In this document: piece by piece, positions 1 through 64,000 of the stretch
Layout: every line of letters begins with the position of its first letter
How positions within the stretch are numbered: position 1 is the first letter of the stretch
Assembly (NCBI RefSeq): GCF_000233955.1
Contig: NZ_JH376605.1
Coordinates: forward strand, 1 to 64,000
Direction of reading: 5' to 3'
DNA from: Paraprevotella clara YIT 11840
GTDB taxonomy: Bacteria; Bacteroidota; Bacteroidia; Bacteroidales; Bacteroidaceae
DNA: 64,000 bases
The notes under the pieces: generated by a model
The model's input: only the letters and a program-made list of their open reading frames with translations
Told to the model about the DNA's origin: nothing
The model's database searches: none
Made by a program: the position numbers and the translations under genes

Positions 1-126
1 TGTAAAGCGGAAAGGCGTTGTTTGCCGAGCCTACGCATCACCAACAGCAAGATAGGCAGTGATATGCAGGGTCTTGACAAGAAGTTTGTCGGCATCGAGA
101 AAATTTACAAGGAAGTCGCCATGTAA
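1..126 (+). CDS. C-terminal 41 codons of an unidentified protein
   Basis: An open frame runs from the window edge to a TAA at 124-126. It encodes a basic C-terminal tail ending in KKFVGIEKIYKEVAM. The N-terminal part lies outside the window and I recognise no family from this fragment. It lies on the same strand as the ORF6N gene that starts 84 bases later, so it may be another ICE accessory gene. That it is coding is supported only by its uninterrupted frame and ordinary composition. Confidence 0.5.
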   Translation, partial: CKAERRCLPSLRITNSKIGSDMQGLDKKFVGIEKIYKEVAM

Positions 127-210
127 TCTTGATTATTGGGAACTGGTCACAATTTGTGACCAGTCCTTACTGTTGTTCCAACATTACTTAATACCCTAAA
201 ATATACGATT

Positions 211-741
211 ATGGACTTGCAGATTATCCAAAACAAGATTTTTGAAGTCAGAGGTTGCCGGGTGATGCTCGATTATCATTTGGCAGAACTCTACCAAGTG
301 GAAACACGAGCCTTGAAGCAGGCGGTCAAGCGCAATATCGAGCGTTTTCCGGGTGACTTTATGTTTGTTCTCACCCAAGAGGAAGCTAACTTACTGTTAT
401 CCATAGGGGTGTCACAAAATGTGATACCCCCTGCTTACAACTTCGGCATTGCTATGCCTATGGCTTTTACGGAGCAGGGCGTAGCCATGCTTTCTTCGGT
501 TCTCCGCTCCAAAGTAGCCATAGAAGTAAACATTTCCATCATGCGGGCTTTCGTCCTCATGCGCCAAATGGTAATCGGTTACGAGGAACTGTTAAAGCGC
601 ATCGAGGAACTGGAGGTAAGCACCGATGCGCAGTTCAACGAACTGTACCAAGCCCTTACCCAGCTTTTGAGCCAGTCGAAACAACAGAAAGAACGCCGTC
701 CGGTAGGTTTCGTTACCTATAACCGTGACAAAAACGAATAG
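211..741 (+). CDS. ORF6N-domain protein
   Basis: A 176-residue protein. Residues about 5-95 match the ORF6N DNA-binding domain, with the typical pattern of a YQVETRALKQAVKRN block, FPGDFMFVLT and a later FTEQGVAMLSSVLRS block. The C-terminal 60 residues are helical and probably coiled coil. ORF6N/KilA-N type proteins are common in phages and Bacteroidales mobile elements and are presumed to bind DNA; the target is unknown. It stands alone on the plus strand, followed by a hairpin/T-run terminator at 809-838. It could be regulatory or part of an anti-phage or phage-derived module; the sequence does not decide. Confidence 0.85.
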   Translation: MDLQIIQNKIFEVRGCRVMLDYHLAELYQVETRALKQAVKRNIERFPGDFMFVLTQEEANLLLSIGVSQNVIPPAYNFGIAMPMAFTEQGVAMLSSVLRSKVAIEVNISIMRAFVLMRQMVIGYEELLKRIEELEVSTDAQFNELYQALTQLLSQSKQQKERRPVGFVTYNRDKNE

Positions 742-808
742 GTAACGATTTCGGTAACGAAATACCATCTCATAAGTTATGTCCCAATATTGTACATTCT
801 TCCACCTT

Positions 809-838
809 GCGGGCAGTCCACCGACTACCCGCATTTTT
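809..838 (+). terminator. Rho-independent terminator after the ORF6N gene
   Basis: GCGGGCAGT and ACTACCCGC form a stem of nine pairs with one wobble-type mismatch around a short loop, directly followed by CATTTTTTA. It lies 68 bases after the ORF6N stop codon on the same strand. Confidence 0.65.
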
Positions 839-1375
839 TATATCCTTTTCCAATTGGCACATTCCCCGAAACGCCAGCCGTGCGTGGCATGGCTGACTGT
901 ATTTCGTGAAAAGAGCCGTTGGAAACCCGCACAAGCGTACCGCAAGGTAAACTTGCCATACCCTTGCCTTTCCCGCCCGCATGGAGTGTTCCCTAAAAGA
1001 CGAAAGAGAACAGGCACTTTTCCCCTGTTTCCCTATCTGTAAATCTTCCTCTTACGCAGTCCCCCAGCCGGGACAGTCGTTTTAATCATTTCAATAGGCA
1101 AAGGTAGTTACGTGTTCTTCACGACTTTGCAAGGTCGAGCCGTTCCGGTTTGGCGAAAAAATCTTCCCTGCCTTGCGAGGTATTTTTTGCCCAAAACCTT
1201 GCAAACTCTAAACACTACCCTTTTGAGCCTATGTGAAACGAAAACGACCGACCCGACCGGAAGACGCATAAAAAAAAAGTCGGATTTACGGGAAACAGGA
1301 AAAAAGTTCAGTGAAACTTCAACTCCCTCACCTCTCGAATCCGCATAAAATTAAAAACTTAAAAATTACAGCAAT
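839..1375. other. Non-coding stretch upstream of ardA
   Basis: Short open frames exist here on both strands, but none has a recognisable product or a convincing start. The last 40 bases before 1376 are A-rich (AAAATTAAAAACTTAAAAATTA), the usual form of a translation-initiation region in Bacteroidetes. I see no clear TAnnTTTG promoter box. Confidence 0.5.
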
Positions 1376-1909
1376 ATGGAAGCAACGACATTATCAGCAG
1401 CAAGCGTTTATGTAGGCACTTACGCCAAGTACAACAACGGTTCATTGTCCGGCGCATGGCTCGACCTTTCGGATTATTCGGACAAGGAAGAATTTTACGA
1501 AGCCTGCCGGGAACTTCACAAGGACGAGGAAGATGCGGAATATATGTTTCAGGACTGGGAGAACGTGCCGGAGGGCTTAATCGGCGAAAGCTGGATTTCT
1601 GAAAATTTCTTTTCCCTGCGTGATGCGGTGGAGGATTTGAGCGACACCGAGCAGGAAGCCTTTTTCGTGTGGTGCAACTATAAAAGCCATGATTTAGGCG
1701 AGGAAGATGCGGACGACCTTGTACGTGATTTCCGGGATGAATATCAAGGGGAATATGACGATGAAGAAGATTTCGCCTATGAAATTATAGAAGAATGTTA
1801 CGACCTGCCGGAGTTCGCAAAGACCTATTTCGATTATGAAAAGTTTGCCCGTGACCTGTTCATGTGCGATTACTGGTTTGATGATGGCTTTGTGTTCCGT
1901 GCGGCATAA
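1376..1909 (+). CDS. ardA: Antirestriction protein ArdA
   Basis: A 177-residue, very acidic protein with the ArdA layout: N-terminal YVGTYAKYNNGSLSGAWLDL block, central acidic helices, and a C-terminal FAKTYFDYEKFARDLF block. ArdA proteins mimic the shape and charge of B-form DNA and block type I restriction (and modification) enzymes, protecting incoming single-stranded transfer DNA once it is made double-stranded in the recipient. This fits its place in an ICE close to the transfer genes. The length is normal for the family (about 165-180). It is followed by two small plus-strand genes that are probably co-transcribed. Confidence 0.93.
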   Translation: MEATTLSAASVYVGTYAKYNNGSLSGAWLDLSDYSDKEEFYEACRELHKDEEDAEYMFQDWENVPEGLIGESWISENFFSLRDAVEDLSDTEQEAFFVWCNYKSHDLGEEDADDLVRDFRDEYQGEYDDEEDFAYEIIEECYDLPEFAKTYFDYEKFARDLFMCDYWFDDGFVFRAA

Positions 1910-1986
1910 CAACCAATCCGGGCGGGGTGTCAAAGCCCTGCCCGCTAAAAACAACCAAGTTTATAACCATAAAAAAATGAGACATC

Positions 1987-2205
1987 ATGCAGTCACTTAA
2001 CAAAAACGGGGTAAGCATCACCCAAACACCGGGAGAAGAAAAATACGTGAAATGTTGCTTAGGCGCATTCAGGGGACAGATTTATTTTCAATATGACTAC
2101 CGCCACTTTGACGGCGAACTATTCAGCACGGTAGCCAAAACGCTGGCAGAGTGCCGCCGCAGGCGTGACGGGTGGATAGCGAAAAAAGAACAGAGTAATA
2201 AGTAA
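1987..2205 (+). CDS. DUF3873 family protein
   Basis: A 72-residue protein. The sequence (GVSITQTPGEEKYVKCC, then FQYDYRHFDGELFSTVAKTLAECRRRRDGW) matches the small DUF3873 family found almost only in Bacteroidales conjugative elements. No function is established. It starts 77 bases after ardA and is followed 11 bases later by the next gene, so a short accessory operon is likely. Confidence 0.8.
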   Translation: MQSLNKNGVSITQTPGEEKYVKCCLGAFRGQIYFQYDYRHFDGELFSTVAKTLAECRRRRDGWIAKKEQSNK

Positions 2206-2216
2206 ATTTTAGGGAT

Positions 2217-2699
2217 ATGAAAACGACAGAAGTAAACAAGGAGCTTATCGGCAAGCGTTGCGAGTGTATTTTTACGGGCTTAATGGTAACGGGCGTTATC
2301 GAGGACACAGAAGAAAACGAACACACCATAGAGGTAAAAGTTCGTTTCGACCGCCCGCACCAGTGGGGCGATGATTTATATAATGATGTGTGGGCGTGGG
2401 GGCGTAAAATTGACGAGTTCGGCACGTTGCGCCATTTGCAACTGCTGGAGGACAAACCGGACTTTCAGACAATGACGGTAGTTTTCGGTGAGCCAATCAG
2501 CCAAATAGACCGCAGTGTTTTTGAAGATGCGGCGGCGTGGGGTGTCTGTTCCCTGCAAGGCTGGGTAAACAGCTATGAAAGTGTCCGGTTTGTAGCCATA
2601 AACGACCATACGGCGGTCATAACGGGCGAATATAACATGGAACAGGTAAAGGTGTGGTTAGAGAAATACACGTCCATAAAGAGCCTTAAAATCAGTTGA
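2217..2699 (+). CDS. Conserved hypothetical ICE protein
   Basis: A 160-residue soluble protein with no signal peptide or membrane segment. The N-terminal 75 residues look like a small beta-barrel (KRCECIFTGLMVTGVIEDTEE, then VKVRFDRPHQWGDD). The C-terminal part is a separate alpha/beta region. I do not recognise a functional family. It starts 11 bases after the DUF3873 gene and its stop is followed at once by strong hairpins, so it is the last gene of the accessory operon. Confidence 0.7.
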   Translation: MKTTEVNKELIGKRCECIFTGLMVTGVIEDTEENEHTIEVKVRFDRPHQWGDDLYNDVWAWGRKIDEFGTLRHLQLLEDKPDFQTMTVVFGEPISQIDRSVFEDAAAWGVCSLQGWVNSYESVRFVAINDHTAVITGEYNMEQVKVWLEKYTSIKSLKIS

Positions 2700-2704
2700 T
2701 AGAG

Positions 2705-2827
2705 AACGGCGGCTGTTTGCCGCCGTTACTTTCTTCCGTGAGCCTGCCAGCGGGTGAAGAAAGTAACAAAGAAGCCTTTCGCTTCCCTATCATGGAAACA
2801 GCCCGCCGATGCTTCCCGGCGGGCTGT
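2705..2827. terminator. Cluster of three hairpins between convergent operons
   Basis: Three perfect inverted repeats follow the gene ending at 2699: AACGGCGGC/GCCGCCGTT (2705-2727), TTACTTTCTT/AAGAAAGTAA (2726-2766) and ACAGCCCGCC/GGCGGGCTGT (2798-2827). They separate plus-strand accessory genes from the end of the minus-strand transfer operon. The first two share bases and could be alternative folds. A bidirectional terminator is the simplest reading. Confidence 0.6.
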
Positions 2828-2871
2828 CTGCTGGCATTTACGCTTTGCGTATCATTAAACGAATATCACAA

Positions 2872-3192
2872 CTACAAATCCTCACAATGCATAAATTTTA
2901 CACTAAGTATGCACACGGTTTCTTCTTCCTCGATGTCGTATTTCCAAGTCCGCTTGGTGACAAGCATTTCCGTGTCGCAATCGAACCATACCATTACGGG
3001 CGCATCATCTTCTTCATCCGCCCATTTGAAAACCTGATTGGACGGCGTTTTCCACAGTGTAGCACTATCACGTTCAGAAATGCAGTCCTTATCCACGATA
3101 ATGATGTCACCTACTGCCGGAACCGTATCTGTTTCCAGCGTGGTTTCTATGTACCACGAGATACCTTTTATATCCAATTCTATTTTTACCAT
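2872..3192 (-). CDS. Hypothetical protein at the end of the transfer operon
   Basis: A 106-residue acidic protein, mostly beta-rich (IELDIKGISWYIETTLETD, then VMVWFDCDTEMLVTKRTWKYDIEEEE). No signal sequence and no recognised family. It starts 12 bases downstream of traQ and is the last gene before the terminator cluster. In related elements this position often carries a lysozyme or single-stranded DNA-binding gene; this protein resembles neither. Confidence 0.65.
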   Translation of the reverse strand: MVKIELDIKGISWYIETTLETDTVPAVGDIIIVDKDCISERDSATLWKTPSNQVFKWADEEDDAPVMVWFDCDTEMLVTKRTWKYDIEEEETVCILSVKFMHCEDL

Positions 3193-3204
3193 GTCATTTT
3201 ATTG

Positions 3205-3663
3205 TTAGGGGGTTATTGTTTCCGTTTCTTCTTCGCTGTTGTCATTATTAAATGATAGTGTAAGCTGCTGCATCTGTCCGAAGCTGTCGATGATATAAAT
3301 GTCAATCGTCTGTTGGTCGGTCGATGCGGAGGTGTAGTAGAGCCGGAACTTTTCTTTCTCCAGCGGGTAAAGGTCATTGGGCAGGAACACCGTGCCGTTA
3401 TCCATTTCCAGCTTCCCTTTGCCGTCCGGCTGGAAATAGCGTATCTGATAGGTGGTCGGCAGGTAATAGCCGCCACGTACCAACTGGCAGCGTATTTCGG
3501 CGGTTTCCCCGACTTTCAGTTTCTTGGGTACTGGCAGCGTTTCGATGCTGAACGGGTACGCCTGCTGAATATCCAAGCTGTCATTACAGGCGGTGACAAG
3601 CACAAGGGCGGCCACGATGTAGCAGCCCATGATGATTTTATACATTACGTTTTTCATATACAT
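3205..3663 (-). CDS. traQ: Conjugative transposon lipoprotein TraQ (DUF3872)
   Basis: A 152-residue protein. Residues 1-26 form a lipoprotein signal with hydrophobic core and lipobox LVTAC, so it is expected in the cell envelope. The body (LPVPKKLKVGETAEIRCQL, then TTYQIRYFQPDGKGKLEMDNG) matches the DUF3872/TraQ family of CTnDOT-type elements. Its exact role in transfer is not known. It starts 15 bases after traO. Many related operons have a CHC2 zinc-finger primase gene (traP) between traO and traQ; it is missing here. Confidence 0.9.
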   Translation of the reverse strand: MYMKNVMYKIIMGCYIVAALVLVTACNDSLDIQQAYPFSIETLPVPKKLKVGETAEIRCQLVRGGYYLPTTYQIRYFQPDGKGKLEMDNGTVFLPNDLYPLEKEKFRLYYTSASTDQQTIDIYIIDSFGQMQQLTLSFNNDNSEEETETITP

Positions 3664-3678
3664 TATTATATATAACGG

Positions 3679-4260
3679 TTAGTTGATGATGAATTTTACC
3701 CCGATGCCTACCTGCGTATGGAACTTCCCGATGTCCGAACCGAACAGCATCCGTTCCCTTGCATTGACAAGCAAGGCTATCCGGTCTGTCAGGTAGGCTT
3801 CCAGTTCCAGCGTGAGCGCACCGCCGTAAATAAAGCAGTCCTTATCCAGCAGTGTAGAGCCGTCCGGCAGTAACTTTTCGCTTTTGTTGCTCACCTCATA
3901 CCCGGCGAGAGCCGACAGCCCCAGCGAAAGAAAAAATGTCTTTCGCCTGTCTGATAGGAATTTCAGGTAATAGCCGCCCTCTGCGGTGAACTGTTCGACT
4001 GGAATACGCATATCCTTGTAGTCATACTTCTTGTGCAAGTATTCTCCGCCAATCACCCAGCGGTTTGCGTTCTTGGTGTAAACGCTGTACGCCGCCCCGA
4101 AGTGGTAGGCGAAATTGCTGCCAGCGTTCCAATGTACCCCGTCCGCCATGCCCGCCGTGACCTGCAAGCCTTTCATGCCCGGCAGGTATCTTTGTGCGTG
4201 TGCCTGAAACGAGGTCAGGCACAGCGCAAAGAGCATCATTATAAAGATGTGTTTCTTCAT
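3679..4260 (-). CDS. traO: Conjugal transfer protein TraO
   Basis: A 193-residue protein with an N-terminal signal peptide (residues 1-22, ending SFQAHA) and alternating beta-strands with aromatic ends (FAYHFGAAYSVYTKNANRWVIGGEYL). This suggests an outer-membrane beta-barrel, consistent with the TraO family of Bacteroidales ICEs. It probably sits in the outer-membrane part of the mating channel with TraN. It starts 3 bases after the traN stop, so translation is likely coupled. Confidence 0.93.
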   Translation of the reverse strand: MKKHIFIMMLFALCLTSFQAHAQRYLPGMKGLQVTAGMADGVHWNAGSNFAYHFGAAYSVYTKNANRWVIGGEYLHKKYDYKDMRIPVEQFTAEGGYYLKFLSDRRKTFFLSLGLSALAGYEVSNKSEKLLPDGSTLLDKDCFIYGGALTLELEAYLTDRIALLVNARERMLFGSDIGKFHTQVGIGVKFIIN

Positions 4261-4263
4261 TCC

Positions 4264-5205
4264 CTATTTGATTTTGAGTTCGTCAATCACTTCCGCATTC
4301 ACGATGTCGGAATTTTCCACCCGTATGGTCTGATGCCGCCCGCCGTTCTTCTCGTAAAGCTCCACCAGCAGCAGTTTGTCGTCAGGAATGGTGAACTTCG
4401 GCAGGGCGTACACCGTGCGCACGGTCGATTTTCCGGCAATCTCTATCACCTCGTTGTAGCTGCGTACCGCATCCAGCACCGTTTCCTGAATAGCCGTGCG
4501 TTTCGGTACTTTCTTATCGACTATCTTAAACTTGATGAAGTCCGTGTCGAAAGGCACGTTGGAACTGTTCTTCGTCTGCGTGTGTACATAGAGCATCCCG
4601 TTATAGGTATAAATCCCCTTGATTAAGAACTGTATGCCGAAACGCTTGCTACCCAAGTGGCGCACTTTCCGGTCATTATTCTTGTAGATGCTCTGCATTA
4701 TCAGCTTCACCAGTAGCGGGCTTTCGTTACCCAGTTCCCGGAAATGGATGTTCATGCGGGTATGCGAGAAATCGGACGTATCTTCATTTTCCAAGAAGTC
4801 TTTCATTTCGATGTTGAGCATTTCCGGTTCACGGGCGTACTTGGCGTTGAACGAAAAGAAACTGCCGTCCTCGCAAATGACAGAAAAATTCGTTTCGCCC
4901 GGAAAGCCCTCTGTCGTGGCTTTCACACGTATCACGTTTTCCGCCCCGTCAGCCTTTCCCGCTATGATGTGGTTGCTTCCCAAGTCCACGTATCGCACGG
5001 CGGCAGGAAAGATGATATGCACGGTCTTGGCAAATGTCACTTCCACGCCATAGGGCGTTACCATTTGGCGGTAAGGCAGTTTCCGGGTAATGCCCCGGTA
5101 CAAATCGTTGCCCGCTACATACTTCACGGTGTCAGTAGTTTGTGCGTTTGCCGCACACACGCCCAGCAAGAGGGCGAACATTGCAAAAATCTGTTTCATT
5201 GTCAA
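4264..5205 (-). CDS. traN: Conjugative transposon protein TraN (DUF4138)
   Basis: A 313-residue secreted protein. A cleavable signal peptide (MTMKQIFAMFALLLGVCAANA) is followed by a beta-rich body (TPYGVEVTFAKTVHIIFPAAV, then YVDLGSNHIIAGKADGAENVIRVKA). It is the TraN family, thought by position and fold to play the part of VirB9 in the outer-membrane core of the type IV secretion channel. It lies between traM and traO with short gaps, as in CTnDOT. Confidence 0.93.
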   Translation of the reverse strand: MTMKQIFAMFALLLGVCAANAQTTDTVKYVAGNDLYRGITRKLPYRQMVTPYGVEVTFAKTVHIIFPAAVRYVDLGSNHIIAGKADGAENVIRVKATTEGFPGETNFSVICEDGSFFSFNAKYAREPEMLNIEMKDFLENEDTSDFSHTRMNIHFRELGNESPLLVKLIMQSIYKNNDRKVRHLGSKRFGIQFLIKGIYTYNGMLYVHTQTKNSSNVPFDTDFIKFKIVDKKVPKRTAIQETVLDAVRSYNEVIEIAGKSTVRTVYALPKFTIPDDKLLLVELYEKNGGRHQTIRVENSDIVNAEVIDELKIK

Positions 5206-5228
5206 TTGAAATTTTAGTGGTTAAATAA

Positions 5229-6542
5229 TTATTGTTGTTTTGCATAAAGCATCACCTTGTACCCGGCTTTCAGCTTCACTTTCACGGTTCGGAACTTCTT
5301 GGCGAGGTAGCCGGACGTTCCTTGCAGCAAGCCTCTTGTCACGTCCATAGCCACCTGCTGCCCGGCACTTTGGGCAAAGGAAATGCTTGTACCCAGCCCG
5401 CTGCCGATATTCGCCATAGCCTCGTTGAACGCTTCCTGCTCCATTGAGGACGGGACGGACAGCCCCTTTTGCCCGTCCGTGTCGAACACGGCGAGTTCCA
5501 CCGGGATGATGTTGCCCGCATGTTCAATCGAGGACACCAGTATGTCAAGCCGTTCGCCCTGCACTTTTGCCGTTCCTGCTACAAGGGTATTCTTCGGCAC
5601 AACGATGTTCCCCGCCTGCATGGGTTCGAGCAGCCGGAGTTTCACCGCCTGCCCGTCCGTCAGTGTTTGGTCTTGGTGGATGCAGGCGGCTACCGTGTTC
5701 TTTCCCATAGCATAGCCCGTGCCCACCGCCGTGTTGAAACCGTAGTTTCGTGGCTGGCTGTACGCCCGGATGAAGTCGGCATCGCTCATGGGCTGCTGCA
5801 ATCCCGATACGGTCGTTTCCCTGACAGCCTGCACCGCTACCGCATCCGGCTTGCGTTCAATGCTGCCAGTTACGGGTACTTGCGCCACTTGCCCGCCGTT
5901 CATGTATCTTGCCGCCAGTTCATAGGACTTTTCCAAAAGAGCCATTTGGTCGTCAGCGGTAGGCGTGGCGTTCTGCTGTTGTTGCAGCCTGTCGGTCAGT
6001 TCCGCCACCTGCCGCTTCAAGTCCTCTTTTTCCTCGTCCACCGCTGGCGTTTCGTAAAACGTGCTTAACTGGCGGTTGATGTCCCGGTAGGCGTTTGCCG
6101 AGGAAGCAGCGCCAGCCCGCCGGGGTTGCACATCTTCTTCGTCCGGCATCAGGTCGATTTCGGGCTTCGTTTCTCCGGATTCTTCTTCCGTGGTGAAACC
6201 GAAGTCCTGCAACGACTGTATTTTCTCTTTCCGTTTGCGGTTCATCATCGCCTGCTCGTAGGCTGCCTGCTTGTCGGCTATAATCCCGTCCTCTGCGGGC
6301 AGGGGTATGTCGGCGTTGAAGCCGCCCACGCTCTCCACATTCACGTCCTCTTTATCAGCAGGTGCGAATATCAGATACATGCACCCTGAAAAGGCAAGGA
6401 ACATCAGCGGGAAGACTATCATTTTCCTGCGCTGCTGTACCTGTTGGGGTGTCAGTTCCTTTTTGGTTTTCTTTTCCTTTTCAGGCTTTCTGTCCGCTTG
6501 TGGTACGGTCGTGCCGTTCTCATTCTTCTGTACTTCGTCCAT
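5229..6542 (-). CDS. traM: Conjugative transposon protein TraM (VirB10-like)
   Basis: A 437-residue protein. A cytoplasmic lysine-rich N terminus is followed by one membrane segment (about 40-60: MIVFPLMFLAFSGCMYLIF), a long periplasmic linker with charged repeats and a coiled coil (about 170-195), and a C-terminal domain with VAACIHQDQTLTDGQAVKLR and VVPKNTLVAGTAKVQGERL. This domain order is that of VirB10-type proteins that span the envelope and sense ATP energy. The start overlaps the end of traL by 23 bases, which points to coupled translation. Confidence 0.93.
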   Translation of the reverse strand: MDEVQKNENGTTVPQADRKPEKEKKTKKELTPQQVQQRRKMIVFPLMFLAFSGCMYLIFAPADKEDVNVESVGGFNADIPLPAEDGIIADKQAAYEQAMMNRKRKEKIQSLQDFGFTTEEESGETKPEIDLMPDEEDVQPRRAGAASSANAYRDINRQLSTFYETPAVDEEKEDLKRQVAELTDRLQQQQNATPTADDQMALLEKSYELAARYMNGGQVAQVPVTGSIERKPDAVAVQAVRETTVSGLQQPMSDADFIRAYSQPRNYGFNTAVGTGYAMGKNTVAACIHQDQTLTDGQAVKLRLLEPMQAGNIVVPKNTLVAGTAKVQGERLDILVSSIEHAGNIIPVELAVFDTDGQKGLSVPSSMEQEAFNEAMANIGSGLGTSISFAQSAGQQVAMDVTRGLLQGTSGYLAKKFRTVKVKLKAGYKVMLYAKQQ

Positions 6543-6813
6543 ATTCCGGTCTGTTTAAGGGGTTGATACTGTCGCTATCATGTAGCGGGTATTGTTTGAT
6601 GTGTTCTATTTGCAGCCGCCTGCCGTCCCGCTTCCCGATGTTGTATATTGATGAAACGGTGATATAGACGGACAAGCCGCCAAAGAAGAAGAACATCACG
6701 AGGATAACCGCCAGCCTTTTGCCCGGCGTAATCCGTCCGCACATCCGGCGCAGGCGGTCGTCCGCCCAGTCCTGCACCTTTTCGATGCAGCCTTTTTTCT
6801 TTCTTGTTTCCAT
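6520..6813 (-). CDS. traL: Conjugative transposon protein TraL (DUF3989)
   Basis: A 97-residue protein with one central membrane segment (about 33-53: LAVILVMFFFFGGLSVYITV) between basic flanks. It is the DUF3989/TraL family of CTnDOT-type operons. The role is unknown; by position it is an inner-membrane accessory of the mating channel. It overlaps traM and starts 4 bases after traK. Confidence 0.9.
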   Translation of the reverse strand: METRKKKGCIEKVQDWADDRLRRMCGRITPGKRLAVILVMFFFFGGLSVYITVSSIYNIGKRDGRRLQIEHIKQYPLHDSDSINPLNRPEYGRSTEE

Positions 6814-6817
6814 ACGC

Positions 6818-7441
6818 CTATCGTTTAATGGTCTGTAAATCCTTGTTCTCGGTAATGGTGAACGCTTCGATGATGAAACCGTGCGGGTTGTTGTCGCTGC
6901 GTGTGGCGTTGAGCAGGCGGCACGAGGTCACGAGGCTTCGCACCGTCAGGCTGCTTTCCCGGACAATCAACTGGCGGGCATAGGTGTTCACCTTGTAGGG
7001 GTACTGGTCGAAGTCGCATTTCACGCTGTCAATCTCCACCGTCTGCGTGACGTTTCCCGAAATTACCCGGTTGTAGTAGCCCTTTTCCGCCAAGTCCTTG
7101 TAATAGTTGAAAGCGGTCTTGTCGGCGAGGAACAGCGAGCGTCTGATATTACTTTCGATAGCCCCCTTGTCGGGCGATAACGTGAAGAAAAGTTCGTGGA
7201 AACGCCGCACGTGCGACTTCGCTTCCACGGGTCTGTTCTGTGCCATGTCCTGCGAGAGTGCCAGCATCAGGCTCTTGCCGTTGTCGAGGACGTATATCTT
7301 CTGCCGCTGCTTCTCGGCGAAGCTGTACGAGTTCCACACGGCGAAGCCCGTCACCAGTGCGCACAGGCAGATGAATACCAGTGCGAACAGCCTTATTTGC
7401 CGGAAACTCGTTTCAATGTTCGTTAATGACTTAAATTCCAT
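6818..7441 (-). CDS. traK: Conjugative transposon protein TraK (VirB8-like)
   Basis: A 207-residue protein with a short cytoplasmic N terminus, one membrane segment (about 16-35: IRLFALVFICLCALVTGFAV) and a periplasmic domain. Layout and position match TraK, considered a VirB8-type inner-membrane assembly factor. It overlaps the 3' end of traJ by 19 bases, so the two are likely translationally coupled. Confidence 0.93.
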   Translation of the reverse strand: MEFKSLTNIETSFRQIRLFALVFICLCALVTGFAVWNSYSFAEKQRQKIYVLDNGKSLMLALSQDMAQNRPVEAKSHVRRFHELFFTLSPDKGAIESNIRRSLFLADKTAFNYYKDLAEKGYYNRVISGNVTQTVEIDSVKCDFDQYPYKVNTYARQLIVRESSLTVRSLVTSCRLLNATRSDNNPHGFIIEAFTITENKDLQTIKR

Positions 7442-8463
7442 ATACTAAATTTTGATGTTGGTTGTTTGAGTAGTTTCCCGGTTACTTTCCCGCTTGCCGC
7501 ACCGACCGCAGCCCCGGCGATTGACCCAGCCCGTGCCACGTTGCGGTTATAGGCAGACGTGCCGCCAGCCGACACTATCCAGCTTGCTACTGTCGGAATG
7601 GTGAAGTAGCCCACGATGCCGATAATCATAAAGATTACATACACGGTGCTGCTCCCGTCCGGGATGAAGTTCGGGTCTGAAAGCTGTTCGATGTCCTTTT
7701 GGAGCATCAGCGTCTGTATGCGAGCCAGCACACTGCTGAACAAGTCCGACACGGGTAGCCACAGGTAAATGGAGATATAGCGTGAAATCCACTGGGTCAG
7801 CGTGCTTTGGAAACCGTCATAGACGGAAATCGCGAACGCCAGCGGACCCAGTATGCTTAACACGATTAAGAAGAAAGTCCGCAGCGTGTCTATAATCAGC
7901 CCCGCCGCCTGAAACAGCATTTCCAGCAGTTCCCTGAACCAGTCCCGGACGGACTTCTTGATGTTGTAAGCCGCCCTGTCCATGTACATTCCGGTCATTG
8001 TCACCATGTCGGAGGGCGACCAGCCCAGTTCTTCCAGTTGTCTGTCAAATTCCTCGTCCGATGCGAGGTAAGCCGTTTCGGGGCTTCGCATCAGGGCTTC
8101 ATATTCCAGTCGGTCTTTCTGCGCCCGGTACTCGTTCATGTCGAAAGTCTGCGTTTCCATAAGCTGGTTGCACCCTTTTACCACTGGCGACAATACCGTG
8201 TTGATAGTCCCCAACACGAAAGTTGGAAAAAACATGATACACAGCCCCAGCGCAAAGGGACGCAGGAGCGGGTACACGTCTATGGGTTCGGCACGTGCGA
8301 GCGACTGCCACACTTTGGCGGCTACGTAGAACAAAGCCCCCAGTCCGGCTATCCCTTTGGCTACCCCTGTCATATTACTGCACAAGGGCATCATTTCATC
8401 GTACAACACCCGCAACACTTGGTGCAGGTTGTCAAAATCCACCGCTGCTAATAACATAGGCAT
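7423..8463 (-). CDS. traJ: Conjugative transposon protein TraJ (VirB6-like)
   Basis: A 346-residue polytopic inner-membrane protein. Hydrophobic segments lie near residues 40-52, 70-90, 185-225 (a long LLEMLFQAAGLII through FLIVLSILGPLAFAI block) and 270-295. The family is TraJ of CTnDOT-type elements, related in layout to VirB6. It probably forms part of the inner-membrane pore for the transfer substrate. It ends overlapping traK and follows traI by 23 bases. Confidence 0.93.
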   Translation of the reverse strand: MPMLLAAVDFDNLHQVLRVLYDEMMPLCSNMTGVAKGIAGLGALFYVAAKVWQSLARAEPIDVYPLLRPFALGLCIMFFPTFVLGTINTVLSPVVKGCNQLMETQTFDMNEYRAQKDRLEYEALMRSPETAYLASDEEFDRQLEELGWSPSDMVTMTGMYMDRAAYNIKKSVRDWFRELLEMLFQAAGLIIDTLRTFFLIVLSILGPLAFAISVYDGFQSTLTQWISRYISIYLWLPVSDLFSSVLARIQTLMLQKDIEQLSDPNFIPDGSSTVYVIFMIIGIVGYFTIPTVASWIVSAGGTSAYNRNVARAGSIAGAAVGAASGKVTGKLLKQPTSKFSIWNLSH

Positions 8464-8486
8464 ACTAATTAAGTGGTCGTATAATG

Positions 8487-9113
8487 TTACCAGTAGCGTT
8501 CATCCGCCGAGCCGTAGAGAGCCAGCACCCGGTCGGTGTCGTTCTTCTTCTTCGCCCGCAGATAGGACACGGATATGTTCTTGCGGGTATAGTAGTTCAC
8601 AAGGTTGCGGTAGTTGAGCAGGCTTTTATAGGCGTTGTCGATGATTGCCAGACGTTCGGCATCCGTCAGCGACATGCCCGTGATGTTCACGACATTTTTC
8701 AAGTCCTGCAACACGTCCGCACTTTCGGATAGCAGCTTGGCGTATCCGGCTGAAATGGCAGTGAGTTCATCCGGTGTGTAGTTAGGGTCTGCCAGCATGT
8801 TCTGATAGTTGCGCACGTAGATTTCGGATATTTCCGCCACCAGTTCAATGGACTTCTTCACCTTGACACCGCCCTTAACCACGTCATGCACCGCTTTGAG
8901 CGCATCGTAATATTTTTTACCCTGTTGGAAAATCTTCTGCGCTTCCATGAAGCCGTCCAGCGTGTTCTTGGCGGTGGTGGAGGTCTGCACTATCTGCTTG
9001 GTGGTGTTGATGATACCCTGTGCCAAGTTGCCGGGGTCTGACACCACCCACTGGGCGGATGCCTTGCCGATGAAGCAAAGGCACACCGCCATAAGGAGAA
9101 TTGTTTTCTTCAT
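8487..9113 (-). CDS. traI: Conjugative transposon protein TraI (DUF4141)
   Basis: A 208-residue protein with a signal peptide (MKKTILLMAVCLCFIGKASAQ) followed by a helical, partly coiled-coil body (VKVKKSIELVAEISEIYVRNYQ). It is the DUF4141/TraI family. The layout resembles VirB5-type periplasmic proteins, but no function has been shown. Its start overlaps the stop of the DUF3876 gene by 4 bases. Confidence 0.92.
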   Translation of the reverse strand: MKKTILLMAVCLCFIGKASAQWVVSDPGNLAQGIINTTKQIVQTSTTAKNTLDGFMEAQKIFQQGKKYYDALKAVHDVVKGGVKVKKSIELVAEISEIYVRNYQNMLADPNYTPDELTAISAGYAKLLSESADVLQDLKNVVNITGMSLTDAERLAIIDNAYKSLLNYRNLVNYYTRKNISVSYLRAKKKNDTDRVLALYGSADERYW

Positions 9114-9466
9114 CTTGTTTTGTTTTTTGGATTTGTAACTCGCTTGTATTCGCCGCCGGGTGAAAGGGTTATCCGGTCACGTTCCTTGTCATACGACAGC
9201 AATATGGCAAAGCCAGTTTCGATGAACAGGTTTCCGTCCCGCTCTGTCACTTGATAGGTGGTTTCCAGCACCTTGCCCCTGACATTTGATTTTCGGGTAA
9301 CACTATATTTGCCGTCCGTTTCCGAAAGGGTGAAAGAGGGGCTTCCCTTGACGTGTACCCATTCACCACACATCTTTTCCGGTTGTTTGTCCCCGCTGCC
9401 AGTGCAGCTTGCCAATGACAGGCAAGCGCATAGCAGCAAGGGAAACAGTTTGTTTATCCGTTTCAT
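9110..9466 (-). CDS. DUF3876 lipoprotein of the transfer operon
   Basis: A 118-residue lipoprotein with a signal and lipobox LASC at about residues 18-21, then a small beta-rich domain (MCGEWVHVKGSPSFTLSETDGKYSV). It matches DUF3876, found between traG and traI in many Bacteroidales ICEs. The function is unknown. It starts 11 bases after traG and overlaps traI by 4 bases. Confidence 0.85.
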   Translation of the reverse strand: MKRINKLFPLLLCACLSLASCTGSGDKQPEKMCGEWVHVKGSPSFTLSETDGKYSVTRKSNVRGKVLETTYQVTERDGNLFIETGFAILLSYDKERDRITLSPGGEYKRVTNPKNKTR

Positions 9467-9477
9467 GTTTCTTTACT

Positions 9478-11991
9478 TTAAGTTATTGATAATTGGGGAT
9501 TTCTCTTGCTTTCCGCAAGCCGCTTGATAGCCAGTTCGAGGTTGCCGCCCAGCTTGTCGGCAAGGGCGAACAGTTCCATTTTCTCGCTTTCTTCGGTCGT
9601 GTACGTGTAGTATTCTTCCAGCGAAACTTCCGTTGCGTACACCGCCGACTGTGTACCGCCCAGCGAAAAGAAAACTTCCTTGTACTTCCGTCCGGGGTGG
9701 TTCGCCATGTTGATGGACAATATTTGCGAACGCTCCTTGTCGGTCAGTCCGAGCAGGTTTTGTATGCTGTCGAACTTGTTGAGATATTTTCTTTGGTCTA
9801 ACAGGATTTTGCAGTCCGAGTTGTTGATGATACTTTCTTTCACGATAGGGGAAGAAATAATATCTTCCACTTCCTGCGTGACTACAATCGCTTCCCCGAA
9901 ATACTTTCTGACGGTCTTGTACAAATATTTTATGTAATCTGCCATATTCGCACTTGCAATCGCTTTCCACGCTTCCTCAATTAGTATTAACTTCCTTATT
10001 CCTTTTAACTTGCGCATCTTGTTGATAAAGGCTTCCATGATGATGATAGTCGTTATCGGGAATAAAATCTTGTGGTCTTTGATGTTATCCAACTCAAAGA
10101 CTATGAAGCGTTTATGCAACAAATCCAGTTCCTTGTTGGAGTTCAGCAGGTAGTCGTATTCACCGCCACGATAGTAGGGTTCAAGCACGTTCAGGAAGTT
10201 GTCGATGTCAAAATCCTTTTCCCTGACGTTCTTTTCTGCAAGCCGCAGTCGGTATTCATCCCGGACAAACTCGTAGAACGTGTTGAAGCAAGGCGTTACC
10301 GACCTGTCGCACGTGATACGTTCGATATAGGCACTTACCGCATTGGACAACGCCACTTCTTCCGACCGCTTCGGGGCTTCATCGTCCCGCTTCCACAGGG
10401 TGAGTATAAGGGTCTTGATACTCTCTTTCTTCTCGATGTCAAATACCCCGTCCTCGACATAGAACGGGTTAAACGCTATCGGGTTTTCGGTGGTGTAGGT
10501 GAAATAAATCCCGTCCTCTCCGTGTGTCCGGTTGTGGATAAGCTGGGACAGCCCCAAGTAGCTGTTACCCGTATCGACCAGTAGCACATGTGCTCCCTGT
10601 TCGTAATACTGGCGTACCATGTGGTTGGTGAAGAAAGACTTGCCCGACCCGCTCGGCCCAAGTATGAACTTGTTGCGGTTGGTCGTGATGCCTTTCTTCA
10701 TGGGCAGGTCTGAAATGTCGATGTGCAGCGGGCGACCGCTTACCCTGTCCACCATTTTGATGCCGAACGGTGAAAGCGAACTCTTGTAGTTCGTTTCTTC
10801 CACGAACAGGCATAGAGCCTGCCCCAAGAATGTGTAGAAACTTTCCTCTGCCGGGAAGTCTGCTTCGTTGCCGGGTATGCCCGCCCAAAAGAGTGTGGGC
10901 GTATCGACTGTGTTGTGTCGGGGCTTGCACTCCATTAAGGCAAGCTGGCTTCCCACATCGTTGCGTATGCGTTTGAGTTCTTCCCTGTCATCCGACCAAG
11001 CCATGACGTTACAGTGGCAGCGCACCGATACAAGCCCCCTGCTGTGGGCTTCGTTCAGGTACTCGTCTATCCATTCCTTGTTCACTTGGTTGGCACGGGA
11101 GTAGCGGGAGAGCGATTGCATGTTCCGGGCGGTCTGCTCAAAATTTTTCAGGTTCTCGGCGTGGTCGTCTATGAAGATGTACTGGTTATAGACGTGGTTA
11201 CACGACAACAGTACCCCGACCGGGGCGGCAAAACTCAACCTGCAATCGCTTCTATCAGTGGACAACTTTTCAAAGCGTGTGTCCGTCCCGACCTTTCCGG
11301 GCAAATCTTCCACGTCCGAGAGCGTGTGCAGGCACAGTATATCGTCCCCGACACGCATTTCTTCCGGGTACAGTCCGATGTCTTTCAGGCAGGTGGTGTC
11401 GGTCTGCGATAGCGAGAAGTATTTCTCGATGATACCCACCTTTCCGCCCTGCCCGGTGATTTCCGATGCTGCCAGCCGGGTGAGCGTGACAAAACCGCTG
11501 TCGTTCATAATTCTTTCAAACTGCCCGATCGCTTCGATGAACTTTGCCGCCGCTTCCCTGTCCGCTATCTCCTGCGGTACAATCCTGCCCCGGCAGAGGG
11601 TGGAGAAGTCGCTCTGTCGGCGGCTTCTCTCCCTTGTCGTTTTCGTCAGGAACAGGTAGCAGTAATGGTTCAGGAACGGACGTTCATTGAAATGCCGTTC
11701 AAAACTCCGGGACAGGAAGCTAAGTTCGTCCCTTTCGGTGTCGGGCTGGTAGTTTTCCTTGATGAAGAAGTCCTGCTTGTGTACTATGGAGTAGTCGGGC
11801 AGCACCTTGATTGCCTTGTACCATGCCGAATGTATGGCTTCATATTCGGCGCTGGTGACGGTGAACAGTTCGGGCAGTTCCACCCGGAAAGCCACCGTTA
11901 TGTCGGCATCCTTTGAAATGATGCAGCCGTTCTCCACCGCCAAAAGAGGAAATTTCCTTTCCAGCGTGGTAGCTTTTAATGTATTCCTCAT
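9478..11991 (-). CDS. traG: Conjugation system ATPase TraG (VirB4-like)
   Basis: An 837-residue cytoplasmic ATPase that powers assembly of the mating channel. The C-terminal half shows Walker A (LGPSGSGKSFFT), Walker B (LILIEEAWKAI) and the later VVTQEVEDI block of VirB4-type enzymes. The N-terminal half (SIVHKQDFFIKENYQ, CYLFLTKTTRERSRRQ) is the VirB4-like substrate region. I chose the ATG at 11991 (MRNTLKATTLERKFP) because the in-frame extension to 12180 would lie over traF and has poor composition. The start overlaps the traF stop by 4 bases. Confidence 0.94.
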   Translation of the reverse strand: MRNTLKATTLERKFPLLAVENGCIISKDADITVAFRVELPELFTVTSAEYEAIHSAWYKAIKVLPDYSIVHKQDFFIKENYQPDTERDELSFLSRSFERHFNERPFLNHYCYLFLTKTTRERSRRQSDFSTLCRGRIVPQEIADREAAAKFIEAIGQFERIMNDSGFVTLTRLAASEITGQGGKVGIIEKYFSLSQTDTTCLKDIGLYPEEMRVGDDILCLHTLSDVEDLPGKVGTDTRFEKLSTDRSDCRLSFAAPVGVLLSCNHVYNQYIFIDDHAENLKNFEQTARNMQSLSRYSRANQVNKEWIDEYLNEAHSRGLVSVRCHCNVMAWSDDREELKRIRNDVGSQLALMECKPRHNTVDTPTLFWAGIPGNEADFPAEESFYTFLGQALCLFVEETNYKSSLSPFGIKMVDRVSGRPLHIDISDLPMKKGITTNRNKFILGPSGSGKSFFTNHMVRQYYEQGAHVLLVDTGNSYLGLSQLIHNRTHGEDGIYFTYTTENPIAFNPFYVEDGVFDIEKKESIKTLILTLWKRDDEAPKRSEEVALSNAVSAYIERITCDRSVTPCFNTFYEFVRDEYRLRLAEKNVREKDFDIDNFLNVLEPYYRGGEYDYLLNSNKELDLLHKRFIVFELDNIKDHKILFPITTIIIMEAFINKMRKLKGIRKLILIEEAWKAIASANMADYIKYLYKTVRKYFGEAIVVTQEVEDIISSPIVKESIINNSDCKILLDQRKYLNKFDSIQNLLGLTDKERSQILSINMANHPGRKYKEVFFSLGGTQSAVYATEVSLEEYYTYTTEESEKMELFALADKLGGNLELAIKRLAESKRNPQLSIT

Positions 11992-12323
11992 GTTTCGTTC
12001 TCCTTTCTTTTTTTGTAGGTGAATAACCGGGGTATCGCCTTGCGGTTGATAATGAAGCGTGGATGCCGTTTGCGTGCGGCTGCTTTCATTAATCCGTGCG
12101 TACCGTACCGGGCATTCAGCCGGAACGTCTGCCATACGAGCAGCAGCGAAGCCGACACGATGAAACCGATACATAGCCATTGGTTCACGCCTGCCATGAA
12201 CAGGATGATGAACACCACGAACACGGCGAGTAAGCCGCCTGCAAAAATGAAAAGGTACTGGCTTTTCAGACCCTTGAACTCCACGGGCTTTCCGATACCC
12301 CTATTTACTTGATATTCAGACAT
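11988..12323 (-). CDS. traF: Conjugative transposon protein TraF (DUF4133)
   Basis: A 111-residue protein with two membrane segments (about 22-45 and 50-70) and a basic C terminus (RKRHPRFIINRKAIPRLFTYKKRK). It matches TraF/DUF4133, in the place of VirB3 before the VirB4-like TraG. The ATG at 12323 (MSEYQVNRGIGKPVEFKG) is preferred over the upstream in-frame ATG at 12371, which would overlap traE. It overlaps traG by 4 bases. Confidence 0.92.
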   Translation of the reverse strand: MSEYQVNRGIGKPVEFKGLKSQYLFIFAGGLLAVFVVFIILFMAGVNQWLCIGFIVSASLLLVWQTFRLNARYGTHGLMKAAARKRHPRFIINRKAIPRLFTYKKRKENET

Positions 12324-12333
12324 AGCCGCCGTT

Positions 12334-12630
12334 TTAGAGGAAGAACGACCGCAGGATAGTGGCGGCGACAATCAGGAAGATACACGCCCCGAACCAACTG
12401 GCGGCAGTCTTTGAAGTGTCGGGGTCTCCGGAACTAAATTTGTTATATACTTTTACCCCGCCAATCAAGCCGCAGACCGCCCCGATTGCGTACACCAGTT
12501 TTGTTCCAGGGTCGAAATACCCGGTGATTAGGTTTGTGGCTTCGGTGATGCCCGCCTGCCCGTTTCCTTGTGCGTAGGTACTTGCCACGGCGGCAAGGAG
12601 AGCCGCCGACAAGAAGATTTTCTTTCTCAT
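12334..12630 (-). CDS. traE: Conjugative transposon protein TraE (DUF4134)
   Basis: A 98-residue protein with a signal peptide (MRKKIFLSAALLAAVASTYAQ) and two further hydrophobic segments (LVYAIGAVCGLIGGVKVY and FGACIFLIVAATILRSFF). This is the VirB2/pilin-like layout of the DUF4134/TraE family. The start at 12630 is chosen because it begins the signal peptide; the frame stays open to 12720 but that part is not signal-like. The 170-base gap before it, back to traD, holds no gene. Confidence 0.92.
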   Translation of the reverse strand: MRKKIFLSAALLAAVASTYAQGNGQAGITEATNLITGYFDPGTKLVYAIGAVCGLIGGVKVYNKFSSGDPDTSKTAASWFGACIFLIVAATILRSFFL

Positions 12631-12800
12631 TGTGATTTGAATTTTAATGCCGGGGCAGCGGGTGGATAGTCCGCTGTCAACCGGCGGATGAATAACTTGA
12701 AATTTTAGTGGTTGCGGCACGGATGCCGCCTGTTGGTTTTAGAGTTACCAATCAACCGTAGTCACGCTGTTTCATGTTGTCATACTTATACATTATTACA

Positions 12801-13460
12801 TTATAGGAAGTCGTTCATGTCGAACGCTTCGTATTCCTCGCTTGTGCTGCCGTTTCCGGCAGGGGTAGCCGCAGCCCGTTCCGCTTCGTTGCGCCCCAGC
12901 AGTTCCGCCACCTTTGCCAGCCCGCCGTTGATGTTCTCCACCACCGCATCGTAGAGGTTCGTCCCCTCGATACCCGCCAGTGTCCCGGCGGCTTGCCGTT
13001 TCTCCGCTTCGGTGGGATTGTCGGCGTTCGCCGTTCGCACCGCTTCGCCCAGTTCATCGAAGCTCACGCCCGTAGCCCGCCCGGTATCATTGTCACCGTC
13101 CATGTACCCGGCTATTTCCTCGTCCTCGTAGTCGGGTTCGTCATTCTCGTAACCGGGCGTTTCGTCCGCTTCGGGTGTTGCATCCGAAATGCTTTCTTCC
13201 GGCTGTTCGTTCGTCTGCGGCTCAAAAATAGTATCATTTTCAGCCGTTTGCGGGAGCTGTCCCGATTTGTCCTGCGCTGTCCCGATTTGTCCACCCTTGT
13301 ATCGGCTTTCACCTATCAGCGTGTAGCCTGAAACCTCATTTGGAGGAAGTGGTTCATCATCCGTTTTGCCCGGTGATGTCCGGCTGTCCGTGTAGCGATA
13401 CCATAGCCACAGGGCGATATAGTACACCAAAAGCCCGGTAAGTATGCAATGGATTACCAT
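12801..13460 (-). CDS. traD: Conjugal transfer protein TraD
   Basis: A 219-residue protein with an N-terminal membrane anchor (about 1-24: MVIHCILTGLLVYYIALWLWY), a long acidic low-complexity middle (repeated acidic and T/P-rich residues about 70-130) and a short helical C terminus. Position between the DUF3408 gene and traE matches TraD of CTnDOT-type operons. The function is not established. Odd feature: four 10-bp-phased GGACA units lie inside the coding sequence at 13258-13292, read in two different frames (GGQIGTAQ, QDKSGQ), so the DNA pattern rather than the peptide is repeated. Confidence 0.85.
   Translation of the reverse strand: MVIHCILTGLLVYYIALWLWYRYTDSRTSPGKTDDEPLPPNEVSGYTLIGESRYKGGQIGTAQDKSGQLPQTAENDTIFEPQTNEQPEESISDATPEADETPGYENDEPDYEDEEIAGYMDGDNDTGRATGVSFDELGEAVRTANADNPTEAEKRQAAGTLAGIEGTNLYDAVVENINGGLAKVAELLGRNEAERAAATPAGNGSTSEEYEAFDMNDFL
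13258..13292 (-). repeat. GGACA x4 array, 10-bp phased, copy 1 (inside traD)
   Basis: On the minus strand GGACA occurs four times at exact 10-bp steps (plus-strand TGTCC at 13258, 13268, 13278, 13288), with AATCG or GCGCA spacers. The same arrangement recurs at 14918-14952. One helical turn between units is what a protein binding one DNA face cooperatively would need, as ribbon-helix-helix proteins do. Confidence 0.8.
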
Positions 13461-13462
13461 AG

Positions 13463-13891
13463 TCAGACAGGCTTTTGGAAGTGGCTTTCGTACAGGGTGT
13501 TTATCTCGTCTTGGTACTGCTCGAAGTGGCGCAGTAGAATGTTCTCCACGTAGCTGCTTACCGTTACCTTGCGCCCGCCTATCACCGTCACGATACGTAT
13601 CAGCTTCTCGTGCGTGGTACGGCTCACGTACAAGGGCTGTCGGTCTGCCAGTTCCACTTTCTGAAAGTAGGTTTCCCGGTAGTCACCCGAACCGCCCTTG
13701 CGCTTGCGGTTTGTCGTTTTCTCCACCCGCACCGTTTCAGTCTGCCGTCCCTCGTGGGCGGTTTCCGTTTCGCCGCCGGGCTGCGGTGCATCATCCGGCT
13801 GGTTCTCCCGCTTGGCGGGTACACCCTGCGAGATAAGTTCTTTCATGAAATCCTCGTCTATCTTCGGCATCCCGCCGCTTTGCTTTGCCAT
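13463..13891 (-). CDS. DUF3408 protein of the transfer operon
   Basis: A 142-residue protein. A disordered basic N-terminal half (about 1-65) is followed by a C-terminal domain VSRTTHEKLIRIVTVIGGRKVTVSSYVENILLRHFEQY that looks like a ribbon-helix-helix: short strand, then two helices. It is the DUF3408 family found after traA in Bacteroidales ICEs. A DNA-binding partner of the ParA-like TraA, acting like ParB/ParG at a centromere or oriT, is a reasonable inference. It starts 1 base after the traA stop and is followed 2 bases later by traD. Confidence 0.88.
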   Translation of the reverse strand: MAKQSGGMPKIDEDFMKELISQGVPAKRENQPDDAPQPGGETETAHEGRQTETVRVEKTTNRKRKGGSGDYRETYFQKVELADRQPLYVSRTTHEKLIRIVTVIGGRKVTVSSYVENILLRHFEQYQDEINTLYESHFQKPV

Positions 13892-13892
13892 A

Positions 13893-14660
13893 TCATTGTA
13901 ATTTGATGTAGTACACTATTTCAGTTATCAGTTCTTCCAAGTTGCTTCCCCTTACCAGCGGGCGGCTGGCGGGAAAGAGCGTGGAGCGGAACACCGCCTT
14001 TTTATCCGCTACCAGTTCCTTTTTGTAGCGTTTGGTGTCGGGGATAAAGGTTTTCATCAGCGGCAGTTCCAGTTCCTTTATGGTCTTGTCGTAGGCGGTG
14101 TAGAGGTCTGTTTTCTCCCGTCCGTCCACCATGTTCCAAAAGAGGTACAGCCCGGCAAGGCGGCAGGCATCGTTCTTCACCAGCAGCTTTTGGATAGCCA
14201 CCGCAAACGACAGGCTGCTTTCCAGCACCACCTTATCGGCTGAAATCGGGGTGAAGATGTAGTCCATGCCCGCAAGGGAGTTTATCACGCCCTCGCTGTT
14301 CACCGTGCCGGGCAGGTCGAAAAAGACAATATCCGGCACATGTCCGGCGGCTATATATTCGTCAGCCGTGACTATCGCCTTTTCGGGCGAACTGCATAGC
14401 ACCGGGTAGGCTTTCTTCCCCAGCCGGGTAAACTGTTCATACGCCATGCGCTTGTAATCTTCATCCGCCCCGACCTGTTCGGCATCCCGCTTTCGCATCC
14501 CGGCAATGGAGTGTTGGGGGTAGTCGCAATCCACCACCGCCACATCGTAGCCTTTGAGGTAGTAGAGGTAACTCGCCGCCAGCACGGTAAAGGTGGTTTT
14601 GCCGACCCCGCCCTTTTGGGTGGAAAAGGCGACATACAGGGGTGTTTTCTCGTTTTCCAT
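13893..14660 (-). CDS. traA: ParA-family ATPase TraA
   Basis: A 255-residue deviant Walker ATPase (STQKGGVGKTTFTV near residues 13-26, VAVVDCDYPQHS near 41-52, DIVFFDLPGTVNSEG further on). These are the ParA/MinD motifs with the signature lysine. It is first in the transfer operon. ParA proteins move or position DNA with a DNA-bound partner; here a role in positioning the ICE or the transfer complex is inferred. The ATG at 14660 (MENEKTPLYVAFSTQ) fits the family best; an in-frame ATG at 14720 would add 20 atypical residues. Confidence 0.93.
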   Translation of the reverse strand: MENEKTPLYVAFSTQKGGVGKTTFTVLAASYLYYLKGYDVAVVDCDYPQHSIAGMRKRDAEQVGADEDYKRMAYEQFTRLGKKAYPVLCSSPEKAIVTADEYIAAGHVPDIVFFDLPGTVNSEGVINSLAGMDYIFTPISADKVVLESSLSFAVAIQKLLVKNDACRLAGLYLFWNMVDGREKTDLYTAYDKTIKELELPLMKTFIPDTKRYKKELVADKKAVFRSTLFPASRPLVRGSNLEELITEIVYYIKLQ

Positions 14661-14724
14661 ATTGCTTTCTTTCATTATTGGTTGATAGATTTGTTTATTG
14701 CTTTCAATCAATCCAGCCATATAG

Positions 14725-14876
14725 CTTTCTTGAAATATTGAAAGATTGTTTTATTTCAATATTGTTTTCTTGCTTTCATTCTTTCTTGAAATACTGAAAT
14801 CCTGCAATCTTGTTTTCTTGAAATCAAGTTTTCAATCATTCTTTCCTGACTGAAATATTTCTTTCAATCTTGAAAT
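14725..14876. repeat. AT-rich TTTCTTGAAAT repeats upstream of traA
   Basis: Within about 150 bases the unit CTTTCTTGAAATA(T/C)TG occurs at 14725 and 14781, a shortened TTTCTTGAAATCAAG at 14814, and TTTCAAT/ATTGAAA variants between and after them (for example near 14753 and 14861-14876). Many are short inverted repeats of each other. Position next to a ParA gene and a DUF3408 gene suggests a centromere-like or operator site. No gene fits here. Confidence 0.6.
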
Positions 14877-14917
14877 CTTCTGCAAATAAAAGGAGAAAAA
14901 ACGTCCGTTTTTAGATG

Positions 14918-14952
14918 TGTCCCGATTTGTCCTGCGATGTCCCATTTTGTCC
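14918..14952 (-). repeat. GGACA x4 array, 10-bp phased, copy 2
   Basis: Plus-strand TGTCC at 14918, 14928, 14938 and 14948. The spacers nearly match copy 1 at 13258-13292 (CGATT, TGCGA, CATTT). It sits in the non-coding region between traA and mobA, about 260 bases upstream of traA and next to the presumed oriT. Confidence 0.8.
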
Positions 14953-14959
14953 ACCAACC

Positions 14960-15229
14960 ACCTATTTTACAGCATTATAAATCACCGTTACTTTGCAGCA
15001 GAGTAACGAACCGCAGGAGGCGGGGATGTAAAAACGGGCAGGTTAATGGCTGGGCTTTCCGTTTCACGCTAACCCCAATCCGTCCGTGACGGATTTCGAT
15101 TTTCGTCAGAAAATAGCAAGGTGTGTTTTGTATGCTACAAAACCGTTTTCCGTGCCTGAAAACGCCTTGCCCCTTGTGGGGGGGGGTAAAAATCACTCCG
15201 AAGTCGTAATTTATTAATTCAAAAGAAGT
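14960..15229. other. oriT: Probable oriT region with inverted repeats
   Basis: A 270-base gene-free stretch directly upstream of mobA. It contains three perfect inverted repeats: AATCCGTC-CGT-GACGGATT (15077-15095), GTTTTGTA-TGC-TACAAAAC (15125-15143) and GTTTTC-N7-GAAAAC (15145-15163), then a run of G near 15179-15186. Relaxase target sites usually lie beside such repeats and next to the mobilisation genes. The nick site cannot be fixed from sequence alone. Confidence 0.6.
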
Positions 15230-15652
15230 ATGGAAACAAGAAGAACCAACAAGGGCGGTCGTCCCGCCCTCGCAGACCCGGCGAAGCACCGCCATGTCCT
15301 TTACCTGAACGACCGGGAGAACGCCCGCTTCCTCTCGCAGTGGGAGCAGTCGGGCGTTACGAGCAAATCCCGTTTCATCGCCGCCCGGCTGTTCGGCGAG
15401 CCGTTCCGGGTGGTGAAAGTGGAGAAGTCAGCGGTAGAATACTGCGCCCGGCTGACTGAATTTTATGCACAATTCAGAGCCGTAGCGGTCAATTACAACC
15501 AAGTGGTAAAGGCGTTGCACAGCAACTTTTCGGAGAAAAAGGCACTGGCATTCCTCTATAAACTGGAGAAAGCGACCACCGAACTGGCGGCACTGAACCG
15601 CCAAGTCATTGCATTAACCAATGAATGTAAGGAACTATGGTTGCCAAAATAA
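15230..15652 (+). CDS. mobA: Mobilisation protein MobA (relaxosome accessory)
   Basis: A 140-residue basic protein. The N-terminal part (GGRPALADPAKHRHVLYLNDRENARFLS) has the look of a ribbon-helix-helix relaxosome protein. The C-terminal part is helical (EKKALAFLYKLEKATTELAALNRQVIALTNE). It is the MobA/BmgA-type accessory that binds oriT and recruits the relaxase. Its 3' end overlaps mobB by 16 bases. Confidence 0.88.
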   Translation: METRRTNKGGRPALADPAKHRHVLYLNDRENARFLSQWEQSGVTSKSRFIAARLFGEPFRVVKVEKSAVEYCARLTEFYAQFRAVAVNYNQVVKALHSNFSEKKALAFLYKLEKATTELAALNRQVIALTNECKELWLPK

Positions 15653-16887
15653 GCACGGGCGGTAATATGTTCGGCGCACTGGCATACAACCAAAACAAGG
15701 TGGATAGCGAAGAAGCAAAGGTGCTTTTTTCCAACCGGATGCTGTTAAGTGAGGACGGGAATTTCTCTATCAGCGAGTGTATGCGCAGCTTTGAAATGCA
15801 GATGCCCGTCCAGCTATCCACCAAGAAGCCGATACTTCATATTTCCATAAACCCGCACCCGGAAGACGTGCTGACCGACCAGCAGCTTTCCGACATCGCA
15901 CGGGAGTATATGCGGAAGTTGGGTTATGGCGACCAGCCTTATTTGGTGTACAAGCATACAGACATCGACCGCCACCATATCCACATCGTAGGGTTGCGGG
16001 TGGACGAGAACGGCAGACCGCTGAACGACAGGTTCGAGCATCGGCGCAGCAAGCAGATAACCCGTGAACTGGAAAAGAAATACGGGCTTCACCCGGCAGA
16101 ACGAAAGGAACGCGCCGAACGCCCGGAACTTAAAAAGGTGGACTACACCGCCGGGGACGTGAAGCACCAAATCGGCAATGCCGTGAAAGCGGCTTGTTAC
16201 GGCTACCGCTTCCAGTCGTTCGGGGAGTACAAGGTTTTGCTTGCTACCTATAATATATGTGCCGAAGAAGTCAAGGGGGAGATAAACGGCAAGCCCTATC
16301 AGGGCATAGTCTATTCCGCCATGAATGACAAGGGCGAAAAGGTGGGCAACCCGGTAAAGGCTTCCCGCATCGGCAAATCGGTGGGCTATGAAGCGGTACA
16401 GCGCAGAATGGAGAAATCGGGCGAGGTGATTAAGGACAAGAAACTGAAAGAACGCACCCGGAAGATTGTAGCCGCCACCATGCAGACCGCCCGCAGCCGC
16501 AAGGAACTGGAACAGCAGCTAAAGAAGCAGGGCATTGATGTGGTATTCCGTCAGAACGACAGCGGGCGCATCTATGGCGTTACGTTCATCGACCACGACA
16601 GCCGGGTGGTGCTGAACGGTTCACGCTTGGGCAAGGAGTATTCGGCGAACGTGTTCAACGACCTGTATTCCGATAAAAGAAAAACGGATATACAGCGGGA
16701 ACAATCCGCACATCAGGAACAGCCGGGCTTCACGCCGAAAGCCGACATTGTTTCGGGCGTGGCTTCCGTGCTGGGTGCTTTCGGCGGCTTGCTGGGCAGT
16801 GGTTCATCCGCTGGTGGCGAGCCGCAAGACACCGTCCACCAAAAGAGAAAGAAGAAGAAAAAGAAACGTACAAGGCGTATCGACTAA
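15637..16887 (+). CDS. mobB: Relaxase MobB
   Basis: A 416-residue relaxase that nicks oriT and stays covalently bound to the 5' end of the transferred strand. The relaxase domain covers about residues 1-160: AYNQNKVD with the candidate catalytic tyrosine near residue 16, and the metal-binding histidine cluster HTDIDRHHIHIVGLRVDENG near 107-126. The C-terminal part is basic, ending in a lysine/arginine run (KRKKKKKKRTRR). It lies between mobA and mobC, 17 bases before the latter. Confidence 0.94.
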   Translation: MVAKISTGGNMFGALAYNQNKVDSEEAKVLFSNRMLLSEDGNFSISECMRSFEMQMPVQLSTKKPILHISINPHPEDVLTDQQLSDIAREYMRKLGYGDQPYLVYKHTDIDRHHIHIVGLRVDENGRPLNDRFEHRRSKQITRELEKKYGLHPAERKERAERPELKKVDYTAGDVKHQIGNAVKAACYGYRFQSFGEYKVLLATYNICAEEVKGEINGKPYQGIVYSAMNDKGEKVGNPVKASRIGKSVGYEAVQRRMEKSGEVIKDKKLKERTRKIVAATMQTARSRKELEQQLKKQGIDVVFRQNDSGRIYGVTFIDHDSRVVLNGSRLGKEYSANVFNDLYSDKRKTDIQREQSAHQEQPGFTPKADIVSGVASVLGAFGGLLGSGSSAGGEPQDTVHQKRKKKKKKRTRRID

Positions 16888-16904
16888 CTTAAAAACATAC
16901 GATT

Positions 16905-18911
16905 ATGCAACAAGAAGATGATTTGAGGGGGCTTGCAAGGGTCATGGACTTTATGCGGGCTGTCAGCATTTTATTCGTGGGAATAAACGTATACTGGTTC
17001 TGTTACTCCACCCTGAAAGAGTGGGGAGTGACCTTTGAGGTGATAGACAAGATACTGTGGAACTTCCAGCGCACTACCGGGCTGTTCTCGTCTATCTTAT
17101 GGACAAAACTATTTTCGGTGGTGTTCCTCGCCCTGTCGTGTATCGGCACTAAGGGCGTGAAAGAGGAAAAGATAACATGGACGAAGATACATTGCAGCCT
17201 TGCGGCGGGTGTCGTGCTGTTCTTCCTGAACTGGTGGCTGCTGGAACTTCCCCTGCCACACACGGCAGGTACGCTATTTTATATCGCCACGCTGTCGGCG
17301 GGCTATATCTGTATGCTCATGGCGGGTACGTGGATGTCCCGCCTGTTGAAGAACAATTTAATGGATGATGTCTTTAATACCGAAAATGAAAGTTTCATGC
17401 AGGAAACAAGGCTTATCGAGAACGAGTATTCGGTAAATTTGCCGACCCGGTTCTACTATAAAAAGAAATGGAATAATGGCTGGATAAACGTTGTAAATCC
17501 GTTCCGTGCCAGCCTTGTGTTGGGAACACCGGGCAGCGGCAAGTCGTATGCCGTAGTAAATAGCTACATAAAACAGCAAATCGAGAAAGGTTTTGCACTC
17601 TATTGTTATGACTACAAGTTTCCCGATTTGTCTGAAATCGCTTACAATCATCTACTTAACCATTTGGGTGGGTACAAGGTAAAGCCCAAATTCTACATTA
17701 TCAATTTTGACGACCCCCGCAAGAGCCACCGATGCAACCCGATAAACGCCAGCTTCATGTCGGACATTGCGGATGCTTACGAAGCCAGCTACACGATAAT
17801 GCTCAACCTCAATCGCAGTTGGATAAGCAAGCAGGGCGACTTCTTTGTGGAAAGTCCGATTATCCTGCTTGCAGCCATTATTTGGTATTTGCGTATCTAT
17901 CAGGGTGGCAGGTATTGCACGTTCCCCCATGCCATTGAACTGCTGAACAAGAAATACGCTGATGTGTTCACGATTTTGCGCAGCTATCCCGAACTGGAGA
18001 ATTATCTTTCCCCATTCGTAGATGCTTGGGAATCAGAAGCTAACGAACAGTTGCAGGGGCAGATAGCGAGTGCCAAAATCCCGCTTTCCCGCATGATAAG
18101 CCCGGCACTGTATTGGGTAATGACGGGTGATGATTTTTCACTGGATATAAACAACCCGCAAGAGCCTAAAATACTTGTTGTCGGCAACAATCCCGACCGT
18201 CAGAACATCTATTCGGCGGCACTGGGATTGTATAACAGTAGAATAGTGAAGCTGATAAACAAGAAAGGTCAGCTTAAAAGTTCGGTGGTAATAGACGAGT
18301 TACCAACGATTTATTTTCGTGGGCTTGACAATTTGATTGCCACTGCCCGAAGCAACAAGGTTGCGGTTCTGTTAGGTTTTCAGGATTACAGCCAGCTTAC
18401 CCGTGACTACGGGGACAAGGAGAGCCGGGTGATACAAAATACCGTGGGTAACGTGTTCAGCGGTCAGGTAGTGGGCGAAACGGCGAAAATCCTTTCTGAA
18501 CGCTTCGGAAAGGTGTTGCAGAAGCGGCAGAGCATGACGATAAACCAGCGGGAGAAGTCCACCTCGATAAGCACCCAAATGGACAGCCTGATACCTGCCA
18601 GCAAAATATCCAACCTCACACAAGGTATGTTCGTGGGTGCGGTGGCAGATAATTTCGATGAACGGATAGAGCAGAAGATTTTCCACTGTGAAATCGTGGT
18701 GGATAATGAAAAGGTGAAGCGGGAAACCGCCCGCTACGTGAAACTTCCGCAAATAATCGACTTCACCGACAAGGACGGAAACGACCGGATGCAGGAAGAG
18801 ATACAAGCCAACTACGACCGCATCCGTCAGGAAGTCCGGCAGATAGTCGAGGACGAGATAACCCGTATCAAGAACGACCCGGAGCTACGTTATCTGATTA
18901 AAGGTGAATAA
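16905..18911 (+). CDS. mobC: Type IV coupling protein MobC (YWFCY domain)
   Basis: A 668-residue coupling ATPase that links the relaxosome to the mating channel. An N-terminal YWFCY domain (INVYWFCYSTL, about residues 27-37) and several membrane segments (to about residue 150) anchor it. The ATPase part has Walker A (LGTPGSGKSYAV, about 206-217) and a Walker B-like SSVVIDELPTIYF near 460. Its family is VirD4/TraG-type T4CP of Bacteroidales ICEs. It is the last gene of the mob operon; the next gene starts 78 bases later with its own promoter. Confidence 0.94.
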   Translation: MQQEDDLRGLARVMDFMRAVSILFVGINVYWFCYSTLKEWGVTFEVIDKILWNFQRTTGLFSSILWTKLFSVVFLALSCIGTKGVKEEKITWTKIHCSLAAGVVLFFLNWWLLELPLPHTAGTLFYIATLSAGYICMLMAGTWMSRLLKNNLMDDVFNTENESFMQETRLIENEYSVNLPTRFYYKKKWNNGWINVVNPFRASLVLGTPGSGKSYAVVNSYIKQQIEKGFALYCYDYKFPDLSEIAYNHLLNHLGGYKVKPKFYIINFDDPRKSHRCNPINASFMSDIADAYEASYTIMLNLNRSWISKQGDFFVESPIILLAAIIWYLRIYQGGRYCTFPHAIELLNKKYADVFTILRSYPELENYLSPFVDAWESEANEQLQGQIASAKIPLSRMISPALYWVMTGDDFSLDINNPQEPKILVVGNNPDRQNIYSAALGLYNSRIVKLINKKGQLKSSVVIDELPTIYFRGLDNLIATARSNKVAVLLGFQDYSQLTRDYGDKESRVIQNTVGNVFSGQVVGETAKILSERFGKVLQKRQSMTINQREKSTSISTQMDSLIPASKISNLTQGMFVGAVADNFDERIEQKIFHCEIVVDNEKVKRETARYVKLPQIIDFTDKDGNDRMQEEIQANYDRIRQEVRQIVEDEITRIKNDPELRYLIKGE

Positions 18912-18957
18912 GTAACTAAAATTATATCATAATGAATTAAAATAGATGAACAATTCC

Positions 18958-18965
18958 TATCTTTG
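18958..18965 (+). promoter_or_regulatory. Promoter -7 box upstream of the defence locus
   Basis: TATCTTTG matches the Bacteroidetes -7 consensus TAnnTTTG exactly, 24 bases before the ATG of the HTH gene at 18990. The surrounding sequence is AT-rich. It would drive the HTH gene and gajA/gajB separately from the mob operon. Confidence 0.65.
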
Positions 18966-18989
18966 CAAATAATATCAATAATTTGACCT

Positions 18990-19190
18990 ATGAGAATGAT
19001 AAATAGAATTAAAATAGTGCTTGTTGAGCAAAATAGAACAGGGAAATGGCTTGCTGAACAATTGAATAAAAATGAGGCTACGGTTTCTCGGTGGTGTACG
19101 AATGAATCACAGCCATCTCTTGATACTTTAATAAAAATATCAGAGGTGTTAAATGTTGATGTAAGAGATTTCTGGTGCCAACAAAAATAA
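18990..19190 (+). CDS. Small HTH (XRE/Cro-type) regulator
   Basis: A 66-residue protein made of one XRE helix-turn-helix domain (MRMINRIKIVLVEQNRTGKWLAEQLNKNEATVSRWCTNESQPSLDTLIKISEVLNVDVRDFW, of which the central AEQLNKNEATVSRW is the HTH). It starts the AT-rich segment that carries gajA and gajB and ends 9 bases before gajA. Small XRE repressors often precede defence genes and control them; that role here is inferred. Confidence 0.85.
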   Translation: MRMINRIKIVLVEQNRTGKWLAEQLNKNEATVSRWCTNESQPSLDTLIKISEVLNVDVRDFWCQQK

Positions 19191-19899
19191 TTTAACAGTA
19201 TGAAAATATTTAAGATTCAGGTTGAGAACTTTAGACTACTGAAAAAATTTTCTCTTGATTTAGAAGATGAACTTTCATTAGTAATAGGTAAAAATAATAC
19301 TGGTAAAACCTCAATATTGTCTGTCTTAGACAAATTCTTAAATCAATCAGAAAAGACTAAATTCCATTTTGATGACTTTAATATTGATTTTAAGAAAGAA
19401 CTCAATGATATGATAATGAATGAAAAAACTATTATTGAGGACGCATATGTAGAGAAGGGTATTAAACTGAAGCTATTTATTCAGTATACAGAAAATTGTA
19501 ATTTAGAAAATGTTAGCCGGATTATGATGGATTTGGACCCGGATAACAATTTTATTGTTTTAGGATTTGAATATGTATTGTCATTTGATAAATATATTCA
19601 AATTTGGAAAGATTGGCGTGAATTTATTACTCATGAACTCAAAAAACAAGTTGAAAATCAACTTTATAAACCAAAAAGTATATATGATTTTCTGTGCCAA
19701 AAACATTCTGATTATTTTAGATTGTATCGGAAAACCATTGAAATTAATAAAAAAACATTAATGGTTAATGAAGCTAATTTTATTGATTTAGACAAGGAAA
19801 TGATTAGCATAAAGGATATTGTTAGTTTTAAATATATTAGTGCCCGAAGGGAGGTTGCAAATAAGGAGGTAGATAAGACCTTGTCAATGCAAACTTCAA

Positions 19900-19907
19900 A
19901 AATATAT
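19900..19907. repeat. Left target-site direct repeat of the prophage
   Basis: AAATATAT here matches 60910-60917. The real gajA sequence continues from this repeat to GAGAAAAC at 60918. It is the longest match possible (8 bp). A Mu-type 5-bp duplication could lie inside it, so the exact phage end is uncertain by up to 3 bases. Confidence 0.75.
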
Positions 19908-19958
19908 AATCCGCAAATCGAAATGTTCGCGCGTTTCAAAATGAAAAGTTCATTTCAC

Positions 19959-19971
19959 AAAACGAAGCGTA
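19959..19971 (+). promoter_or_regulatory. Putative transposase-binding site at the late end
   Basis: AAAACGAAGCGTA, 51 bases inside the late end. The same 13 bases occur at 59948-59960, and close variants lie inverted at the other end (60797-60809, 60888-60900). A repeated motif near both ends in opposite orientation is what MuA-type end recognition would need. Confidence 0.6.
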
Positions 19972-20037
19972 TAATTTAAAGCACTCTTTATTCCATTTGA
20001 ACTGGTCAATTCTAAGCTAAAAATAACAGAAAAATAA

Positions 20038-20069
20038 CTTGCAAATATCAACAAAAATCACTATCTTTA
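20038..20069 (+). promoter_or_regulatory. Promoter-like sequence reading into the phage from its late end
   Basis: TTGC at 20038 and TATCTTTA at 20062, 24 bases apart start to start, resemble the Bacteroidetes -33/-7 pair (last base of the -7 box differs). It points toward the 3' end of the tail-protein gene and would give an RNA antisense to the variable repeat. No convincing plus-strand gene follows. Confidence 0.4.
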
Positions 20070-20138
20070 CATAGTTAAATTGAGGTCGTTTACCCTCAAA
20101 TCAGTTCAGTTTTGTATTCCCCTACCCTATCAATATTC

Positions 20139-20164
20139 TAAAAAAATTCGGCCGGCTTCGCCGG
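20139..20164 (-). terminator. Terminator of the tail operon
   Basis: On the minus strand CCGGC-GAA-GCCGG is a perfect 5-bp hairpin followed by CCGAATTTTTTT. It lies about 90 bases after the stop codon of the 2183-residue tail protein. Confidence 0.75.
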
Positions 20165-20184
20165 TATTTGAATACCTTTTAAAT

Positions 20185-20208
20185 GGAATTCGGAAACCAT
20201 CCGAATCC
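20185..20208 (-). promoter_or_regulatory. Hairpin downstream of the DGR variable repeat
   Basis: GGATTCGGA and TCCGAATTCC form a 9-bp stem with one bulged base and a TGGT(T) loop, about 115 bases past the end of the variable repeat. DGR targets often have a hairpin/cruciform a short way after the repeat that raises retrohoming. It could instead be part of the terminator region. Confidence 0.45.
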
Positions 20209-20255
20209 CGTTCTTTCGTTTTAGTCGCTTCGCTCCACGCTTTGGCGCTTTGCGC

Positions 20256-23200
20256 TTACGCCACCTCGCGTATCGCCTTGTACGCTGCCACGCTTTGCGC
20301 CCGGACGATTTTGCCGCGGAAGGCCAGACGCGAGCCGATATTCGCATACGAATACGAAGCATCGTAATACGCACTCGCATTCGACACACCGCCATACGCG
20401 TGCGCACTGTAGCACCCGCGATAGACCACACGGACCGTAGCGGTGCTTATCCAGTACATGTCGGTATAGTAAGTAGAAGATGATCCGTTCAGATTACCCA
20501 CCGGAATCATGTCCATATACTTGCCGTGCGCCACGCCTGTAATCCACTGACCGCTGTCCTTCTTGCCCTGTACCATACGGATACTGCCGTCAGGCATCCA
20601 GATGCGCCATTTGCCCACGTTACCGCTGTCGTTCGGCAGATCCACGCCGTCCATCATGTCATACTTGTTGCCGTAGATGTCCTCATAGCCCAGGCAGCAG
20701 ATATTGTTCACCTGCACCACAGTCGCCTGTCCGTATTCGTCCCGACTCTTATACCAGGCATACTGGTGCACCAGGCCGTCAATCAGCGAATTCGTGATTT
20801 TGTTGTTAATGACATACGCTTCATCGTAGCCGATGGTGTCTGTCATCCCGTGTTCGGCCGTTCCGCCTGTTGTGCGGTTATTGTTATGCTGACCGGCACC
20901 GCATTGTTCCTGCATATCCCTGCGCCCGTACTTTGCATAGCTCAGGTTCGCGATGCGGCTGTGCATCAGCGCATCTATCTGCTGCATACCCCGCTGCTGG
21001 CTGTAGTAGTGGAAGTCCGTCCAGGTCATACTTGCCGTGGTCGAAGCTCCGGTGATGCAGGCACGCAGTTTACTGCCCACCACCGAACTGCCCACAACGG
21101 CACACAGATGCTCCTCATTGGCCACCCAATCCGGTTCCATGTCCTCTATCTTGTCGCTGTGGCTCAGTACCACGCAGTCAAACTCTGCCGTGTTCAGAAT
21201 GGAGAAATGCAGGGCTGTAGCACGTTCCGGAACGTCTGCTATCAGATACATGCCGGCTTCAAATTTCAAGCCGATGGTCGGCACCACAATACTCTTCAGG
21301 ATGTTTCCCTCCGCATCAGCAAACACACTGCCGATAAGCCCTGTTCCTGGAACGCTCGGGAAGCGGACACGTCTGTAACCCGACACGTCCACTTTGCACA
21401 CGGAATAAGCCTTGTCCGTCGTATAGGATTCCATCAGCGTGGGCTTGCCGCTCATGATCTTGCGTTCACCCAGCCAGCCGCCCTGTGTCTCCTTGATGGC
21501 ATCCAGTGTCAGTACCGTCGCCTCAGGCACCGGGGGCATTTCGTCCTCCGGATAACTGCTGTAGCAGGCGTACTTCTTGTTGTTCAAATAATCGTTGATG
21601 CCTTTGCTCCAGTAAAACGGCTCATACATCATCCAGTCTCCCTCGCTGCCGTCCAGCTTCGCCACCGTACAGTCGTTCATATCCTCCGCATCGGCATAGA
21701 AGTTCGAGCTTTCGTCATGCAGGGGGAAATAGGTCATCTCCCCGTCCGGGTTGTTCACTTCCACCTGCTGCCCGGCTATCTCCACCTTCCGGCTCGTGGG
21801 CATCTTCGTCACCTTGGCCAATACGCGGTGGCGCTTGGACAGGATGGCATTCACATGCCCGCTCATTTTGTACGTATTGCCGAATTTGTACCCCGTCTTG
21901 TTGTCCAGGTTCGAAACATTGGCATCGTCGGCCACGCTGTCGTCAAACTCGATCATCGTATAGGGCGGCTGCTTGATGGTCAGTTCCGGATAACGGGCGG
22001 CATACTTCTCCAGTTCCTCATCGGCCAGATACTTCGTCAGGGTCAGCTTGCCCCTCAGTCCCGAATGCCGGTCATCCACGGCACCCGTCTGTGTATACGT
22101 TCCGTAGTCGTAATACTTCTTCAGCAGGGTTCCGTCGTCTTCCCGGTCTATCTCCAGCACGAAGCGCTCCAGCTTGCCGCTGCCGTTCAGTCTGGCCTGG
22201 TGCAGGCGTTCCAGCATAGCGAACCCGTCGATGCCGGGGCAGTTGGTGTAGCGGTAGCCCCGCACATTATTGATCCCTTCCAGTATCAGGCCACTATCGG
22301 ACAGCTTGGTCAGATATTCCAGGAACAGTTCCTCAATCGTGTCCGGCAGGCATAACTGCACAACGGGCGCACCGGTGGCCAGTTTCACACGGGTCAGCCC
22401 CGTACCCCTCACGTCCAGTTTCTTCAGGCGGCCCTGCCAGCTCAAGTCCAAAGTGGCCACATTCCCGTTGTCCCCGTTCCGGGCCAGCCGGTTGTTCCGC
22501 ATGTTCACTTCTTCCAGAAGCAGCATACCATTGGTCGAAGCCATGAACGAGCCGTTCCGGTAACCGCTGGCTTTCTCCACGCTCATGTCGAGTTTTACCA
22601 GTGAGGTCAGCAGACCGAAGTTGAAGCCGATTGCGAACGCATCCTCGTGCCATACCAGCTCCTTGATTTTGGCTGCACCGATAATCTTCAGCGGGTCGTT
22701 CTCACCGAAGGCACGGGTCAGCTGCAGGGAATGGAGCACGTCCGCATCCACCACGCCGCTGTCGGCCTGCACGCCGTTGCTGGTGGAGAGCTGCACACGG
22801 TACGGGATGGTCAGCCGGTACTGCATCGGTTTCAGTTTATAAGCCTTGTCCAGCGATGCCGTACTCTGGTAGAACTGGGCACCCAGCGTGGATACATAGC
22901 CGTACTCCACCTGCTTCAGGTCATACCGGCGTTGGATGAAGTAGTTCCGGTGTGCTTTCAACGAACCCTTCAGACCGTAGATTTGCGGATAGGTCTGTTT
23001 GGCACCGTCAGCACCCACCGGCATTTCGTTCAGGAACGGGTAGATGTATTTGAAGATGCCGGACTTGTTATAGAGGCGTGAGCACCACTTCTTCATCTGT
23101 TCGGTATCGAAATGGTCAATGGCTTTCTGGATACTGAAGGCACTCATGAAGCTTGCGCCCCCGTTCCATCCGCTCACCATAATCTCCACAATCATGTCCC

Positions 23201-26200
23201 AGCAATTGGCCACGATGAGGTTCCACAGCCACGAGTTATGACCCTGCATCACATAAGCCCCGTCGCGCTTCGTCTGGCGGTTGTCGTCATACTTCCCGGT
23301 CAGGAACGACTTGTTGTCAGAACCGAGCTGGCAGTCGCCGTCATAATAGTCAATCGACCATTTCACACCGTCCCATGTGCGGATAAGCATGTTCTTCGCA
23401 AGCTGGTCCACGCCGAGGTTGAACTGCACGTACAGATAGTAGGCAATCAGGTGGGGAAGGTCGAAATACTTCCCGGCCTCTTTCCTGAACGTATCGCTCT
23501 GCCACTTGGCGGTAGGGAACTTGTCGCCGTCGTCCTCATAGTCCACCCCCTCGAACGAATGGGATTCCGTGCTGTAAACCATGTTCCTGCCCGCAGGCGT
23601 TTCCTTTACGCACCGGTAGACGAAACTCATCATGCGGTCGGTGGCCTTGTACATCTTGTCGTACTTGTCACCGGTACCGAGGTGGTCTTTCAGGTTCGGT
23701 TCTTCCTCCGCGTCACCGCCTCCGTCCGACCAGAAGGTATCTTTCGGATGATTAAATTCCAGTCCTCCGTCAAAGTTGTAGTCCATGAAATCCTTATGCT
23801 CCGGTTCGGTACTCGGCAACCAGTGGAACAGGCACAGCGGATTGGAGTTGTTCAGCGTCTCGAAGCAGACGGGCAGGTACTGCTTGTGTCCTTCCTCGTC
23901 GGCTTCCAGGTAGTTCAGCGTGTCGCCCTCGCCCCATTTCTCGCCGCCGATGGTCTCATCCTGCCCGAAGATGGGGTAGCTGTCGCTCTTCTCGTTGTTC
24001 ATGTTGTACTGGCCGTAATAGGTCAGGTCTTCGTCGGCACTCTTCGCTACGAACAGGTCGCACGGCAGGCCGTCGATGGCCGAACGGTAATCATCCTCCA
24101 GCCCATGGTCTTTGGCGTAACGCTGGGCAGGCGTAAGCAGCCCCATCTCTTTCAGTCCGTCATTGATAAGCTTCGCACCTCCGGTATTGGTGGTCATGGA
24201 CGAGTCCGAGAAGTCGCATTTGGAACATGCCAGCTTCGCGCCTACCGAGTTCCTGCGTAACTTGAAGAGATTTTTTTTGCCGGTAGTTACCACCGGATTC
24301 TTCTGCCTGCCGTTTCCGTCAATCTCCCCGTAGCTCAATGTAACCGTCCAGCCGCTTGCCGTCTTCTGGAAGTAGAAACGGAAGTTCTTTCTGGCATAGT
24401 TCACGGAAGAAGTACCCTGAATACGGACATATACGTTGGTAAGGATAAAGTCAAGCGTCCTGTCCTCTCCGTTATAGAAACGGACCTCCCTTACCAGTTT
24501 ATTGGCCTTCTTGTCGTTCAGCTGGGCCAGTGCATCCACCACGTTCAGCGTGTCGCTCTCGCTCGGAACCTCACTGCCCACGCTGCCCGTGCCTATCAGT
24601 ACCAGGATCGAGTTCCGGCGCTTCTTCATCAGCCCCATCAGCTTCTCCATGCTCACCGTATCTCCTTCATTCAGCACGCGGTTGTCCTCATCCAGTGAGC
24701 GCACGCCCGGTTCCCCGTCGGCATCCTCCAGGTGGTTGCGGTCCACGATGTAGTTGTTCAGCACCTCGTCCGAGGTCAGCGCCTTGTTATAGATACGCAC
24801 GCTCTTCACGTTCAAGTCGGCACCTGCCGACTTAAATTCCAACTGGCTCTGAATGTCAAAATTCACCTTGTCGAGCCACTTGGAAGCAGCCGACTCTTCA
24901 CCGTTCACATAGAAACCGATCAGCGTGCGCTGTTCGTTGGTCTGCACGTTCGGATAGAACACGTAGGTAATGCGGATATTCGTACCCGGCTGGAACTTGG
25001 TACCCACCGAGTCTTCATAGCGCAGCACCTGTCCGGCATCCATCGCCTCGGTCACCACACCGGTCAGGAACTTGGCCTCTTCCGGAGTCACAATCAGCCC
25101 GTACCGGTTGCCGTTGTCCAGCTGCCCCAGGCAGGTGATCAGCTCGGCATCCGTATCCGTCACGTTGGTCGTGCTGTATTCTATCTCCAGCGTCATGCCC
25201 ACGTCACGGATGGCAAATCCCTCGGGCTTGTCCGCCTCGTTGAAGGGGCGGTAACCGCCGTCAGCGGTCAGGGTCATACCTGCACCACCGGCCAGCAGCA
25301 GGCGGTCCTTGTGCCAGCCGCTACCGGCACCATATTCGTTCACGCTCCACAGCACGTCCCGGAACTCCATACGCTTGTCACCGCTCACCCAGCTTGCCGG
25401 GTTGTTTTCCGTGTTGCTTCGCCCGAAGGCGTCAAACGTACACACGGCATCCGGTGCCAGCGTGGCTTCAATGTCCGGGTGCGATGTGGTGTTCACCTGC
25501 ACCTCAAGCACGGCATCGCCGCATGACACACGGTAGTCCAACGGTTCCACGTTCACGTTCGTCCGTCCGTAGCTGCCGGTCTCACCGCGTTGCAGCAGGT
25601 CTTCCTTCACCACGCTGCCCCGGTCGGTCACTTTCACACGGGCCGTATACGCATCGCGGTCATAGCCGGCATACGTGAAGTTCCATGCCGTGAACTGCTC
25701 TGCCTCCAGCACCGGGTGTTTCCAGTCACGCTGGAACCCCGCTGCCCGGTGGCTGAACATCAGGCCGGCATACGCTGTCACACCTCCGCCTGCCTTCAGC
25801 AGCGTAATGTAATGCACCCGGCTCACCACACCGGAGTTCTCATGCTGCGCGTAGGCTTCCACCACGTTCGTACCCTCCTGCATCTGTGTCAGGGGGATGG
25901 TCACGTTCTTCTGCTGCACACCGCTGCCGGCCGAAAGACCGAGGGTAAAGGCCTGTCCGCCGTTCACGCGGTAGTAGATGTTCTTCTCACCGCTCGTGCC
26001 CTTGGCAGTAAAGGGGATGTTCACGTCATTTTTATATCCCCCGTCGGCCAGCCCGTTGCCCGCCGAGTAGGTGGTCTCCAGCTCCATGGCCACCATGGTC
26101 ACCTTGGCCGTGGCCGTCTTCATCAGCGTGCCGTCCTGGTAAGTTGCCTGCGCTTCCACCTGTACGGTATAGGCAGTGGCATCCTTCAGGTAGGGCGAAG

Positions 26201-26807
26201 CGTCAAAGGTATAGCTCTGTCCGGCTGTAACGCCCACAAACTCCGCATCCCGGAACTCACTGATGACGGTCGAACCGCGTTTCACGATCACGCGGGCTTT
26301 CAGGTCGCTGTAGCCGTCCACCGTACCGCCACCGGCAGTGCCCACACCTACGGAGTATTTCACCACAAAGCCGCTGCCCAGTGCCAGATACTGCGAGGCG
26401 GGAAGTCCCGCACCGCCGCTGTCCGTCAGGTCGATGTTCACCACCACCTTGTCATCGTCCGTGTACTTGGAAAAGCGCACTTCCTTCGAGCTCTCGCCGC
26501 CCTGGTTGTCCTTCTGCTTGACGGTCATCACGTACTGGGTGCCGTCCTCGCTGTCCTGCACATCCACGTCCGTCACCGTACCCACCATCGCATCGAACAC
26601 CGTTCCGGATGTAGGAGGTTTCGTCTCGCCGCTCACCAGTTCCTCGGTAGGGGTACGGTTTGACAGTTCCTTCTTCAGGAACGCTTCGATGTCATCGCCT
26701 GCATAGGCATGATAGGTGCCGTCCGGCTGTTTCTGATTCCATGGTGTTTCAAGATTCATCGGATGTTCAGTCGCGTTGATGATTCCGCTTATTTTCCTTT
26801 TTGCCAT
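20256..26807 (-). CDS. Large tail/receptor-binding protein, DGR target
   Basis: A 2183-residue protein, the last and largest gene of the tail operon. The N-terminal part has Ig-like beta repeats (to about residue 350). Residues about 490-690 look like a LamG/concanavalin domain. A CotH-like segment follows (VRIQGTSSVNYARKNFRFYF near 800, IDYYDGDCQLGSDN near 1156). Leucine-rich-type text lies near 1400-1500. The C-terminal domain (about 1950-2183: CLGYEDIYGNKYDMMDG, then VGKWRIWMPDGS, YWISTATVRVVYRG) has the look of a C-type-lectin fold. Residues 2125-2162 are encoded by the variable repeat; diversified residues are C, Y, S and H, as expected of a ligand-binding face. It probably recognises the host surface; the receptor is unknown. 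Confidence 0.93.
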   Translation of the reverse strand: MAKRKISGIINATEHPMNLETPWNQKQPDGTYHAYAGDDIEAFLKKELSNRTPTEELVSGETKPPTSGTVFDAMVGTVTDVDVQDSEDGTQYVMTVKQKDNQGGESSKEVRFSKYTDDDKVVVNIDLTDSGGAGLPASQYLALGSGFVVKYSVGVGTAGGGTVDGYSDLKARVIVKRGSTVISEFRDAEFVGVTAGQSYTFDASPYLKDATAYTVQVEAQATYQDGTLMKTATAKVTMVAMELETTYSAGNGLADGGYKNDVNIPFTAKGTSGEKNIYYRVNGGQAFTLGLSAGSGVQQKNVTIPLTQMQEGTNVVEAYAQHENSGVVSRVHYITLLKAGGGVTAYAGLMFSHRAAGFQRDWKHPVLEAEQFTAWNFTYAGYDRDAYTARVKVTDRGSVVKEDLLQRGETGSYGRTNVNVEPLDYRVSCGDAVLEVQVNTTSHPDIEATLAPDAVCTFDAFGRSNTENNPASWVSGDKRMEFRDVLWSVNEYGAGSGWHKDRLLLAGGAGMTLTADGGYRPFNEADKPEGFAIRDVGMTLEIEYSTTNVTDTDAELITCLGQLDNGNRYGLIVTPEEAKFLTGVVTEAMDAGQVLRYEDSVGTKFQPGTNIRITYVFYPNVQTNEQRTLIGFYVNGEESAASKWLDKVNFDIQSQLEFKSAGADLNVKSVRIYNKALTSDEVLNNYIVDRNHLEDADGEPGVRSLDEDNRVLNEGDTVSMEKLMGLMKKRRNSILVLIGTGSVGSEVPSESDTLNVVDALAQLNDKKANKLVREVRFYNGEDRTLDFILTNVYVRIQGTSSVNYARKNFRFYFQKTASGWTVTLSYGEIDGNGRQKNPVVTTGKKNLFKLRRNSVGAKLACSKCDFSDSSMTTNTGGAKLINDGLKEMGLLTPAQRYAKDHGLEDDYRSAIDGLPCDLFVAKSADEDLTYYGQYNMNNEKSDSYPIFGQDETIGGEKWGEGDTLNYLEADEEGHKQYLPVCFETLNNSNPLCLFHWLPSTEPEHKDFMDYNFDGGLEFNHPKDTFWSDGGGDAEEEPNLKDHLGTGDKYDKMYKATDRMMSFVYRCVKETPAGRNMVYSTESHSFEGVDYEDDGDKFPTAKWQSDTFRKEAGKYFDLPHLIAYYLYVQFNLGVDQLAKNMLIRTWDGVKWSIDYYDGDCQLGSDNKSFLTGKYDDNRQTKRDGAYVMQGHNSWLWNLIVANCWDMIVEIMVSGWNGGASFMSAFSIQKAIDHFDTEQMKKWCSRLYNKSGIFKYIYPFLNEMPVGADGAKQTYPQIYGLKGSLKAHRNYFIQRRYDLKQVEYGYVSTLGAQFYQSTASLDKAYKLKPMQYRLTIPYRVQLSTSNGVQADSGVVDADVLHSLQLTRAFGENDPLKIIGAAKIKELVWHEDAFAIGFNFGLLTSLVKLDMSVEKASGYRNGSFMASTNGMLLLEEVNMRNNRLARNGDNGNVATLDLSWQGRLKKLDVRGTGLTRVKLATGAPVVQLCLPDTIEELFLEYLTKLSDSGLILEGINNVRGYRYTNCPGIDGFAMLERLHQARLNGSGKLERFVLEIDREDDGTLLKKYYDYGTYTQTGAVDDRHSGLRGKLTLTKYLADEELEKYAARYPELTIKQPPYTMIEFDDSVADDANVSNLDNKTGYKFGNTYKMSGHVNAILSKRHRVLAKVTKMPTSRKVEIAGQQVEVNNPDGEMTYFPLHDESSNFYADAEDMNDCTVAKLDGSEGDWMMYEPFYWSKGINDYLNNKKYACYSSYPEDEMPPVPEATVLTLDAIKETQGGWLGERKIMSGKPTLMESYTTDKAYSVCKVDVSGYRRVRFPSVPGTGLIGSVFADAEGNILKSIVVPTIGLKFEAGMYLIADVPERATALHFSILNTAEFDCVVLSHSDKIEDMEPDWVANEEHLCAVVGSSVVGSKLRACITGASTTASMTWTDFHYYSQQRGMQQIDALMHSRIANLSYAKYGRRDMQEQCGAGQHNNNRTTGGTAEHGMTDTIGYDEAYVINNKITNSLIDGLVHQYAWYKSRDEYGQATVVQVNNICCLGYEDIYGNKYDMMDGVDLPNDSGNVGKWRIWMPDGSIRMVQGKKDSGQWITGVAHGKYMDMIPVGNLNGSSSTYYTDMYWISTATVRVVYRGCYSAHAYGGVSNASAYYDASYSYANIGSRLAFRGKIVRAQSVAAYKAIREVA
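20324..20435 (-). repeat. DGR variable repeat (VR)
   Basis: 112 bp at the 3' end of the tail gene. Aligned with the template repeat at 46616-46727, it has 101 identical positions and 11 differences, all at template adenines (7 A to T, 3 A to G, 1 A to C). The last 24 or so bases (GCGAATATCGGCTCGCGTCTGG in VR direction, end at 20324) are identical and GC-rich, as expected of an initiation-of-mutagenic-homing site. The gene continues for 21 codons past it, so the VR is internal to the coding frame. Confidence 0.97.
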
Positions 26808-26832
26808 AATACTGTCCTTTTATAATAATCAT

Positions 26833-27027
26833 TCATTTATCAGTTTTACTGCTACCGTTCCATGCGTCCGATCCGTTCCACGGCTCGTCGCCTTTCCAGT
26901 ATCCAAGTCCGAAACAGCTGCTTATCGCAGACCACACCAGTCTTGCCCCGGCATAGACTGCCGACAGGGCACGTTTCCCCACATACGCAGCCGTTATTTC
27001 CTTACCGCCTATGGTTATCATCGTCAA
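26833..27027 (-). CDS. Small tail-operon protein
   Basis: A 64-residue protein (IGGKEITAAYVGKRALSAVYAGARLVWSAI, then a Trp/Gly/Ser-rich end). Short proteins with this KEITAAYVGKR pattern recur next to tail-fibre genes in Bacteroidales phages. The function is unknown; a small virion or fibre-base component is possible. It overlaps the upstream gene by 4 bases and lies 25 bases before the large tail gene. Confidence 0.7.
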   Translation of the reverse strand: MTMITIGGKEITAAYVGKRALSAVYAGARLVWSAISSCFGLGYWKGDEPWNGSDAWNGSSKTDK

Positions 27028-27743
27028 TCCTCCTCATAAATCAGATACAGCGTATTCGCATCCTTGTCCTGCAGCGCCTCGTAAGCTTCCCCGCTCATCA
27101 CCTCATGCCGGTAGGCCAGCAGTCTCAGGCTGCCGCCTGTTCCGGTATATACGGCATCACCCAGCAGGTAGAGCTTGTCCGGCAGGATGGCTGTCCGGTC
27201 CGCATTCATGAATATGCCGGCAGGAGGCACACCCGCCACATCCCAGTCCCCGTACAGGGTGGAGTCCATGTGGTAGGCGAACTTCCCGGCATCCGCTACA
27301 TACACTACGCTGCCGCCCGGTTTGGTACTCTTGTCAGGTAAAACGTTGCCTGTTTCCATCCATGAGGAAAAGCGTGCGGTAGCCCCGCCGATGGCTGCTG
27401 CCGTAGTCTGTTCCACCTTGGCAGCGGCGTTTTCTGCCTTGGCTGCCGCTTCGTTGGCCTTGGTGGCCGCTTCCGTGGCGGCCTGGGTCTTTTCCTCCAG
27501 TCCGGCTACGGCTCCTTCCGCTTTCTTGGCGGCAGCCTCGGCACGGGCGGCGGCATCGCTCGCAGGCTTCCCTATCAGTTCCAGGGGGACGTTCACCATC
27601 TTGCCGTCCTTCTCCCCGGGCAGTGATTTCACACCGCTCAGCGAGGTGACGGTCTCCAAGTCCTCCACGCCGGTAGAACTCTGGAGTACACGGTCCAGCA
27701 CTTCCTGAACCAGTTCTTCTTGTGTCATTTCTGCCATACTCAT
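27024..27743 (-). CDS. Tail-fibre-like protein with alanine-rich coiled coil
   Basis: A 239-residue protein. After a short helical N terminus, residues about 70-120 form a heptad-like alanine/lysine coiled coil (AAARAEAAAKKAEGAVAG and similar units), typical of trimeric phage fibres. The C-terminal part is beta-rich and short repeats of Leu/Tyr follow (AILPDKLYLLGDAVYTG). Position between the tail hub and the DGR-target protein suggests a structural fibre or connector. It overlaps both neighbours by 4 bases, so translation is coupled. Confidence 0.75.
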   Translation of the reverse strand: MSMAEMTQEELVQEVLDRVLQSSTGVEDLETVTSLSGVKSLPGEKDGKMVNVPLELIGKPASDAAARAEAAAKKAEGAVAGLEEKTQAATEAATKANEAAAKAENAAAKVEQTTAAAIGGATARFSSWMETGNVLPDKSTKPGGSVVYVADAGKFAYHMDSTLYGDWDVAGVPPAGIFMNADRTAILPDKLYLLGDAVYTGTGGSLRLLAYRHEVMSGEAYEALQDKDANTLYLIYEED

Positions 27744-28027
27744 TCGTTTTTATCGGTTTCTGACCCGCCCAGGATTTCGTTCAGGGCATCTATCACATTG
27801 GGAAGACAATAGCGTTCCACCGCCATGTGTATCATCCCGGTTTCCTCATCGCTGAACTCGGTCTCGCCGGTACTCTCGAAAATCTTGAACGCAAGCCGAT
27901 GGGCCTTGATGCCACTGACACGCGTATACAGCAAATCGGCTATCTGCTCACGTGCATCGAAAACCTCCCTCGTCTGACGGGTTATTCCGGTGGGAACGCT
28001 GAAATTCCTGAAATCTAACTTTTTCAT
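27740..28027 (-). CDS. Hypothetical tail-operon protein
   Basis: A 95-residue, mostly helical, soluble protein (VSGIKAHRLAFKIFESTGETEFSDEETGMIHMAVERYC). No family recognised. It starts 13 bases after the tail hub gene and overlaps the fibre gene by 4 bases, so a tail-assembly or virion role is likely from context only. Confidence 0.65.
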   Translation of the reverse strand: MKKLDFRNFSVPTGITRQTREVFDAREQIADLLYTRVSGIKAHRLAFKIFESTGETEFSDEETGMIHMAVERYCLPNVIDALNEILGGSETDKNE

Positions 28028-28040
28028 ATATATCTGTTTT

Positions 28041-31000
28041 TTAGGATGAATGATTCAATATCTGGTAACGGAATCCGTCCGCTTTTGTAATAAGTACCGT
28101 TACGGAGTCCCCGGATGCCATCTCGTAGTTTTGCAAATCTTCATTGTGGTTATAGATACCTTTTAGTATGATATTCTTTGAACCGGGTCTGACCCTGAAC
28201 GTGACAATGGCTGCAAAATCGGTAGGCAAGTAACTCATGCCGAACTTGTATGCCACAGAACTTTCCGACGGCAGCGTAACCTCTACCTTACTGTAGTTGG
28301 GTTCATTGTAATACATCAAAATGATATTGTGTTGTGAGAAATCCACCGTGTAGTTTCCACTTCCGAAGGTAAGCAGCTTGGCTTTCGTATTGATAAACGC
28401 CGGGGCAAGTAATGCCGCATTGCTGCTGATACCGTAGTTCTTCGTACCGCCGGTAACATCTATAAACAATCCATAGTTCGCTTGGTCGAAGCCGTAATTC
28501 CCGTATATATTGGGGGCTGAGTTCACGATACGACCGACAGCGGTAAAAGCTCCTCCTGCAGAAGACGGTATCACATCATCACCGAACATCACATATCCTT
28601 TGCTGCCGCCGACACGGAAAAAATCATCATAAATGGCAAGACCGCCACCGCTCCCGTGAGAGTCGGCCACAGAACCGATACGGCCGTTCCCTATCTCAAA
28701 GCCGCCGATTTTCCCTTTGCTGCTGTCTATCTCTCCGGTAAACTTACCGTTGGTCGTTTCAATGCTGCCGTCTTCCAGTATCTTGAAGTTGCCGTTGGCC
28801 GTTACCAGTCCCTCCAGCTGTATATGGTCGGCTGTCAGCTTGATTTTGCTCACGGTATTTCCGTACTCGTCCTCTTCCTCCACGCTCACCCCGATAAGGG
28901 CAATCTTTCCTGTATTGTCCTGCGCATACAGACCGGAACCTTCAGGCTTTATGACAAGCCCGGTCTCTTTCAGCGCATTACCGTCCTTGTCGAAGACCGC
29001 CGCTGAAATCTTTACCAGCCGGTCGCTCTGTTCGAACAGTGTACGGTACTTATAGGCCAGTGCGTCCGCCTTGTTGGTGCTGAACACCAGCAGCGAAATG
29101 TAAATCACGCCCGTAAACGACAGCTTGAAGTCGCCAGTGCCGTTCCAAAGTCCGTCCAACGTGAACATCTTCTCACCGCCAACGGGCAGGTCCTCTTCAT
29201 GGCCGAACATGTTGAAGTTCTCAAACCCGGTCTTATCAGCGTTCACAAATTCTATTTTCAACCTTCCGGCCTTGATAACCCGGTAGCTGAACGACAGATA
29301 CACCACGCCGGGCACCCGTTCGCCCTGGCTGTTCGTCTGCCGGTACTCCGGTACCAGCCGGAAGTCCTCCAGTTTCTGCATGATATAGCTGTTCCGGATA
29401 TAGGCATAAGGCACCTTGCCGTCGGTCCGTATCTCGGCATGGCCGTCCGGCTTCGTACCGTAAGGACCGCCGTTCGCCCAGATCCAGCGTCCGCCCAGGG
29501 TGAACAGCGTAGCCTTGCTGCCCGTCTTCCATTTGTCCATGCCGTCGGCAAAACTGCTGTTGTCCAGATAACTCTGTTCTTCGCGTATTTCCTTGCGCAA
29601 GCTTTCCACGGCTGAATGGATTTTCCCCTCGGTTATCTCAAACCGCGTCAGGATGTCCTCGCCCGTCATCAACACGAACGTACCCTTCAGCCACACGTTG
29701 TCGGCATACAGGCCGTTTCCTTTCGGCTGTTTGTCTGCCGGGAAAGCGCTGCTCCTGATGCCGTCCAGCTTACCCAGCCGGCAACGAAGGCAGCCGTTGA
29801 AGTTCTTGGCCTTCACACCGTCCAGAATGTCGATACGGGGCTGTCCGTCCTCCGTGGCCGCAATGGATATAAGGTTCTGCCGGAGCGGGGTTTCGGTGTT
29901 GCCCATCAGCACGCACTCATCGCCTGCCTCCGGCTTCACCCCGCCAAACTCGCTTACCGGGACCAGTACACCGCCGGCTATCACCGAAGCCACCTCCACC
30001 CAGTATGCTTTTAGTTTCTTACCACCCGTAACCGCACAGCGCATCAGGTCATGGGCCACAAAGCCCGATTCCTGCTCAAACACGATGCGGTAGTTGTCGC
30101 CCTGCTTCACCACGTCCTTGATCTTGCCGTTGGCAGCGGACACCACCAGCTGGCCGCACACGCTGCGCACCTTCTCGATCAGCAGTTCCAGCGCCACCAG
30201 GCTTTGCCGGGCAGTCACTTTGTCCACCGTCAGGTTTGTCAGTCCGGTCAGCTGGTCAATCCACAGCTGCCAGCCCTCACCGGTCAGCCCGTCCACAAAC
30301 TCCGTGCTGCGCAGCAGTTCGCGGATCACGGCAGTCAAGTATTCGGCATTGCCCTCACCATCCACGATGCCGCAGGGCTTGCCGCCAGCAGCCTCGCCAA
30401 AGCTCACACCCTTCAGGAAGCGGATGGACTCTTTGGCTGTGTCCGGCTGGTTCTTGCTCAGGAACTCTTTCTGGCTGCGCCGGGCGGAAAACAGGTTGTT
30501 GTCCGTGGGCAGCGTCTTGTCCCAGCTTCGTATGATGTCCGGAAGGGCAGCGCCTTCCGTCTTTGATTTCGTATAGCTTTTCAGCGCACCGATGCTGTCC
30601 GTCACCTTGTCGAACTTGCCCACCTGCAGCGCATCGCTTATCTCGATGTCCATCTGCCCGGGTTCGTTCACCTTGCGGCTGATCTTGGTGATACGGCTCT
30701 GACGGTAGCCTTTTTCCGGGAAATACTTCCGGCTCTCCAGCTTCACCCGTCTGCCCACAAACAGGTCTATGCCGTGCTCCTCGATGTATACCGGGTCTGT
30801 CGGGGCTTTGTAGGCGGCAATGTCCAGCCAGTGGTCCCGGTTGTACTCGTCCACCGCAACCGCAAACTCCTCTTCGGCCAGCCGGTAATACTCATCCGGC
30901 ATCCGGATATTCCACAGGATATAGGTGTCGCCTGCTCGGGGCACCAGCTTGCCGCCCGGCAGCTGGGTGTCGTCATCGTAGGGCCAGATGGTGATCAGTT

Positions 31001-32021
31001 CGAATTCACGTGCCGCGCTGTCGTAGTTCACCTCAAAGTAGTGGTCATCGCTTTCTCCCAGTCCGGCAAGGTCGCCCGTCTGGAACGACACACGTTTGGT
31101 TTCTCCGGCCAGCTCGTACAGGTTAGGGTCAAAGTCCAGTTCCCCGTCCCGGAAATAATAGACGGTGAATTTGTTTCCTTCATCGTCTGCCACCTCCTCG
31201 CTGCGAACCGAGCTCACCGTACCGACCCGACGGGGGAAGATGCCGCTGAAAGCATCCTGCTCGTAATGGTCATAGATGCCATATTCCTCCACGCCCTGCT
31301 CGATGTACTTCCTGCCGCCGGGAAGCATCAGACGCGGGCTGCCGTATTTCTCCGCATCGATGTTGCGGGTCGAGCCTACCGGGAACAGGCGCGTATAGAA
31401 TTTGGCCGTGTTGCTCGTATCTCTTTCCAGGGAGGTCAGCCCCTTGCCATAGCCAAGGGTGATTTCTTCCCCGTGTTCGCAGCGGCACACGTTCACAGTC
31501 TGCCCCTCAACCCACCATTCCACCTTGCCGCCTGCCTTTTCCGCGATGGCTTTCAGCGCTTCGTCGCAGTACATCCCCTCGTAGTCTATCGTGATCAGCT
31601 CCGTACCTTCCACCGTACCCGTCTTCCAGTCAGTAATGTGGCCCATGCCGTTATTGATAGCCTTCACCACCATCGCCACATGCTCGCGGGGCGTGGCCGT
31701 CAGGGTAAACAGGGGGTTGGTGTCCCCGTCCGTCGTCTCCAGCACCAGGAACCGCTTGATTAGGCTCTCGATACCGTACAGCTTCAGGTTATACTCCCAT
31801 TCACCATCGCTCACCTGCTTCGGCGTGTAGCGTTCTGTCAGCCAGTACCGTTCGCCCAGATAGTCCGTGTAGTCGTTCACGTCCAGGGGCAGGAAGGCAT
31901 AATAGCTGAACGACAGGGAAAGCACATTGTCTCCCTGCACTTCCTTGCTTTGCGTCGAGCTGTCGTTCACGGCCACATCCGCACGCTTGGTTCCGGCTTT
32001 ATCATATATCGTTAGAAGCAT
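28041..32021 (-). CDS. Tail hub / tail-associated protein (Tal-like)
   Basis: A 1326-residue protein. The N-terminal 370 residues (LTIYDKAGTKRADVAVNDSST, SFSYYAFLPLDVNDYTDYLGERYWL) match the hub part of siphophage tail-associated proteins that form the tail tip beneath the Dit ring. The long central region holds carbohydrate-binding-like beta domains (near 870-990: ATLFTLGGRWIWANGGPYGTKPDGHAEIRTDG) and ends with a beta-helix-like, glycine-rich segment (GKFTGEIDSSKGKIGGFEIGNGRIGS). It lies between Dit-like and fibre genes, which supports the tip/hub call. No peptidase active site is clear. Confidence 0.85.
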   Translation of the reverse strand: MLLTIYDKAGTKRADVAVNDSSTQSKEVQGDNVLSLSFSYYAFLPLDVNDYTDYLGERYWLTERYTPKQVSDGEWEYNLKLYGIESLIKRFLVLETTDGDTNPLFTLTATPREHVAMVVKAINNGMGHITDWKTGTVEGTELITIDYEGMYCDEALKAIAEKAGGKVEWWVEGQTVNVCRCEHGEEITLGYGKGLTSLERDTSNTAKFYTRLFPVGSTRNIDAEKYGSPRLMLPGGRKYIEQGVEEYGIYDHYEQDAFSGIFPRRVGTVSSVRSEEVADDEGNKFTVYYFRDGELDFDPNLYELAGETKRVSFQTGDLAGLGESDDHYFEVNYDSAAREFELITIWPYDDDTQLPGGKLVPRAGDTYILWNIRMPDEYYRLAEEEFAVAVDEYNRDHWLDIAAYKAPTDPVYIEEHGIDLFVGRRVKLESRKYFPEKGYRQSRITKISRKVNEPGQMDIEISDALQVGKFDKVTDSIGALKSYTKSKTEGAALPDIIRSWDKTLPTDNNLFSARRSQKEFLSKNQPDTAKESIRFLKGVSFGEAAGGKPCGIVDGEGNAEYLTAVIRELLRSTEFVDGLTGEGWQLWIDQLTGLTNLTVDKVTARQSLVALELLIEKVRSVCGQLVVSAANGKIKDVVKQGDNYRIVFEQESGFVAHDLMRCAVTGGKKLKAYWVEVASVIAGGVLVPVSEFGGVKPEAGDECVLMGNTETPLRQNLISIAATEDGQPRIDILDGVKAKNFNGCLRCRLGKLDGIRSSAFPADKQPKGNGLYADNVWLKGTFVLMTGEDILTRFEITEGKIHSAVESLRKEIREEQSYLDNSSFADGMDKWKTGSKATLFTLGGRWIWANGGPYGTKPDGHAEIRTDGKVPYAYIRNSYIMQKLEDFRLVPEYRQTNSQGERVPGVVYLSFSYRVIKAGRLKIEFVNADKTGFENFNMFGHEEDLPVGGEKMFTLDGLWNGTGDFKLSFTGVIYISLLVFSTNKADALAYKYRTLFEQSDRLVKISAAVFDKDGNALKETGLVIKPEGSGLYAQDNTGKIALIGVSVEEEDEYGNTVSKIKLTADHIQLEGLVTANGNFKILEDGSIETTNGKFTGEIDSSKGKIGGFEIGNGRIGSVADSHGSGGGLAIYDDFFRVGGSKGYVMFGDDVIPSSAGGAFTAVGRIVNSAPNIYGNYGFDQANYGLFIDVTGGTKNYGISSNAALLAPAFINTKAKLLTFGSGNYTVDFSQHNIILMYYNEPNYSKVEVTLPSESSVAYKFGMSYLPTDFAAIVTFRVRPGSKNIILKGIYNHNEDLQNYEMASGDSVTVLITKADGFRYQILNHSS

Positions 32022-32042
32022 ATTCTAATAGCGTTTGAATGG

Positions 32043-32507
32043 TTATATAATCGGTTTCGGTTCCCGGAACTTTACCCGGAACTTTCCGGCATGCACACCT
32101 TCCGTCCACAGATAGGTCAGCGGGGTGAACTTCGTACAGTCGGCATACTTCACCCGCAGCTGCAGATCCAGCTGGGGGAAACGGATCTCCAGCCAGCCGT
32201 CCTTCCCTTGCTTCAGGAAATTCACAAAGGCAAAGTACTGCTTCATCCAGCCTGCCTGGGTCTTGTTGTAAAGCGCAAAATGCAGCGTCACGTCACGCGC
32301 TTCATTCCGTGGGGTCAGCACGGGGCTGTATTTTTCCCCGTGCTCTTCCCGTATGTCCACAGCCGTATCCTTCTTGGCCTTGCTCGGGGTCAGGATGGCC
32401 GTCAGGTTCTCCATGCCCCCGCGCCGGTCTTCCACCAGGAACACGCCGTATTCCGTCCAGATGTCCGTGCCGTTCACCAGCACCAGTCCGCTCAGTATAT
32501 TGCCCAT
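32043..32507 (-). CDS. Distal tail protein-like (Dit)
   Basis: A 154-residue protein. The sequence (LVLVNGTDIWTEYGVFLVEDRRGG, then NEARDVTLHFALYNKTQAGWMKQYFAFVNFLKQGKDGWLEIRFP) has the layout of the N-terminal belt domain of distal tail proteins, which form a hexameric ring joining the tail tube to the tip. Position between tape measure and Tal-like genes is the standard one. The domain is short, without the extra C-terminal carbohydrate module of some Dits. Confidence 0.7.
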   Translation of the reverse strand: MGNILSGLVLVNGTDIWTEYGVFLVEDRRGGMENLTAILTPSKAKKDTAVDIREEHGEKYSPVLTPRNEARDVTLHFALYNKTQAGWMKQYFAFVNFLKQGKDGWLEIRFPQLDLQLRVKYADCTKFTPLTYLWTEGVHAGKFRVKFREPKPII

Positions 32508-32508
32508 A

Positions 32509-35500
32509 TCACTTCACTTTTAGTCCGTCACGTATCATTTTCTTTATCACTTCCTTCAGTTCGCCCAGGTGTCCGGCGCTCACACCGGTGTTCTCGGCTA
32601 TCCGGGCCAGATGCCCTTCAGCCGTGTCCATCTTCTCCACCACGCTTTCCAGCCGGTCGTCCATGCTGCTCCAGTGCTGCAGCCCGCCGGTGAACATGCC
32701 CTCCAGTTTCGTGCCCTGGTCCTGCGTCATGGCCGTAAAGCCGCCCGCTTTCGCACTTTGGCTCGTACCGCCCTGCTGCGTCTTGTCATAACCGGTGGCT
32801 GCCGCCAGGTTGTCACGCAGGGCAAGGGCTTCATCCATATACTGCATGTACTCTTCCATCAGCGCGTTCCGTTCCGCCTCGGTCAGTTCGTTGTCCTCCA
32901 TGGCCTTGCCAAACTTCTCCCACCAGCCTTTCAGTTTGTCGCTGTACATCTCACCGATCTTGTTGCTCAGCATCGCCCGCATGAAGTACTCGGATATATC
33001 CTCCGCCGCATCCTTGGCACCGTACTTCATGTTCATCAGGTTGTCGATGAAGCTGCTGTACATACCGTCGAACGAAATGCCCGTCAGCCCTTCATACAGC
33101 TGGTCGGTCAGTTCCTCCAGCTTGCCGGCCTGGTCTATGTAGTCATCCAGTTTCTCGGTCAGTCGCCCGCCATAGCCTCCCTTACCGGTATTCTGGATTT
33201 GCGTCCACATATCCACGTTGCTGCGCAGTGCCTTCATTTCCTCCGGGCTCAGGCTCCACAGGTTCCCGTCCCACTGGCGGCCGATCTGTCCGCTCAGTTT
33301 GTCTATCTGTGCCTGGTTGAAACCGCCCCAGTAGTAGTTCCAGCTGTGGTGACTTCCGTGGTAGCCGGCTTGCGCCATAGCCATCTGCAGGTAGTTCGAA
33401 TTCGTTTCCTGCTGCATCTTGTACGCGTCGCGGTAAGCCGCCACACTCTTCGTCCCCTGGCTCTGCTTGATGGTGTCGGTCAGATCCTCTATCGAGGTCT
33501 GCAGCAGCTCGTTCCGGTCTGTAAGACGGTCTATAGCCGCCTGCACTTCCTTGGCGTTCCCGCCGATGCCGAACAGTTTGTTGAAACCTCCGAAAGACAC
33601 CGTGTTCAGCAATCCCCCGATACCTTTCACAAGGGAACCGCCTATCTGTTTGAACAGGTCTCCGCTGAGGATATTGTCGAGTATTCCGGTTATCGCATTG
33701 AAAATGGTGTCTATCAATGATGAGATAATCGGGCCAATACCGTCTTTCAGCAAATCCAGTATGGAGAGAATGGCCGATATGATCTGCCCGATGACTCCGG
33801 CACTTGACAGGGTTTCGGACATCCGGCTGATGGCATCGCCGACCTTGCCTCCGATATTCAGTTTTGAAAGACCGGTAAGCATGTTCTGGATTCCTTCAAA
33901 TGATCCCTGCAAGGTTCCGCTCGCAAAGCCGTGCAACCCGTTGGATACCATGTTCAATCCGTCAACCGTGTCCCGGGAGGCACTTTTCACCTCCCCGGCA
34001 AGCGCCTTCATTTCAGAGGTGGCGTTCAGGTATTCTTCGTCAGCTGAAACGCTGGACGATTGAGCCGTTTGAAGAGCAATTTGGGTACGTTCTATTTCTG
34101 CCTGGTTACCGCTTTCAAGAGCCTTGTTGTAATCGGCCTGCGCCGCTTTCAACCGGATGAATGCCGCTTCCTGCTGCAGTTCTGCATTTTGCACACGTGT
34201 TACGGCATCCCCCAAAGCGTGCATCTGCGTTTGCAGCCGGGCAAAATCCAATGTGCCGTTGCCACCGGGGAGCATGCTTTGAATACGTTCAATGGCATCG
34301 TAAACGACCTGCTGATCCGCTGCTCCTGATTTTTTGAACTCATCCGTCTTGACATACTGCTTAAGTTCGCCAAGCAGATTCTTCATCTGGTCTGCAAGCA
34401 AGCCGGTTAAATCCCCGAACGCTGCTCCCCAGTCTATCTTCTGGGTAAGGGATTCCATGTCCACTTTGTGCACAGCCGCATCACGCTGCTTTTCCAAAGT
34501 CAGTCTTTCGCCCTGGGACTGTGCCTTGCGGATTTTCTCGGCATATTCTTCAGCGATGGCCAGTTTCTGCTGCTGGAAGGTCCCGTATTCCTTCAGATAG
34601 TCACGCATGGCTTCCGCCTCTTCCCTGTACACGTCCGCCTCCGCTTTTTTCCTTGACTCGGTGTTTGAGGCACGGGCTTTTTCAAGTTCATCCTGTTGCT
34701 CCCGGGTAAGTCCGTTATCTCCGGTAGAAAGACCGGCTTCCTTGTTCTCACGCTTCCAGTCGGCTTCCTGCCGGTTTATCTCTTCTTTCCGGGCGTTATA
34801 GTCATATTCGATTTGTGCCAGTTTCTTCTCGGTACCGGCTTGCATGCGGTCTATCTCTTCCTTCCGGTTTTCAGCCTGCAGGGCGGCAAGATCCTGCGCC
34901 AGCCTGCGCTCTGTGGCAAGCCGTTGCTTGGCTTCCGCTTCCGGATTCTTCCCGGACTGCTTGGGGTCGATATGCCCACCGATATTTCCTTTTTTGGCTG
35001 CTTCTGCGGCTTTCTTTACCTCTTCCTCCGCTTTTTTCAGATAACCGTCACGTTTGTTTTCGGCATTTTTCAACAGTACGTCATAAGCTTCCTGATCATG
35101 TTTCTTGATGGCAGCCTGTGCGTCATAGAACTGCCCGGATTCTGCCATGCTTGACTGCATGATATATTGTCCCCATTTCCCGAAAAAACCCATGGCGCTT
35201 TCCGCCTCTTCCGGTTTCTGCGCCTTGATTTTATTCACCTCTTCATCGGCTTCTGCAGCTTTTTTTACAAGGTTCTGGACATTGGTCTGGTGCAGCAGAA
35301 CCTGTACATAGTCCTCGCTCTTTTGGATAAGGGTATCATACCATTCGGAAAGTGTTTTATAATACCCGAAAGATTCCCCGTACTTGCGGTTCAGTTCCTC
35401 CACCTTCGCCTTTTCCTGTTCCTTGCTGCCGGTGAAGTTCTTTATTTCATCGATGACCGATTTCAGTTCGAAGCGGGTACGCACCATCTGGGCACGGCCG

Positions 35501-36156
35501 TCCTTCTCTATCTCGGTCATTTCCTTGAGTGATATGTTGAATTCATCCACGCCTTTTTTGGCACTGAACAGGTTTTTCGTCCAATCCCAGATTTCATCAC
35601 CGTACATTACCAGCAGCATGATGCCGGTGGTCATGGCCGTCTGCCAGGAAAAAAGTGAGGACAGGACCTGCTTCCATACCGGTGTGCCCTTCTTGCCGGA
35701 CTTCTGCAGCTCATCGTATTCCTTGCGGGCACGGGCCAGTTCGTCCGTAAAAATCGGCAGGTTGTTGCTGATTGCCAGGAAGAACATCTGCGGTCCCATG
35801 GCCAAAGAAGGCATTTCACGGGCGATCTGCTGGATACTGTTGTGAAGCCCGCCCAACTGGCGCTGCGCGTTGGGTACATCTGCAGGGGTGACCTGCACGG
35901 ATTCCGATTCCTCCTGCAGCAGTTTCAGTTTGCCGCGCAATTCCTCAAGCTGCTTCTCCAGTGCATGGATCTGCGCGATATTGGCACTCTGGTCCAGATT
36001 GGGGGCAGCCGTCTCCCCGGCAAGGCGCAGCCTTTCCAGTTCAGCCTCCAGCAGCCTGACGGTATTACGCAGTTCCAGCGCCTCACGCTCGGCCTTGTTC
36101 ATGCCGGGCGTGAGTTTGTCCTTCATCAAAAATTCAACTTCTACAGGTTTGCTCAT
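32509..36156 (-). CDS. Tail tape measure protein
   Basis: A 1215-residue protein rich in coiled coil (about 15-90, 390-560, 620-720) with hydrophobic segments near 175-190 (AMTTGIMLLVMYGDEIWDW) and 780-880 (IISAILSILDLLKDGIGPIISSLIDTIFNAI). This is the usual make-up of tape measure proteins, which set tail length and leave the tail on infection. Its length predicts a long siphovirus tail (about 180 nm by the common rule of thumb of 0.15 nm per residue). The start overlaps the preceding frame-shift product by 4 bases. Confidence 0.95.
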   Translation of the reverse strand: MSKPVEVEFLMKDKLTPGMNKAEREALELRNTVRLLEAELERLRLAGETAAPNLDQSANIAQIHALEKQLEELRGKLKLLQEESESVQVTPADVPNAQRQLGGLHNSIQQIAREMPSLAMGPQMFFLAISNNLPIFTDELARARKEYDELQKSGKKGTPVWKQVLSSLFSWQTAMTTGIMLLVMYGDEIWDWTKNLFSAKKGVDEFNISLKEMTEIEKDGRAQMVRTRFELKSVIDEIKNFTGSKEQEKAKVEELNRKYGESFGYYKTLSEWYDTLIQKSEDYVQVLLHQTNVQNLVKKAAEADEEVNKIKAQKPEEAESAMGFFGKWGQYIMQSSMAESGQFYDAQAAIKKHDQEAYDVLLKNAENKRDGYLKKAEEEVKKAAEAAKKGNIGGHIDPKQSGKNPEAEAKQRLATERRLAQDLAALQAENRKEEIDRMQAGTEKKLAQIEYDYNARKEEINRQEADWKRENKEAGLSTGDNGLTREQQDELEKARASNTESRKKAEADVYREEAEAMRDYLKEYGTFQQQKLAIAEEYAEKIRKAQSQGERLTLEKQRDAAVHKVDMESLTQKIDWGAAFGDLTGLLADQMKNLLGELKQYVKTDEFKKSGAADQQVVYDAIERIQSMLPGGNGTLDFARLQTQMHALGDAVTRVQNAELQQEAAFIRLKAAQADYNKALESGNQAEIERTQIALQTAQSSSVSADEEYLNATSEMKALAGEVKSASRDTVDGLNMVSNGLHGFASGTLQGSFEGIQNMLTGLSKLNIGGKVGDAISRMSETLSSAGVIGQIISAILSILDLLKDGIGPIISSLIDTIFNAITGILDNILSGDLFKQIGGSLVKGIGGLLNTVSFGGFNKLFGIGGNAKEVQAAIDRLTDRNELLQTSIEDLTDTIKQSQGTKSVAAYRDAYKMQQETNSNYLQMAMAQAGYHGSHHSWNYYWGGFNQAQIDKLSGQIGRQWDGNLWSLSPEEMKALRSNVDMWTQIQNTGKGGYGGRLTEKLDDYIDQAGKLEELTDQLYEGLTGISFDGMYSSFIDNLMNMKYGAKDAAEDISEYFMRAMLSNKIGEMYSDKLKGWWEKFGKAMEDNELTEAERNALMEEYMQYMDEALALRDNLAAATGYDKTQQGGTSQSAKAGGFTAMTQDQGTKLEGMFTGGLQHWSSMDDRLESVVEKMDTAEGHLARIAENTGVSAGHLGELKEVIKKMIRDGLKVK

Positions 36157-36602
36157 TCCAGTTTGCTTTGAAAAAATCCTACTATATCGTTCGCTTCATC
36201 CTCGGCGCTGTGTTCCGGTCTGGGAGCACCATTTCCGCCGCCTTGCTTTTTCCGCACATACCGCGGCGCGTCGCTCAGCATCATGATCAGCGTCTGGTAG
36301 TTCACCCCATCAAGGATGTAATCCACGCTCCAGCCGGTCGCCGATGCAATCTGCCACACGAAGCCGAAAGGGCTATGGGAACCCTCATACCGGGTTCTTA
36401 ACTCCCCTTCCTTGCCTGGCTCAGTCTCGGAGTCATCGGGTTCGCCCGCGCTGTCGAGCTGATAATACGCATAAAATCCTTCGTGCCCATCAGACGCTCG
36501 AATGTCCGGAACATGGCCGTCAGATAACGCCACTCCACAAAGTTCCGCAGTACCCACGCTGTCACCCCGATGCCCACGTGCCGCGACACGTATCCCCGGC
36601 AT
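36153..36602 (-). CDS. Probable -1 frameshift extension of the tail assembly chaperone (GT part)
   Basis: An open frame overlaps the chaperone gene by 205 bases and continues 80 codons past its stop, reading RTRYEGSHSPFGFVWQIASATGWSVDYILDGVNYQTLI. No good start codon exists between 36400 and its useful part; the only ATG far upstream (36602) would give an odd arginine/glycine/histidine-rich peptide from the overlap. A -1 shift at GGAAGGGGAG just before the stop of the chaperone would join both into about 244 residues. This mirrors the G/GT arrangement of lambda-like tails, so only about 36153-36400 is expected to be translated in this frame. Confidence 0.6.
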   Translation of the reverse strand: MPGIRVAARGHRGDSVGTAELCGVALSDGHVPDIRASDGHEGFYAYYQLDSAGEPDDSETEPGKEGELRTRYEGSHSPFGFVWQIASATGWSVDYILDGVNYQTLIMMLSDAPRYVRKKQGGGNGAPRPEHSAEDEANDIVGFFQSKLE

Positions 36603-36886
36603 ACCGTATAGGCCAGCAGACGGCTCACAGCCTTACCATGTTCCGCTACAAAGGCCAGTTCCTCGACCTTGTCCTTTGCTTGCCACCCGGGCGCAACGCC
36701 CATCTTCAGGTATTCCCTCGCCAGCAGAATCTGACCCCACAGCCTCGGACGCTTCATCGTCACACGCACCTCCACCGGGCGTTTCAGCCACGGAAGCTTC
36801 CACCTTTTAAGAGGAACGGACACGCCGCTGTCCAGCAGCGCATCCGCACACTCCATCTCTATCAGTTGTTCCAGCCGGTCAGCCAT
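36398..36886 (-). CDS. Tail assembly chaperone-like protein (G part)
   Basis: A 162-residue, basic, helical protein (MADRLEQLIEMECADALLDSGVSVPLKRW). It lies between the tail tube gene and the tape measure gene, the constant place of tail assembly chaperones. The frame ends in ARKGS-stop next to a G-rich slippery stretch, and the -1 frame is open downstream. The family call is from position and the overlapping-frame layout; sequence motifs are weak. Confidence 0.65.
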   Translation of the reverse strand: MADRLEQLIEMECADALLDSGVSVPLKRWKLPWLKRPVEVRVTMKRPRLWGQILLAREYLKMGVAPGWQAKDKVEELAFVAEHGKAVSRLLAYTVCRGYVSRHVGIGVTAWVLRNFVEWRYLTAMFRTFERLMGTKDFMRIISSTARANPMTPRLSQARKGS

Positions 36887-36889
36887 ACG

Positions 36890-37465
36890 TTAGCCCTCCT
36901 CACTTTGGAGCGATGCTGCAGCCGCGGCTTCCGCCGGCGGCAGCTTGTACTGCCCCCACTCGTCCGGTATTGCTTCCGTATCGAACACGCCGTAAGGCTG
37001 CGAACCGTCCTCCGGCATCGCCACTTCGAGCGTAACCTCTATCTTGGAGGTTTCTGTAAGGGTCAGCTTGCCTGCAGGATTGGAAAGTAGCGTGGCGTTG
37101 GGAATCAGTACGCTCTGTCCGGACACGAGGGAGAGTTCCCATGGTCCCTGCATGACAAGCACCTCCGACGGGGCTGTCCAACCGATCGGAGTTTTCTTTT
37201 CCAAATCTTCTTTCTTATAATGCAGGCTGCCGCCAAGCAGTTTGTGCAGGTTCGAATAGTTCATCTGGATCACATTGAACGTCGGGGCGATGCCGCCGTT
37301 ACTCTGTGGGATGACCAGCACCGGGGCACCCTGCACCTGTTCGGCCTCGATCTTCGCGGCCTCGGGTTTCTTGCCGCCCAGGTCAAACGAGTTCTTTTCA
37401 ATATACCCGATTGTGAAATCCTTATACTTTACGGCTCCTATGCCGTACATGAAATTCTTGTTCAT
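36890..37465 (-). CDS. Major tail tube protein-like
   Basis: A 191-residue protein. It starts MNKNFMYGIGAVKYKDFTIGYIEKNSFDLGGKKPEAA and is beta-rich (TETSKIEVTLEVAMPEDG), ending in an alanine-rich tail. Position before the chaperone and tape measure genes and high likely expression (single compact gene) fit the tail tube subunit. It overlaps the spanin-like gene by 4 bases. Confidence 0.75.
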   Translation of the reverse strand: MNKNFMYGIGAVKYKDFTIGYIEKNSFDLGGKKPEAAKIEAEQVQGAPVLVIPQSNGGIAPTFNVIQMNYSNLHKLLGGSLHYKKEDLEKKTPIGWTAPSEVLVMQGPWELSLVSGQSVLIPNATLLSNPAGKLTLTETSKIEVTLEVAMPEDGSQPYGVFDTEAIPDEWGQYKLPPAEAAAAASLQSEEG

Positions 37466-38028
37466 CTTTTTTTCAGTTTCATTGTTAATAACATACCGAC
37501 AAGCAAGCCGGCCAATACACCTGTGATAAACGTCCGCATCCGGTTCGGAGGGCGTTTTTCTACCGTTTGAACGTCATTTGAAATTTCGCTCTTGGTTTCG
37601 CTACGGATACGCGCCAGCTCTTCTTCATACCATAGCACCAGCTGCTGCAGACTGTCACACGAGGCTTCGGCCACGATGTTCCCGCTGTCGTCGCTGCCTA
37701 CGGTCAGATTCGCCTGTCCGCTCTTGCCACGGTACACGGCACCTTCAGGAAGTTTACGGAGGCTGTCCGCAGGTATAGACAGCTTCACCGAACTCGCCGG
37801 TATACCCGCCATCACCAGTCCCGCCCGTCGGCTTCCGCTCGCGCTGTCGGCGCTTGCCGATTCCGTCCGGACTTCCCGGTTCATGCTCTTTCGGTGACTC
37901 GCGCAACCTGTCAAGCACAGGGCAATCGTCACGATGAGGACAGTTTCCGGCTGTATCAATAGCTTTTCTAAGACGGGCCATCTCGCGCGTATTGCGGGCC
38001 AGTTCTTTCTTTGTTTCACAAAATTCAT
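37462..38028 (-). CDS. Lipoprotein with C-terminal membrane anchor, candidate u-spanin
   Basis: A 188-residue protein. A hydrophobic segment and lipobox (ALCLTGC, Cys near residue 42) predict an outer-membrane lipoprotein. The C-terminal 25 residues (TFITGVLAGLLVGMLLTMKLKKR) form a membrane segment with a basic end. Having both anchors in one protein is the layout of unimolecular spanins, which fuse inner and outer membranes at lysis. It overlaps the next upstream gene by 275 bases in another frame, in a lysis gene cluster with the amidase. The long N-terminal basic stretch before the signal is unusual; a later non-ATG start (TTG at about residue 26) is possible. Confidence 0.65.
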   Translation of the reverse strand: MNFVKQRKNWPAIRARWPVLEKLLIQPETVLIVTIALCLTGCASHRKSMNREVRTESASADSASGSRRAGLVMAGIPASSVKLSIPADSLRKLPEGAVYRGKSGQANLTVGSDDSGNIVAEASCDSLQQLVLWYEEELARIRSETKSEISNDVQTVEKRPPNRMRTFITGVLAGLLVGMLLTMKLKKR

Positions 38029-38230
38029 CTTTTAGAGGTTTTACAATATTTTCCATCAAAATGCGGGTGGCATGTTCGGCGTTATCTATGCGCATGGCCT
38101 CTGCACCGGCCTCGGCCTTCATCGCTTCCGCTTTCGCTTTTCTCACAGTAGCCCGCAAGGAGCCAATGGTCGCCACCGTACCAACCAGGCCGCCGCCAAG
38201 GATAATGTTCATAAATTCGCTCAAGTCCAT
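37754..38230 (-). CDS. Rz-like membrane protein overlapping the spanin gene
   Basis: A 158-residue protein. One N-terminal membrane segment (about 5-25: FMNIILGGGLVGTVATIGSL) is followed by a charged helical domain (about 27-90: KAKAEAMKAEAGAEAMRIDN) and a disordered proline/glycine-rich end. It follows the amidase by 14 bases and shares 275 bases with the lipoprotein gene. Two alternatives: an i-spanin-like partner (as Rz/Rz1, nested genes) or a holin-type protein. The C-terminal 90 codons overlap the other frame, so its end may be constrained by it. Confidence 0.55.
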   Translation of the reverse strand: MDLSEFMNIILGGGLVGTVATIGSLRATVRKAKAEAMKAEAGAEAMRIDNAEHATRILMENIVKPLKDEFCETKKELARNTREMARLRKAIDTAGNCPHRDDCPVLDRLRESPKEHEPGSPDGIGKRRQRERKPTGGTGDGGYTGEFGEAVYTCGQPP

Positions 38231-38244
38231 ACCACCCGGTTTTA

Positions 38245-38718
38245 TTATTGATTAATACCTATTTCTTTCAACCATTCCTGCACATCGAAGCTCGGACAGG
38301 CTTTCGCTGCCAGTTCGTTGTGTCCTATAATGCGTACATCAGGGAATTTCCGATGAAAATCCTTCACATACTTCTCCAGTGCCTTTTTCTGGCAGCCAGT
38401 GCGGGTGTCTTTCGGGGTCTTACCGTCTTTTTCCACGCCTCCGGCATACACGATGTGACGGCTTACACTGTTATATCCTTTGGCTCCGTTGGTCACTTCC
38501 CAAGGGTCCACCTGTGCATCCTCATTGTTTTCTACCAGACGTTCCACGCCTCCGTTCAGGTGGAACAGGTCGGTATAGCCAACCTGCTTCCATCCTCTTC
38601 CTCCCTGGGCAACCGGAGAAGTATGCCATTTGCGGATGTCCGCCGATGATACCTCACGCCCCTCCGGGGTTGCCGTACAGTGTATTACCAGATATTTCAA
38701 CTTTGCCATAATCATCAT
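38245..38718 (-). CDS. N-acetylmuramoyl-L-alanine amidase (endolysin)
   Basis: A 157-residue Amidase_2/PGRP-type enzyme that cuts the amide bond between muramic acid and L-Ala of peptidoglycan. Visible are the first zinc histidine (LVIHCTATPEG), the YNSVSRHIVYAGG block and the later IIGHNELAAKACPSFDVQEW with the second histidine and zinc-cysteine. It has no signal peptide, so export needs a holin. The fourth codon is also ATG (MAKLKYLVIHC) and is a possible start. It overlaps the capsid gene by 4 bases. Confidence 0.93.
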   Translation of the reverse strand: MMIMAKLKYLVIHCTATPEGREVSSADIRKWHTSPVAQGGRGWKQVGYTDLFHLNGGVERLVENNEDAQVDPWEVTNGAKGYNSVSRHIVYAGGVEKDGKTPKDTRTGCQKKALEKYVKDFHRKFPDVRIIGHNELAAKACPSFDVQEWLKEIGINQ

Positions 38719-39794
38719 GCTTGATAGCCGCTCATCATTACCACTCCGGCATCCTCTTTCTTGGGCATGCAGATGAAGTAATGGCGGAAGTTAATCAGGT
38801 TACGCTGGTTCAACGGGTCATTCTTTGACTCGGAATAATACATCTTGGTAGAACCTGTTGCCTTGAAAACCCTCTGTTTGTAGAAGGCAAATGAACACGG
38901 AAATTCACCGGCTTCTGCCGTTGTACCCAATGCCTTCTTCACTCCGGCTGTAGTATAAAGCGGGTTGTTGCCATACTCGTAGATTTCAAAGCCGTAAAGG
39001 TTACCTACCTTGCCGCTGTTGCGGTCAATATTGTACTGTTCACGGAATGCCTGGCTGGTCAGCAGCAGGTCATTCACATGGTCGGGGCAAAGCACCAGTC
39101 TGCGGCCGTCTGACGGTACGCGCAGGTTGTCAAGGGCACGCTTCATTTCCACAAGGTCATTCACGGTAAGGCGCAGACGGTTTGTAGCCGGATCTTTCTC
39201 GCCGGTAGTCTTAAGCACCGGAGTAGTTTCCGTATTTTTGTTCGCACAAAGCGCATGGGCCGCCTTGGTAAACTTCGCATCATTGATACTGTTGGCATGT
39301 CCCTCTTTCACACGGGCGGTCTTGTCATAGCTGATGGCATAAAGCTCATCGTCTGTAATCGGCGTAGCCTTGGTCTGGAATTTGTCCAGCTTGATGGCAA
39401 TATCCTTGTCTTCCAAAGCCTGCACATCAATCGGATAGGTTTTATTGTTTATCAAGACATCCGGATCTACACCAACTTCTACCAGGTGAATCACATCGTT
39501 ATTCACGATACTGCTTTGGTCGGGGATTCCTGACAGCCAGGTTCCTTCCAGTCCGGCACGGAGCACCTTAACAAGTTCCCCTGTCCAGATTTCCGTATAA
39601 ACCCCTTCACGGAGTATTGAAGTACTTTGCGGGACCATTCCCATAAAGGCTGCCACCGCATTCATTCCCACAGCTCCGGCCACCGGAGAGAATCCCAATA
39701 CCGAAGCACACACGACACCTGTCAGCGTATTGAACAGAAGTGCCGTCAAAAGCATTACAATTTTTCCCATTTTCTTCATTTTAAAGGTTTTCAA
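38715..39794 (-). CDS. Major capsid protein
   Basis: A 359-residue protein. The body (REGVYTEIWTGELVKVLRAGLEGTWLSGIPDQSSIV, then VHLVEVGVDPDVLINNKTYPID, and NLYGFEIYEYGNNPLY) resembles Mu-like/HK97-fold capsid proteins of Bacteroidales phages. It follows the protease/scaffold gene, overlapping it by 4 bases. Odd feature: the first 55 residues are strongly hydrophobic with a signal-peptide look (KIVMLLTALLFNTLTGVVCA), not common in capsid proteins. If this part is the scaffold-like delta domain removed by the protease, the mature protein would start near residue 50-60. Confidence 0.8.
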   Translation of the reverse strand: MKTFKMKKMGKIVMLLTALLFNTLTGVVCASVLGFSPVAGAVGMNAVAAFMGMVPQSTSILREGVYTEIWTGELVKVLRAGLEGTWLSGIPDQSSIVNNDVIHLVEVGVDPDVLINNKTYPIDVQALEDKDIAIKLDKFQTKATPITDDELYAISYDKTARVKEGHANSINDAKFTKAAHALCANKNTETTPVLKTTGEKDPATNRLRLTVNDLVEMKRALDNLRVPSDGRRLVLCPDHVNDLLLTSQAFREQYNIDRNSGKVGNLYGFEIYEYGNNPLYTTAGVKKALGTTAEAGEFPCSFAFYKQRVFKATGSTKMYYSESKNDPLNQRNLINFRHYFICMPKKEDAGVVMMSGYQA

Positions 39795-40726
39795 ATTTCA
39801 CAGGTCATGCCGTATTCAGCCTTGTACAGGCGCTTGTACTCCTCCGGGTTATGCTCGCGCATTTCAAGCAGCGCATCACTCGGGACATCGCTCAGTTTGG
39901 CATAGGTGGACGGCTGTGCCTGCTGCTTGCCGCCCTGATAGCTCAATACAGTGGAAATCTTCACCTGTGGTTGCATGGCATCAAGCACATTCTTCAGTTC
40001 ATCGACACCAACCTTCTTGCCAAGTTCGATAAACTGTATCTTCTTGTCTTCTCCCAGACGCTTTTCCACCACTGCCTTTTCTACAAGACCAGTGATACGG
40101 GCCAAAGTCAGCTTCCCGTTTTCTTGCTTCAGGGAATCATTCTCTGCCTTGGCTGCTTTCAGTTCATTTAAGGCTTGATTAACATCAGCCTCCGTTGCCG
40201 TTTCCGGCAGCCCCAATTGAAGGGCCAAAAGTTTCAGTTCCATTTCTTCTGTTGTTTTTTGGTTATTGATTAGTGGCAAAGGACAATCACCATCCTTTCC
40301 CAATGTGATTTGTTTTCCATCCTTCATCAGTACGATGGCATCATCATTGGAACCTACATCCACCAGTGATACCTCATACAGCTTGCTTTTGGTTATTGTC
40401 GGGCTGGTCTGCCCCTGCAGCAAATGTTCGGGCTGGTCACTCAGTTCCAGAATGTCTATTCCGGCACTCACCATTCTCAGACTGCCGAATTCAAACTGTT
40501 TCTTGCATCTTTTACTGAGGTCGGTCGCTTCGTCAAACACCAGTTCCCCGGTTACTTCACCATCCTCTACCCGAAGGTCCTTCACATAACCAATCACGTT
40601 TCCGCGTTGGTGCATGTACAGCAGTACCGGGTTTCGGCAATACTGCTCCACACTCATGCCCGATGTCAACACACGGCTTCCGTAGCTGTTCAGGCTGTCG
40701 TTTGAAATTCTTACACGTTTACTCAT
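39791..40726 (-). CDS. Prohead protease fused to scaffold
   Basis: A 311-residue protein. The N-terminal half is a capsid maturation protease of the S78/U35 type (YMHQRGNVIGYVKDLRVEDG with the likely catalytic histidine, then LYEVSLVDVGSNDDA with the likely serine). The C-terminal half is a helical scaffold (ELKAAKAENDSLKQENGKLTL). An internal in-frame ATG at 40243 (MELKLLALQLGLPE) follows an A-rich initiation region and could yield a separate 150-residue scaffold, as gpI/gpZ do in Mu. I start it at 40726 (MSKRVRISNDSLNSYG); the frame is open to 41032, but that part overlaps the divergent terminase gene and the inverted repeats and has poor composition. Confidence 0.85.
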   Translation of the reverse strand: MSKRVRISNDSLNSYGSRVLTSGMSVEQYCRNPVLLYMHQRGNVIGYVKDLRVEDGEVTGELVFDEATDLSKRCKKQFEFGSLRMVSAGIDILELSDQPEHLLQGQTSPTITKSKLYEVSLVDVGSNDDAIVLMKDGKQITLGKDGDCPLPLINNQKTTEEMELKLLALQLGLPETATEADVNQALNELKAAKAENDSLKQENGKLTLARITGLVEKAVVEKRLGEDKKIQFIELGKKVGVDELKNVLDAMQPQVKISTVLSYQGGKQQAQPSTYAKLSDVPSDALLEMREHNPEEYKRLYKAEYGMTCEI

Positions 40727-40784
40727 TTTCTCATGCCACGCCTTTATGCATTGGCGCTGCAATATTACAGAGCACTTACCGGGA

Positions 40785-40844
40785 AGCCAAAAAAGTGTGC
40801 AATGGTTGCACACTTCTATGAAACCGTTGCACATTATTTTGGCT
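40785..40844. promoter_or_regulatory. Nested inverted repeats between divergent late operons
   Basis: AAGTGTGCAA-TGG-TTGCACACTT (40793-40815) is a perfect 10-bp inverted repeat. It lies inside a second one, AGCCAAAA (40785-40792) and TTTTGGCT (40837-40844). GTTGCACA is repeated at 40826-40833. The site sits in the 206-base gap between the divergent head/tail (minus) and terminase (plus) operons. Only poor promoter boxes are seen on both sides (TAATATTG minus, CAACTTTG plus), as expected of promoters needing an activator. A binding site for a late regulator is the likely role. Confidence 0.6.
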
Positions 40845-40932
40845 GCAAGCTGATAAGCGGACAACTTTGCGAATAAATCGGGCAGGTGCAAGGGACTCCG
40901 AAGCCTGCCTTTAACCCTATATTCTTTATTAT

Positions 40933-41397
40933 ATGACAAAGGCAGAAATCGAAAAGAAAAAATCTCTTGCACGCTCACTGTTCCTTTCCGGCATGGAACA
41001 GACTGAAATTGCGGAGAAAGTGGACGTGTCACGCGTCACCATCTCAAAATGGTGCACGGCTGACGGATGGAAAGAGGCAAGGGCGGCAAAGAACGTCACC
41101 CGGCCGGAACTGGTGAACAAACTCCTGCTCACCATTGATACACTCATTACTCAAGTCAACGAATCGAACGACCCTGCACTTGTAGCTGGTCTCGGGGACA
41201 AACTGGCCAAACTTTCGGCGGTGATTGAAAAGTTAGACAAGAAGGCCAACGTAGTGGATGTCATTGAAGTGTTCATGGCATTCTCCAAATGGATTGAATA
41301 CCGTTCAACCATCGACCCGGAAGTGACTCCGGAACTGGTCAGGGCAATCAACAAGTACCAGGATCTGTATATCACCGAACAGATGGGCATAAAATAA
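40933..41397 (+). CDS. Small terminase-like subunit (DUF1804 type)
   Basis: A 154-residue protein. Residues about 10-50 form a helix-turn-helix (GMEQTEIAEKVDVSRVTISKW) followed by coiled-coil helices. This is the layout of DUF1804/Mu gp27-like proteins that bind phage DNA in packaging. It is the first gene of the plus-strand head operon and is followed 7 bases later by the large terminase. Confidence 0.88.
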   Translation: MTKAEIEKKKSLARSLFLSGMEQTEIAEKVDVSRVTISKWCTADGWKEARAAKNVTRPELVNKLLLTIDTLITQVNESNDPALVAGLGDKLAKLSAVIEKLDKKANVVDVIEVFMAFSKWIEYRSTIDPEVTPELVRAINKYQDLYITEQMGIK

Positions 41398-41404
41398 AAC
41401 GGCT

Positions 41405-42964
41405 ATGGCAACAGCAGCGGAAAAGAAACAGGCATACGAACAGTGGAAGGAACACTGTAAAAGAGTGCAGTCCATCACGGATACGGCTTTGCTCGCGGGC
41501 GAGACACCGGCACAAAAGGACAGGCGTATTCTGCGTCTGCAGGGTAACTATGCCGCGTTCTGTGAATATTACTTCCCCCACTTTCTCACCTTGCGTGACA
41601 AAACCACCGGGGAAGTCATACGCACCATCCACAATGCACCGTTCCACAATGCGGCAGCGGCTAAAGTAAAAGGCACACCCAACCTGAAAGCGGTATTCAT
41701 GTGGCCGCGTGGCCATGCCAAGTCCACACACATGGACATTTTTGTTCCGCTGTGGCTGATGTTCCAGCCCAAACGTCTCATCAACTTCATGGTGGTGGTC
41801 GGCAAAAGTGAGGACTCAGCCACACGTCTGCTGGGAGATATTCAGGCAGAACTGGAACATAACCAGCGCATCATTGCCGACTTCGGCAAGCAGCAGGGGA
41901 ATGCCTCCTGGCAGGATGGGGAGTTCAAGGCGGCCAACGGGGTGAAATTCCTGGCTTGCGGACGCGGACAGTCTCCACGTGGTTTGCGAGACCGGGAAGC
42001 ACGTCCGGACTACATCGTCATCGATGACTTGGATGACGACGAACTGTGCCGCAATGAGAAACGGGTGCATGACATTACAGACTGGGTGAAAGAAGCCCTT
42101 TTTGGTGCACTGGATGTGGGCCGGGGGCGTTTTATCATGGTCGGGAACCTCATTTCTAAAAACTCGGTGCTGGCCAATCTCACCAAGACAAAAGGGGTAC
42201 ATGTATCCGTCATCAAGGCAATAGACAAGAACGGAGAACCGGTATGGCGCGAAAAATGGACGAAAGAAGAGGCGCAGGAATACAGGGATTTCGTAGGCTA
42301 CCGGGCATGGGAAAAGGAGATGATGCACAACCCCATCGTGGACGGAACTATTTTTCGGGCAGACTGGATTCGTTACAAGAAACTGCCCAGGCTATCCAAG
42401 TATGAAATGCTGGTCTGCTATACCGACCCCTCTTTCAAATCGACCACTTCCAACGACTACAAGGCTTGCCGCCTTTGGGGCAAGATTGGGAAGGAACTGC
42501 ACCTTATAGACTGTTACGTCCGGCAGGATACCGTTTCAGGAATGGTACGGTGGCTTTACGACCTCTACGAGCGTACACGTGATACGGCAGCCGTCCAGTT
42601 CTTTATGGAAGCGAACTTCATGCAGGATGTCATTCTGGATGAGTTTGAGGCAGAAGGGAATCTGCGTGGATACCAACTGCCCATCATGCCGGACAAACGA
42701 AAGAAACCGGACAAGCTCCAGCGCATCGAAGCGGTGTCACCATTATGGGAACGCGGTTTCGTATTCTACAATGAGAAGTTGAAAGAATCGCCGGATATGC
42801 AGACCGGAATCGAACAGACCTTGGCACTGGAGCGTGGCAGCCGTATTCACGATGATGCACCGGATGCCGACGAGGGAGCCATCTGGATGCTGCAGCGCAA
42901 TTCAAGGCAGGAGAGTTTTCAACCGGTGTTCGGTAAAAGGCCGACCGCCAAAAATATATGGTAA
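41405..42964 (+). CDS. Large terminase subunit
   Basis: A 519-residue packaging motor. The ATPase half has a Walker A variant (FMWPRGHAKSTHMD, about residues 99-112) and Walker B (YIVIDDLDDDE, about 203-213). The nuclease half shows acidic residues in a RNase H-like pattern (LVCYTDPSFKSTTSNDYKACRLWG near 340, and HDDAPDADEGAIWML near the end). It belongs to the Mu gp28-like group. Start is clear, 7 bases after the small subunit. In Mu-like phages it packages by the headful from inside host DNA adjoining the integrated phage end. Confidence 0.95.
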   Translation: MATAAEKKQAYEQWKEHCKRVQSITDTALLAGETPAQKDRRILRLQGNYAAFCEYYFPHFLTLRDKTTGEVIRTIHNAPFHNAAAAKVKGTPNLKAVFMWPRGHAKSTHMDIFVPLWLMFQPKRLINFMVVVGKSEDSATRLLGDIQAELEHNQRIIADFGKQQGNASWQDGEFKAANGVKFLACGRGQSPRGLRDREARPDYIVIDDLDDDELCRNEKRVHDITDWVKEALFGALDVGRGRFIMVGNLISKNSVLANLTKTKGVHVSVIKAIDKNGEPVWREKWTKEEAQEYRDFVGYRAWEKEMMHNPIVDGTIFRADWIRYKKLPRLSKYEMLVCYTDPSFKSTTSNDYKACRLWGKIGKELHLIDCYVRQDTVSGMVRWLYDLYERTRDTAAVQFFMEANFMQDVILDEFEAEGNLRGYQLPIMPDKRKKPDKLQRIEAVSPLWERGFVFYNEKLKESPDMQTGIEQTLALERGSRIHDDAPDADEGAIWMLQRNSRQESFQPVFGKRPTAKNIW

Positions 42965-42965
42965 C

Positions 42966-43196
42966 ATGATACAGCTGATTAAAAGAATGATTTTTGCATG
43001 GCGCTATAAACGTGCCGTTGCCCGTGCTTGCAAGTACGCCAAGCTCTACGGAAGAAAGTACTACGTCCTGTATATGGGTGGCAAACTGAAAGTTGTCCCC
43101 AAAAGGAACATCTGTGAACTGATTCACCGCCACCGTTTCCGCAAGGGAACCACTATCCGGGATATAGAAAAAATGGCATTGTTCATCACTAAATGA
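42966..43196 (+). CDS. Small basic head-operon protein
   Basis: A 76-residue, strongly basic protein (IKRMIFAWRYKRAVARACKYAKLYGRKYYVL). It starts directly after the terminase stop (1 base) and ends 10 bases before the DUF1320 gene. No family recognised. Basic charge suggests nucleic-acid or DNA-packaging contact, but that is only an inference. The frame is open further upstream but inside the terminase gene; the ATG at 42966 is the sensible start. Confidence 0.7.
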   Translation: MIQLIKRMIFAWRYKRAVARACKYAKLYGRKYYVLYMGGKLKVVPKRNICELIHRHRFRKGTTIRDIEKMALFITK

Positions 43197-43206
43197 AAGT
43201 AAAGTC

Positions 43207-43626
43207 ATGTTCATTACAGAAGAAGATTACAAAGTTGTCATCGGCGACAACGCATTAAAGGTTATCTCGCAGGTAAGCCCGGAAAACCGTACCAATGCAG
43301 AAGCGGAAGCCCGGGAAGAAATTGCCGGTTATCTACGGCCGAAATACGACTGTACGGCCATTTTCTCTGCACAGGATGAACATCGGAACCGCCTCATTGT
43401 CATGTACACCTGCGACATTTCACTTTACCACATGAGTGCAGCCATGCCGCAAAAGATGGGAAGCGAGATACGCAAGGAACGGTATGAACGGGCCATCAAG
43501 TGGCTTGAAGGCGTACAGGCCGGAAAAATTGTCCCTGATTTGCCTTTGGCTGTCGGAGAAGATGGGCTTCCGTCCGGAAATTCATTTGTTTACAGCTGTC
43601 AGAAGCAGCTTCATCATAACTGGTAG
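43207..43626 (+). CDS. DUF1320 head protein (Mu gp36-like)
   Basis: A 139-residue protein. The sequence (MFITEEDYKVVIGDNALKVISQ, then AREEIAGYLRPKYDCTAIFSAQDEHRN) matches DUF1320, a head-completion/connector family of Mu-like phages. It sits between the small basic gene and the portal gene, 4 bases before the latter. Function is inferred from position in the Mu head region. Confidence 0.9.
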   Translation: MFITEEDYKVVIGDNALKVISQVSPENRTNAEAEAREEIAGYLRPKYDCTAIFSAQDEHRNRLIVMYTCDISLYHMSAAMPQKMGSEIRKERYERAIKWLEGVQAGKIVPDLPLAVGEDGLPSGNSFVYSCQKQLHHNW

Positions 43627-43630
43627 GATT

Positions 43631-44941
43631 ATGGATATTAAAGACTTTTTCAGCGGTATGTTTTCCAATAAACCGAAAAACGTACTGCAAACGCCATACG
43701 GCAATTTTAATCTGGCCAAGGGGAAAGACATCAAGCGGGTGCAGAAAATGGTCATCGACCTGCAACGCACCACCGATGCACTCACCCGGAAGGACATCAA
43801 GAACTGGCGCGATGCCTGGCAGTATGCCATCAATGTGGACAGTCCCAGCCGCCAGCGCCTGTACGACATCTACCGGGACGCGGAAATAGACCTTCACCTC
43901 TCCGGGTGTGTGGAGCAGCGCAGAGGTTTTGTCATGGCACGTTCTTTCAAAATCGTGGATATGAAAGGGGATGAGAACGAGGAAGCGGTTCACTTCTTTG
44001 ACCAGTCCTGGTTCAAGCAGCTCATGCGCTATGCACTTGATTCAATCTACTGGGGACATTCGCTCATCGAATTGGGCGACCTTTGCACTGACGGCGACGG
44101 CTGCATCTGTTATTCGGATGTGAAGCTTATTCCGCGCAAACATGTCATTCCTGAGTATGGGCGTGTCATTACCGACCTCGGGCAGGACTGGACTACAGGT
44201 ATAGACTACCGCCAGCCTCCTTTTTCCGACTGGCTCATTGAGGCAGGTAGGCCCGACGACCTCGGGCTGTATCTCAAGGCTGCTTCACAGACTATTCCCA
44301 AAAAGAACATGCTGGCCTTTTGGGACACCTTCGGGGAAATATTCGGAATGCCCATGCGTATAGCACGCACCACTTCGCGCGATCAGAAAGAGATTGACCG
44401 TCTCGACAAGATGTTGCGTGAAGCCGGAACCGCCCTCTCCATGGTGGCAGGAATGGAAACCGAAATCGAATTTGTGGAAAGCGGCAAGGGGGACGCATTC
44501 AATGTCTATGACAAGCGTATCGATCGGGCCAACTCCGAACTGTCAAAGCTTATCATCGGGCAGACGATGACCATCGAGGACGGAAGCAGCCTATCACAGT
44601 CGGAAACGCACCTTGAAGTGTTCCAGAACCTCGTGGAAAGCGACTGTGATATGCTTCGGGATATAGTGAACAACCAGCTCATTCCGCGCATGGTGCGCCA
44701 CGGGTTCCCTGTTAAAGGGCTGCGCTTCGATTGGGACTACTCCATTGACTACACGCCCGAACAGCAGAAAGCTTACGAGGAAATGGTACTGCAACACTAC
44801 AAGGTAAAGCCTCAGTACTTTGAGGAAAAATACGGTATCCCGTGCGAGGAGAAGGAACCGAAAGAAGAGCCGGACCCGACAGAACCGAAAAAAAAGAAAG
44901 ACGGCAAACCGGCTGAAACGCTGTCCCGTTTTTTCGACTGA
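43631..44941 (+). CDS. Portal protein (DUF935, Mu gp29-like)
   Basis: A 436-residue portal protein, the dodecamer at the capsid vertex through which DNA enters. Characteristic are DIYRDAEIDLHLSGCVEQRRGFVMA, LIELGDLC and MTIEDGSSLSQSETHLEVFQN blocks of the DUF935 family. I start it at the ATG 43631 (MDIKDFFSGMFSNKPKN), 4 bases after the DUF1320 stop; the frame is open 65 codons further upstream but over the DUF1320 gene. The acidic/lysine tail is normal for portal proteins. Confidence 0.94.
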   Translation: MDIKDFFSGMFSNKPKNVLQTPYGNFNLAKGKDIKRVQKMVIDLQRTTDALTRKDIKNWRDAWQYAINVDSPSRQRLYDIYRDAEIDLHLSGCVEQRRGFVMARSFKIVDMKGDENEEAVHFFDQSWFKQLMRYALDSIYWGHSLIELGDLCTDGDGCICYSDVKLIPRKHVIPEYGRVITDLGQDWTTGIDYRQPPFSDWLIEAGRPDDLGLYLKAASQTIPKKNMLAFWDTFGEIFGMPMRIARTTSRDQKEIDRLDKMLREAGTALSMVAGMETEIEFVESGKGDAFNVYDKRIDRANSELSKLIIGQTMTIEDGSSLSQSETHLEVFQNLVESDCDMLRDIVNNQLIPRMVRHGFPVKGLRFDWDYSIDYTPEQQKAYEEMVLQHYKVKPQYFEEKYGIPCEEKEPKEEPDPTEPKKKKDGKPAETLSRFFD

Positions 44942-44985
44942 GCCCCGATGATTATTCGGGGCTGCACCAGCGGTATGCCCACCTG

Positions 44986-46224
44986 TTGGGCAAACAGAAA
45001 CTATGCCTCTCCATGGAGGACGAGGCAAAACTCATGCGCGACAAGCTCACGGAACGCTTTGACCGCATGATGAAGGTGCTGTTCCGGCAAGAAGGGGCAA
45101 ACCTTGAAATAGGTATCCTGGCATCCGAAGAAGCGCAGGATTTTATAGAAGCTCATTCTTCTGTCTTGAACGGTTCATTCCGAAAGGTGGAAATGTCCGA
45201 GACCATGCGCAAGCGGCTGGAGCGTTCCAACTATGTATTCTCCGGCTTGAAGACCTTCCATGAACTGAATGAAGCCTTTCCCTCCCTGTTGGATGAAAAC
45301 GGCAATAGAAAGACGTTCGAACGCTTTTTGAATGATGTCCGGAAGATCGACGAAACATACAATTCAAACTATCTACGGGCTGAATTCACCTTTGTACAGG
45401 CTTCGGCTGAAATGGCAGCCAAATGGGAACGGTTCATGCAGGACGGCGACCGCTATTATCTACAGTACCGCACGGCCGGGGATGCAAAGGTACGTCCCAC
45501 CCATGCAGAAATGGCCGGCATCACACTCCCGGCTTCAGACCCGTTCTGGGCAGAATTCTATCCTCCTAACGGATGGGGCTGCCGCTGTTCCGTGGTCCAG
45601 GTACGCAAATCCAAGTATCCGCCTACAGACCACGAAGAGGCCATGGCAAGGGGGAAATCAGCTTTGGAAGTTGACAAAAAGGGAATGTTCCGGTTCAATG
45701 CAGGCATGGAACAAAAGACGATGCCCGACTATAATCCATACACCATCAAGCGCTGTAAGGATTGCGATATGAACAACGGAAATATGAAACTGGTCTTCGT
45801 TCCGGAAAATGAATTGTGCGCCGCATGCAAACTGGTAAGAACATTGGCCAATGCAGATGCCAAACAGATAAAGAAGCAAGCCAAGCCATTGCAGGGAACA
45901 GTTATCACGAATAATGAATTCCCATTCCCGGTAAACATATCAAAACGCACGCTTCAAGAATGGACCAACCAGCCATACAAGTTCTACCATGAAAAGAACC
46001 TCATGCTTCTGGATATAAAGAATGTATTTGCCAAAGCCAAATACCTGGGAACAGCAGATAACCACAAAGGTATTCCACACCTCATACAATCGCACATTTT
46101 CGAGATAGAAGTAAGAGGTGAAAAAGCACTGATAATAGTTCGGGAATACGACTGGCACGAATACACGCTGCACAGTCTTTCAGAAGGAGGTGAATTATAC
46201 AAACATATAAAAAAGAAAGAATAG
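44986..46224 (+). CDS. MuF head morphogenesis protein with candidate C-terminal nuclease domain
   Basis: A protein of about 412 residues. Residues about 130-215 carry the MuF domain (YRTAGDAKVRPTHAEMAGITLPASDPFWAEFYPPNGWGCRCSV). A zinc-binding block follows (CKDCDMN, CAACKLV). The last 125 residues (LLDIKNVFAKAKYLGTADNHKGI, then HIFEIEVRGEKALIIVREYDWHEYTLHSLSE) resemble the phage Barnase-EndoU-ColicinE5-like nuclease domains seen at MuF C termini. The start is uncertain: TTG at 44986, or CTG at 44938 read after the portal stop; there is no ATG before residue 10. MuF is a minor head protein that may enter the cell with the DNA. Confidence 0.88.
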   Translation: MGKQKLCLSMEDEAKLMRDKLTERFDRMMKVLFRQEGANLEIGILASEEAQDFIEAHSSVLNGSFRKVEMSETMRKRLERSNYVFSGLKTFHELNEAFPSLLDENGNRKTFERFLNDVRKIDETYNSNYLRAEFTFVQASAEMAAKWERFMQDGDRYYLQYRTAGDAKVRPTHAEMAGITLPASDPFWAEFYPPNGWGCRCSVVQVRKSKYPPTDHEEAMARGKSALEVDKKGMFRFNAGMEQKTMPDYNPYTIKRCKDCDMNNGNMKLVFVPENELCAACKLVRTLANADAKQIKKQAKPLQGTVITNNEFPFPVNISKRTLQEWTNQPYKFYHEKNLMLLDIKNVFAKAKYLGTADNHKGIPHLIQSHIFEIEVRGEKALIIVREYDWHEYTLHSLSEGGELYKHIKKKE

Positions 46225-46321
46225 CGAAAGACGCAAGCTCCGGGAACTACAATCCCGTTCTGAACATCTAACGCTATTCCTCACTGCAAATATACAAAAC
46301 AATTTTTAAAAACAACCCGTT

Positions 46322-46555
46322 ATGAACAAAATTATCGAATTTCTCAAACAAAGCAACCGCTACAAACACCTTATTGGCGGTTTGTTGGTAGGCATTTTGG
46401 CCTTCACCCCGTGGACAGCGCTCTATGCTGCAGCTGTCGCAGCCTCCTGTCTGGAACTGAAAGACAAACTGAAAGGCGGACTTTGGGACTGGATAGACTG
46501 GTCTCTTACCGTCATAGGCGGCATATTGTCGGCCCTATTTTGGTGGATAGTGTAA
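46322..46555 (+). CDS. Small two-helix membrane protein, possible holin
   Basis: A 77-residue protein. Membrane segments lie at about 18-44 (HLIGGLLVGILAFTPWTALYAAAVAA) and 56-76 (WIDWSLTVIGGILSALFWWIV), separated by a charged turn. Size and layout fit a holin. It starts 97 bases after muF and ends 30 bases before the promoter box of the DGR template. It is not next to the amidase/spanin genes, so a different membrane role remains possible. Confidence 0.6.
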   Translation: MNKIIEFLKQSNRYKHLIGGLLVGILAFTPWTALYAAAVAASCLELKDKLKGGLWDWIDWSLTVIGGILSALFWWIV

Positions 46556-46585
46556 TGCTTTAGCTCATTTTGCCTGTTAAATCAG

Positions 46586-46593
46586 TAACTTTG
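46586..46593 (+). promoter_or_regulatory. Promoter -7 box for the DGR template RNA and RT
   Basis: TAACTTTG matches TAnnTTTG exactly and lies 22 bases upstream of the template repeat, so an RNA starting about 46600 would contain the whole repeat and its spacer. A TTTG at 46569 is at shorter than usual spacing for a -33 box. Confidence 0.5.
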
Positions 46594-46615
46594 TACCCGG
46601 TGGAGCTTCCCGATA

Positions 46616-46727
46616 GTCCGTGTGGTCTATCGCGGGTACAACAATGCGAACGCGAATGGCGGTGTGTCGAATGCGAATGCGAATAACGATGCTTCGAATA
46701 CGAATGCGAATATCGGCTCGCGTCTGG
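46616..46727 (+). repeat. DGR template repeat (TR)
   Basis: 112 bp, the error-free donor copied by the reverse transcriptase. It is dominated by AAC/AAT codons in the frame of the target (NNANANGGVSNANANNDASNTNAN), the codons that give most amino-acid choices when adenines change. It matches the variable repeat at 20324-20435 except at 11 adenines. It lies on the same strand as and 203 bases upstream of the RT gene, with a promoter box just before it. Confidence 0.97.
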
Positions 46728-46930
46728 AAATCTAATTAATCGGCGTACAGCACCGGGGACGTGTCCCCGAAGCGGTGCCGAGGGAAGCAAGCCACAGCAA
46801 CAGCACCCATTAGGGTGGAAAGCTGAAAAATCACGCGTCGGGTGGAGTTTGGTAGGCTGTTATCAGTTCGAAGAAGTCAGATCCGGGGAAAGGAAGGCCC
46901 TTATCTTTCATGTTTATTAACCAATAGCTT
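46728..46930 (+). ncRNA. Structured spacer RNA between TR and RT
   Basis: A 203-base stretch with no gene. It contains a strong two-step hairpin at 46750-46778: outer GCACCG/CGGTGC and inner GGGGAC/GTCCCC. In known DGRs the template RNA extends into such a spacer, which the RT binds to prime cDNA synthesis. A role here follows from that precedent; the fold is seen in the sequence. Confidence 0.55.
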
Positions 46931-48232
46931 ATGCGCAGGGAAGGATATATTATCGAGGAAATCATCGAATACTCCAATATGTCGGAGGCATTCGATTCGG
47001 TACTTCGCGGAACCGGTCGTAAGAGGTCAAGGCAGGGACGATTCCTGCTTGCCCATAGGGAGAAGATTATCGCCGAACTGACGGCTTCCATTGCGGACGG
47101 TTCATTCCGGCTGGGCGGCTACCATGAGAGGGAAATTGAAGAATACGGTAAAAAACGTATTTTGCAGATCCTGTCCATGAAAGACCGCATCGCTGTGTTT
47201 GCCATCATGAATGTGGTGGACCGCCACCTGCAAAAACGTTATATCCGGACAACCGGTGCAAGCATCAAAAGGCGCGGTACTCATGATCTGATGAACTGCA
47301 TACGTACCGATTTGCAAAAAGACCCGGAAGGCACACTTTACGCATACAAGTTTGACATCCGTAGGTTTTACGACAATGCGCGGCAGGACTTTGTTATGTG
47401 GTGCTTCCGGAGGGTGTTCAAGGACGAAAGGCTGTTGGTGCTACTGGAGCGGTTTGTTAAGCTGCTGCCGGAAGGTATAAGCTTCGGACTGCGCAGTTCA
47501 CAAGGGGCAGGAAATCTGCTTCTGTCTGTATTTTTAGACCACTATCTGAAGGATAAGTACGGGGTTCGTTATTACTATCGCTATTGCGATGACGGACTGG
47601 TACTCGGTAAAACGAAAGCGGAATTGTGGAAGATTCGTGATGTTATTCACAGGCAAATGGGAAAAATAGACTTGGAAATAAAGCCGAATGAACGGGTATT
47701 CCCTGTAGAAGAAGGCATTGATTTCCTTGGCTATGTTATCCGTCCCGACTATGTAAGATTGCGGAAACGTATCAAGCAGAAGTTTGCCCGGAAGATGCAC
47801 GAGGTAAAATCGAGAAAAAGACGGCGAGAACTGATTGCCAGTTTCTACGGCATGACGAAGCACGCCGACTGTAATAAGTTGTTTAAAAAATTAACAGGCA
47901 AAGAAATGAGAAGTTTTAAAGACTTGAATGTCGCTTACAAGCCGGAGGACGGCAAGAAGCGATTTCCCGGTGTGGTGGTAAGCATCCGGGAACTGGTAAA
48001 CTTACCGATTGTAGTGAAGGACTTTGAGACCGGTATCAAGACCGAGCAGGGAGAAGACCGCTGTATTGTGGCCATCGAAGTGAACGGCGAAGCAAAGAAG
48101 TTCTTCACCAACAGCGAGGAAATGAAGAATATTCTCGCACAAGTAAAGGAAATGCCGGATGGTTTCCCGTTTGAAACGACCATCAAGACAGAGACATTCG
48201 GCAAAGGTAGAACCAAATACGTGTTTACATGA
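46931..48232 (+). CDS. DGR reverse transcriptase with C-terminal extension
   Basis: A 433-residue RT. Motifs in order: FDIRRFYDN (141-149, motif with first catalytic Asp), SFGLRSSQGAGN (184-195, the SQ-containing motif typical of DGR RTs), YRYCDD (216-221, catalytic Asp pair, YCDD instead of YADD), GIDFLGYVI later. DGR RTs copy the template RNA with errors at adenines. Past the thumb, residues about 340-433 form an extra domain (FPGVVVSIRELVNLPIVVKDFETG, then CIVAIEVNGEAKKFFTNSEEMK) that looks like an OB-fold nucleic-acid-binding domain and is not part of the compact RTs first described. The gene overlaps the next by 4 bases. Confidence 0.96.
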   Translation: MRREGYIIEEIIEYSNMSEAFDSVLRGTGRKRSRQGRFLLAHREKIIAELTASIADGSFRLGGYHEREIEEYGKKRILQILSMKDRIAVFAIMNVVDRHLQKRYIRTTGASIKRRGTHDLMNCIRTDLQKDPEGTLYAYKFDIRRFYDNARQDFVMWCFRRVFKDERLLVLLERFVKLLPEGISFGLRSSQGAGNLLLSVFLDHYLKDKYGVRYYYRYCDDGLVLGKTKAELWKIRDVIHRQMGKIDLEIKPNERVFPVEEGIDFLGYVIRPDYVRLRKRIKQKFARKMHEVKSRKRRRELIASFYGMTKHADCNKLFKKLTGKEMRSFKDLNVAYKPEDGKKRFPGVVVSIRELVNLPIVVKDFETGIKTEQGEDRCIVAIEVNGEAKKFFTNSEEMKNILAQVKEMPDGFPFETTIKTETFGKGRTKYVFT

Positions 48233-48714
48233 GAAGAGTTGAAGGAAGTGCCGGTGTATCGCTGATGGAATGCACGAACCCGGTTAAAGACAAATGGCGC
48301 ATCCGCTGGGATGTGCAGGAAAAAGAGAACGGCTCTGCCTCCTACATGGAAGAGGAGTTCGGACACAAGCCTACTGATGAGGAAATCCGCACATTGGTTA
48401 TGTCATGGTATAACAGCCAGACTGATGCAGCTATCCTATCCGGATTCGCCTATAATGGCGCCCCTGTATGGCTTTCTACGGAGAACCAATACAACTATAA
48501 GGCAGCATACGATTTGGCCGTTCAGACGGGCGGAGAGACCCTTCCGGTTACATTCAAATTCGGTTCGGATGAACAGCCCGAATACCATACCTTTGAAAAG
48601 TTGGATAATCTGAAGGACTTCTACATTCAAGCGGTCAGACACATCCAAAACACACTGGCTGAAGGATGGAAAAGGAAAGATGTATTCAACTTGGATTTAT
48701 ATCGGATTGAATGA
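48229..48714 (+). CDS. Protein translationally coupled to the DGR RT
   Basis: A 161-residue acidic, soluble protein (WRIRWDVQEKENGSASYMEEEFG, then FEKLDNLKDFYIQAVRHIQNTLAEGWKRKD). It overlaps the RT stop by 4 bases (ATGA), so the two are made together. It does not look like the small basic four-helix Avd accessory of other DGRs. C-terminal similarity in style to DUF4376 tail-related proteins is possible. Either a new DGR accessory or a tail protein made with the RT; undecided. Confidence 0.7.
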   Translation: MRRVEGSAGVSLMECTNPVKDKWRIRWDVQEKENGSASYMEEEFGHKPTDEEIRTLVMSWYNSQTDAAILSGFAYNGAPVWLSTENQYNYKAAYDLAVQTGGETLPVTFKFGSDEQPEYHTFEKLDNLKDFYIQAVRHIQNTLAEGWKRKDVFNLDLYRIE

Positions 48715-48747
48715 TTGACAATCCCTTCGGGGGAAGGATAAAAAAAA

Positions 48748-48889
48748 GCCCCCGGCCTGTTAAATAGTCGTCTCACTTACCATTTAAACATAAAGCACCT
48801 CTTACCGGCACGACCGGGGGCAGATACCCTCGTTCGCCAGTAAGAGGCTTTTTTATGTAAGCGCTATTCTGCGCAATGATAAGTGAGAC
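48748..48889. terminator. Interleaved inverted repeats, bidirectional terminator
   Basis: Three repeat pairs interlock: GCCCCCGG (48748) with CCGGGGGC (48814-48821); GTCTCACTTACCAT (48770-48783) with ATGATAAGTGAGAC (48876-48889, one mismatch); CCTCTTACCGGC (48798-48809) with GCCAGTAAGAGG (48836-48847, one G-T), followed by CTTTTTTA on the plus strand. The minus strand reads GGGGGCTTTTTTTAT after the first pair. It ends the RT operon; a terminator read from both sides fits, and the outer pair may do something else. Confidence 0.6.
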
Positions 48890-48917
48890 AATGCAAATGT
48901 ACGAAATTTAACTGGAT

Positions 48918-49160
48918 ATGAAAGTAATTGAGATACTAAAATTGAACAGAGAGCTTTTAAAAACGTGCCATTACATGGGCATACGACCCGATGACGTGCA
49001 ATATATAGAACTATATAATGAATATAACAAGTTGCAGACCAATGGTGAAAAAGTGTCTTATATCGTAGCTACGCTTTCCCTACGATATGGCATCAGTGAG
49101 CGAAAGGTGTATGACCTGATCAAGCGTTTTAAAACCGACTGCAATTTGTGTGCAGTGTAA
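48918..49160 (+). CDS. Small HTH protein, candidate regulator
   Basis: An 80-residue protein. The C-terminal 40 residues (YIVATLSLRYGISERKVYDLIKRFKTD) look like a helix-turn-helix of the size of Mu Mor/C activators. It stands alone between the terminator region and the next promoter. A role as activator of the late operons, for example at 40785-40844, would fit but is inferred. Confidence 0.65.
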   Translation: MKVIEILKLNRELLKTCHYMGIRPDDVQYIELYNEYNKLQTNGEKVSYIVATLSLRYGISERKVYDLIKRFKTDCNLCAV

Positions 49161-49198
49161 TCAGGACTTCCTCCCACTAAAGGCAAACTCCCCTACCC

Positions 49199-49206
49199 TA
49201 CCTTTG
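49199..49206 (+). promoter_or_regulatory. Promoter -7 box before the TS-like gene
   Basis: TACCTTTG matches TAnnTTTG and lies 26 bases upstream of the ATG at 49232. It would give the TS-like and methyltransferase genes their own transcript. Confidence 0.6.
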
Positions 49207-49231
49207 TATCGCAATAAATAACATTCATATC

Positions 49232-49870
49232 ATGGACAAGTATTATCAAATCTTAGGCAAGGTGCTTTCGTCCGGAAAGATGCAAAGCAATAAAAAAGGG
49301 AATATCCGCTACCTACTGAATGAACAGCTGACGCTGCTCCCTGCCGACCTTCTTGATATATTCGAGGGGCATACCATAGCGCGGAAGAAGTTAAAAAACG
49401 AGTTACAACTGTTTATGAGGGGCGAACGAAACGTGGAAAAATACAGGGAGGCCGGAATCAACTGGTGGGACTACTGCGGCTCTATCCTTGTGAACAGCTA
49501 CCCAACCTATTTTGAAAAACTGCCGCCACTCATCGAACGCATAAACAGGGAAAAAAGGAACAGCAAAAACTATATATTGTTTCTCGGATCTACAGGAACA
49601 GAAAGCAACCAGGCTCCATGCCTTAGTCTTGTTCAGTTCCAGATAGAGCAAGGAGAACTGGTCATGACCGCCTATCAGCGAAGCAGCGATGCGAATTTAG
49701 GACTGCCGGCAGATATTTATCATTTGTATCTAATATCAAGACAGATTGAGTTGCCACTAAAATCCATCACCCTGAATCTGGGGAATGTGCATATTTACGA
49801 AAACAACATCGACAAAACAGAACAGCTGCTTGCCGGCAATGAAAATGTAAAATTTGAATTGAACGTATGA
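49232..49870 (+). CDS. Thymidylate synthase-family protein with cytosine-type specificity residue
   Basis: A 212-residue protein that aligns over its whole length with thymidylate synthase (264 in E. coli): QILGKVLSSGKMQSNKKGN, KNELQLFMRGERNVEKYREAGINWWDY, APCLSLVQFQIEQGELVMTAYQRSSDANLGLPADIYHLYL, NVHIYENN. Kept are the nucleophile Cys130 (E. coli Cys146), Glu57, Trp79, Arg150, Asp153, His187 and Tyr189. Changed are the His after the Cys (Leu131) and Asn177 of TS, here Asp161. Asp at this place occurs in T4 dCMP hydroxymethylase and turns TS towards dCMP, so a dCMP methylase/hydroxymethylase role is inferred. It overlaps the methyltransferase gene by 4 bases; together they may modify phage DNA. 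Confidence 0.8.
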   Translation: MDKYYQILGKVLSSGKMQSNKKGNIRYLLNEQLTLLPADLLDIFEGHTIARKKLKNELQLFMRGERNVEKYREAGINWWDYCGSILVNSYPTYFEKLPPLIERINREKRNSKNYILFLGSTGTESNQAPCLSLVQFQIEQGELVMTAYQRSSDANLGLPADIYHLYLISRQIELPLKSITLNLGNVHIYENNIDKTEQLLAGNENVKFELNV

Positions 49871-50706
49871 GAAAGATGTATCTGTCAGCCCCTCTCCCAT
49901 TTGTCGGGCAAAAGCGTATGTTAGCCAAGGAATTCATGAAAGTGCTGGAGCAATATCCGGATGGAACATTGTTTGTTGACCTGTTCGGTGGCTCCGGATT
50001 GTTGTCTCACATTACCAAATCCCTCAAGCCCCACTCTACTGTTATCTATAATGACTTTGATAACTACCGCTTCCGCATGAAGCACATTCCGCAAACGAAT
50101 CAGCTGCTTGCTGACATTCGCGAAATGGTAGGGAATTCCGTACCACGTCATAAAATCATTAAAGGAGAACTGCGTGAACGAATATTCAGCCGCATCGAGC
50201 AGGAAGAGAATAGCACCGGATATGTGGATTTCATTACCCTCTCCTCCTCTATCTTGTTTTCCATGAAATACAAACTGTCTGTTCAGGATATGCGGAAGGA
50301 AGCTTTATACAACAATATACGCAAGACCGGCTACCCGGAATGTACGGACTATCTCGAAGGGCTGGAAATCGTATCTTGCGATTACAAGGAAGTATTCAAC
50401 CGGTATAAAGATATTCCTGGAGTAGTATTTCTTGTTGATCCGCCCTATCTGTCCACTGACGTAGGGACCTATAACATGTACTGGAATATGGCAGACTATC
50501 TGGATGTGCTGAATGTACTGAAGGGGCATTCATACGTATATTTCACATCCAACAAATCTTCAATTCTGGAGCTGTGCGAATGGATAGGTAAAAATAGGGA
50601 TTTAGGTAATCCTTTTGAAAACTGCACAAAGGTGGAATTCAATGCTCACATGAATTACAACTCTTCTTACACAGATATGATGCTTTACAAGAAAGAGGCT
50701 GCCTGA
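49867..50706 (+). CDS. D12-class DNA adenine-N6 methyltransferase
   Basis: A 279-residue Dam-like enzyme that transfers methyl from SAM to adenine N6. SAM-binding PFVGQK (11-16) and FVDLFGGSG (36-44) and catalytic DPPY (191-194) are all present in the D12 order. The recognition sequence cannot be read from the protein. It lies directly after the TS-like gene with a 4-base overlap and before a bidirectional terminator. The phage has no partner restriction enzyme here, so it is an orphan methyltransferase, probably for protection from host restriction or for regulation. Confidence 0.92.
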   Translation: MRKMYLSAPLPFVGQKRMLAKEFMKVLEQYPDGTLFVDLFGGSGLLSHITKSLKPHSTVIYNDFDNYRFRMKHIPQTNQLLADIREMVGNSVPRHKIIKGELRERIFSRIEQEENSTGYVDFITLSSSILFSMKYKLSVQDMRKEALYNNIRKTGYPECTDYLEGLEIVSCDYKEVFNRYKDIPGVVFLVDPPYLSTDVGTYNMYWNMADYLDVLNVLKGHSYVYFTSNKSSILELCEWIGKNRDLGNPFENCTKVEFNAHMNYNSSYTDMMLYKKEAA

Positions 50707-50732
50707 TTGCGTTTACTTTGCCTGTATTGAAC

Positions 50733-50773
50733 AAAAAAGCCGCAGACGGTAATTTGTACGTCCGCGGCTTTTT
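50733..50773. terminator. Bidirectional terminator
   Basis: AAAAAGCCGC-A-GACG ... CGTC-CGCGGCTTTTT forms a long stem with A-run before and T-run after. It sits between the convergent methyltransferase (plus) and tail-terminator-like (minus) genes and should stop both. Confidence 0.85.
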
Positions 50774-50790
50774 CTGTCTAATAAAGACGG

Positions 50791-51225
50791 CTATTGCAGC
50801 CGCTTGATGGCCACACACTGATATACCTCGATACTTTCCACAATATCCTCATGGTTGTGATTGGTATCACTCTCCACCAGATCCAGCTCCAAAAAGGTCT
50901 CCCCGCTCAATCCGGCAAGCTGTGCATGAAGCAGTCCGGACAGGTCAAACACCTTCAGCGCATCCTCCTGCAGCTCGCTGCCCTCAGCACTCGAACCTTC
51001 CCAGTCCGTCACGATGTGCAGTTTAATCAAAGGTTCTGCCCGGTATTCCACACCGGGAACAATCGCATTCCACTGTATAGGGCAGAATTCCACAAAGACA
51101 GCCGGACGCTCCCAGTTTTCTTCCTGTTCGATGAATTCCACATTATGGTTCCACAAGTCTATGTGCTTGATAAGGTCAATGGCCTTCAGCTCCCGGCAAA
51201 GCATCCGGTAAAGTTCTTTTCTCAT
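50791..51225 (-). CDS. Tail terminator-like / minor tail protein
   Basis: A 144-residue protein (LYRMLCRELKAIDLIKHIDLWNHNVEFIEQEENWERPAVFVEFCPIQW, then IKLHIVTDWEG and a beta-rich end). The alpha/beta layout resembles head-tail connector or tail terminator proteins. It overlaps the gpG-like gene by 4 bases and ends the early/middle minus operon. The call rests on context and general fold only. Confidence 0.55.
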   Translation of the reverse strand: MRKELYRMLCRELKAIDLIKHIDLWNHNVEFIEQEENWERPAVFVEFCPIQWNAIVPGVEYRAEPLIKLHIVTDWEGSSAEGSELQEDALKVFDLSGLLHAQLAGLSGETFLELDLVESDTNHNHEDIVESIEVYQCVAIKRLQ

Positions 51226-51782
51226 TTTCTTATGATATTATATTCAATGGTAAAATACTCTGTTAGGTTCTCTTCTACAATCTCACGGACGGCTTTTTCC
51301 ACTTCAGGCGATGTGCCGAGGAAACGGCGTCGGGGAATCCTGATGGTGCTTCCTGCTTTCTTTAAAGCCATGAACATCCAAAAATCGGCTTCTGTATCAA
51401 GCCGGACATTTCGTTTGTCTTTTCGAAGTTTGCCGTCTTTTCTTCTACCGAACGCTCCGGTTGCCTCATAATACTTATGCCAGAAGAAACGCTTCATCCG
51501 CTTGGTCACCACTATTTCACCGCCATCATTATGAATGGCCGCATAGGGCAGAGAGGTAAAGAAGGTAATGCTGTTTTCCGTTGTCCGACTTCCGATACTT
51601 TTCCGAAGCGCCCCGGTATCTGTTAGTATGGCTCTACCTTCATTCCGGATGGGGCTTTTCCGTCGCTGCCATTTCTCACTGAAAAAAGCCTGCCGTTCAA
51701 AGTTCTTGTCAAACTCATCACTCATTTCCACCTGAATGTCTTTCAGTATCCGGGCCACTACTTTTTTTACGTTTTCATTCAT
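51222..51782 (-). CDS. Phage virion morphogenesis protein (Mu gpG-like)
   Basis: A 186-residue protein. RAILTDTGALRKSIGSRTTENSITFFTSLPYAAIHNDGGEIVV is the signature of the phage virion morphogenesis (tail completion) family that includes Mu gpG. Basic residues are frequent in the middle (GRRKDGKLRKDKRN). It overlaps both neighbouring genes by 4 bases. It is odd that a structural gene lies at the end of the early/middle operon rather than in the head operon. Confidence 0.85.
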   Translation of the reverse strand: MNENVKKVVARILKDIQVEMSDEFDKNFERQAFFSEKWQRRKSPIRNEGRAILTDTGALRKSIGSRTTENSITFFTSLPYAAIHNDGGEIVVTKRMKRFFWHKYYEATGAFGRRKDGKLRKDKRNVRLDTEADFWMFMALKKAGSTIRIPRRRFLGTSPEVEKAVREIVEENLTEYFTIEYNIIRK

Positions 51783-52012
51783 TCCCAGTCAAAGTTAAAT
51801 TTCAATTGTACCGTATCGTCCGGCAAATCATTTTTAGGGTCTGCGGACGCTTTAAGCATATTGTAGAATGTACGCTCACTAATAGCATACACAGGATATA
51901 TGTACCGCCGCCATATTTCACGGTTCGGTACACCGTGACTGGCATAATGGTCATATATCCTGTTTACTTCTACTACACGCTTCTGATAACTGACTCCGTG
52001 CCGCTTTCCCAT
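51779..52012 (-). CDS. Small HTH-like protein
   Basis: A 77-residue protein. VNRIYDHYASHGVPNREIWRRYIYPVYAISERTFYNMLKASAD looks like a bi-helical DNA-binding region with a recognition helix at ISERTFYNML. The ending of the HTH resembles the one in the gene at 48918. It overlaps the gpG-like gene by 4 bases and starts 6 bases after the zinc-finger gene. A middle-gene regulator is possible. Confidence 0.6.
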   Translation of the reverse strand: MGKRHGVSYQKRVVEVNRIYDHYASHGVPNREIWRRYIYPVYAISERTFYNMLKASADPKNDLPDDTVQLKFNFDWE

Positions 52013-52018
52013 ATAGGT

Positions 52019-52303
52019 TTAATCGTTCATAGACGGTTCTACTTTAGGTTTATAGGGACGGATGTCAAGCGTCATTTTTGCGCTTACCGTTACCCGGCCA
52101 CTTCCTTCACACTGTCTGCAGACTTCCTCAACGGTTTCGCTTCGCTTCTTTCCAAAGATCCGAGAGGGATATTCTACAACTTTCTTTACTTTACCTGTAC
52201 CGTAGCAAGCACGGCACAGGGCTACTTTCGGAGATTTCTCCACTTCTTGTATCATAGTTCTATTATTTATGATTCTGTCATTCCCAGAGGGATAGGTTTC
52301 CAC
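52019..52303 (-). CDS. DnaJ-type zinc-finger protein
   Basis: A 94-residue protein. Two CxxCxGxG motifs (CRACYGTG and CRQCEGSG) make one zinc-binding site of the DnaJ cysteine-rich kind; no J domain is present. Such small proteins occur in phage early regions; their role is unknown. It overlaps the 3' end of the DUF3164 gene by 37 bases. Confidence 0.75.
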   Translation of the reverse strand: METYPSGNDRIINNRTMIQEVEKSPKVALCRACYGTGKVKKVVEYPSRIFGKKRSETVEEVCRQCEGSGRVTVSAKMTLDIRPYKPKVEPSMND

Positions 52304-52935
52304 ATTCCGTTTTCGTTTTTGATTTCAGCACGGATAAACTGTTTGCTCACTTCCGGCTGGTAGGCTTCCTCAATGATACGCACACCTTCAATGAAACGGT
52401 CATCTCCGGTTTCCATGGCCACTTTGCGAAGCTGCACGATGCGTGAAGCCTTCAGCGTTCCCTTGGCATCACGGGCCAACAGACGAAGCACCATGCTCAC
52501 CAGTGCCTTGGTCTTTTCATCTTTGGCCAGACCTTCGATGTATTCCTTCACAATGGCTATACCGTCTTCCACCGTGTCACGGTAACCGTCGGTCACATAC
52601 ACACCCAGCGTGATTCGTTTGTCGCCTTCACTGTTAGTAAAGGTATGGCTGCGCTGGTCATCCTTCACCTTGGTCTTGAAAAGGTCTGCCTTCATTTCCA
52701 GAATGGTTTTGAAGTTGTCCATCACAGTCTGCTTGCTTGCCTTGATCTGCTCACTGATGCCCAGCAGTACCGGAATGGAGTTTGCTATCTCCTCATCCAC
52801 CATCTGTTTGTACATTTCGCGGTCATTCTTGGCTTTTTCCTCTGCCGCTTTCTTTGCTTTTTCTCTCTGGAAGGCTTCAAATTCCGCCTTTTCCTCTGCC
52901 GTCATTACCACGGTCGTTTGTTTCATTTCTTCCAT
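52267..52935 (-). CDS. DUF3164 protein (Mu early gene type)
   Basis: A 222-residue protein. A lysine/glutamate-rich coiled coil (about 15-60) is followed by a conserved domain (SHTFTNSEGDKRITLGVYVTDGYRDTVEDGIAIVKEYIEGLA) that matches DUF3164, found in the early or middle regions of Mu-like phages. Function unknown. It lies 18 bases after the 60-codon gene in the minus operon. Confidence 0.88.
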   Translation of the reverse strand: MEEMKQTTVVMTAEEKAEFEAFQREKAKKAAEEKAKNDREMYKQMVDEEIANSIPVLLGISEQIKASKQTVMDNFKTILEMKADLFKTKVKDDQRSHTFTNSEGDKRITLGVYVTDGYRDTVEDGIAIVKEYIEGLAKDEKTKALVSMVLRLLARDAKGTLKASRIVQLRKVAMETGDDRFIEGVRIIEEAYQPEVSKQFIRAEIKNENGMWKPIPLGMTES

Positions 52936-52953
52936 GATTCTTGTTTTTTGGGG

Positions 52954-53136
52954 TTATTGGTTTTCATAATCCTGCATTTCAGGTTCGTCTTCCATCAGCA
53001 TAGCCTCTCCGTTGGCGTATGCCCAGTCAGCCAATTCACTATAAAACTCGGCTGCATCTTGCTTCTCCATATCAGAGGCAAGCAGGTTGATTTCCTTTTT
53101 CAGATTCTCTAAAATCTTTGTGTTTCTATTTTCCAT
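52954..53136 (-). CDS. Small acidic protein
   Basis: A 60-residue, very acidic helical protein (NLKKEINLLASDMEKQDAAEFYSELADWAYANGEAML). No family recognised. It lies 6 bases after the GemA-like gene and 18 bases before the DUF3164 gene, so it is part of the operon. Confidence 0.65.
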   Translation of the reverse strand: MENRNTKILENLKKEINLLASDMEKQDAAEFYSELADWAYANGEAMLMEDEPEMQDYENQ

Positions 53137-53142
53137 ATCCTA

Positions 53143-53649
53143 TCAGTTTGCCGGAGCATCAGGGTCAATCTGAATGAGTGATACCATGCTCACGGGGTTA
53201 ATCGTTTGCTTTTCTTTCCTGGGCTTCAAGCCGCCTTTCCGTTGTATGGACCGAAGCTTTACCGCCAGTTCATCCAGTTCGTCCACCGTAATCTGTCTGA
53301 ACGCTTTGCCGACTATTCGGGGATTACTGCAGAAGTCATTGATTCGTGCCCAGTCGGATGTATCTATGCCCAGCTTCTGCATCAGGTTCAGACAGAGACT
53401 CCGTTTCCGCCGCAGCTCCTCACGCAGCTTCTGTCGCCATTCGTCTTGTCCGCTCAGCTTCTCCAGAGCCGTACAGCAGGCTTCATACTCCTTGGCTGTC
53501 ATTTCCTTCAGACTGTCCGTCCGGTTCCACGTGTACTGCAGCACAATGCTTTTCTTGAATTCTTCCCGGTCTCCTGTACAGGGAAGCTTGTTGAACAATG
53601 TGTAGAACCGGGCGAAATTGGTTACTTCCTGTGCCATGTCATTTACCAT
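53143..53649 (-). CDS. gemA: GemA/Gp16-like regulatory protein (DUF1018)
   Basis: A protein of 168 residues (164 if the second ATG, MAQEVTNFARFYTLF, is used). FARFYTLFNKLPCTGDREEFKKSIVLQYTWNRTDSLKEMTAKEYEACCTALEKLSG matches the GemA/Gp16 family of Mu-like phages, which in Mu changes DNA supercoiling-linked gene expression. It overlaps the preceding gene by 11 bases. Confidence 0.85.
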   Translation of the reverse strand: MVNDMAQEVTNFARFYTLFNKLPCTGDREEFKKSIVLQYTWNRTDSLKEMTAKEYEACCTALEKLSGQDEWRQKLREELRRKRSLCLNLMQKLGIDTSDWARINDFCSNPRIVGKAFRQITVDELDELAVKLRSIQRKGGLKPRKEKQTINPVSMVSLIQIDPDAPAN

Positions 53650-53911
53650 TAAGAATCATTTCACATTCCGTTGATTTGGTACTGACACGATAAATTATCT
53701 TATCCGGCTTCACTGATTTACCTTTGTATTCAGCCTCAATTTGCTTAGCAAATATCTTTTTGAACTCATCACCCATTTTAGAAAGTATTTCTTTATTGTA
53801 CTCCCCGCAAAAACCTATGCGTGAGGATTGGATTTCACGAATTGTTCCTCTATATACCGTAGCGGTCAACTTCATCACCACAACACCGGTTTCCATTTTT
53901 ATTTTTCCCAT
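53639..53911 (-). CDS. Hypothetical early protein
   Basis: A 90-residue alpha/beta protein (VVMKLTATVYRGTIREIQSSRIGFCGEYNKEILSKMGDEFKKIFAKQIEAEYKGK). No family recognised. It starts 11 bases after the zinc-ribbon/DUF4406 gene and overlaps the gemA start. Confidence 0.65.
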   Translation of the reverse strand: MGKIKMETGVVVMKLTATVYRGTIREIQSSRIGFCGEYNKEILSKMGDEFKKIFAKQIEAEYKGKSVKPDKIIYRVSTKSTECEMILNGK

Positions 53912-53922
53912 ATCGACTAATT

Positions 53923-54396
53923 TTATTCAAACAACACTTTAATGCCACACGAACTGGCCACGTCAAGTTCCAGTTTGGCTCCCTTGCTCAGTTCCCAGTC
54001 CTTCAGCATATAGATATAGTCACAAGCCAGCAACAGGGCAATGTCGGCCCGCATGTGGGCTCTCCAATGAGCTTCATCCGGCAATCCGTTCCTGAAAGGG
54101 TTTACAGGGTCATAGCCTTGTGCCTTCAGTTCCTCCTCGGCACGGCTGAAGGCTTCCTTGCGCTCATCCATGTCATAATGCGCGATAGCTCCGCTGATGT
54201 ACACCTTCCCGGCACCGGTCGCCTCACCGCGCTGATAAGCCTTGTGCCGTTCCCACCGTTCCGGAACGACCACACTGTAGTTGCACGATTGGCAGCAGCA
54301 GCCTTCTTCTTTCACCGGGAACGGATTGTATCCGTAGCCCTCATACTCTTTGCCGCAGATGCAGCACACTTTCTTTTCTTCTTTCTTTTCCATCAC
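53923..54396 (-). CDS. Zinc-ribbon fused to DUF4406 (nucleoside deoxyribosyltransferase-like)
   Basis: A 157-residue protein. The first 45 residues bear cysteine pairs (CCICGKEYEG, CCCQSC), probably a zinc ribbon. The rest (VYISGAIAHYDMDERKEAFSRAEEELKAQGYDPVNPF, then ADIALLLACDYIYMLKDWELSKGAKLELDVA) matches DUF4406, a relative of nucleoside 2-deoxyribosyltransferases. Whether it acts on nucleotides is unknown, but with the TS-like and methyltransferase genes it adds to a nucleotide-related set. It lies 1 base after the 82-codon gene. Confidence 0.85.
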   Translation of the reverse strand: MMEKKEEKKVCCICGKEYEGYGYNPFPVKEEGCCCQSCNYSVVVPERWERHKAYQRGEATGAGKVYISGAIAHYDMDERKEAFSRAEEELKAQGYDPVNPFRNGLPDEAHWRAHMRADIALLLACDYIYMLKDWELSKGAKLELDVASSCGIKVLFE

Positions 54397-54397
54397 T

Positions 54398-54646
54398 TCA
54401 AATCTTTTTAATGTTTACTTTACAACTTGGATTCCATATCAGCACATTACGTGCAAACAAGACATCACCCGTTTCTATTACGACATGACCGGGCATTTTC
54501 GCTCTTCTCACTTTTAAGTCGCTTTGGATGTTTCGCTCCAGCCAGTCATCCAATACGGACCGGCTGGAATTTCCGTCCAGCAGTATCTGGAACACTTCAG
54601 TTCCGGTGTAGCTTTCAAAAGCCTTCTCGTTATTATCCATAATCAT
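54398..54646 (-). CDS. Hypothetical early protein
   Basis: An 82-residue protein (EKAFESYTGTEVFQILLDGNSSRSVLDDWLERNIQSDLKVRRAKMPG). No family recognised. It overlaps the RecA-like ATPase gene by 4 bases and the next gene starts 1 base later; co-translation is likely. Confidence 0.65.
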   Translation of the reverse strand: MIMDNNEKAFESYTGTEVFQILLDGNSSRSVLDDWLERNIQSDLKVRRAKMPGHVVIETGDVLFARNVLIWNPSCKVNIKKI

Positions 54647-55269
54647 TTTGGTAAATTATTACTTGTTTGAATGATTCCGTCTTCCCATACCACATAATAG
54701 CTTCCCGGGTCTCCAATGGCGCGTCCTTGACAATAAGCTTTATAACCGACCACCCGAATCTTCATATCACAGATATATTTCAATCTTACTGCACCGCCAC
54801 CCATCGGCTGGCTTTTCTTTTCCTGGCTGATCCAGATGAAACATTTCTTCGGAAAGGTTTCCATCAGTTCCACAGCCTGCGGATAATCCCATCCGGCCAC
54901 CTGAAAGGAATCGATGATGATAAACTTCGGGCTTTTCGGTTTTTTCAGTCTGGCAATCACTTCCTCCAGACTGCCTTCTGTCACCACACGAAATTTACCC
55001 TGCACCTCATTCATCTTCAGATAACCCATACGCCGTTGGAAGCTTTGGTTGATTTTCTCTTCGTAACTCATGTACAGCACCGTCCCATAGTTGCACAGTT
55101 CCTTTCCAAGTTGCATCACAAAGCTGCTTTTCCCACTGGCACTGGCACCGCTGATGAACCACGAAGCGTTCTCTGCCGGGAACCCGAAAGGTTTGCTCCA
55201 TTTCTCATCCCACGGCAGAGTAACCCATTTCTTGGCGGCTATTTCCTTCGGACTGTACGCACGCTTCAT
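54643..55269 (-). CDS. RecA/KaiC-like P-loop ATPase
   Basis: A 208-residue ATPase. Walker A SGASASGKSSFVM near residues 41-53, Walker B KFIIIDSFQVAGWDY near 104-118, then a CFIWISQEKKSQPMGGGAV block with a sensor-like position; the order fits the RecA/RadA core without extra domains. It overlaps the MuB-like gene by 1 base. A helper in transposition or replication is the natural inference, since Mu itself has no such gene here. Confidence 0.82.
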   Translation of the reverse strand: MKRAYSPKEIAAKKWVTLPWDEKWSKPFGFPAENASWFISGASASGKSSFVMQLGKELCNYGTVLYMSYEEKINQSFQRRMGYLKMNEVQGKFRVVTEGSLEEVIARLKKPKSPKFIIIDSFQVAGWDYPQAVELMETFPKKCFIWISQEKKSQPMGGGAVRLKYICDMKIRVVGYKAYCQGRAIGDPGSYYVVWEDGIIQTSNNLPK

Positions 55270-56147
55270 TATTCCGCTGTCATTTTAAGTTTCTCAATCT
55301 CGGTATAGACTCTTCTCAAACCACCGCATGTCTTCCGTACAATCTGGGCTATATCAGCCCCCGCAGGAGCATTTACCTTGGCTACAATACGTGCCTGGTT
55401 GTTCAAGAACTGTTCGCGCTCCTTTCCATCATCCGGAGTCACCTTGCTGTACCGGTCACCATAACGGCTCAACATTTCGGTATAGCCCACCTTCTTACAT
55501 TCTATGGACCGGTTGATTTTCTCTTTCAATCCGTCTGCCCCCATCATATACCAGGCGCAGCAGCGCTCAGTGGCATTCCATAAGGCCTTCAGTTCCAGGA
55601 AAGCTTCATACTGCAGGTCGCCTGCTTCATCGAGGATGATAAGCGGGGTTTCCATCGAACGGAGGTAATATACCAGGTCTTCATACACATCAGAATACTT
55701 CCCCTTGCTGTCCACACCAAACTCTGCAGCAATCTTGCGTACCAACTTCAATTTTGTCTTTACCTGCGAGCAGTCGATATAAACGGCATTCTTGTGGCTT
55801 TGCACATAATAACGTGCCGTGAAAGTCTTGCCGATATTGGGCATGTCGCACAAGATGCCCGACAAACTGGACTGCTGTGAGAACTCCAGCTGGGCAGTTA
55901 TATATTCAAAGGTCGGGGTCTTGGCTGCTTTCCATTCCATTTCACCACGGAGGTTCACCCCTAATTTGCGGGCAATGCTTATCCAGTTGGCATCGCTCAG
56001 GGCTTTGTCTGTCTGTCCGTTCTTGATTGCACTGTACACAGATGTACTGATGGCTAAAGAGGCAGCATGCTTGGCATCACTGGGATAGTTCGCACGGTTG
56101 GCGGCTATCGCTGCTAAAATCTTCTGTTTTTGCGCTTCTGTAATCAT
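55269..56147 (-). CDS. MuB-like AAA+ ATPase (transposition target selector)
   Basis: A 292-residue protein. An N-terminal HTH-like region (about 1-75, AIKNGQTDKALSDANWISIARKLG) is followed by the ATPase: Walker A variant DMPNIGKTFTARY near 105-117, Walker B PLIILDEAGDLQYEAF near 167-182. MuB proteins coat target DNA and bring it to MuA. The loss of the first Walker glycine (Asp in that place) is seen. It is the gene after muA in the operon, with a 38-base gap. Confidence 0.93.
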   Translation of the reverse strand: MITEAQKQKILAAIAANRANYPSDAKHAASLAISTSVYSAIKNGQTDKALSDANWISIARKLGVNLRGEMEWKAAKTPTFEYITAQLEFSQQSSLSGILCDMPNIGKTFTARYYVQSHKNAVYIDCSQVKTKLKLVRKIAAEFGVDSKGKYSDVYEDLVYYLRSMETPLIILDEAGDLQYEAFLELKALWNATERCCAWYMMGADGLKEKINRSIECKKVGYTEMLSRYGDRYSKVTPDDGKEREQFLNNQARIVAKVNAPAGADIAQIVRKTCGGLRRVYTEIEKLKMTAE

Positions 56148-56185
56148 AATTCTAACGCTGTTTTAATGTTGTTCTAATTCTATTC

Positions 56186-58225
56186 TTACATGTCACTGAT
56201 GGCCCTCATTGCCTCGCTTATTCCGGAGTGCCATTCATAATCTGATTCCGGATCTGCCGACAATTCGGCTGGCAAATCATCGGATAGTTCCACCGGGGGA
56301 AGTTCCAGTTCCTCTTCCGGGTCATCCGTTGGCTGATCCGGTGTACCGGTTCCCACCTTTCCGATGGCGTGGTCATTGAGGTATTTGCTGAAATGACTCA
56401 GAACTTTGTTTTGCTCTGTATAGGCTACCCGGTCTTCTTCGGTCTGTTCTGCCATCACCCGGTTGTAAGTCACTACCGGACGAACCTTGTCAAGGTAGCG
56501 GTCGTTCTGGTACAGGAAGACATCCGTAGGCTTGCCCTCTTCATCCGGCAGATAGTAAGCCGTCACCTTGCGGTTGTTTGGTTCCAGCTGCTCCAGCACT
56601 TCCGGACCGCTCAGCCACCAGTCCGCATTTGCCACACGTACTGTGGAATTTCTACGAATACTGGTATCTACCTTTTCTCCGATATATCTGCTCAAGGTCA
56701 GTTTATCAAGCGGTCGAAGGGTCGGATTGATTTTGGCTACGAGCACATCCCAACGGGTCATTCCGGGATATTTCTTTTGATTGGGGTGAAGCGTATTGTT
56801 CCATTCTTCACAATCGCGCCGGTCGTCCGCCACAAGCTCTTCAAACGTATAATACTTTCTGTCTTCCCAGGTGTGGTTGCTGCTGTCACTCACTTTCTTC
56901 TGGTCCACCCGCCGTGCACCTTTGTTATGCCAGCGGCCAATGGCTTCATGGTTCTTATGTGCTATGGTTGTCTTGAACGCACCGTTCAGAGCTTCAGCAT
57001 ATTTCTCCTGTGAGTTCTGTGGGGCACAGAAATGCACAAACTTAAATACCTCACCTGCCTTCAGGAATCCTTCTTTATACTTGCTCATCAAGTGCTGCTC
57101 CACCTCAATACCGGCTGGAATACCCCATCCGTTGCGTTCGATGAGCCGGAACATATCACGAAAACAGTCCACTACCAAGGCATCATCCTTATCCCGCCCG
57201 TAGGCCAGCCCGATACGGCACTGGCTCACCACATCATAAGCATAATAGGCATGCACATACTCGCCGCCTTTCATCCGACGCGGCAAATCCACGTCATCCA
57301 TCGTTATTTGTGACAGGGAGAACTTACCACCATGGCGGTGCATGTGCGGCATTTGCTCATGATAGAATTCCATACGTCCACGCAAGGCTTTTTCTATCAG
57401 CAGCTGGCTTGCCGGGTTGTTCAGTATGTTCCGGATAGTGCTTTCGCTCAGTTCTTTCGGTTCCCCGTTCTTATCCGTAAAGTTTTCCGGATTGAATATC
57501 TCTCCTGTTTCCAGATCCCATACTTCCAGTTCACCGCATACAAACGACAGATACATTTCATGCACATCACTGCCGTATGGTTGGTTGGGAAGTACTTTCA
57601 AACTCATCACCAGGCGTTCGTCCATGTGAGTTACCTTCCGTTTGTTCTGGTTGCCGAATTTTCCGGTTATCAAACATTCATAACCGTATTGCTTATATTC
57701 GTTCACTTTCTTGCGGAAACGAAGGGTACTGGCAGGAAGATCATGACCAAAGTCTTCGCGTAGGGTCTCGATGGTGGTGGCCATCATGTCCCAGTTATAT
57801 TTTTCACCCATCAGTTTTCGGTAATCATTGCTTCTGTTATAAAGCTTGATACAAGTATTCAACACGGAAGCATTCACCGCATATTTCCGGGCAAGTTCGT
57901 CTGTTGCTCTGTTGCTGGAAGAATGAGAAGCCCAATCCAAAAAATAGGCTACTGCAGCCTGATCCAGCACATAGTTTGAGAGTATCCAGTGGCGAAGTGC
58001 CTGCTCTGTTCCACCGGGGTTGTCTTCCTTCACCCGTTCCAGACACTCGGTAGGCAGGCTATTGAGGGCGACCAACGCGCAATTTCCAGCAGCACCTCCA
58101 CCACGACGCACCACCTTGATACGGCCACGGTTCACCCAGTTCCTGTAGCAGGATTCGGTGATATAGCCGCCATCTATGAGCTCACGTGCAGAAATACACT
58201 GTATGTTACCGTAATACACCAACAT
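56186..58225 (-). CDS. Mu-like DDE transposase (MuA)
   Basis: A 679-residue transposase that pairs and cuts the phage ends and joins them to target DNA. An N-terminal HTH (ISARELIDGGYITESCYRNWVNRGRIKVV) precedes end-binding regions; the catalytic core shows ITMDDVDLPRRM (first Asp), GIPAGIEVEQHLM (second acidic place, Glu where Asp is usual) and SQEKYAEALNGAFK (third, Glu). The C-terminal acidic part probably contacts MuB. The frame is complete. It follows the HTH gene by 9 bases. Whether Glu at the second position is catalytic cannot be judged from this sequence alone. Confidence 0.95.
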   Translation of the reverse strand: MLVYYGNIQCISARELIDGGYITESCYRNWVNRGRIKVVRRGGGAAGNCALVALNSLPTECLERVKEDNPGGTEQALRHWILSNYVLDQAAVAYFLDWASHSSSNRATDELARKYAVNASVLNTCIKLYNRSNDYRKLMGEKYNWDMMATTIETLREDFGHDLPASTLRFRKKVNEYKQYGYECLITGKFGNQNKRKVTHMDERLVMSLKVLPNQPYGSDVHEMYLSFVCGELEVWDLETGEIFNPENFTDKNGEPKELSESTIRNILNNPASQLLIEKALRGRMEFYHEQMPHMHRHGGKFSLSQITMDDVDLPRRMKGGEYVHAYYAYDVVSQCRIGLAYGRDKDDALVVDCFRDMFRLIERNGWGIPAGIEVEQHLMSKYKEGFLKAGEVFKFVHFCAPQNSQEKYAEALNGAFKTTIAHKNHEAIGRWHNKGARRVDQKKVSDSSNHTWEDRKYYTFEELVADDRRDCEEWNNTLHPNQKKYPGMTRWDVLVAKINPTLRPLDKLTLSRYIGEKVDTSIRRNSTVRVANADWWLSGPEVLEQLEPNNRKVTAYYLPDEEGKPTDVFLYQNDRYLDKVRPVVTYNRVMAEQTEEDRVAYTEQNKVLSHFSKYLNDHAIGKVGTGTPDQPTDDPEEELELPPVELSDDLPAELSADPESDYEWHSGISEAMRAISDM

Positions 58226-58234
58226 AGCCGCCTC

Positions 58235-58609
58235 CTATCTCAATGCCGATGCAAACGCTTGGATTTGGTTAATATCGGCAACCATCACATGCTCGTAAGT
58301 CTTCACCGTTTCTCCCTTGAATATTACCTGACCGCTACCATCATTACGGTCAAGCTCTATCAAGGCACCGTTCGGACAGTACTGACGCATCACATTGTCA
58401 TAATCATGGAAAGTTTCTATTTCCGGAATAACAACCATCACAATACCGCCACGATCCATGGCCAACTTACGGATCTTTGCAGAAAGTTCGGAGTTGCCAC
58501 GACGGTCATCAAACCGGATAGCGTTATAAACAGTCTTCTCTGTCACGTTGAGTGCCTTTGCGATAAAGTCGCGGTCGGCTTTCGTAATGTGAATGTACCT
58601 CTTGTTCAT
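58235..58609 (-). CDS. HTH protein of the early operon
   Basis: A 124-residue protein. The first 40 residues (HITKADRDFIAKALNVTEKTVYNAIRF) are a helix-turn-helix in the place where Mu has Ner. The C-terminal part is alpha/beta (IVMVVIPEIETFHDYDNVMRQYCPNGALIELDRNDGSGQVIFKG). Similar proteins occur before transposase genes in Bacteroides Mu-like phages. It probably regulates the early promoter; this is inferred from place. It starts 26 bases after the tRNA-like element. Confidence 0.75.
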   Translation of the reverse strand: MNKRYIHITKADRDFIAKALNVTEKTVYNAIRFDDRRGNSELSAKIRKLAMDRGGIVMVVIPEIETFHDYDNVMRQYCPNGALIELDRNDGSGQVIFKGETVKTYEHVMVADINQIQAFASALR

Positions 58610-58635
58610 ATCTCACTTGTTTTAATGATTAATAT

Positions 58636-58684
58636 TGGGGGGAGTCCGGGGAATCGAACCCCGGCACAAGAACCATGCACTCCC
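58636..58684 (-). ncRNA. tRNA-like element (acceptor stem, T arm, CCA) without anticodon arm
   Basis: A 49-base minus-strand segment. In order: GGGAGT (58684-58679), a small hairpin GCAT-GGTTCTT-GTGC, a canonical T arm (CGGGG-TTCGATT-CCCCG), GACTCCC pairing with GGGAGT, one C and an encoded CCA. There is no room for a D arm plus a normal anticodon arm, and I find no matching 5' acceptor strand further upstream. It lies in the 133-base gap between two early genes. It is not a normal tRNA gene; it may be a remnant, a tRNA mimic or an RNA processing site. Confidence 0.55.
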
Positions 58685-58742
58685 GTGTGTCTTTCCACAC
58701 CGTCACCCGTCTCTTAACGCCTTCCGGGTTGTCACGCTGGGT

Positions 58743-59159
58743 TTACTGTTGTCCCTCAACCTTTTCACCTTTTTCAATAATCCCAAGAAGTATAGTGAAT
58801 TTCTCACGTATCTTCTGGTTCACTTCCAGTTCCAACGTATGCGCCAAATTTGAAGCCGCACTGGTGCTGTTCTTGCGGATGCTTCCGGTAAGAAGACTAT
58901 CAGTCAGACTGTTTATCTTGCTTTCCATGTATAACTTTACATCATCATGGCTACCGGCAGATAAAACCACCTTCAAGGCACGGTAACAGGAAAGTTCACG
59001 TTGCGTCTTGTACATATCCTCGGCATACCAGCAGAAGAAATGTTCAAAATCCTCATTCATGTCTTTGGTGTACTTGTCAGCCTGTCTTACCAAATCATCT
59101 ATATGGGTCTTTACAGAACTGAATACAAAATCCCAGCAACTCATTTTCTTGTTTTCCAT
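58743..59159 (-). CDS. Hypothetical early protein
   Basis: A 138-residue helical protein with Cys/His residues (SCWDFVFSSVKTHIDDLVRQADKYTKDMNEDFEHFFCWYAEDMYKTQREL). It lies 8 bases after the first early gene. No family recognised. The helical layout is unlike Mu early proteins that I know. Confidence 0.7.
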   Translation of the reverse strand: MENKKMSCWDFVFSSVKTHIDDLVRQADKYTKDMNEDFEHFFCWYAEDMYKTQRELSCYRALKVVLSAGSHDDVKLYMESKINSLTDSLLTGSIRKNSTSAASNLAHTLELEVNQKIREKFTILLGIIEKGEKVEGQQ

Positions 59160-59167
59160 AATCTCAC

Positions 59168-59374
59168 TTATTTAAATTCGTTTATAATCGGTTTCAAACT
59201 CACGCCGTAACAACTCATCAGGCGGCGGATAAGGTTCTTCACATAAAAATCAGGTGCGGAAAACACAATCCCGGTCTCTTCGGTATATCTGAAGCTGATA
59301 CCGTCCATCATCAACACGTAAGCCACCTTGTGCTTCACGCTCTGTGTCTGCCATTCTTTTATTTCTTCGTTCAT
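59168..59374 (-). CDS. Hypothetical protein, first gene of the early operon
   Basis: A 68-residue protein (EIKEWQTQSVKHKVAYVLMMDGISFRYTEETGIVFSAPDFYVKNLIRRLMSC). No family recognised. It starts 78 bases after the -7 box of the early promoter, so it would be the first product after induction. Confidence 0.7.
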   Translation of the reverse strand: MNEEIKEWQTQSVKHKVAYVLMMDGISFRYTEETGIVFSAPDFYVKNLIRRLMSCYGVSLKPIINEFK

Positions 59375-59416
59375 TTTCTTTAATCCTTAAAATTCGCTAA
59401 TCACATGCCTTTTTCG

Positions 59417-59459
59417 TATATTTGGCGCGGTGTTCCTTTTTGAACACGCTGCAAATATA
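59417..59459. promoter_or_regulatory. Face-to-face promoters and operator of the lysogeny switch
   Basis: TATATTTG (plus, 59417-59424) and TATATTTG (minus, plus-strand coordinates 59452-59459) match the -7 consensus. Between them lies GTGTTC-N6-GAACAC (59430-59447), a perfect inverted repeat fit for a dimeric repressor. The plus promoter faces the repressor at 59508, the minus promoter faces the early operon. Each transcript runs over the other promoter, so the two would compete. Confidence 0.7.
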
Positions 59460-59507
59460 TAGAATATTTTCGACACTAAAAAGTTTTATGTAGATAATTT
59501 ACGACTT

Positions 59508-59915
59508 ATGACGAATATTTCCGACAGGATTGCAATCCTAATTAAAGAAAAAGGTATCAGTACAAGGGCACTTGAACAAGCTATTGGGTGCTCGAATGGA
59601 GTAATTTCAAGATGCATTAGCAAAGGAACAGATATATCAAGTTTATGGGTGTCGAAAATTATCGAAATACATAATGATATAAACCCTACCTGGTTACTTA
59701 CTGGGAAAGGTGATATTTACTATAATACATCATCTACAACAACACAAACAACCGAACTATCCTCTCTCCTTGCCTTAATTAGAGAAAAAGAAGAAATCAT
59801 CAGGGAACAAGATAGAGAAATCGGACGCTTAGAGGAACGAATCCGGCAAATGACAATCGAAAAGGAAAAACATGTATCGGATGCGCCCATTTCCGGTACT
59901 GCAAATGTCGGGTAG
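59508..59915 (+). CDS. Phage repressor-like protein (HTH plus coiled coil)
   Basis: A 135-residue protein. The N-terminal XRE-type HTH (SDRIAILIKEKGISTRALEQAIGCSNGVISRCIS, about residues 5-38) is followed by a pattern typical of CI-like phage repressors in Bacteroidetes (SLWVSKIIEIHNDINPTWLLTGKGDIYY). The C terminus is a coiled coil (LIREKEEIIREQDREIGRLEERIRQM), probably for oligomer formation. It is divergent from the early operon with the operator between. It has no protease domain, so induction is not by the LexA-type self-cleavage. Confidence 0.87.
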   Translation: MTNISDRIAILIKEKGISTRALEQAIGCSNGVISRCISKGTDISSLWVSKIIEIHNDINPTWLLTGKGDIYYNTSSTTTQTTELSSLLALIREKEEIIREQDREIGRLEERIRQMTIEKEKHVSDAPISGTANVG

Positions 59916-59947
59916 GCGGATTTACTATTACCATACACCGGTGATGG

Positions 59948-59960
59948 AAAACGAAGCGTA
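59948..59960 (+). promoter_or_regulatory. Internal copy of the end motif
   Basis: AAAACGAAGCGTA, identical to 19959-19971 at the other end, about 960 bases inside the early end. It lies between the repressor stop and the GAATATCCA repeats. Confidence 0.5.
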
Positions 59961-60009
59961 CCCCCTATCATCCCCCATGATGTCCCCCTCCCAAGCAATC
60001 CCCCTCCCC
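59961..60009 (-). other. G-tract cluster (possible G-quadruplex) after the repressor
   Basis: The plus strand has six C-runs of 3-5 (59961, 59972, 59984, 59990, 60000, 60006), so the minus strand has six G-runs within 49 bases with short loops. It could fold into a G-quadruplex on the minus strand. It begins 46 bases after the repressor stop and directly after the motif at 59948. Confidence 0.45.
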
Positions 60010-60175
60010 TACCATTATATAAGGGCATAAAGGCACTGATATTGGGGAATTTAAAAAGTAAAACGTGAAAAATGATAGGTTTTTAGGGGGGGGCTATCAA
60101 ATAAAAAACAAGGGGTATTTTTAAAATTGTGGTATTTTAGCATGTCTGTATCGCACACCGCCAAAACCCTATTTT

Positions 60176-60231
60176 GAATATCCAGTTCTATAAAAGTGAA
60201 TATCCACTTTGAATATCCACCTGAATATCCA
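60176..60231 (+). repeat. Four GAATATCCA direct repeats
   Basis: GAATATCCA at 60176, 60198, 60211 and 60223 (steps 22, 13, 12). The cluster lies about 680-730 bases from the early end, between the repressor and the 80-codon gene. The place resembles the operator/transposition enhancer of Mu, which repressor and transposase both bind. Confidence 0.6.
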
Positions 60232-60258
60232 GCGTCAAAAAAGACCGATTTCAAGCAC

Positions 60259-60286
60259 AAAAAAGGGGAGGTATAACCACCTCCCC
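60259..60286 (-). terminator. Terminator of the 80-codon gene
   Basis: GGGGAGGT/ACCTCCCC form a perfect 8-bp stem with loop; the minus strand continues TTTTTTGTG. It lies 48 bases after the stop of the gene at 60334-60576. Confidence 0.75.
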
Positions 60287-60333
60287 ACACCGGATCATTC
60301 TAAAGCCGTTTTTATTGCCTTTTTAGCCGCTTA

Positions 60334-60576
60334 TTATTCGTCTGATACATTTCCACTACGCCCGCAAGAAATGAGCGTAGATTGCTTTATTATAGCCTTT
60401 TTGGTGCATACAGTCCCGTTACCAGATAATCCTGCATGAAGCAGATAATTCTTCGTTGCGCCCACCTGTTCTGCCGTCAAAACAGTATAAATGGCCGTTA
60501 TACTACTAAAATACCAGTCTTTCCGCTTTGTTCCTTCTATTCCGTGTGTCAAATGTATATGTATTACCTTTGCCAT
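60334..60576 (-). CDS. Small conserved hypothetical protein
   Basis: An 80-residue protein (MAKVIHIHLTHGIEGTKRKDWYFSSITAIYTVLTAEQVGATKNYLLHAGLSGNGTV, then TKKAIIKQSTLI). Small proteins of this type, beginning AKVIHIHL with a YFSSITAIYTVLT block, recur in Bacteroidales mobile elements; the function is unknown. I use the ATG at 60576, because a TATATTTG promoter box lies about 20 bases before it and the longer frame to 60639 would include the promoter. It is a monocistronic gene at the early end. Confidence 0.72.
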   Translation of the reverse strand: MAKVIHIHLTHGIEGTKRKDWYFSSITAIYTVLTAEQVGATKNYLLHAGLSGNGTVCTKKAIIKQSTLISCGRSGNVSDE

Positions 60577-60909
60577 AACTAATAATATTTTGTCGCAAAT
60601 ATACCAAATAACTATTATATGGAATAATTTAAGCAGCATTATATCAAATAATCAGGCACAAAAAAAGCAGCCGCAGCTGCCACTCACTCCCCCACCAGAA
60701 TCAACCATGTAAGCCTTATGTAAACCCAATTAAACCTATCTGCAAATCTGTATGCCTAAAAAGCACATAAATGTAGCTGCAAATTAAACCCACGTAAACG
60801 TTTCGTTTTGCAGAGCCATCCACTCATATTTTGCATAACATTTTGTATATCAATAGGTTTGATATTCTTTCCGCTCAATCCTCAATATACGTTTCGTTCT
60901 GTGCCCCAT
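60577..60909. promoter_or_regulatory. Early-end non-coding region with promoter and transposase-site motifs
   Basis: It holds the minus-strand promoter box TATATTTG (plus coordinates 60597-60604) of the 80-codon gene and two inverted copies of the end motif: AACGTTTCGTTTT (60797-60809) and TACGTTTCGTTCT (60888-60900), the latter ending 9 bases before the phage/gajA junction. No gene is seen. Between 60610 and 60790 I see nothing more than AT-rich sequence and some short repeats. Confidence 0.6.
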
Positions 60910-60917
60910 AAATATAT
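60910..60917. repeat. Right target-site direct repeat
   Basis: AAATATAT, the partner of 19900-19907. It is followed by GAGAAAAC, which continues the gajA frame (KIYEKTETNPIQNK). The phage sequence before it ends ...GCCCCAT. Confidence 0.75.
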
Positions 60918-62303
60918 GAGAAAACAGAAACAAACCCTATACAGAATAAGGCTGTTGAAGATTTTAAAGATAAACTAAGTGAAACAGATAATCAATTAAG
61001 TAGTATATATATAGATTTATTTAAAGATATAATTAAGAAAGTTGGTGATTTTGGTGGTGTTAAACCCAATGAATCAGAAATAGAAATTATTTCAAATTTA
61101 CAGCATAGGGAATTATTAAAAGGAAATACGACTGTTGTTTACAAACATGATGAGAATAATAAACTACCGGAACATTATAATGGATTAGGTTATATGAACC
61201 TAATATGTATGATTTTCGAGATAGAAATACTTATTCAAGAATTTAAGCGCGAAAAAGAGAAAAAGCCAGCTGATATAAATTTGTTGTTTATAGAAGAACC
61301 GGAAGCTCATACGCATCCTCAAATGCAATATGTATTTATTAAGAATATTAAAAGGTTACTAAAGGATGGTATTCAAAGGGCAGATGGTGAAGCAAGAAGT
61401 TTACAATATATAATAAGCACCCATTCTTCACATATTGTTGCGGATAGTGATTTTGACGATATTAAATATCTTAAAAAGGAAGGTGATAATAATGTCATTG
61501 CAAAAAATCTGAAAGATTTGAAGAAAGAGTATGATAAAAAAACATCCCAATATCAATTCCTTACCCAATATCTTACTATTAGTCGAGCTGAAATATTTTT
61601 TGCAGAAAAGGCTGTATTGATTGAGGGTGATACTGAAAGGATGTTAATTCCAACAATGATGAAGAAAATAGATATTGAGGAAGCTGCAACACACAAGGCA
61701 AAAAGTACAGAAGATGATTATTTGCCTTTATTATCTCAAAATATCTCTATTGTTGAAGTCGGGGCTTATTCACAGATATTTGATAAGTTCATAGAGTTCC
61801 TAGGAATAAAAACGCTTATTATAACTGACCTTGATGCAATAGGGGCTGACAATAAAAAGTGTGAAGTAGTTAATGCTGTAGCATACTCAAATGAAGCCTT
61901 ATCGCATTATTTCAATAATCCCACATTAGCAGATCTGAAAACTTTTTCGCTTCAAGATAAATTATTTAATAATATAGGCGGATGTTGGAAAAATCAATCT
62001 AATGGTAGATTATGTGTTGTTTATCAAACTAATGAAGCTGATTATAATGCTCGTAGTTTTGAGGACGCATTTATTCATCTTAATAGAAACTTTGTAAAAA
62101 ACAATAAAGCTGATTTTAGAGGATTGCAAAATAAGGATTATTTTGACAATCCTAATAAGAACGCATATATTTTAGCTCAAGAATGTATTAAAAAGAAAAC
62201 TCATTTTGCTTTGGATATTTTATACCATAGTGATGAAATGTTAAGTAATTGGCAAATTCCAGCATATATTAAGGAGGGATTATTATGGTTGAAACAAGAT
62301 TAG
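60918..62303 (+). pseudogene. gajA: 3' part of gajA-like gene (TOPRIM nuclease half)
   Basis: 461 codons after the insertion. The ATPase is completed by NLLFIEEPEAHTHPQMQ (Walker B) and STHSSHIVADSDFDDIKYL. The TOPRIM nuclease follows with VLIEGDTERMLIPTMM (acidic Glu motif) and LIITDLDAIGADNKK (DxD motif). OLD-type nucleases of Gabija bind and nick DNA when nucleotides are low. The first in-frame ATG is at 61194, which would give a piece of 369 residues that lacks the Walker A motif. It overlaps gajB by 19 bases. Whole-gene joining restores 697 codons. Confidence 0.9.
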
Positions 62304-64000
62304 GAGTAGAGCAAGTAAAAGATGAGTTCCAACAAATAATGGAGCATATTGCTAATGGTGACAACTTTTTACTAAGTGGTGGAGCTGGTAGTGGTAAAAC
62401 ATATTCTTTAGTTCAAGTAATCAAGAAGGTTATTGAAGATAATCCAACCTCGAAAATAGCCTGTATGACATATACAAATGCGGCAGTTAAAGAGATAGAA
62501 GAACGTGTTAATCATAAGAATTTGAATGTTTCCACTATTCATGATTTTTTGTGGGATAATATCAAGCATTTTCAAAAGGAATTAAAAATAGCAATTATTA
62601 CTTTGTCCAATGATGAGAATGTAAATAAGATAAAAATAGATGGATTAAGTAAGGTGTCAAATGATTATTTTGACAATGGAGAGGAAACTGTTAAAATACA
62701 ATATAAAGAATATTTAAGGTTAAAAGATGGAATTATATCACATGATGAATTACTTGTGATAGCTGATTATATGTTTGCTAAATATTCTAAACTTTGTGAT
62801 GTCGTAAAAGATAGGTATAAATTTATTTTTATAGATGAATATCAAGATACTCATAAAGAAGTTATTAGAATTTTGTTAGAGCATTTCCCGAAGAGCAAAA
62901 AACATACGATAATAGGCTTTTTTGGAGATACAATGCAGTCTATTTATGATGACGGTATTGGTAATATTAATGAATATAAAGGGGATGAAAAAGGGAAAGT
63001 GAGAGAAGTCAAGAAAACTCAAAATAGAAGAAATCCTCAAAAAGTAATAGCATTAGCGAATAGGTTGAGAACGGATGGAATAGTGCAAGTACCTTCAAAT
63101 GATATTTCAGCCCCTAATATGATTGACGGAAAAGTAAAAGAAGGTGAAATCATATTTATTCATTCAACAAATGGAGACATTTCGCGAGTAGAACAATTCT
63201 TAACCGAAAAATACAGCTGGAGTTTTTCTGATACAAAAAGAACAAAAGAACTGAATCTTACCCATAATTTAATTGCTGACAAAGCGGGTTTTAGAACATT
63301 GATGGATATTTACGATAAAGACCCTATTATGGGATTAAAAAAGGATATTTTACAGAAGATTAAAGATAACGAAAAGCAAGGGAAACCAGAAATACATATT
63401 GATGATAGCGATACGTTTGATATTGTAGTAGACAAATTTCAGTTAAAAAATAGACAGCGGCAATTGAAAAAAGATATATTGTTATCTAACCCTCATAATG
63501 TTGAGCTATATAATCAATTGAAAAATAGACCTTTTTCCGAAGTACGGAGAATGTATTTTGATAAAGACCAATTGATAGATGATAAAAAACAAGATGATGA
63601 TGACGAAAATAAGAAAGGTTCTAAAAGAGATAATCTAATAAGGCATCTATTTAAAATTCAAACGAACATATCTCTATATGTCAATAAACAATATAATGAT
63701 TTTTTAAGGGTTACGGATTATAACCAAATACATACAATTAAAGATAAAAGAGAATTAAAACAAAATATAGAAAGTCTGATTGAGGTAGGAGATAAAACGA
63801 TTGAATATGTGATAAATGATGCTCATAGAAAAGGGATTTGCCTGATTGATGAAAAATTAGAAAACTTTTTGATAGAAAAGGAATACATATATAATCAAGT
63901 GAAAAACGTCAAATATGCTGAATTCCAAAAGTTGTATGCTTATTTGGAGGGACAAACACCTTTTTCAACTCAGCATAAGACTAAAGGTGCTGAATTTGAT
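62285..64000 (+). CDS. gajB: UvrD/PcrA-like helicase GajB-like, incomplete at window end
   Basis: 572 codons to the window edge with no stop. SF1 helicase motifs: Walker A LSGGAGSGKTYSL (30-42), motif Ia CMTYTNAAVKEIEERV (60-75), motif II FIFIDEYQDT (DE at 184-185), motif III GFFGDTMQSIYDD, motif IV QNRRNPQKVIALANRLR, and the start of motif V (FSTQHKTKGAEFD) at the edge. In Gabija, GajB works with GajA. A strong Shine-Dalgarno AAGGAGG precedes the ATG, which is rare in Bacteroidetes and also overlaps the gajA end. The insertion is upstream, so gajB may be poorly expressed unless a phage promoter reads through. Confidence 0.9.
   Translation, partial: MVETRLGVEQVKDEFQQIMEHIANGDNFLLSGGAGSGKTYSLVQVIKKVIEDNPTSKIACMTYTNAAVKEIEERVNHKNLNVSTIHDFLWDNIKHFQKELKIAIITLSNDENVNKIKIDGLSKVSNDYFDNGEETVKIQYKEYLRLKDGIISHDELLVIADYMFAKYSKLCDVVKDRYKFIFIDEYQDTHKEVIRILLEHFPKSKKHTIIGFFGDTMQSIYDDGIGNINEYKGDEKGKVREVKKTQNRRNPQKVIALANRLRTDGIVQVPSNDISAPNMIDGKVKEGEIIFIHSTNGDISRVEQFLTEKYSWSFSDTKRTKELNLTHNLIADKAGFRTLMDIYDKDPIMGLKKDILQKIKDNEKQGKPEIHIDDSDTFDIVVDKFQLKNRQRQLKKDILLSNPHNVELYNQLKNRPFSEVRRMYFDKDQLIDDKKQDDDDENKKGSKRDNLIRHLFKIQTNISLYVNKQYNDFLRVTDYNQIHTIKDKRELKQNIESLIEVGDKTIEYVINDAHRKGICLIDEKLENFLIEKEYIYNQVKNVKYAEFQKLYAYLEGQTPFSTQHKTKGAEFD

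Follow-up and report, generated by a model that had tools for sequence, protein, structure and literature searches.

A Mu-like prophage splits the gajA gene of a Gabija operon carried by an ICE

How does a transposable prophage come to lie inside an antiphage defence gene of an ICE, and was its position shaped by the defence that it interrupts? We analysed a window of 64,000 nucleotides from Paraprevotella clara YIT 11840, in which position 1 is the contig start. The ICE context suggested by an earlier note on this DNA is supported by Pfam matches for traM (5229..6542, minus strand; Transposon_TraM, E 1e-44), the VirB4-like traG (9478..12180, minus strand; P-loop_TraG, E 2.5e-216), a mobC-like gene (15230..15652, plus strand; MobC_2, E 6e-55), the relaxase gene (15637..16887, plus strand; Relaxase, E 2e-28) and the gene of the conjugation coupling protein (16905..18911, plus strand; YWFCY, TraG-D_C). 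RteC was also among the ICE genes detected.

In the window sequence, the 697-codon gajA gene of this ICE is interrupted by a complete-looking Mu-like, hankyphage-like prophage. PADLOC matched both gajA halves to one GajA model (PDLC00079, E 8e-80 and 5e-203), with coverage of positions 1-240 and 230-701 of the 702 in the model, and the gene after gajA, encoding a UvrD-like helicase, to GajB (PDLC00135, E 6e-239; 62285..64000, plus strand, continuing to 64228 on the contig), in agreement with the Gabija assignment made previously from the letters. According to the open reading frames, PADLOC and Pfam, the 5' part of gajA (19200..19904, plus strand, codons 1-235) includes Walker A, and the 3' part (60915..62303, plus strand, codon 236 to the stop) encodes the second ATPase half and the OLD-like TOPRIM.

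The window letters contain two copies of AAATATAT, at 19900-19907 and 60910-60917. The open frame from 19200 to 19907 has 236 codons, and the right-hand frame is open from 60918 (EKTETNP), the first base past the right copy, through to the stop at 62303. The earlier note had used this 8-bp repeat as the boundary; AAATATAT was ruled out as the target duplication because comparison with related phages fixes the phage ends, which were placed at 19905 and 60910. The real target duplication is the 4-bp AATA (19901-19904 and 60911-60914); the rest of the 8-mer belongs to the phage ends, whose letters there coincide with those of the target. Each of the exact end patterns occurs once in the host genome. 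The interruption itself, described before as falling after codon 236, is supported by two empty sites; its position is corrected to behind codon 235, the left-side Tyr236 codon being phage DNA. The 5' gajA reading frame continues 24 codons into the phage, to 19979.

The empty sites were found in two sister ICEs (L042 and L043), both with an uninterrupted 697-codon gajA that includes SKIYEKTETNP (98% and 90% protein identity). They have a single AAATATAT and read CAAAAATATATGAGAAAACAG once. As proposed earlier from the removal of the phage, they encode the joined 697-aa protein, with the OLD-type ATPase and TOPRIM within one gene and a 647-aa gajB behind it, overlapping by 19 bases. The coupling protein upstream of gajA is also present in both (98% and 86% matches), as is the small HTH gene upstream of gajA (18990..19190, plus strand; Pfam HTH_3). 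The gajA gene is uninterrupted in 77 of the 78 testable homologues, L061 and L103 being left out as too short to test; the exception, L085, has 514 codons, and no P-loop was found in it. Besides the gaj locus, the protein search of the host genome detected only a distant OLD-like gene (33%).

The prophage (19905..60910, 41,006 bp), defined by ends from relatives and by gene families, encodes the major head protein (38715..39794, minus strand; phrog_267, E 9e-44), the terminase large subunit (41405..42964, plus strand; phrog_38, E 6e-86), the portal protein (43436..44941, plus strand; phrog_113, E 6e-67) and a reverse transcriptase (46931..48232, plus strand; Pfam RVT_1), which has a template/variable repeat candidate and probably belongs to a diversity-generating retroelement. 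The transposition proteins are a MuB-type ATPase (55269..56147, minus strand; phrog_296, E 2e-41) and a MuA-type transposase (56186..58225, minus strand; phrog_310, E 2e-48), the latter having no Pfam transposase match at E 0.001. A search of the contig (C29) for Mu Gam (PF07352), admitting E values of up to 10, gave no match, GemA was detected in the prophage only below the cut-off (12 vs 27 bits, E 1.04), and no direct repeats of at least 60 bases were found in the prophage. Gam was not taken as defining a Mu-like transposable phage; it is relevant because Gam licenses Gabija, according to the available part of one preprint.

Related phages were found in two cas9 genes, in two type I restriction genes (the defence insertions include hsdM and hsdR), in a cytosine methylase gene and in the ICE genes traG and rteC. 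The phages in traG and rteC have a MuA 100% identical to that of the window phage. The 4-bp duplications in many different genes indicate no fixed site and a constant short duplication. Equal host 4-mers at both ends were detected in 7 of 7 same-contig pairs (two in G082, of which one spans the contig end; one in G226; one, wrapped, in G298; and three UViGs), plus the window. The ends of UViG 2923973727, located on different contigs, disagree (left GAAG, right CATT); G106 has a single left end, equal to only one of its two right ends, and G354 has five left ends with no right end recognised. A loosened right-end pattern, which also matched inside the transposase gene, was dropped, and the stricter pattern was used for the pieces. 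The MuA- and MuB-type proteins and the different target genes with 4-bp duplication bear out the earlier classification as a Mu-like phage. It is very likely that the ICE carried a Gabija operon as cargo and that a hankyphage-like transposable phage, using transposition of the MuA/MuB type, inserted into its gajA behind codon 235 and duplicated AATA.

With Walker A on one side of the insertion and the second ATPase half and TOPRIM nuclease on the other, whole GajA could not be made and Gabija would be off; we infer from the sequence that Gabija function is lost in the lysogen. The intact gajB would be separated from its upstream region. Judged from the relatives only, such insertions may persist because a lysogen with a broken immune gene would stop attacking the phage; for Gabija this would be an analogy.

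In both cas9 cases the adjoining array has a spacer against a prophage of the hankyphage-like family in that genome. In one case the match is 29/30, to the prophage inside cas9; in the other it is 30/30, to a prophage on a contig not linked to the junctions. The G385 spacers had no match to two phage pieces, and the G385 match came from the whole-genome search with 1 of its 13 spacers. Such lysogens may be viable through the insertion into the immune gene. We tentatively propose, giving it slightly less than an even chance, that transposable phages of Bacteroidaceae lysogenise immune hosts through insertion into the very gene that confers the immunity, that insertions into the gene whose product attacks the phage are favoured among surviving lysogens, and that the prophage position records the defeated defence. 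Under this immune-gene reading, the gajA, hsdM and hsdR insertions would be innate-immunity counterparts of the cas9 cases. According to the available part of one preprint, Gabija does not attack a prophage once it is established, which counts against selection, as do the missing Mu Gam match and the GemA-like match below the cut-off.

A neutral hit rivals only the selective part of this proposal and is itself nearly an even proposition: the phage would prefer AT-rich, dispensable DNA, and Gabija loss would be a by-product without selection. Host GC was 5.1 points lower (standard error 1.0) within 100 bp of 78 junctions, at 38.9%, than 1-1.5 kb away, at 44.0%, and the middle two bases of the target 4-mer were A or T in about four-fifths of 132 junction sides. 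Because the phage prefers AT-rich DNA, the gaj genes (28-29% GC), in an ICE with transfer genes of 51% GC, would be a likely landing place. Selection for the Gabija insertion is unproven, the measured AT preference being the simpler rival. However, the neutral hit leaves unexplained the matching spacers in the loci of both cas9 insertions, and is not easily squared with the PADLOC-defence matches, which among the matches listed were 6/48 for insertions vs 1/112 for control genes. The count of 48 takes one side per insertion and excludes L403, whose end motif was not strict, six later-found loci (L530-L535, translated only) and, except for L419 with 83 aa, junctions with an open frame below 100 aa. 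The 4-mers agree within two couples, L253/L455 and L258/L323; each couple may be a single insertion seen from its two sides, which would give 6/46.

It is very improbable that gajA was already dead before the phage landed: nothing direct supports this, both parts are open with 97-98% protein identity to the intact relative, and the GajA and GajB models were matched over nearly full length. Least probable of all is a reversible switch in which the prophage exits precisely under some conditions and gajA is regained, as in active lysogeny, where other phages in regulatory genes leave precisely and the gene is restored; the short exact duplication and intact-looking ends would fit it, but the relatives occupy many different genes, as expected for transposition without a fixed site, and precise excision is rare for Mu-like phages.

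The interrupted gajA provides a natural, sequence-proven case in which an immune gene of a mobile element has been split by a temperate phage. The settling of temperate phages in immune hosts becomes countable, by comparing prophage positions with the targets of the host's own defences. The likeness to phage Mu is the transposase-driven, non-site-specific insertion that mutates genes; Mu is described, in the source portion available, with a 5-bp target, whereas the window phage duplicates 4 bp. The literature search, covering titles and abstract openings, detected no report of a prophage inside gajA or of a Mu-like prophage inside cas9.

Hankyphage p00 and relatives from Bacteroides, in the accessible part of PMC12135933, also have MuA- and MuB-type proteins, a reverse transcriptase and many insertion sites. 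Hankyphage p00 is a distant relative of the window phage (terminase 32% identical; left ends sharing 72-73% DNA identity across 1.4 kb). That part of PMC12135933 names the riding of hankyphages on plasmids or ICEs as a possibility only and gives no interrupted defence gene; the window, together with the traG and rteC insertions, provides a concrete example for the ICE. In DMS3 lysogens of Pseudomonas aeruginosa PA14 (PMC11406979, available part), the conflict of a Mu-like prophage with a matching CRISPR is partly resolved by phage transposition, in laboratory evolution and mainly by large transposition-linked deletions, whereas here natural genomes have direct immune-gene insertions. The Gabija GajA-GajB described in the available part of PMC10781630 likewise pairs an OLD-type ATPase/TOPRIM nuclease with a UvrD-like helicase behind it, as identified here by PADLOC and Pfam, but the gajA of the window is split by the prophage.

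We detected an uninterrupted gajA in the two closest relatives of the right part of the split gene, among the best 80 of the 122 relatives analysed from a contig search with that part as the query. The closest (L042, 98%) lies on a contig of 5,384 bp from a MAG that is labelled Bacilli and may be mis-binned, and the second (L043, 90%) belongs to Bacteroides sp. GM023. In both sister ICE loci the alignment brings the end of the window left flank and the start of the right flank to adjacent bases, and gajA has 697 codons with SKIYEKTETNP and a single AAATATAT, as the earlier note had expected. In the window AAATATAT is present twice (19900-19907 and 60910-60917), and the gene is open as a left frame of 236 codons ending at 19907 and a right frame from 60918 to 62303. 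At the empty sites gajB (647 aa) lies behind gajA with a 19-base overlap. The L042 order is that of the window (coupling protein, 98% over the contig end, HTH, gajA, gajB, start of AlbA_2), and L043 has the coupling protein (86%), HTH, gajA, gajB, a DUF3945 relative (37%) and a topoisomerase (75%). In 77 of the 78 homologues having enough upstream DNA the frame is unbroken from stop to stop over 672-757 codons and encodes a P-loop, L085 being the single exception.

The window takes up positions 1 to 64,000 of contig C29 (177,041 bp) of the 4.23-Mb host genome. Its left holds ICE transfer genes (TraM, TraG P-loop, MobC, relaxase and YWFCY/TraG coupling protein), followed by a small HTH gene, 235 codons of gajA, the 41,006-bp prophage, the remaining gajA, gajB (to 64228) and AlbA_2; RteC lies at 73213-74058 of the contig. 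Beyond RteC, at 74709-77766 (L009:16709-19766), we observed a MatE transporter, an AraC regulator and a weak chloramphenicol-acetyltransferase-family match (42 bits). The Gabija assignment and the Mu-like nature of the phage, both proposed in the earlier note, were supported. The left and right parts of gajA match positions 1-240 and 230-701 of PADLOC PDLC00079 (GajA, 702 positions), PDLC00135 (GajB) covers residues 10-647 of the next gene, the insertion point is inside AAA_15 (Pfam), and the right part carries an OLD-like TOPRIM. Passages of PMC10781630 describe a GajA ATPase domain of two halves plus a Toprim domain, and a 4:4 GajA-GajB complex in which interface substitutions reduce defence. 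The split of gajA has presumably inactivated Gabija.

The prophage encodes recognised MuA-type, MuB-type, terminase, portal, head, amidase and repressor-like proteins, and also a reverse transcriptase. One candidate template/variable repeat pair (55/60 identical, differences A-specific), with the template near 46611 and the variable repeat at about 20381-20440, at the end of the 2183-aa left gene of the phage, is a candidate for part of a diversity-generating retroelement. The DNA methyltransferase gene (49867-50706; PADLOC MTase_II, E 2e-60) and the preceding 212-aa gene are kept together in relatives. Over 10.6 kb the prophage agrees at 99.7% with the record of a human faecal phage. The host genome has a second MuA-type transposase gene (G000:C65:105206-107179, 44% identical), which perhaps indicates a second transposable prophage.

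The phage ends in relatives are TATAATCCGC on the left and GTGCCCCATA on the right, with variants. Equal host 4-mers flank both ends in all seven pairs recognised on one contig: GAAA and CTTA in G082 (the CTTA pair spans the contig end), TTAC in G226, GATA in G298 (wrapped), and GAGG, AATC and CTTG in the uncultivated virus genomes (UViGs) 2799112767, 2654588202 and 2878915049. The 4-mers are also equal in 6/6 genomes where a single left and a single right end were recognised on separate contigs (G030 CTTC, G157 GATG, G385 ATAG, G044 GGTC, G270 GAAT, G098 AATA). They match pairwise for the two left and two right ends of G331, are TTTG at both ends of the two-contig UViG 2825925402, agree for one of the two right ends facing the single left end of G106, and are unequal in the two-contig UViG 2923973727. 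The target duplication at the window prophage is AATA. Across 132 distinct junction sides, some insertions contributing both, A or T predominates at the two central positions of the 4-bp target, and the flanks are AT-rich.

Counting each insertion once, by a host piece whose open frame is at least about 100 aa long, gave 47 insertions plus the window (perhaps 45 plus the window, since L253/L455 and L258/L323 share 4-mers and each couple is possibly one insertion). Pfam was applied to 40 of the 47 pieces and PADLOC to all 48. At E<=1e-20, among the matches listed (best 25 of 85 families examined), at least 6/48 insertions interrupt defence genes: Cas9 (L350, L358), GajA (window), a type I methylase-specificity gene (L393), a type I restriction subunit (L443) and a cytosine methylase (L433). 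L419 gave a weaker match (specificity subunit, E 7e-12), and L342 is an N6 methylase by Pfam, without a PADLOC match at 1e-10. TraG (L394) and RteC (L232) of ICEs are interrupted in UViGs carrying a phage with a MuA 100% identical to that of the window; an integrase (L397), a resolvase (L332) and the tape-measure gene of another phage (L300:9470-11893, holding a near relative of the window phage, left-end protein 98%) are further mobile-element targets. The remaining pieces have an ordinary Pfam name or none.

For a control set we placed 120 evenly spaced points on 40 stretches of G082, G226 and G257 and obtained 112 gene pieces. At the same threshold at least 1/112 has a defence match; the matches listed cover the best 25 of 45 families, each of them a reverse transcriptase family with one matching member, and the other 20 families may contain more members. 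Fisher's test gave p=0.003 for 6/48 vs 1/112, p=0.009 without the window (5/47) and p=0.05 assuming three control members instead of one; with 46 or 45 insertions these become 0.003, 0.008 and 0.04. The defence-gene excess is suggestive only, because the test was devised after the pattern had been seen and the two sets were drawn from different genomes.

Both cas9 insertions adjoin an array with a spacer matching the window phage family in the same genome (2/2). In G082 (one 2.92-Mb contig; L477-L479, L528) the phage splits cas9 after codon 301, followed by two frames at the cas1/cas2 places (by position and size only) and a 10-spacer array, whose spacer 2 matches the terminase gene of this prophage at 29/30 bases and that of a second prophage of the same family at 30/30. 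In G385 (L480, L481, L527) the phage follows codon 7, with 13 spacers up to the contig end; spacer 2, the one spacer of the 13 searched genome-wide, matches 30/30 on contig C2, whose 18,240 bp include terminase, portal, head and tail genes of the window phage family. C2, unlinked to the cas9 contigs in the assembly, is probably the middle of the prophage in cas9, since the genome yielded a single transposase, a single left end and a single right end.

According to passages of the preprint PMC12407980, Gabija blocks the Mu-like phage JBD30, with Mu Gam and GemA-type proteins licensing the block, while an established D3 prophage and D3 induction escape attack. Mu-like phages can thus be Gabija targets, yet a lysogen need not have broken gajA. 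In the window prophage no Gam was found, and a GemA-like match was sub-threshold. Host DNA near 78 junctions is 5.1 GC points below DNA 1-1.5 kb off, and GC content is 28-29% in the gaj genes vs 51% in the transfer genes. We consider a neutral hit in gajA about as likely as selection.

That transposable phages cause mutations is well established. DMS3 lysogens lose CRISPR, in part via transposition-linked deletions, according to a portion of PMC11406979. In the titles and abstract openings of papers listed by literature searches, neither a prophage within gajA nor a Mu-like prophage within cas9 plus a matching spacer is described. The window phage is a distant relative of hankyphage p00 (terminase 32%; 72-73% at the DNA level over 1.4 kb of the left end); for hankyphages, sections of PMC12135933 demonstrate insertion all over the genome and raise riding on ICEs as a possibility.
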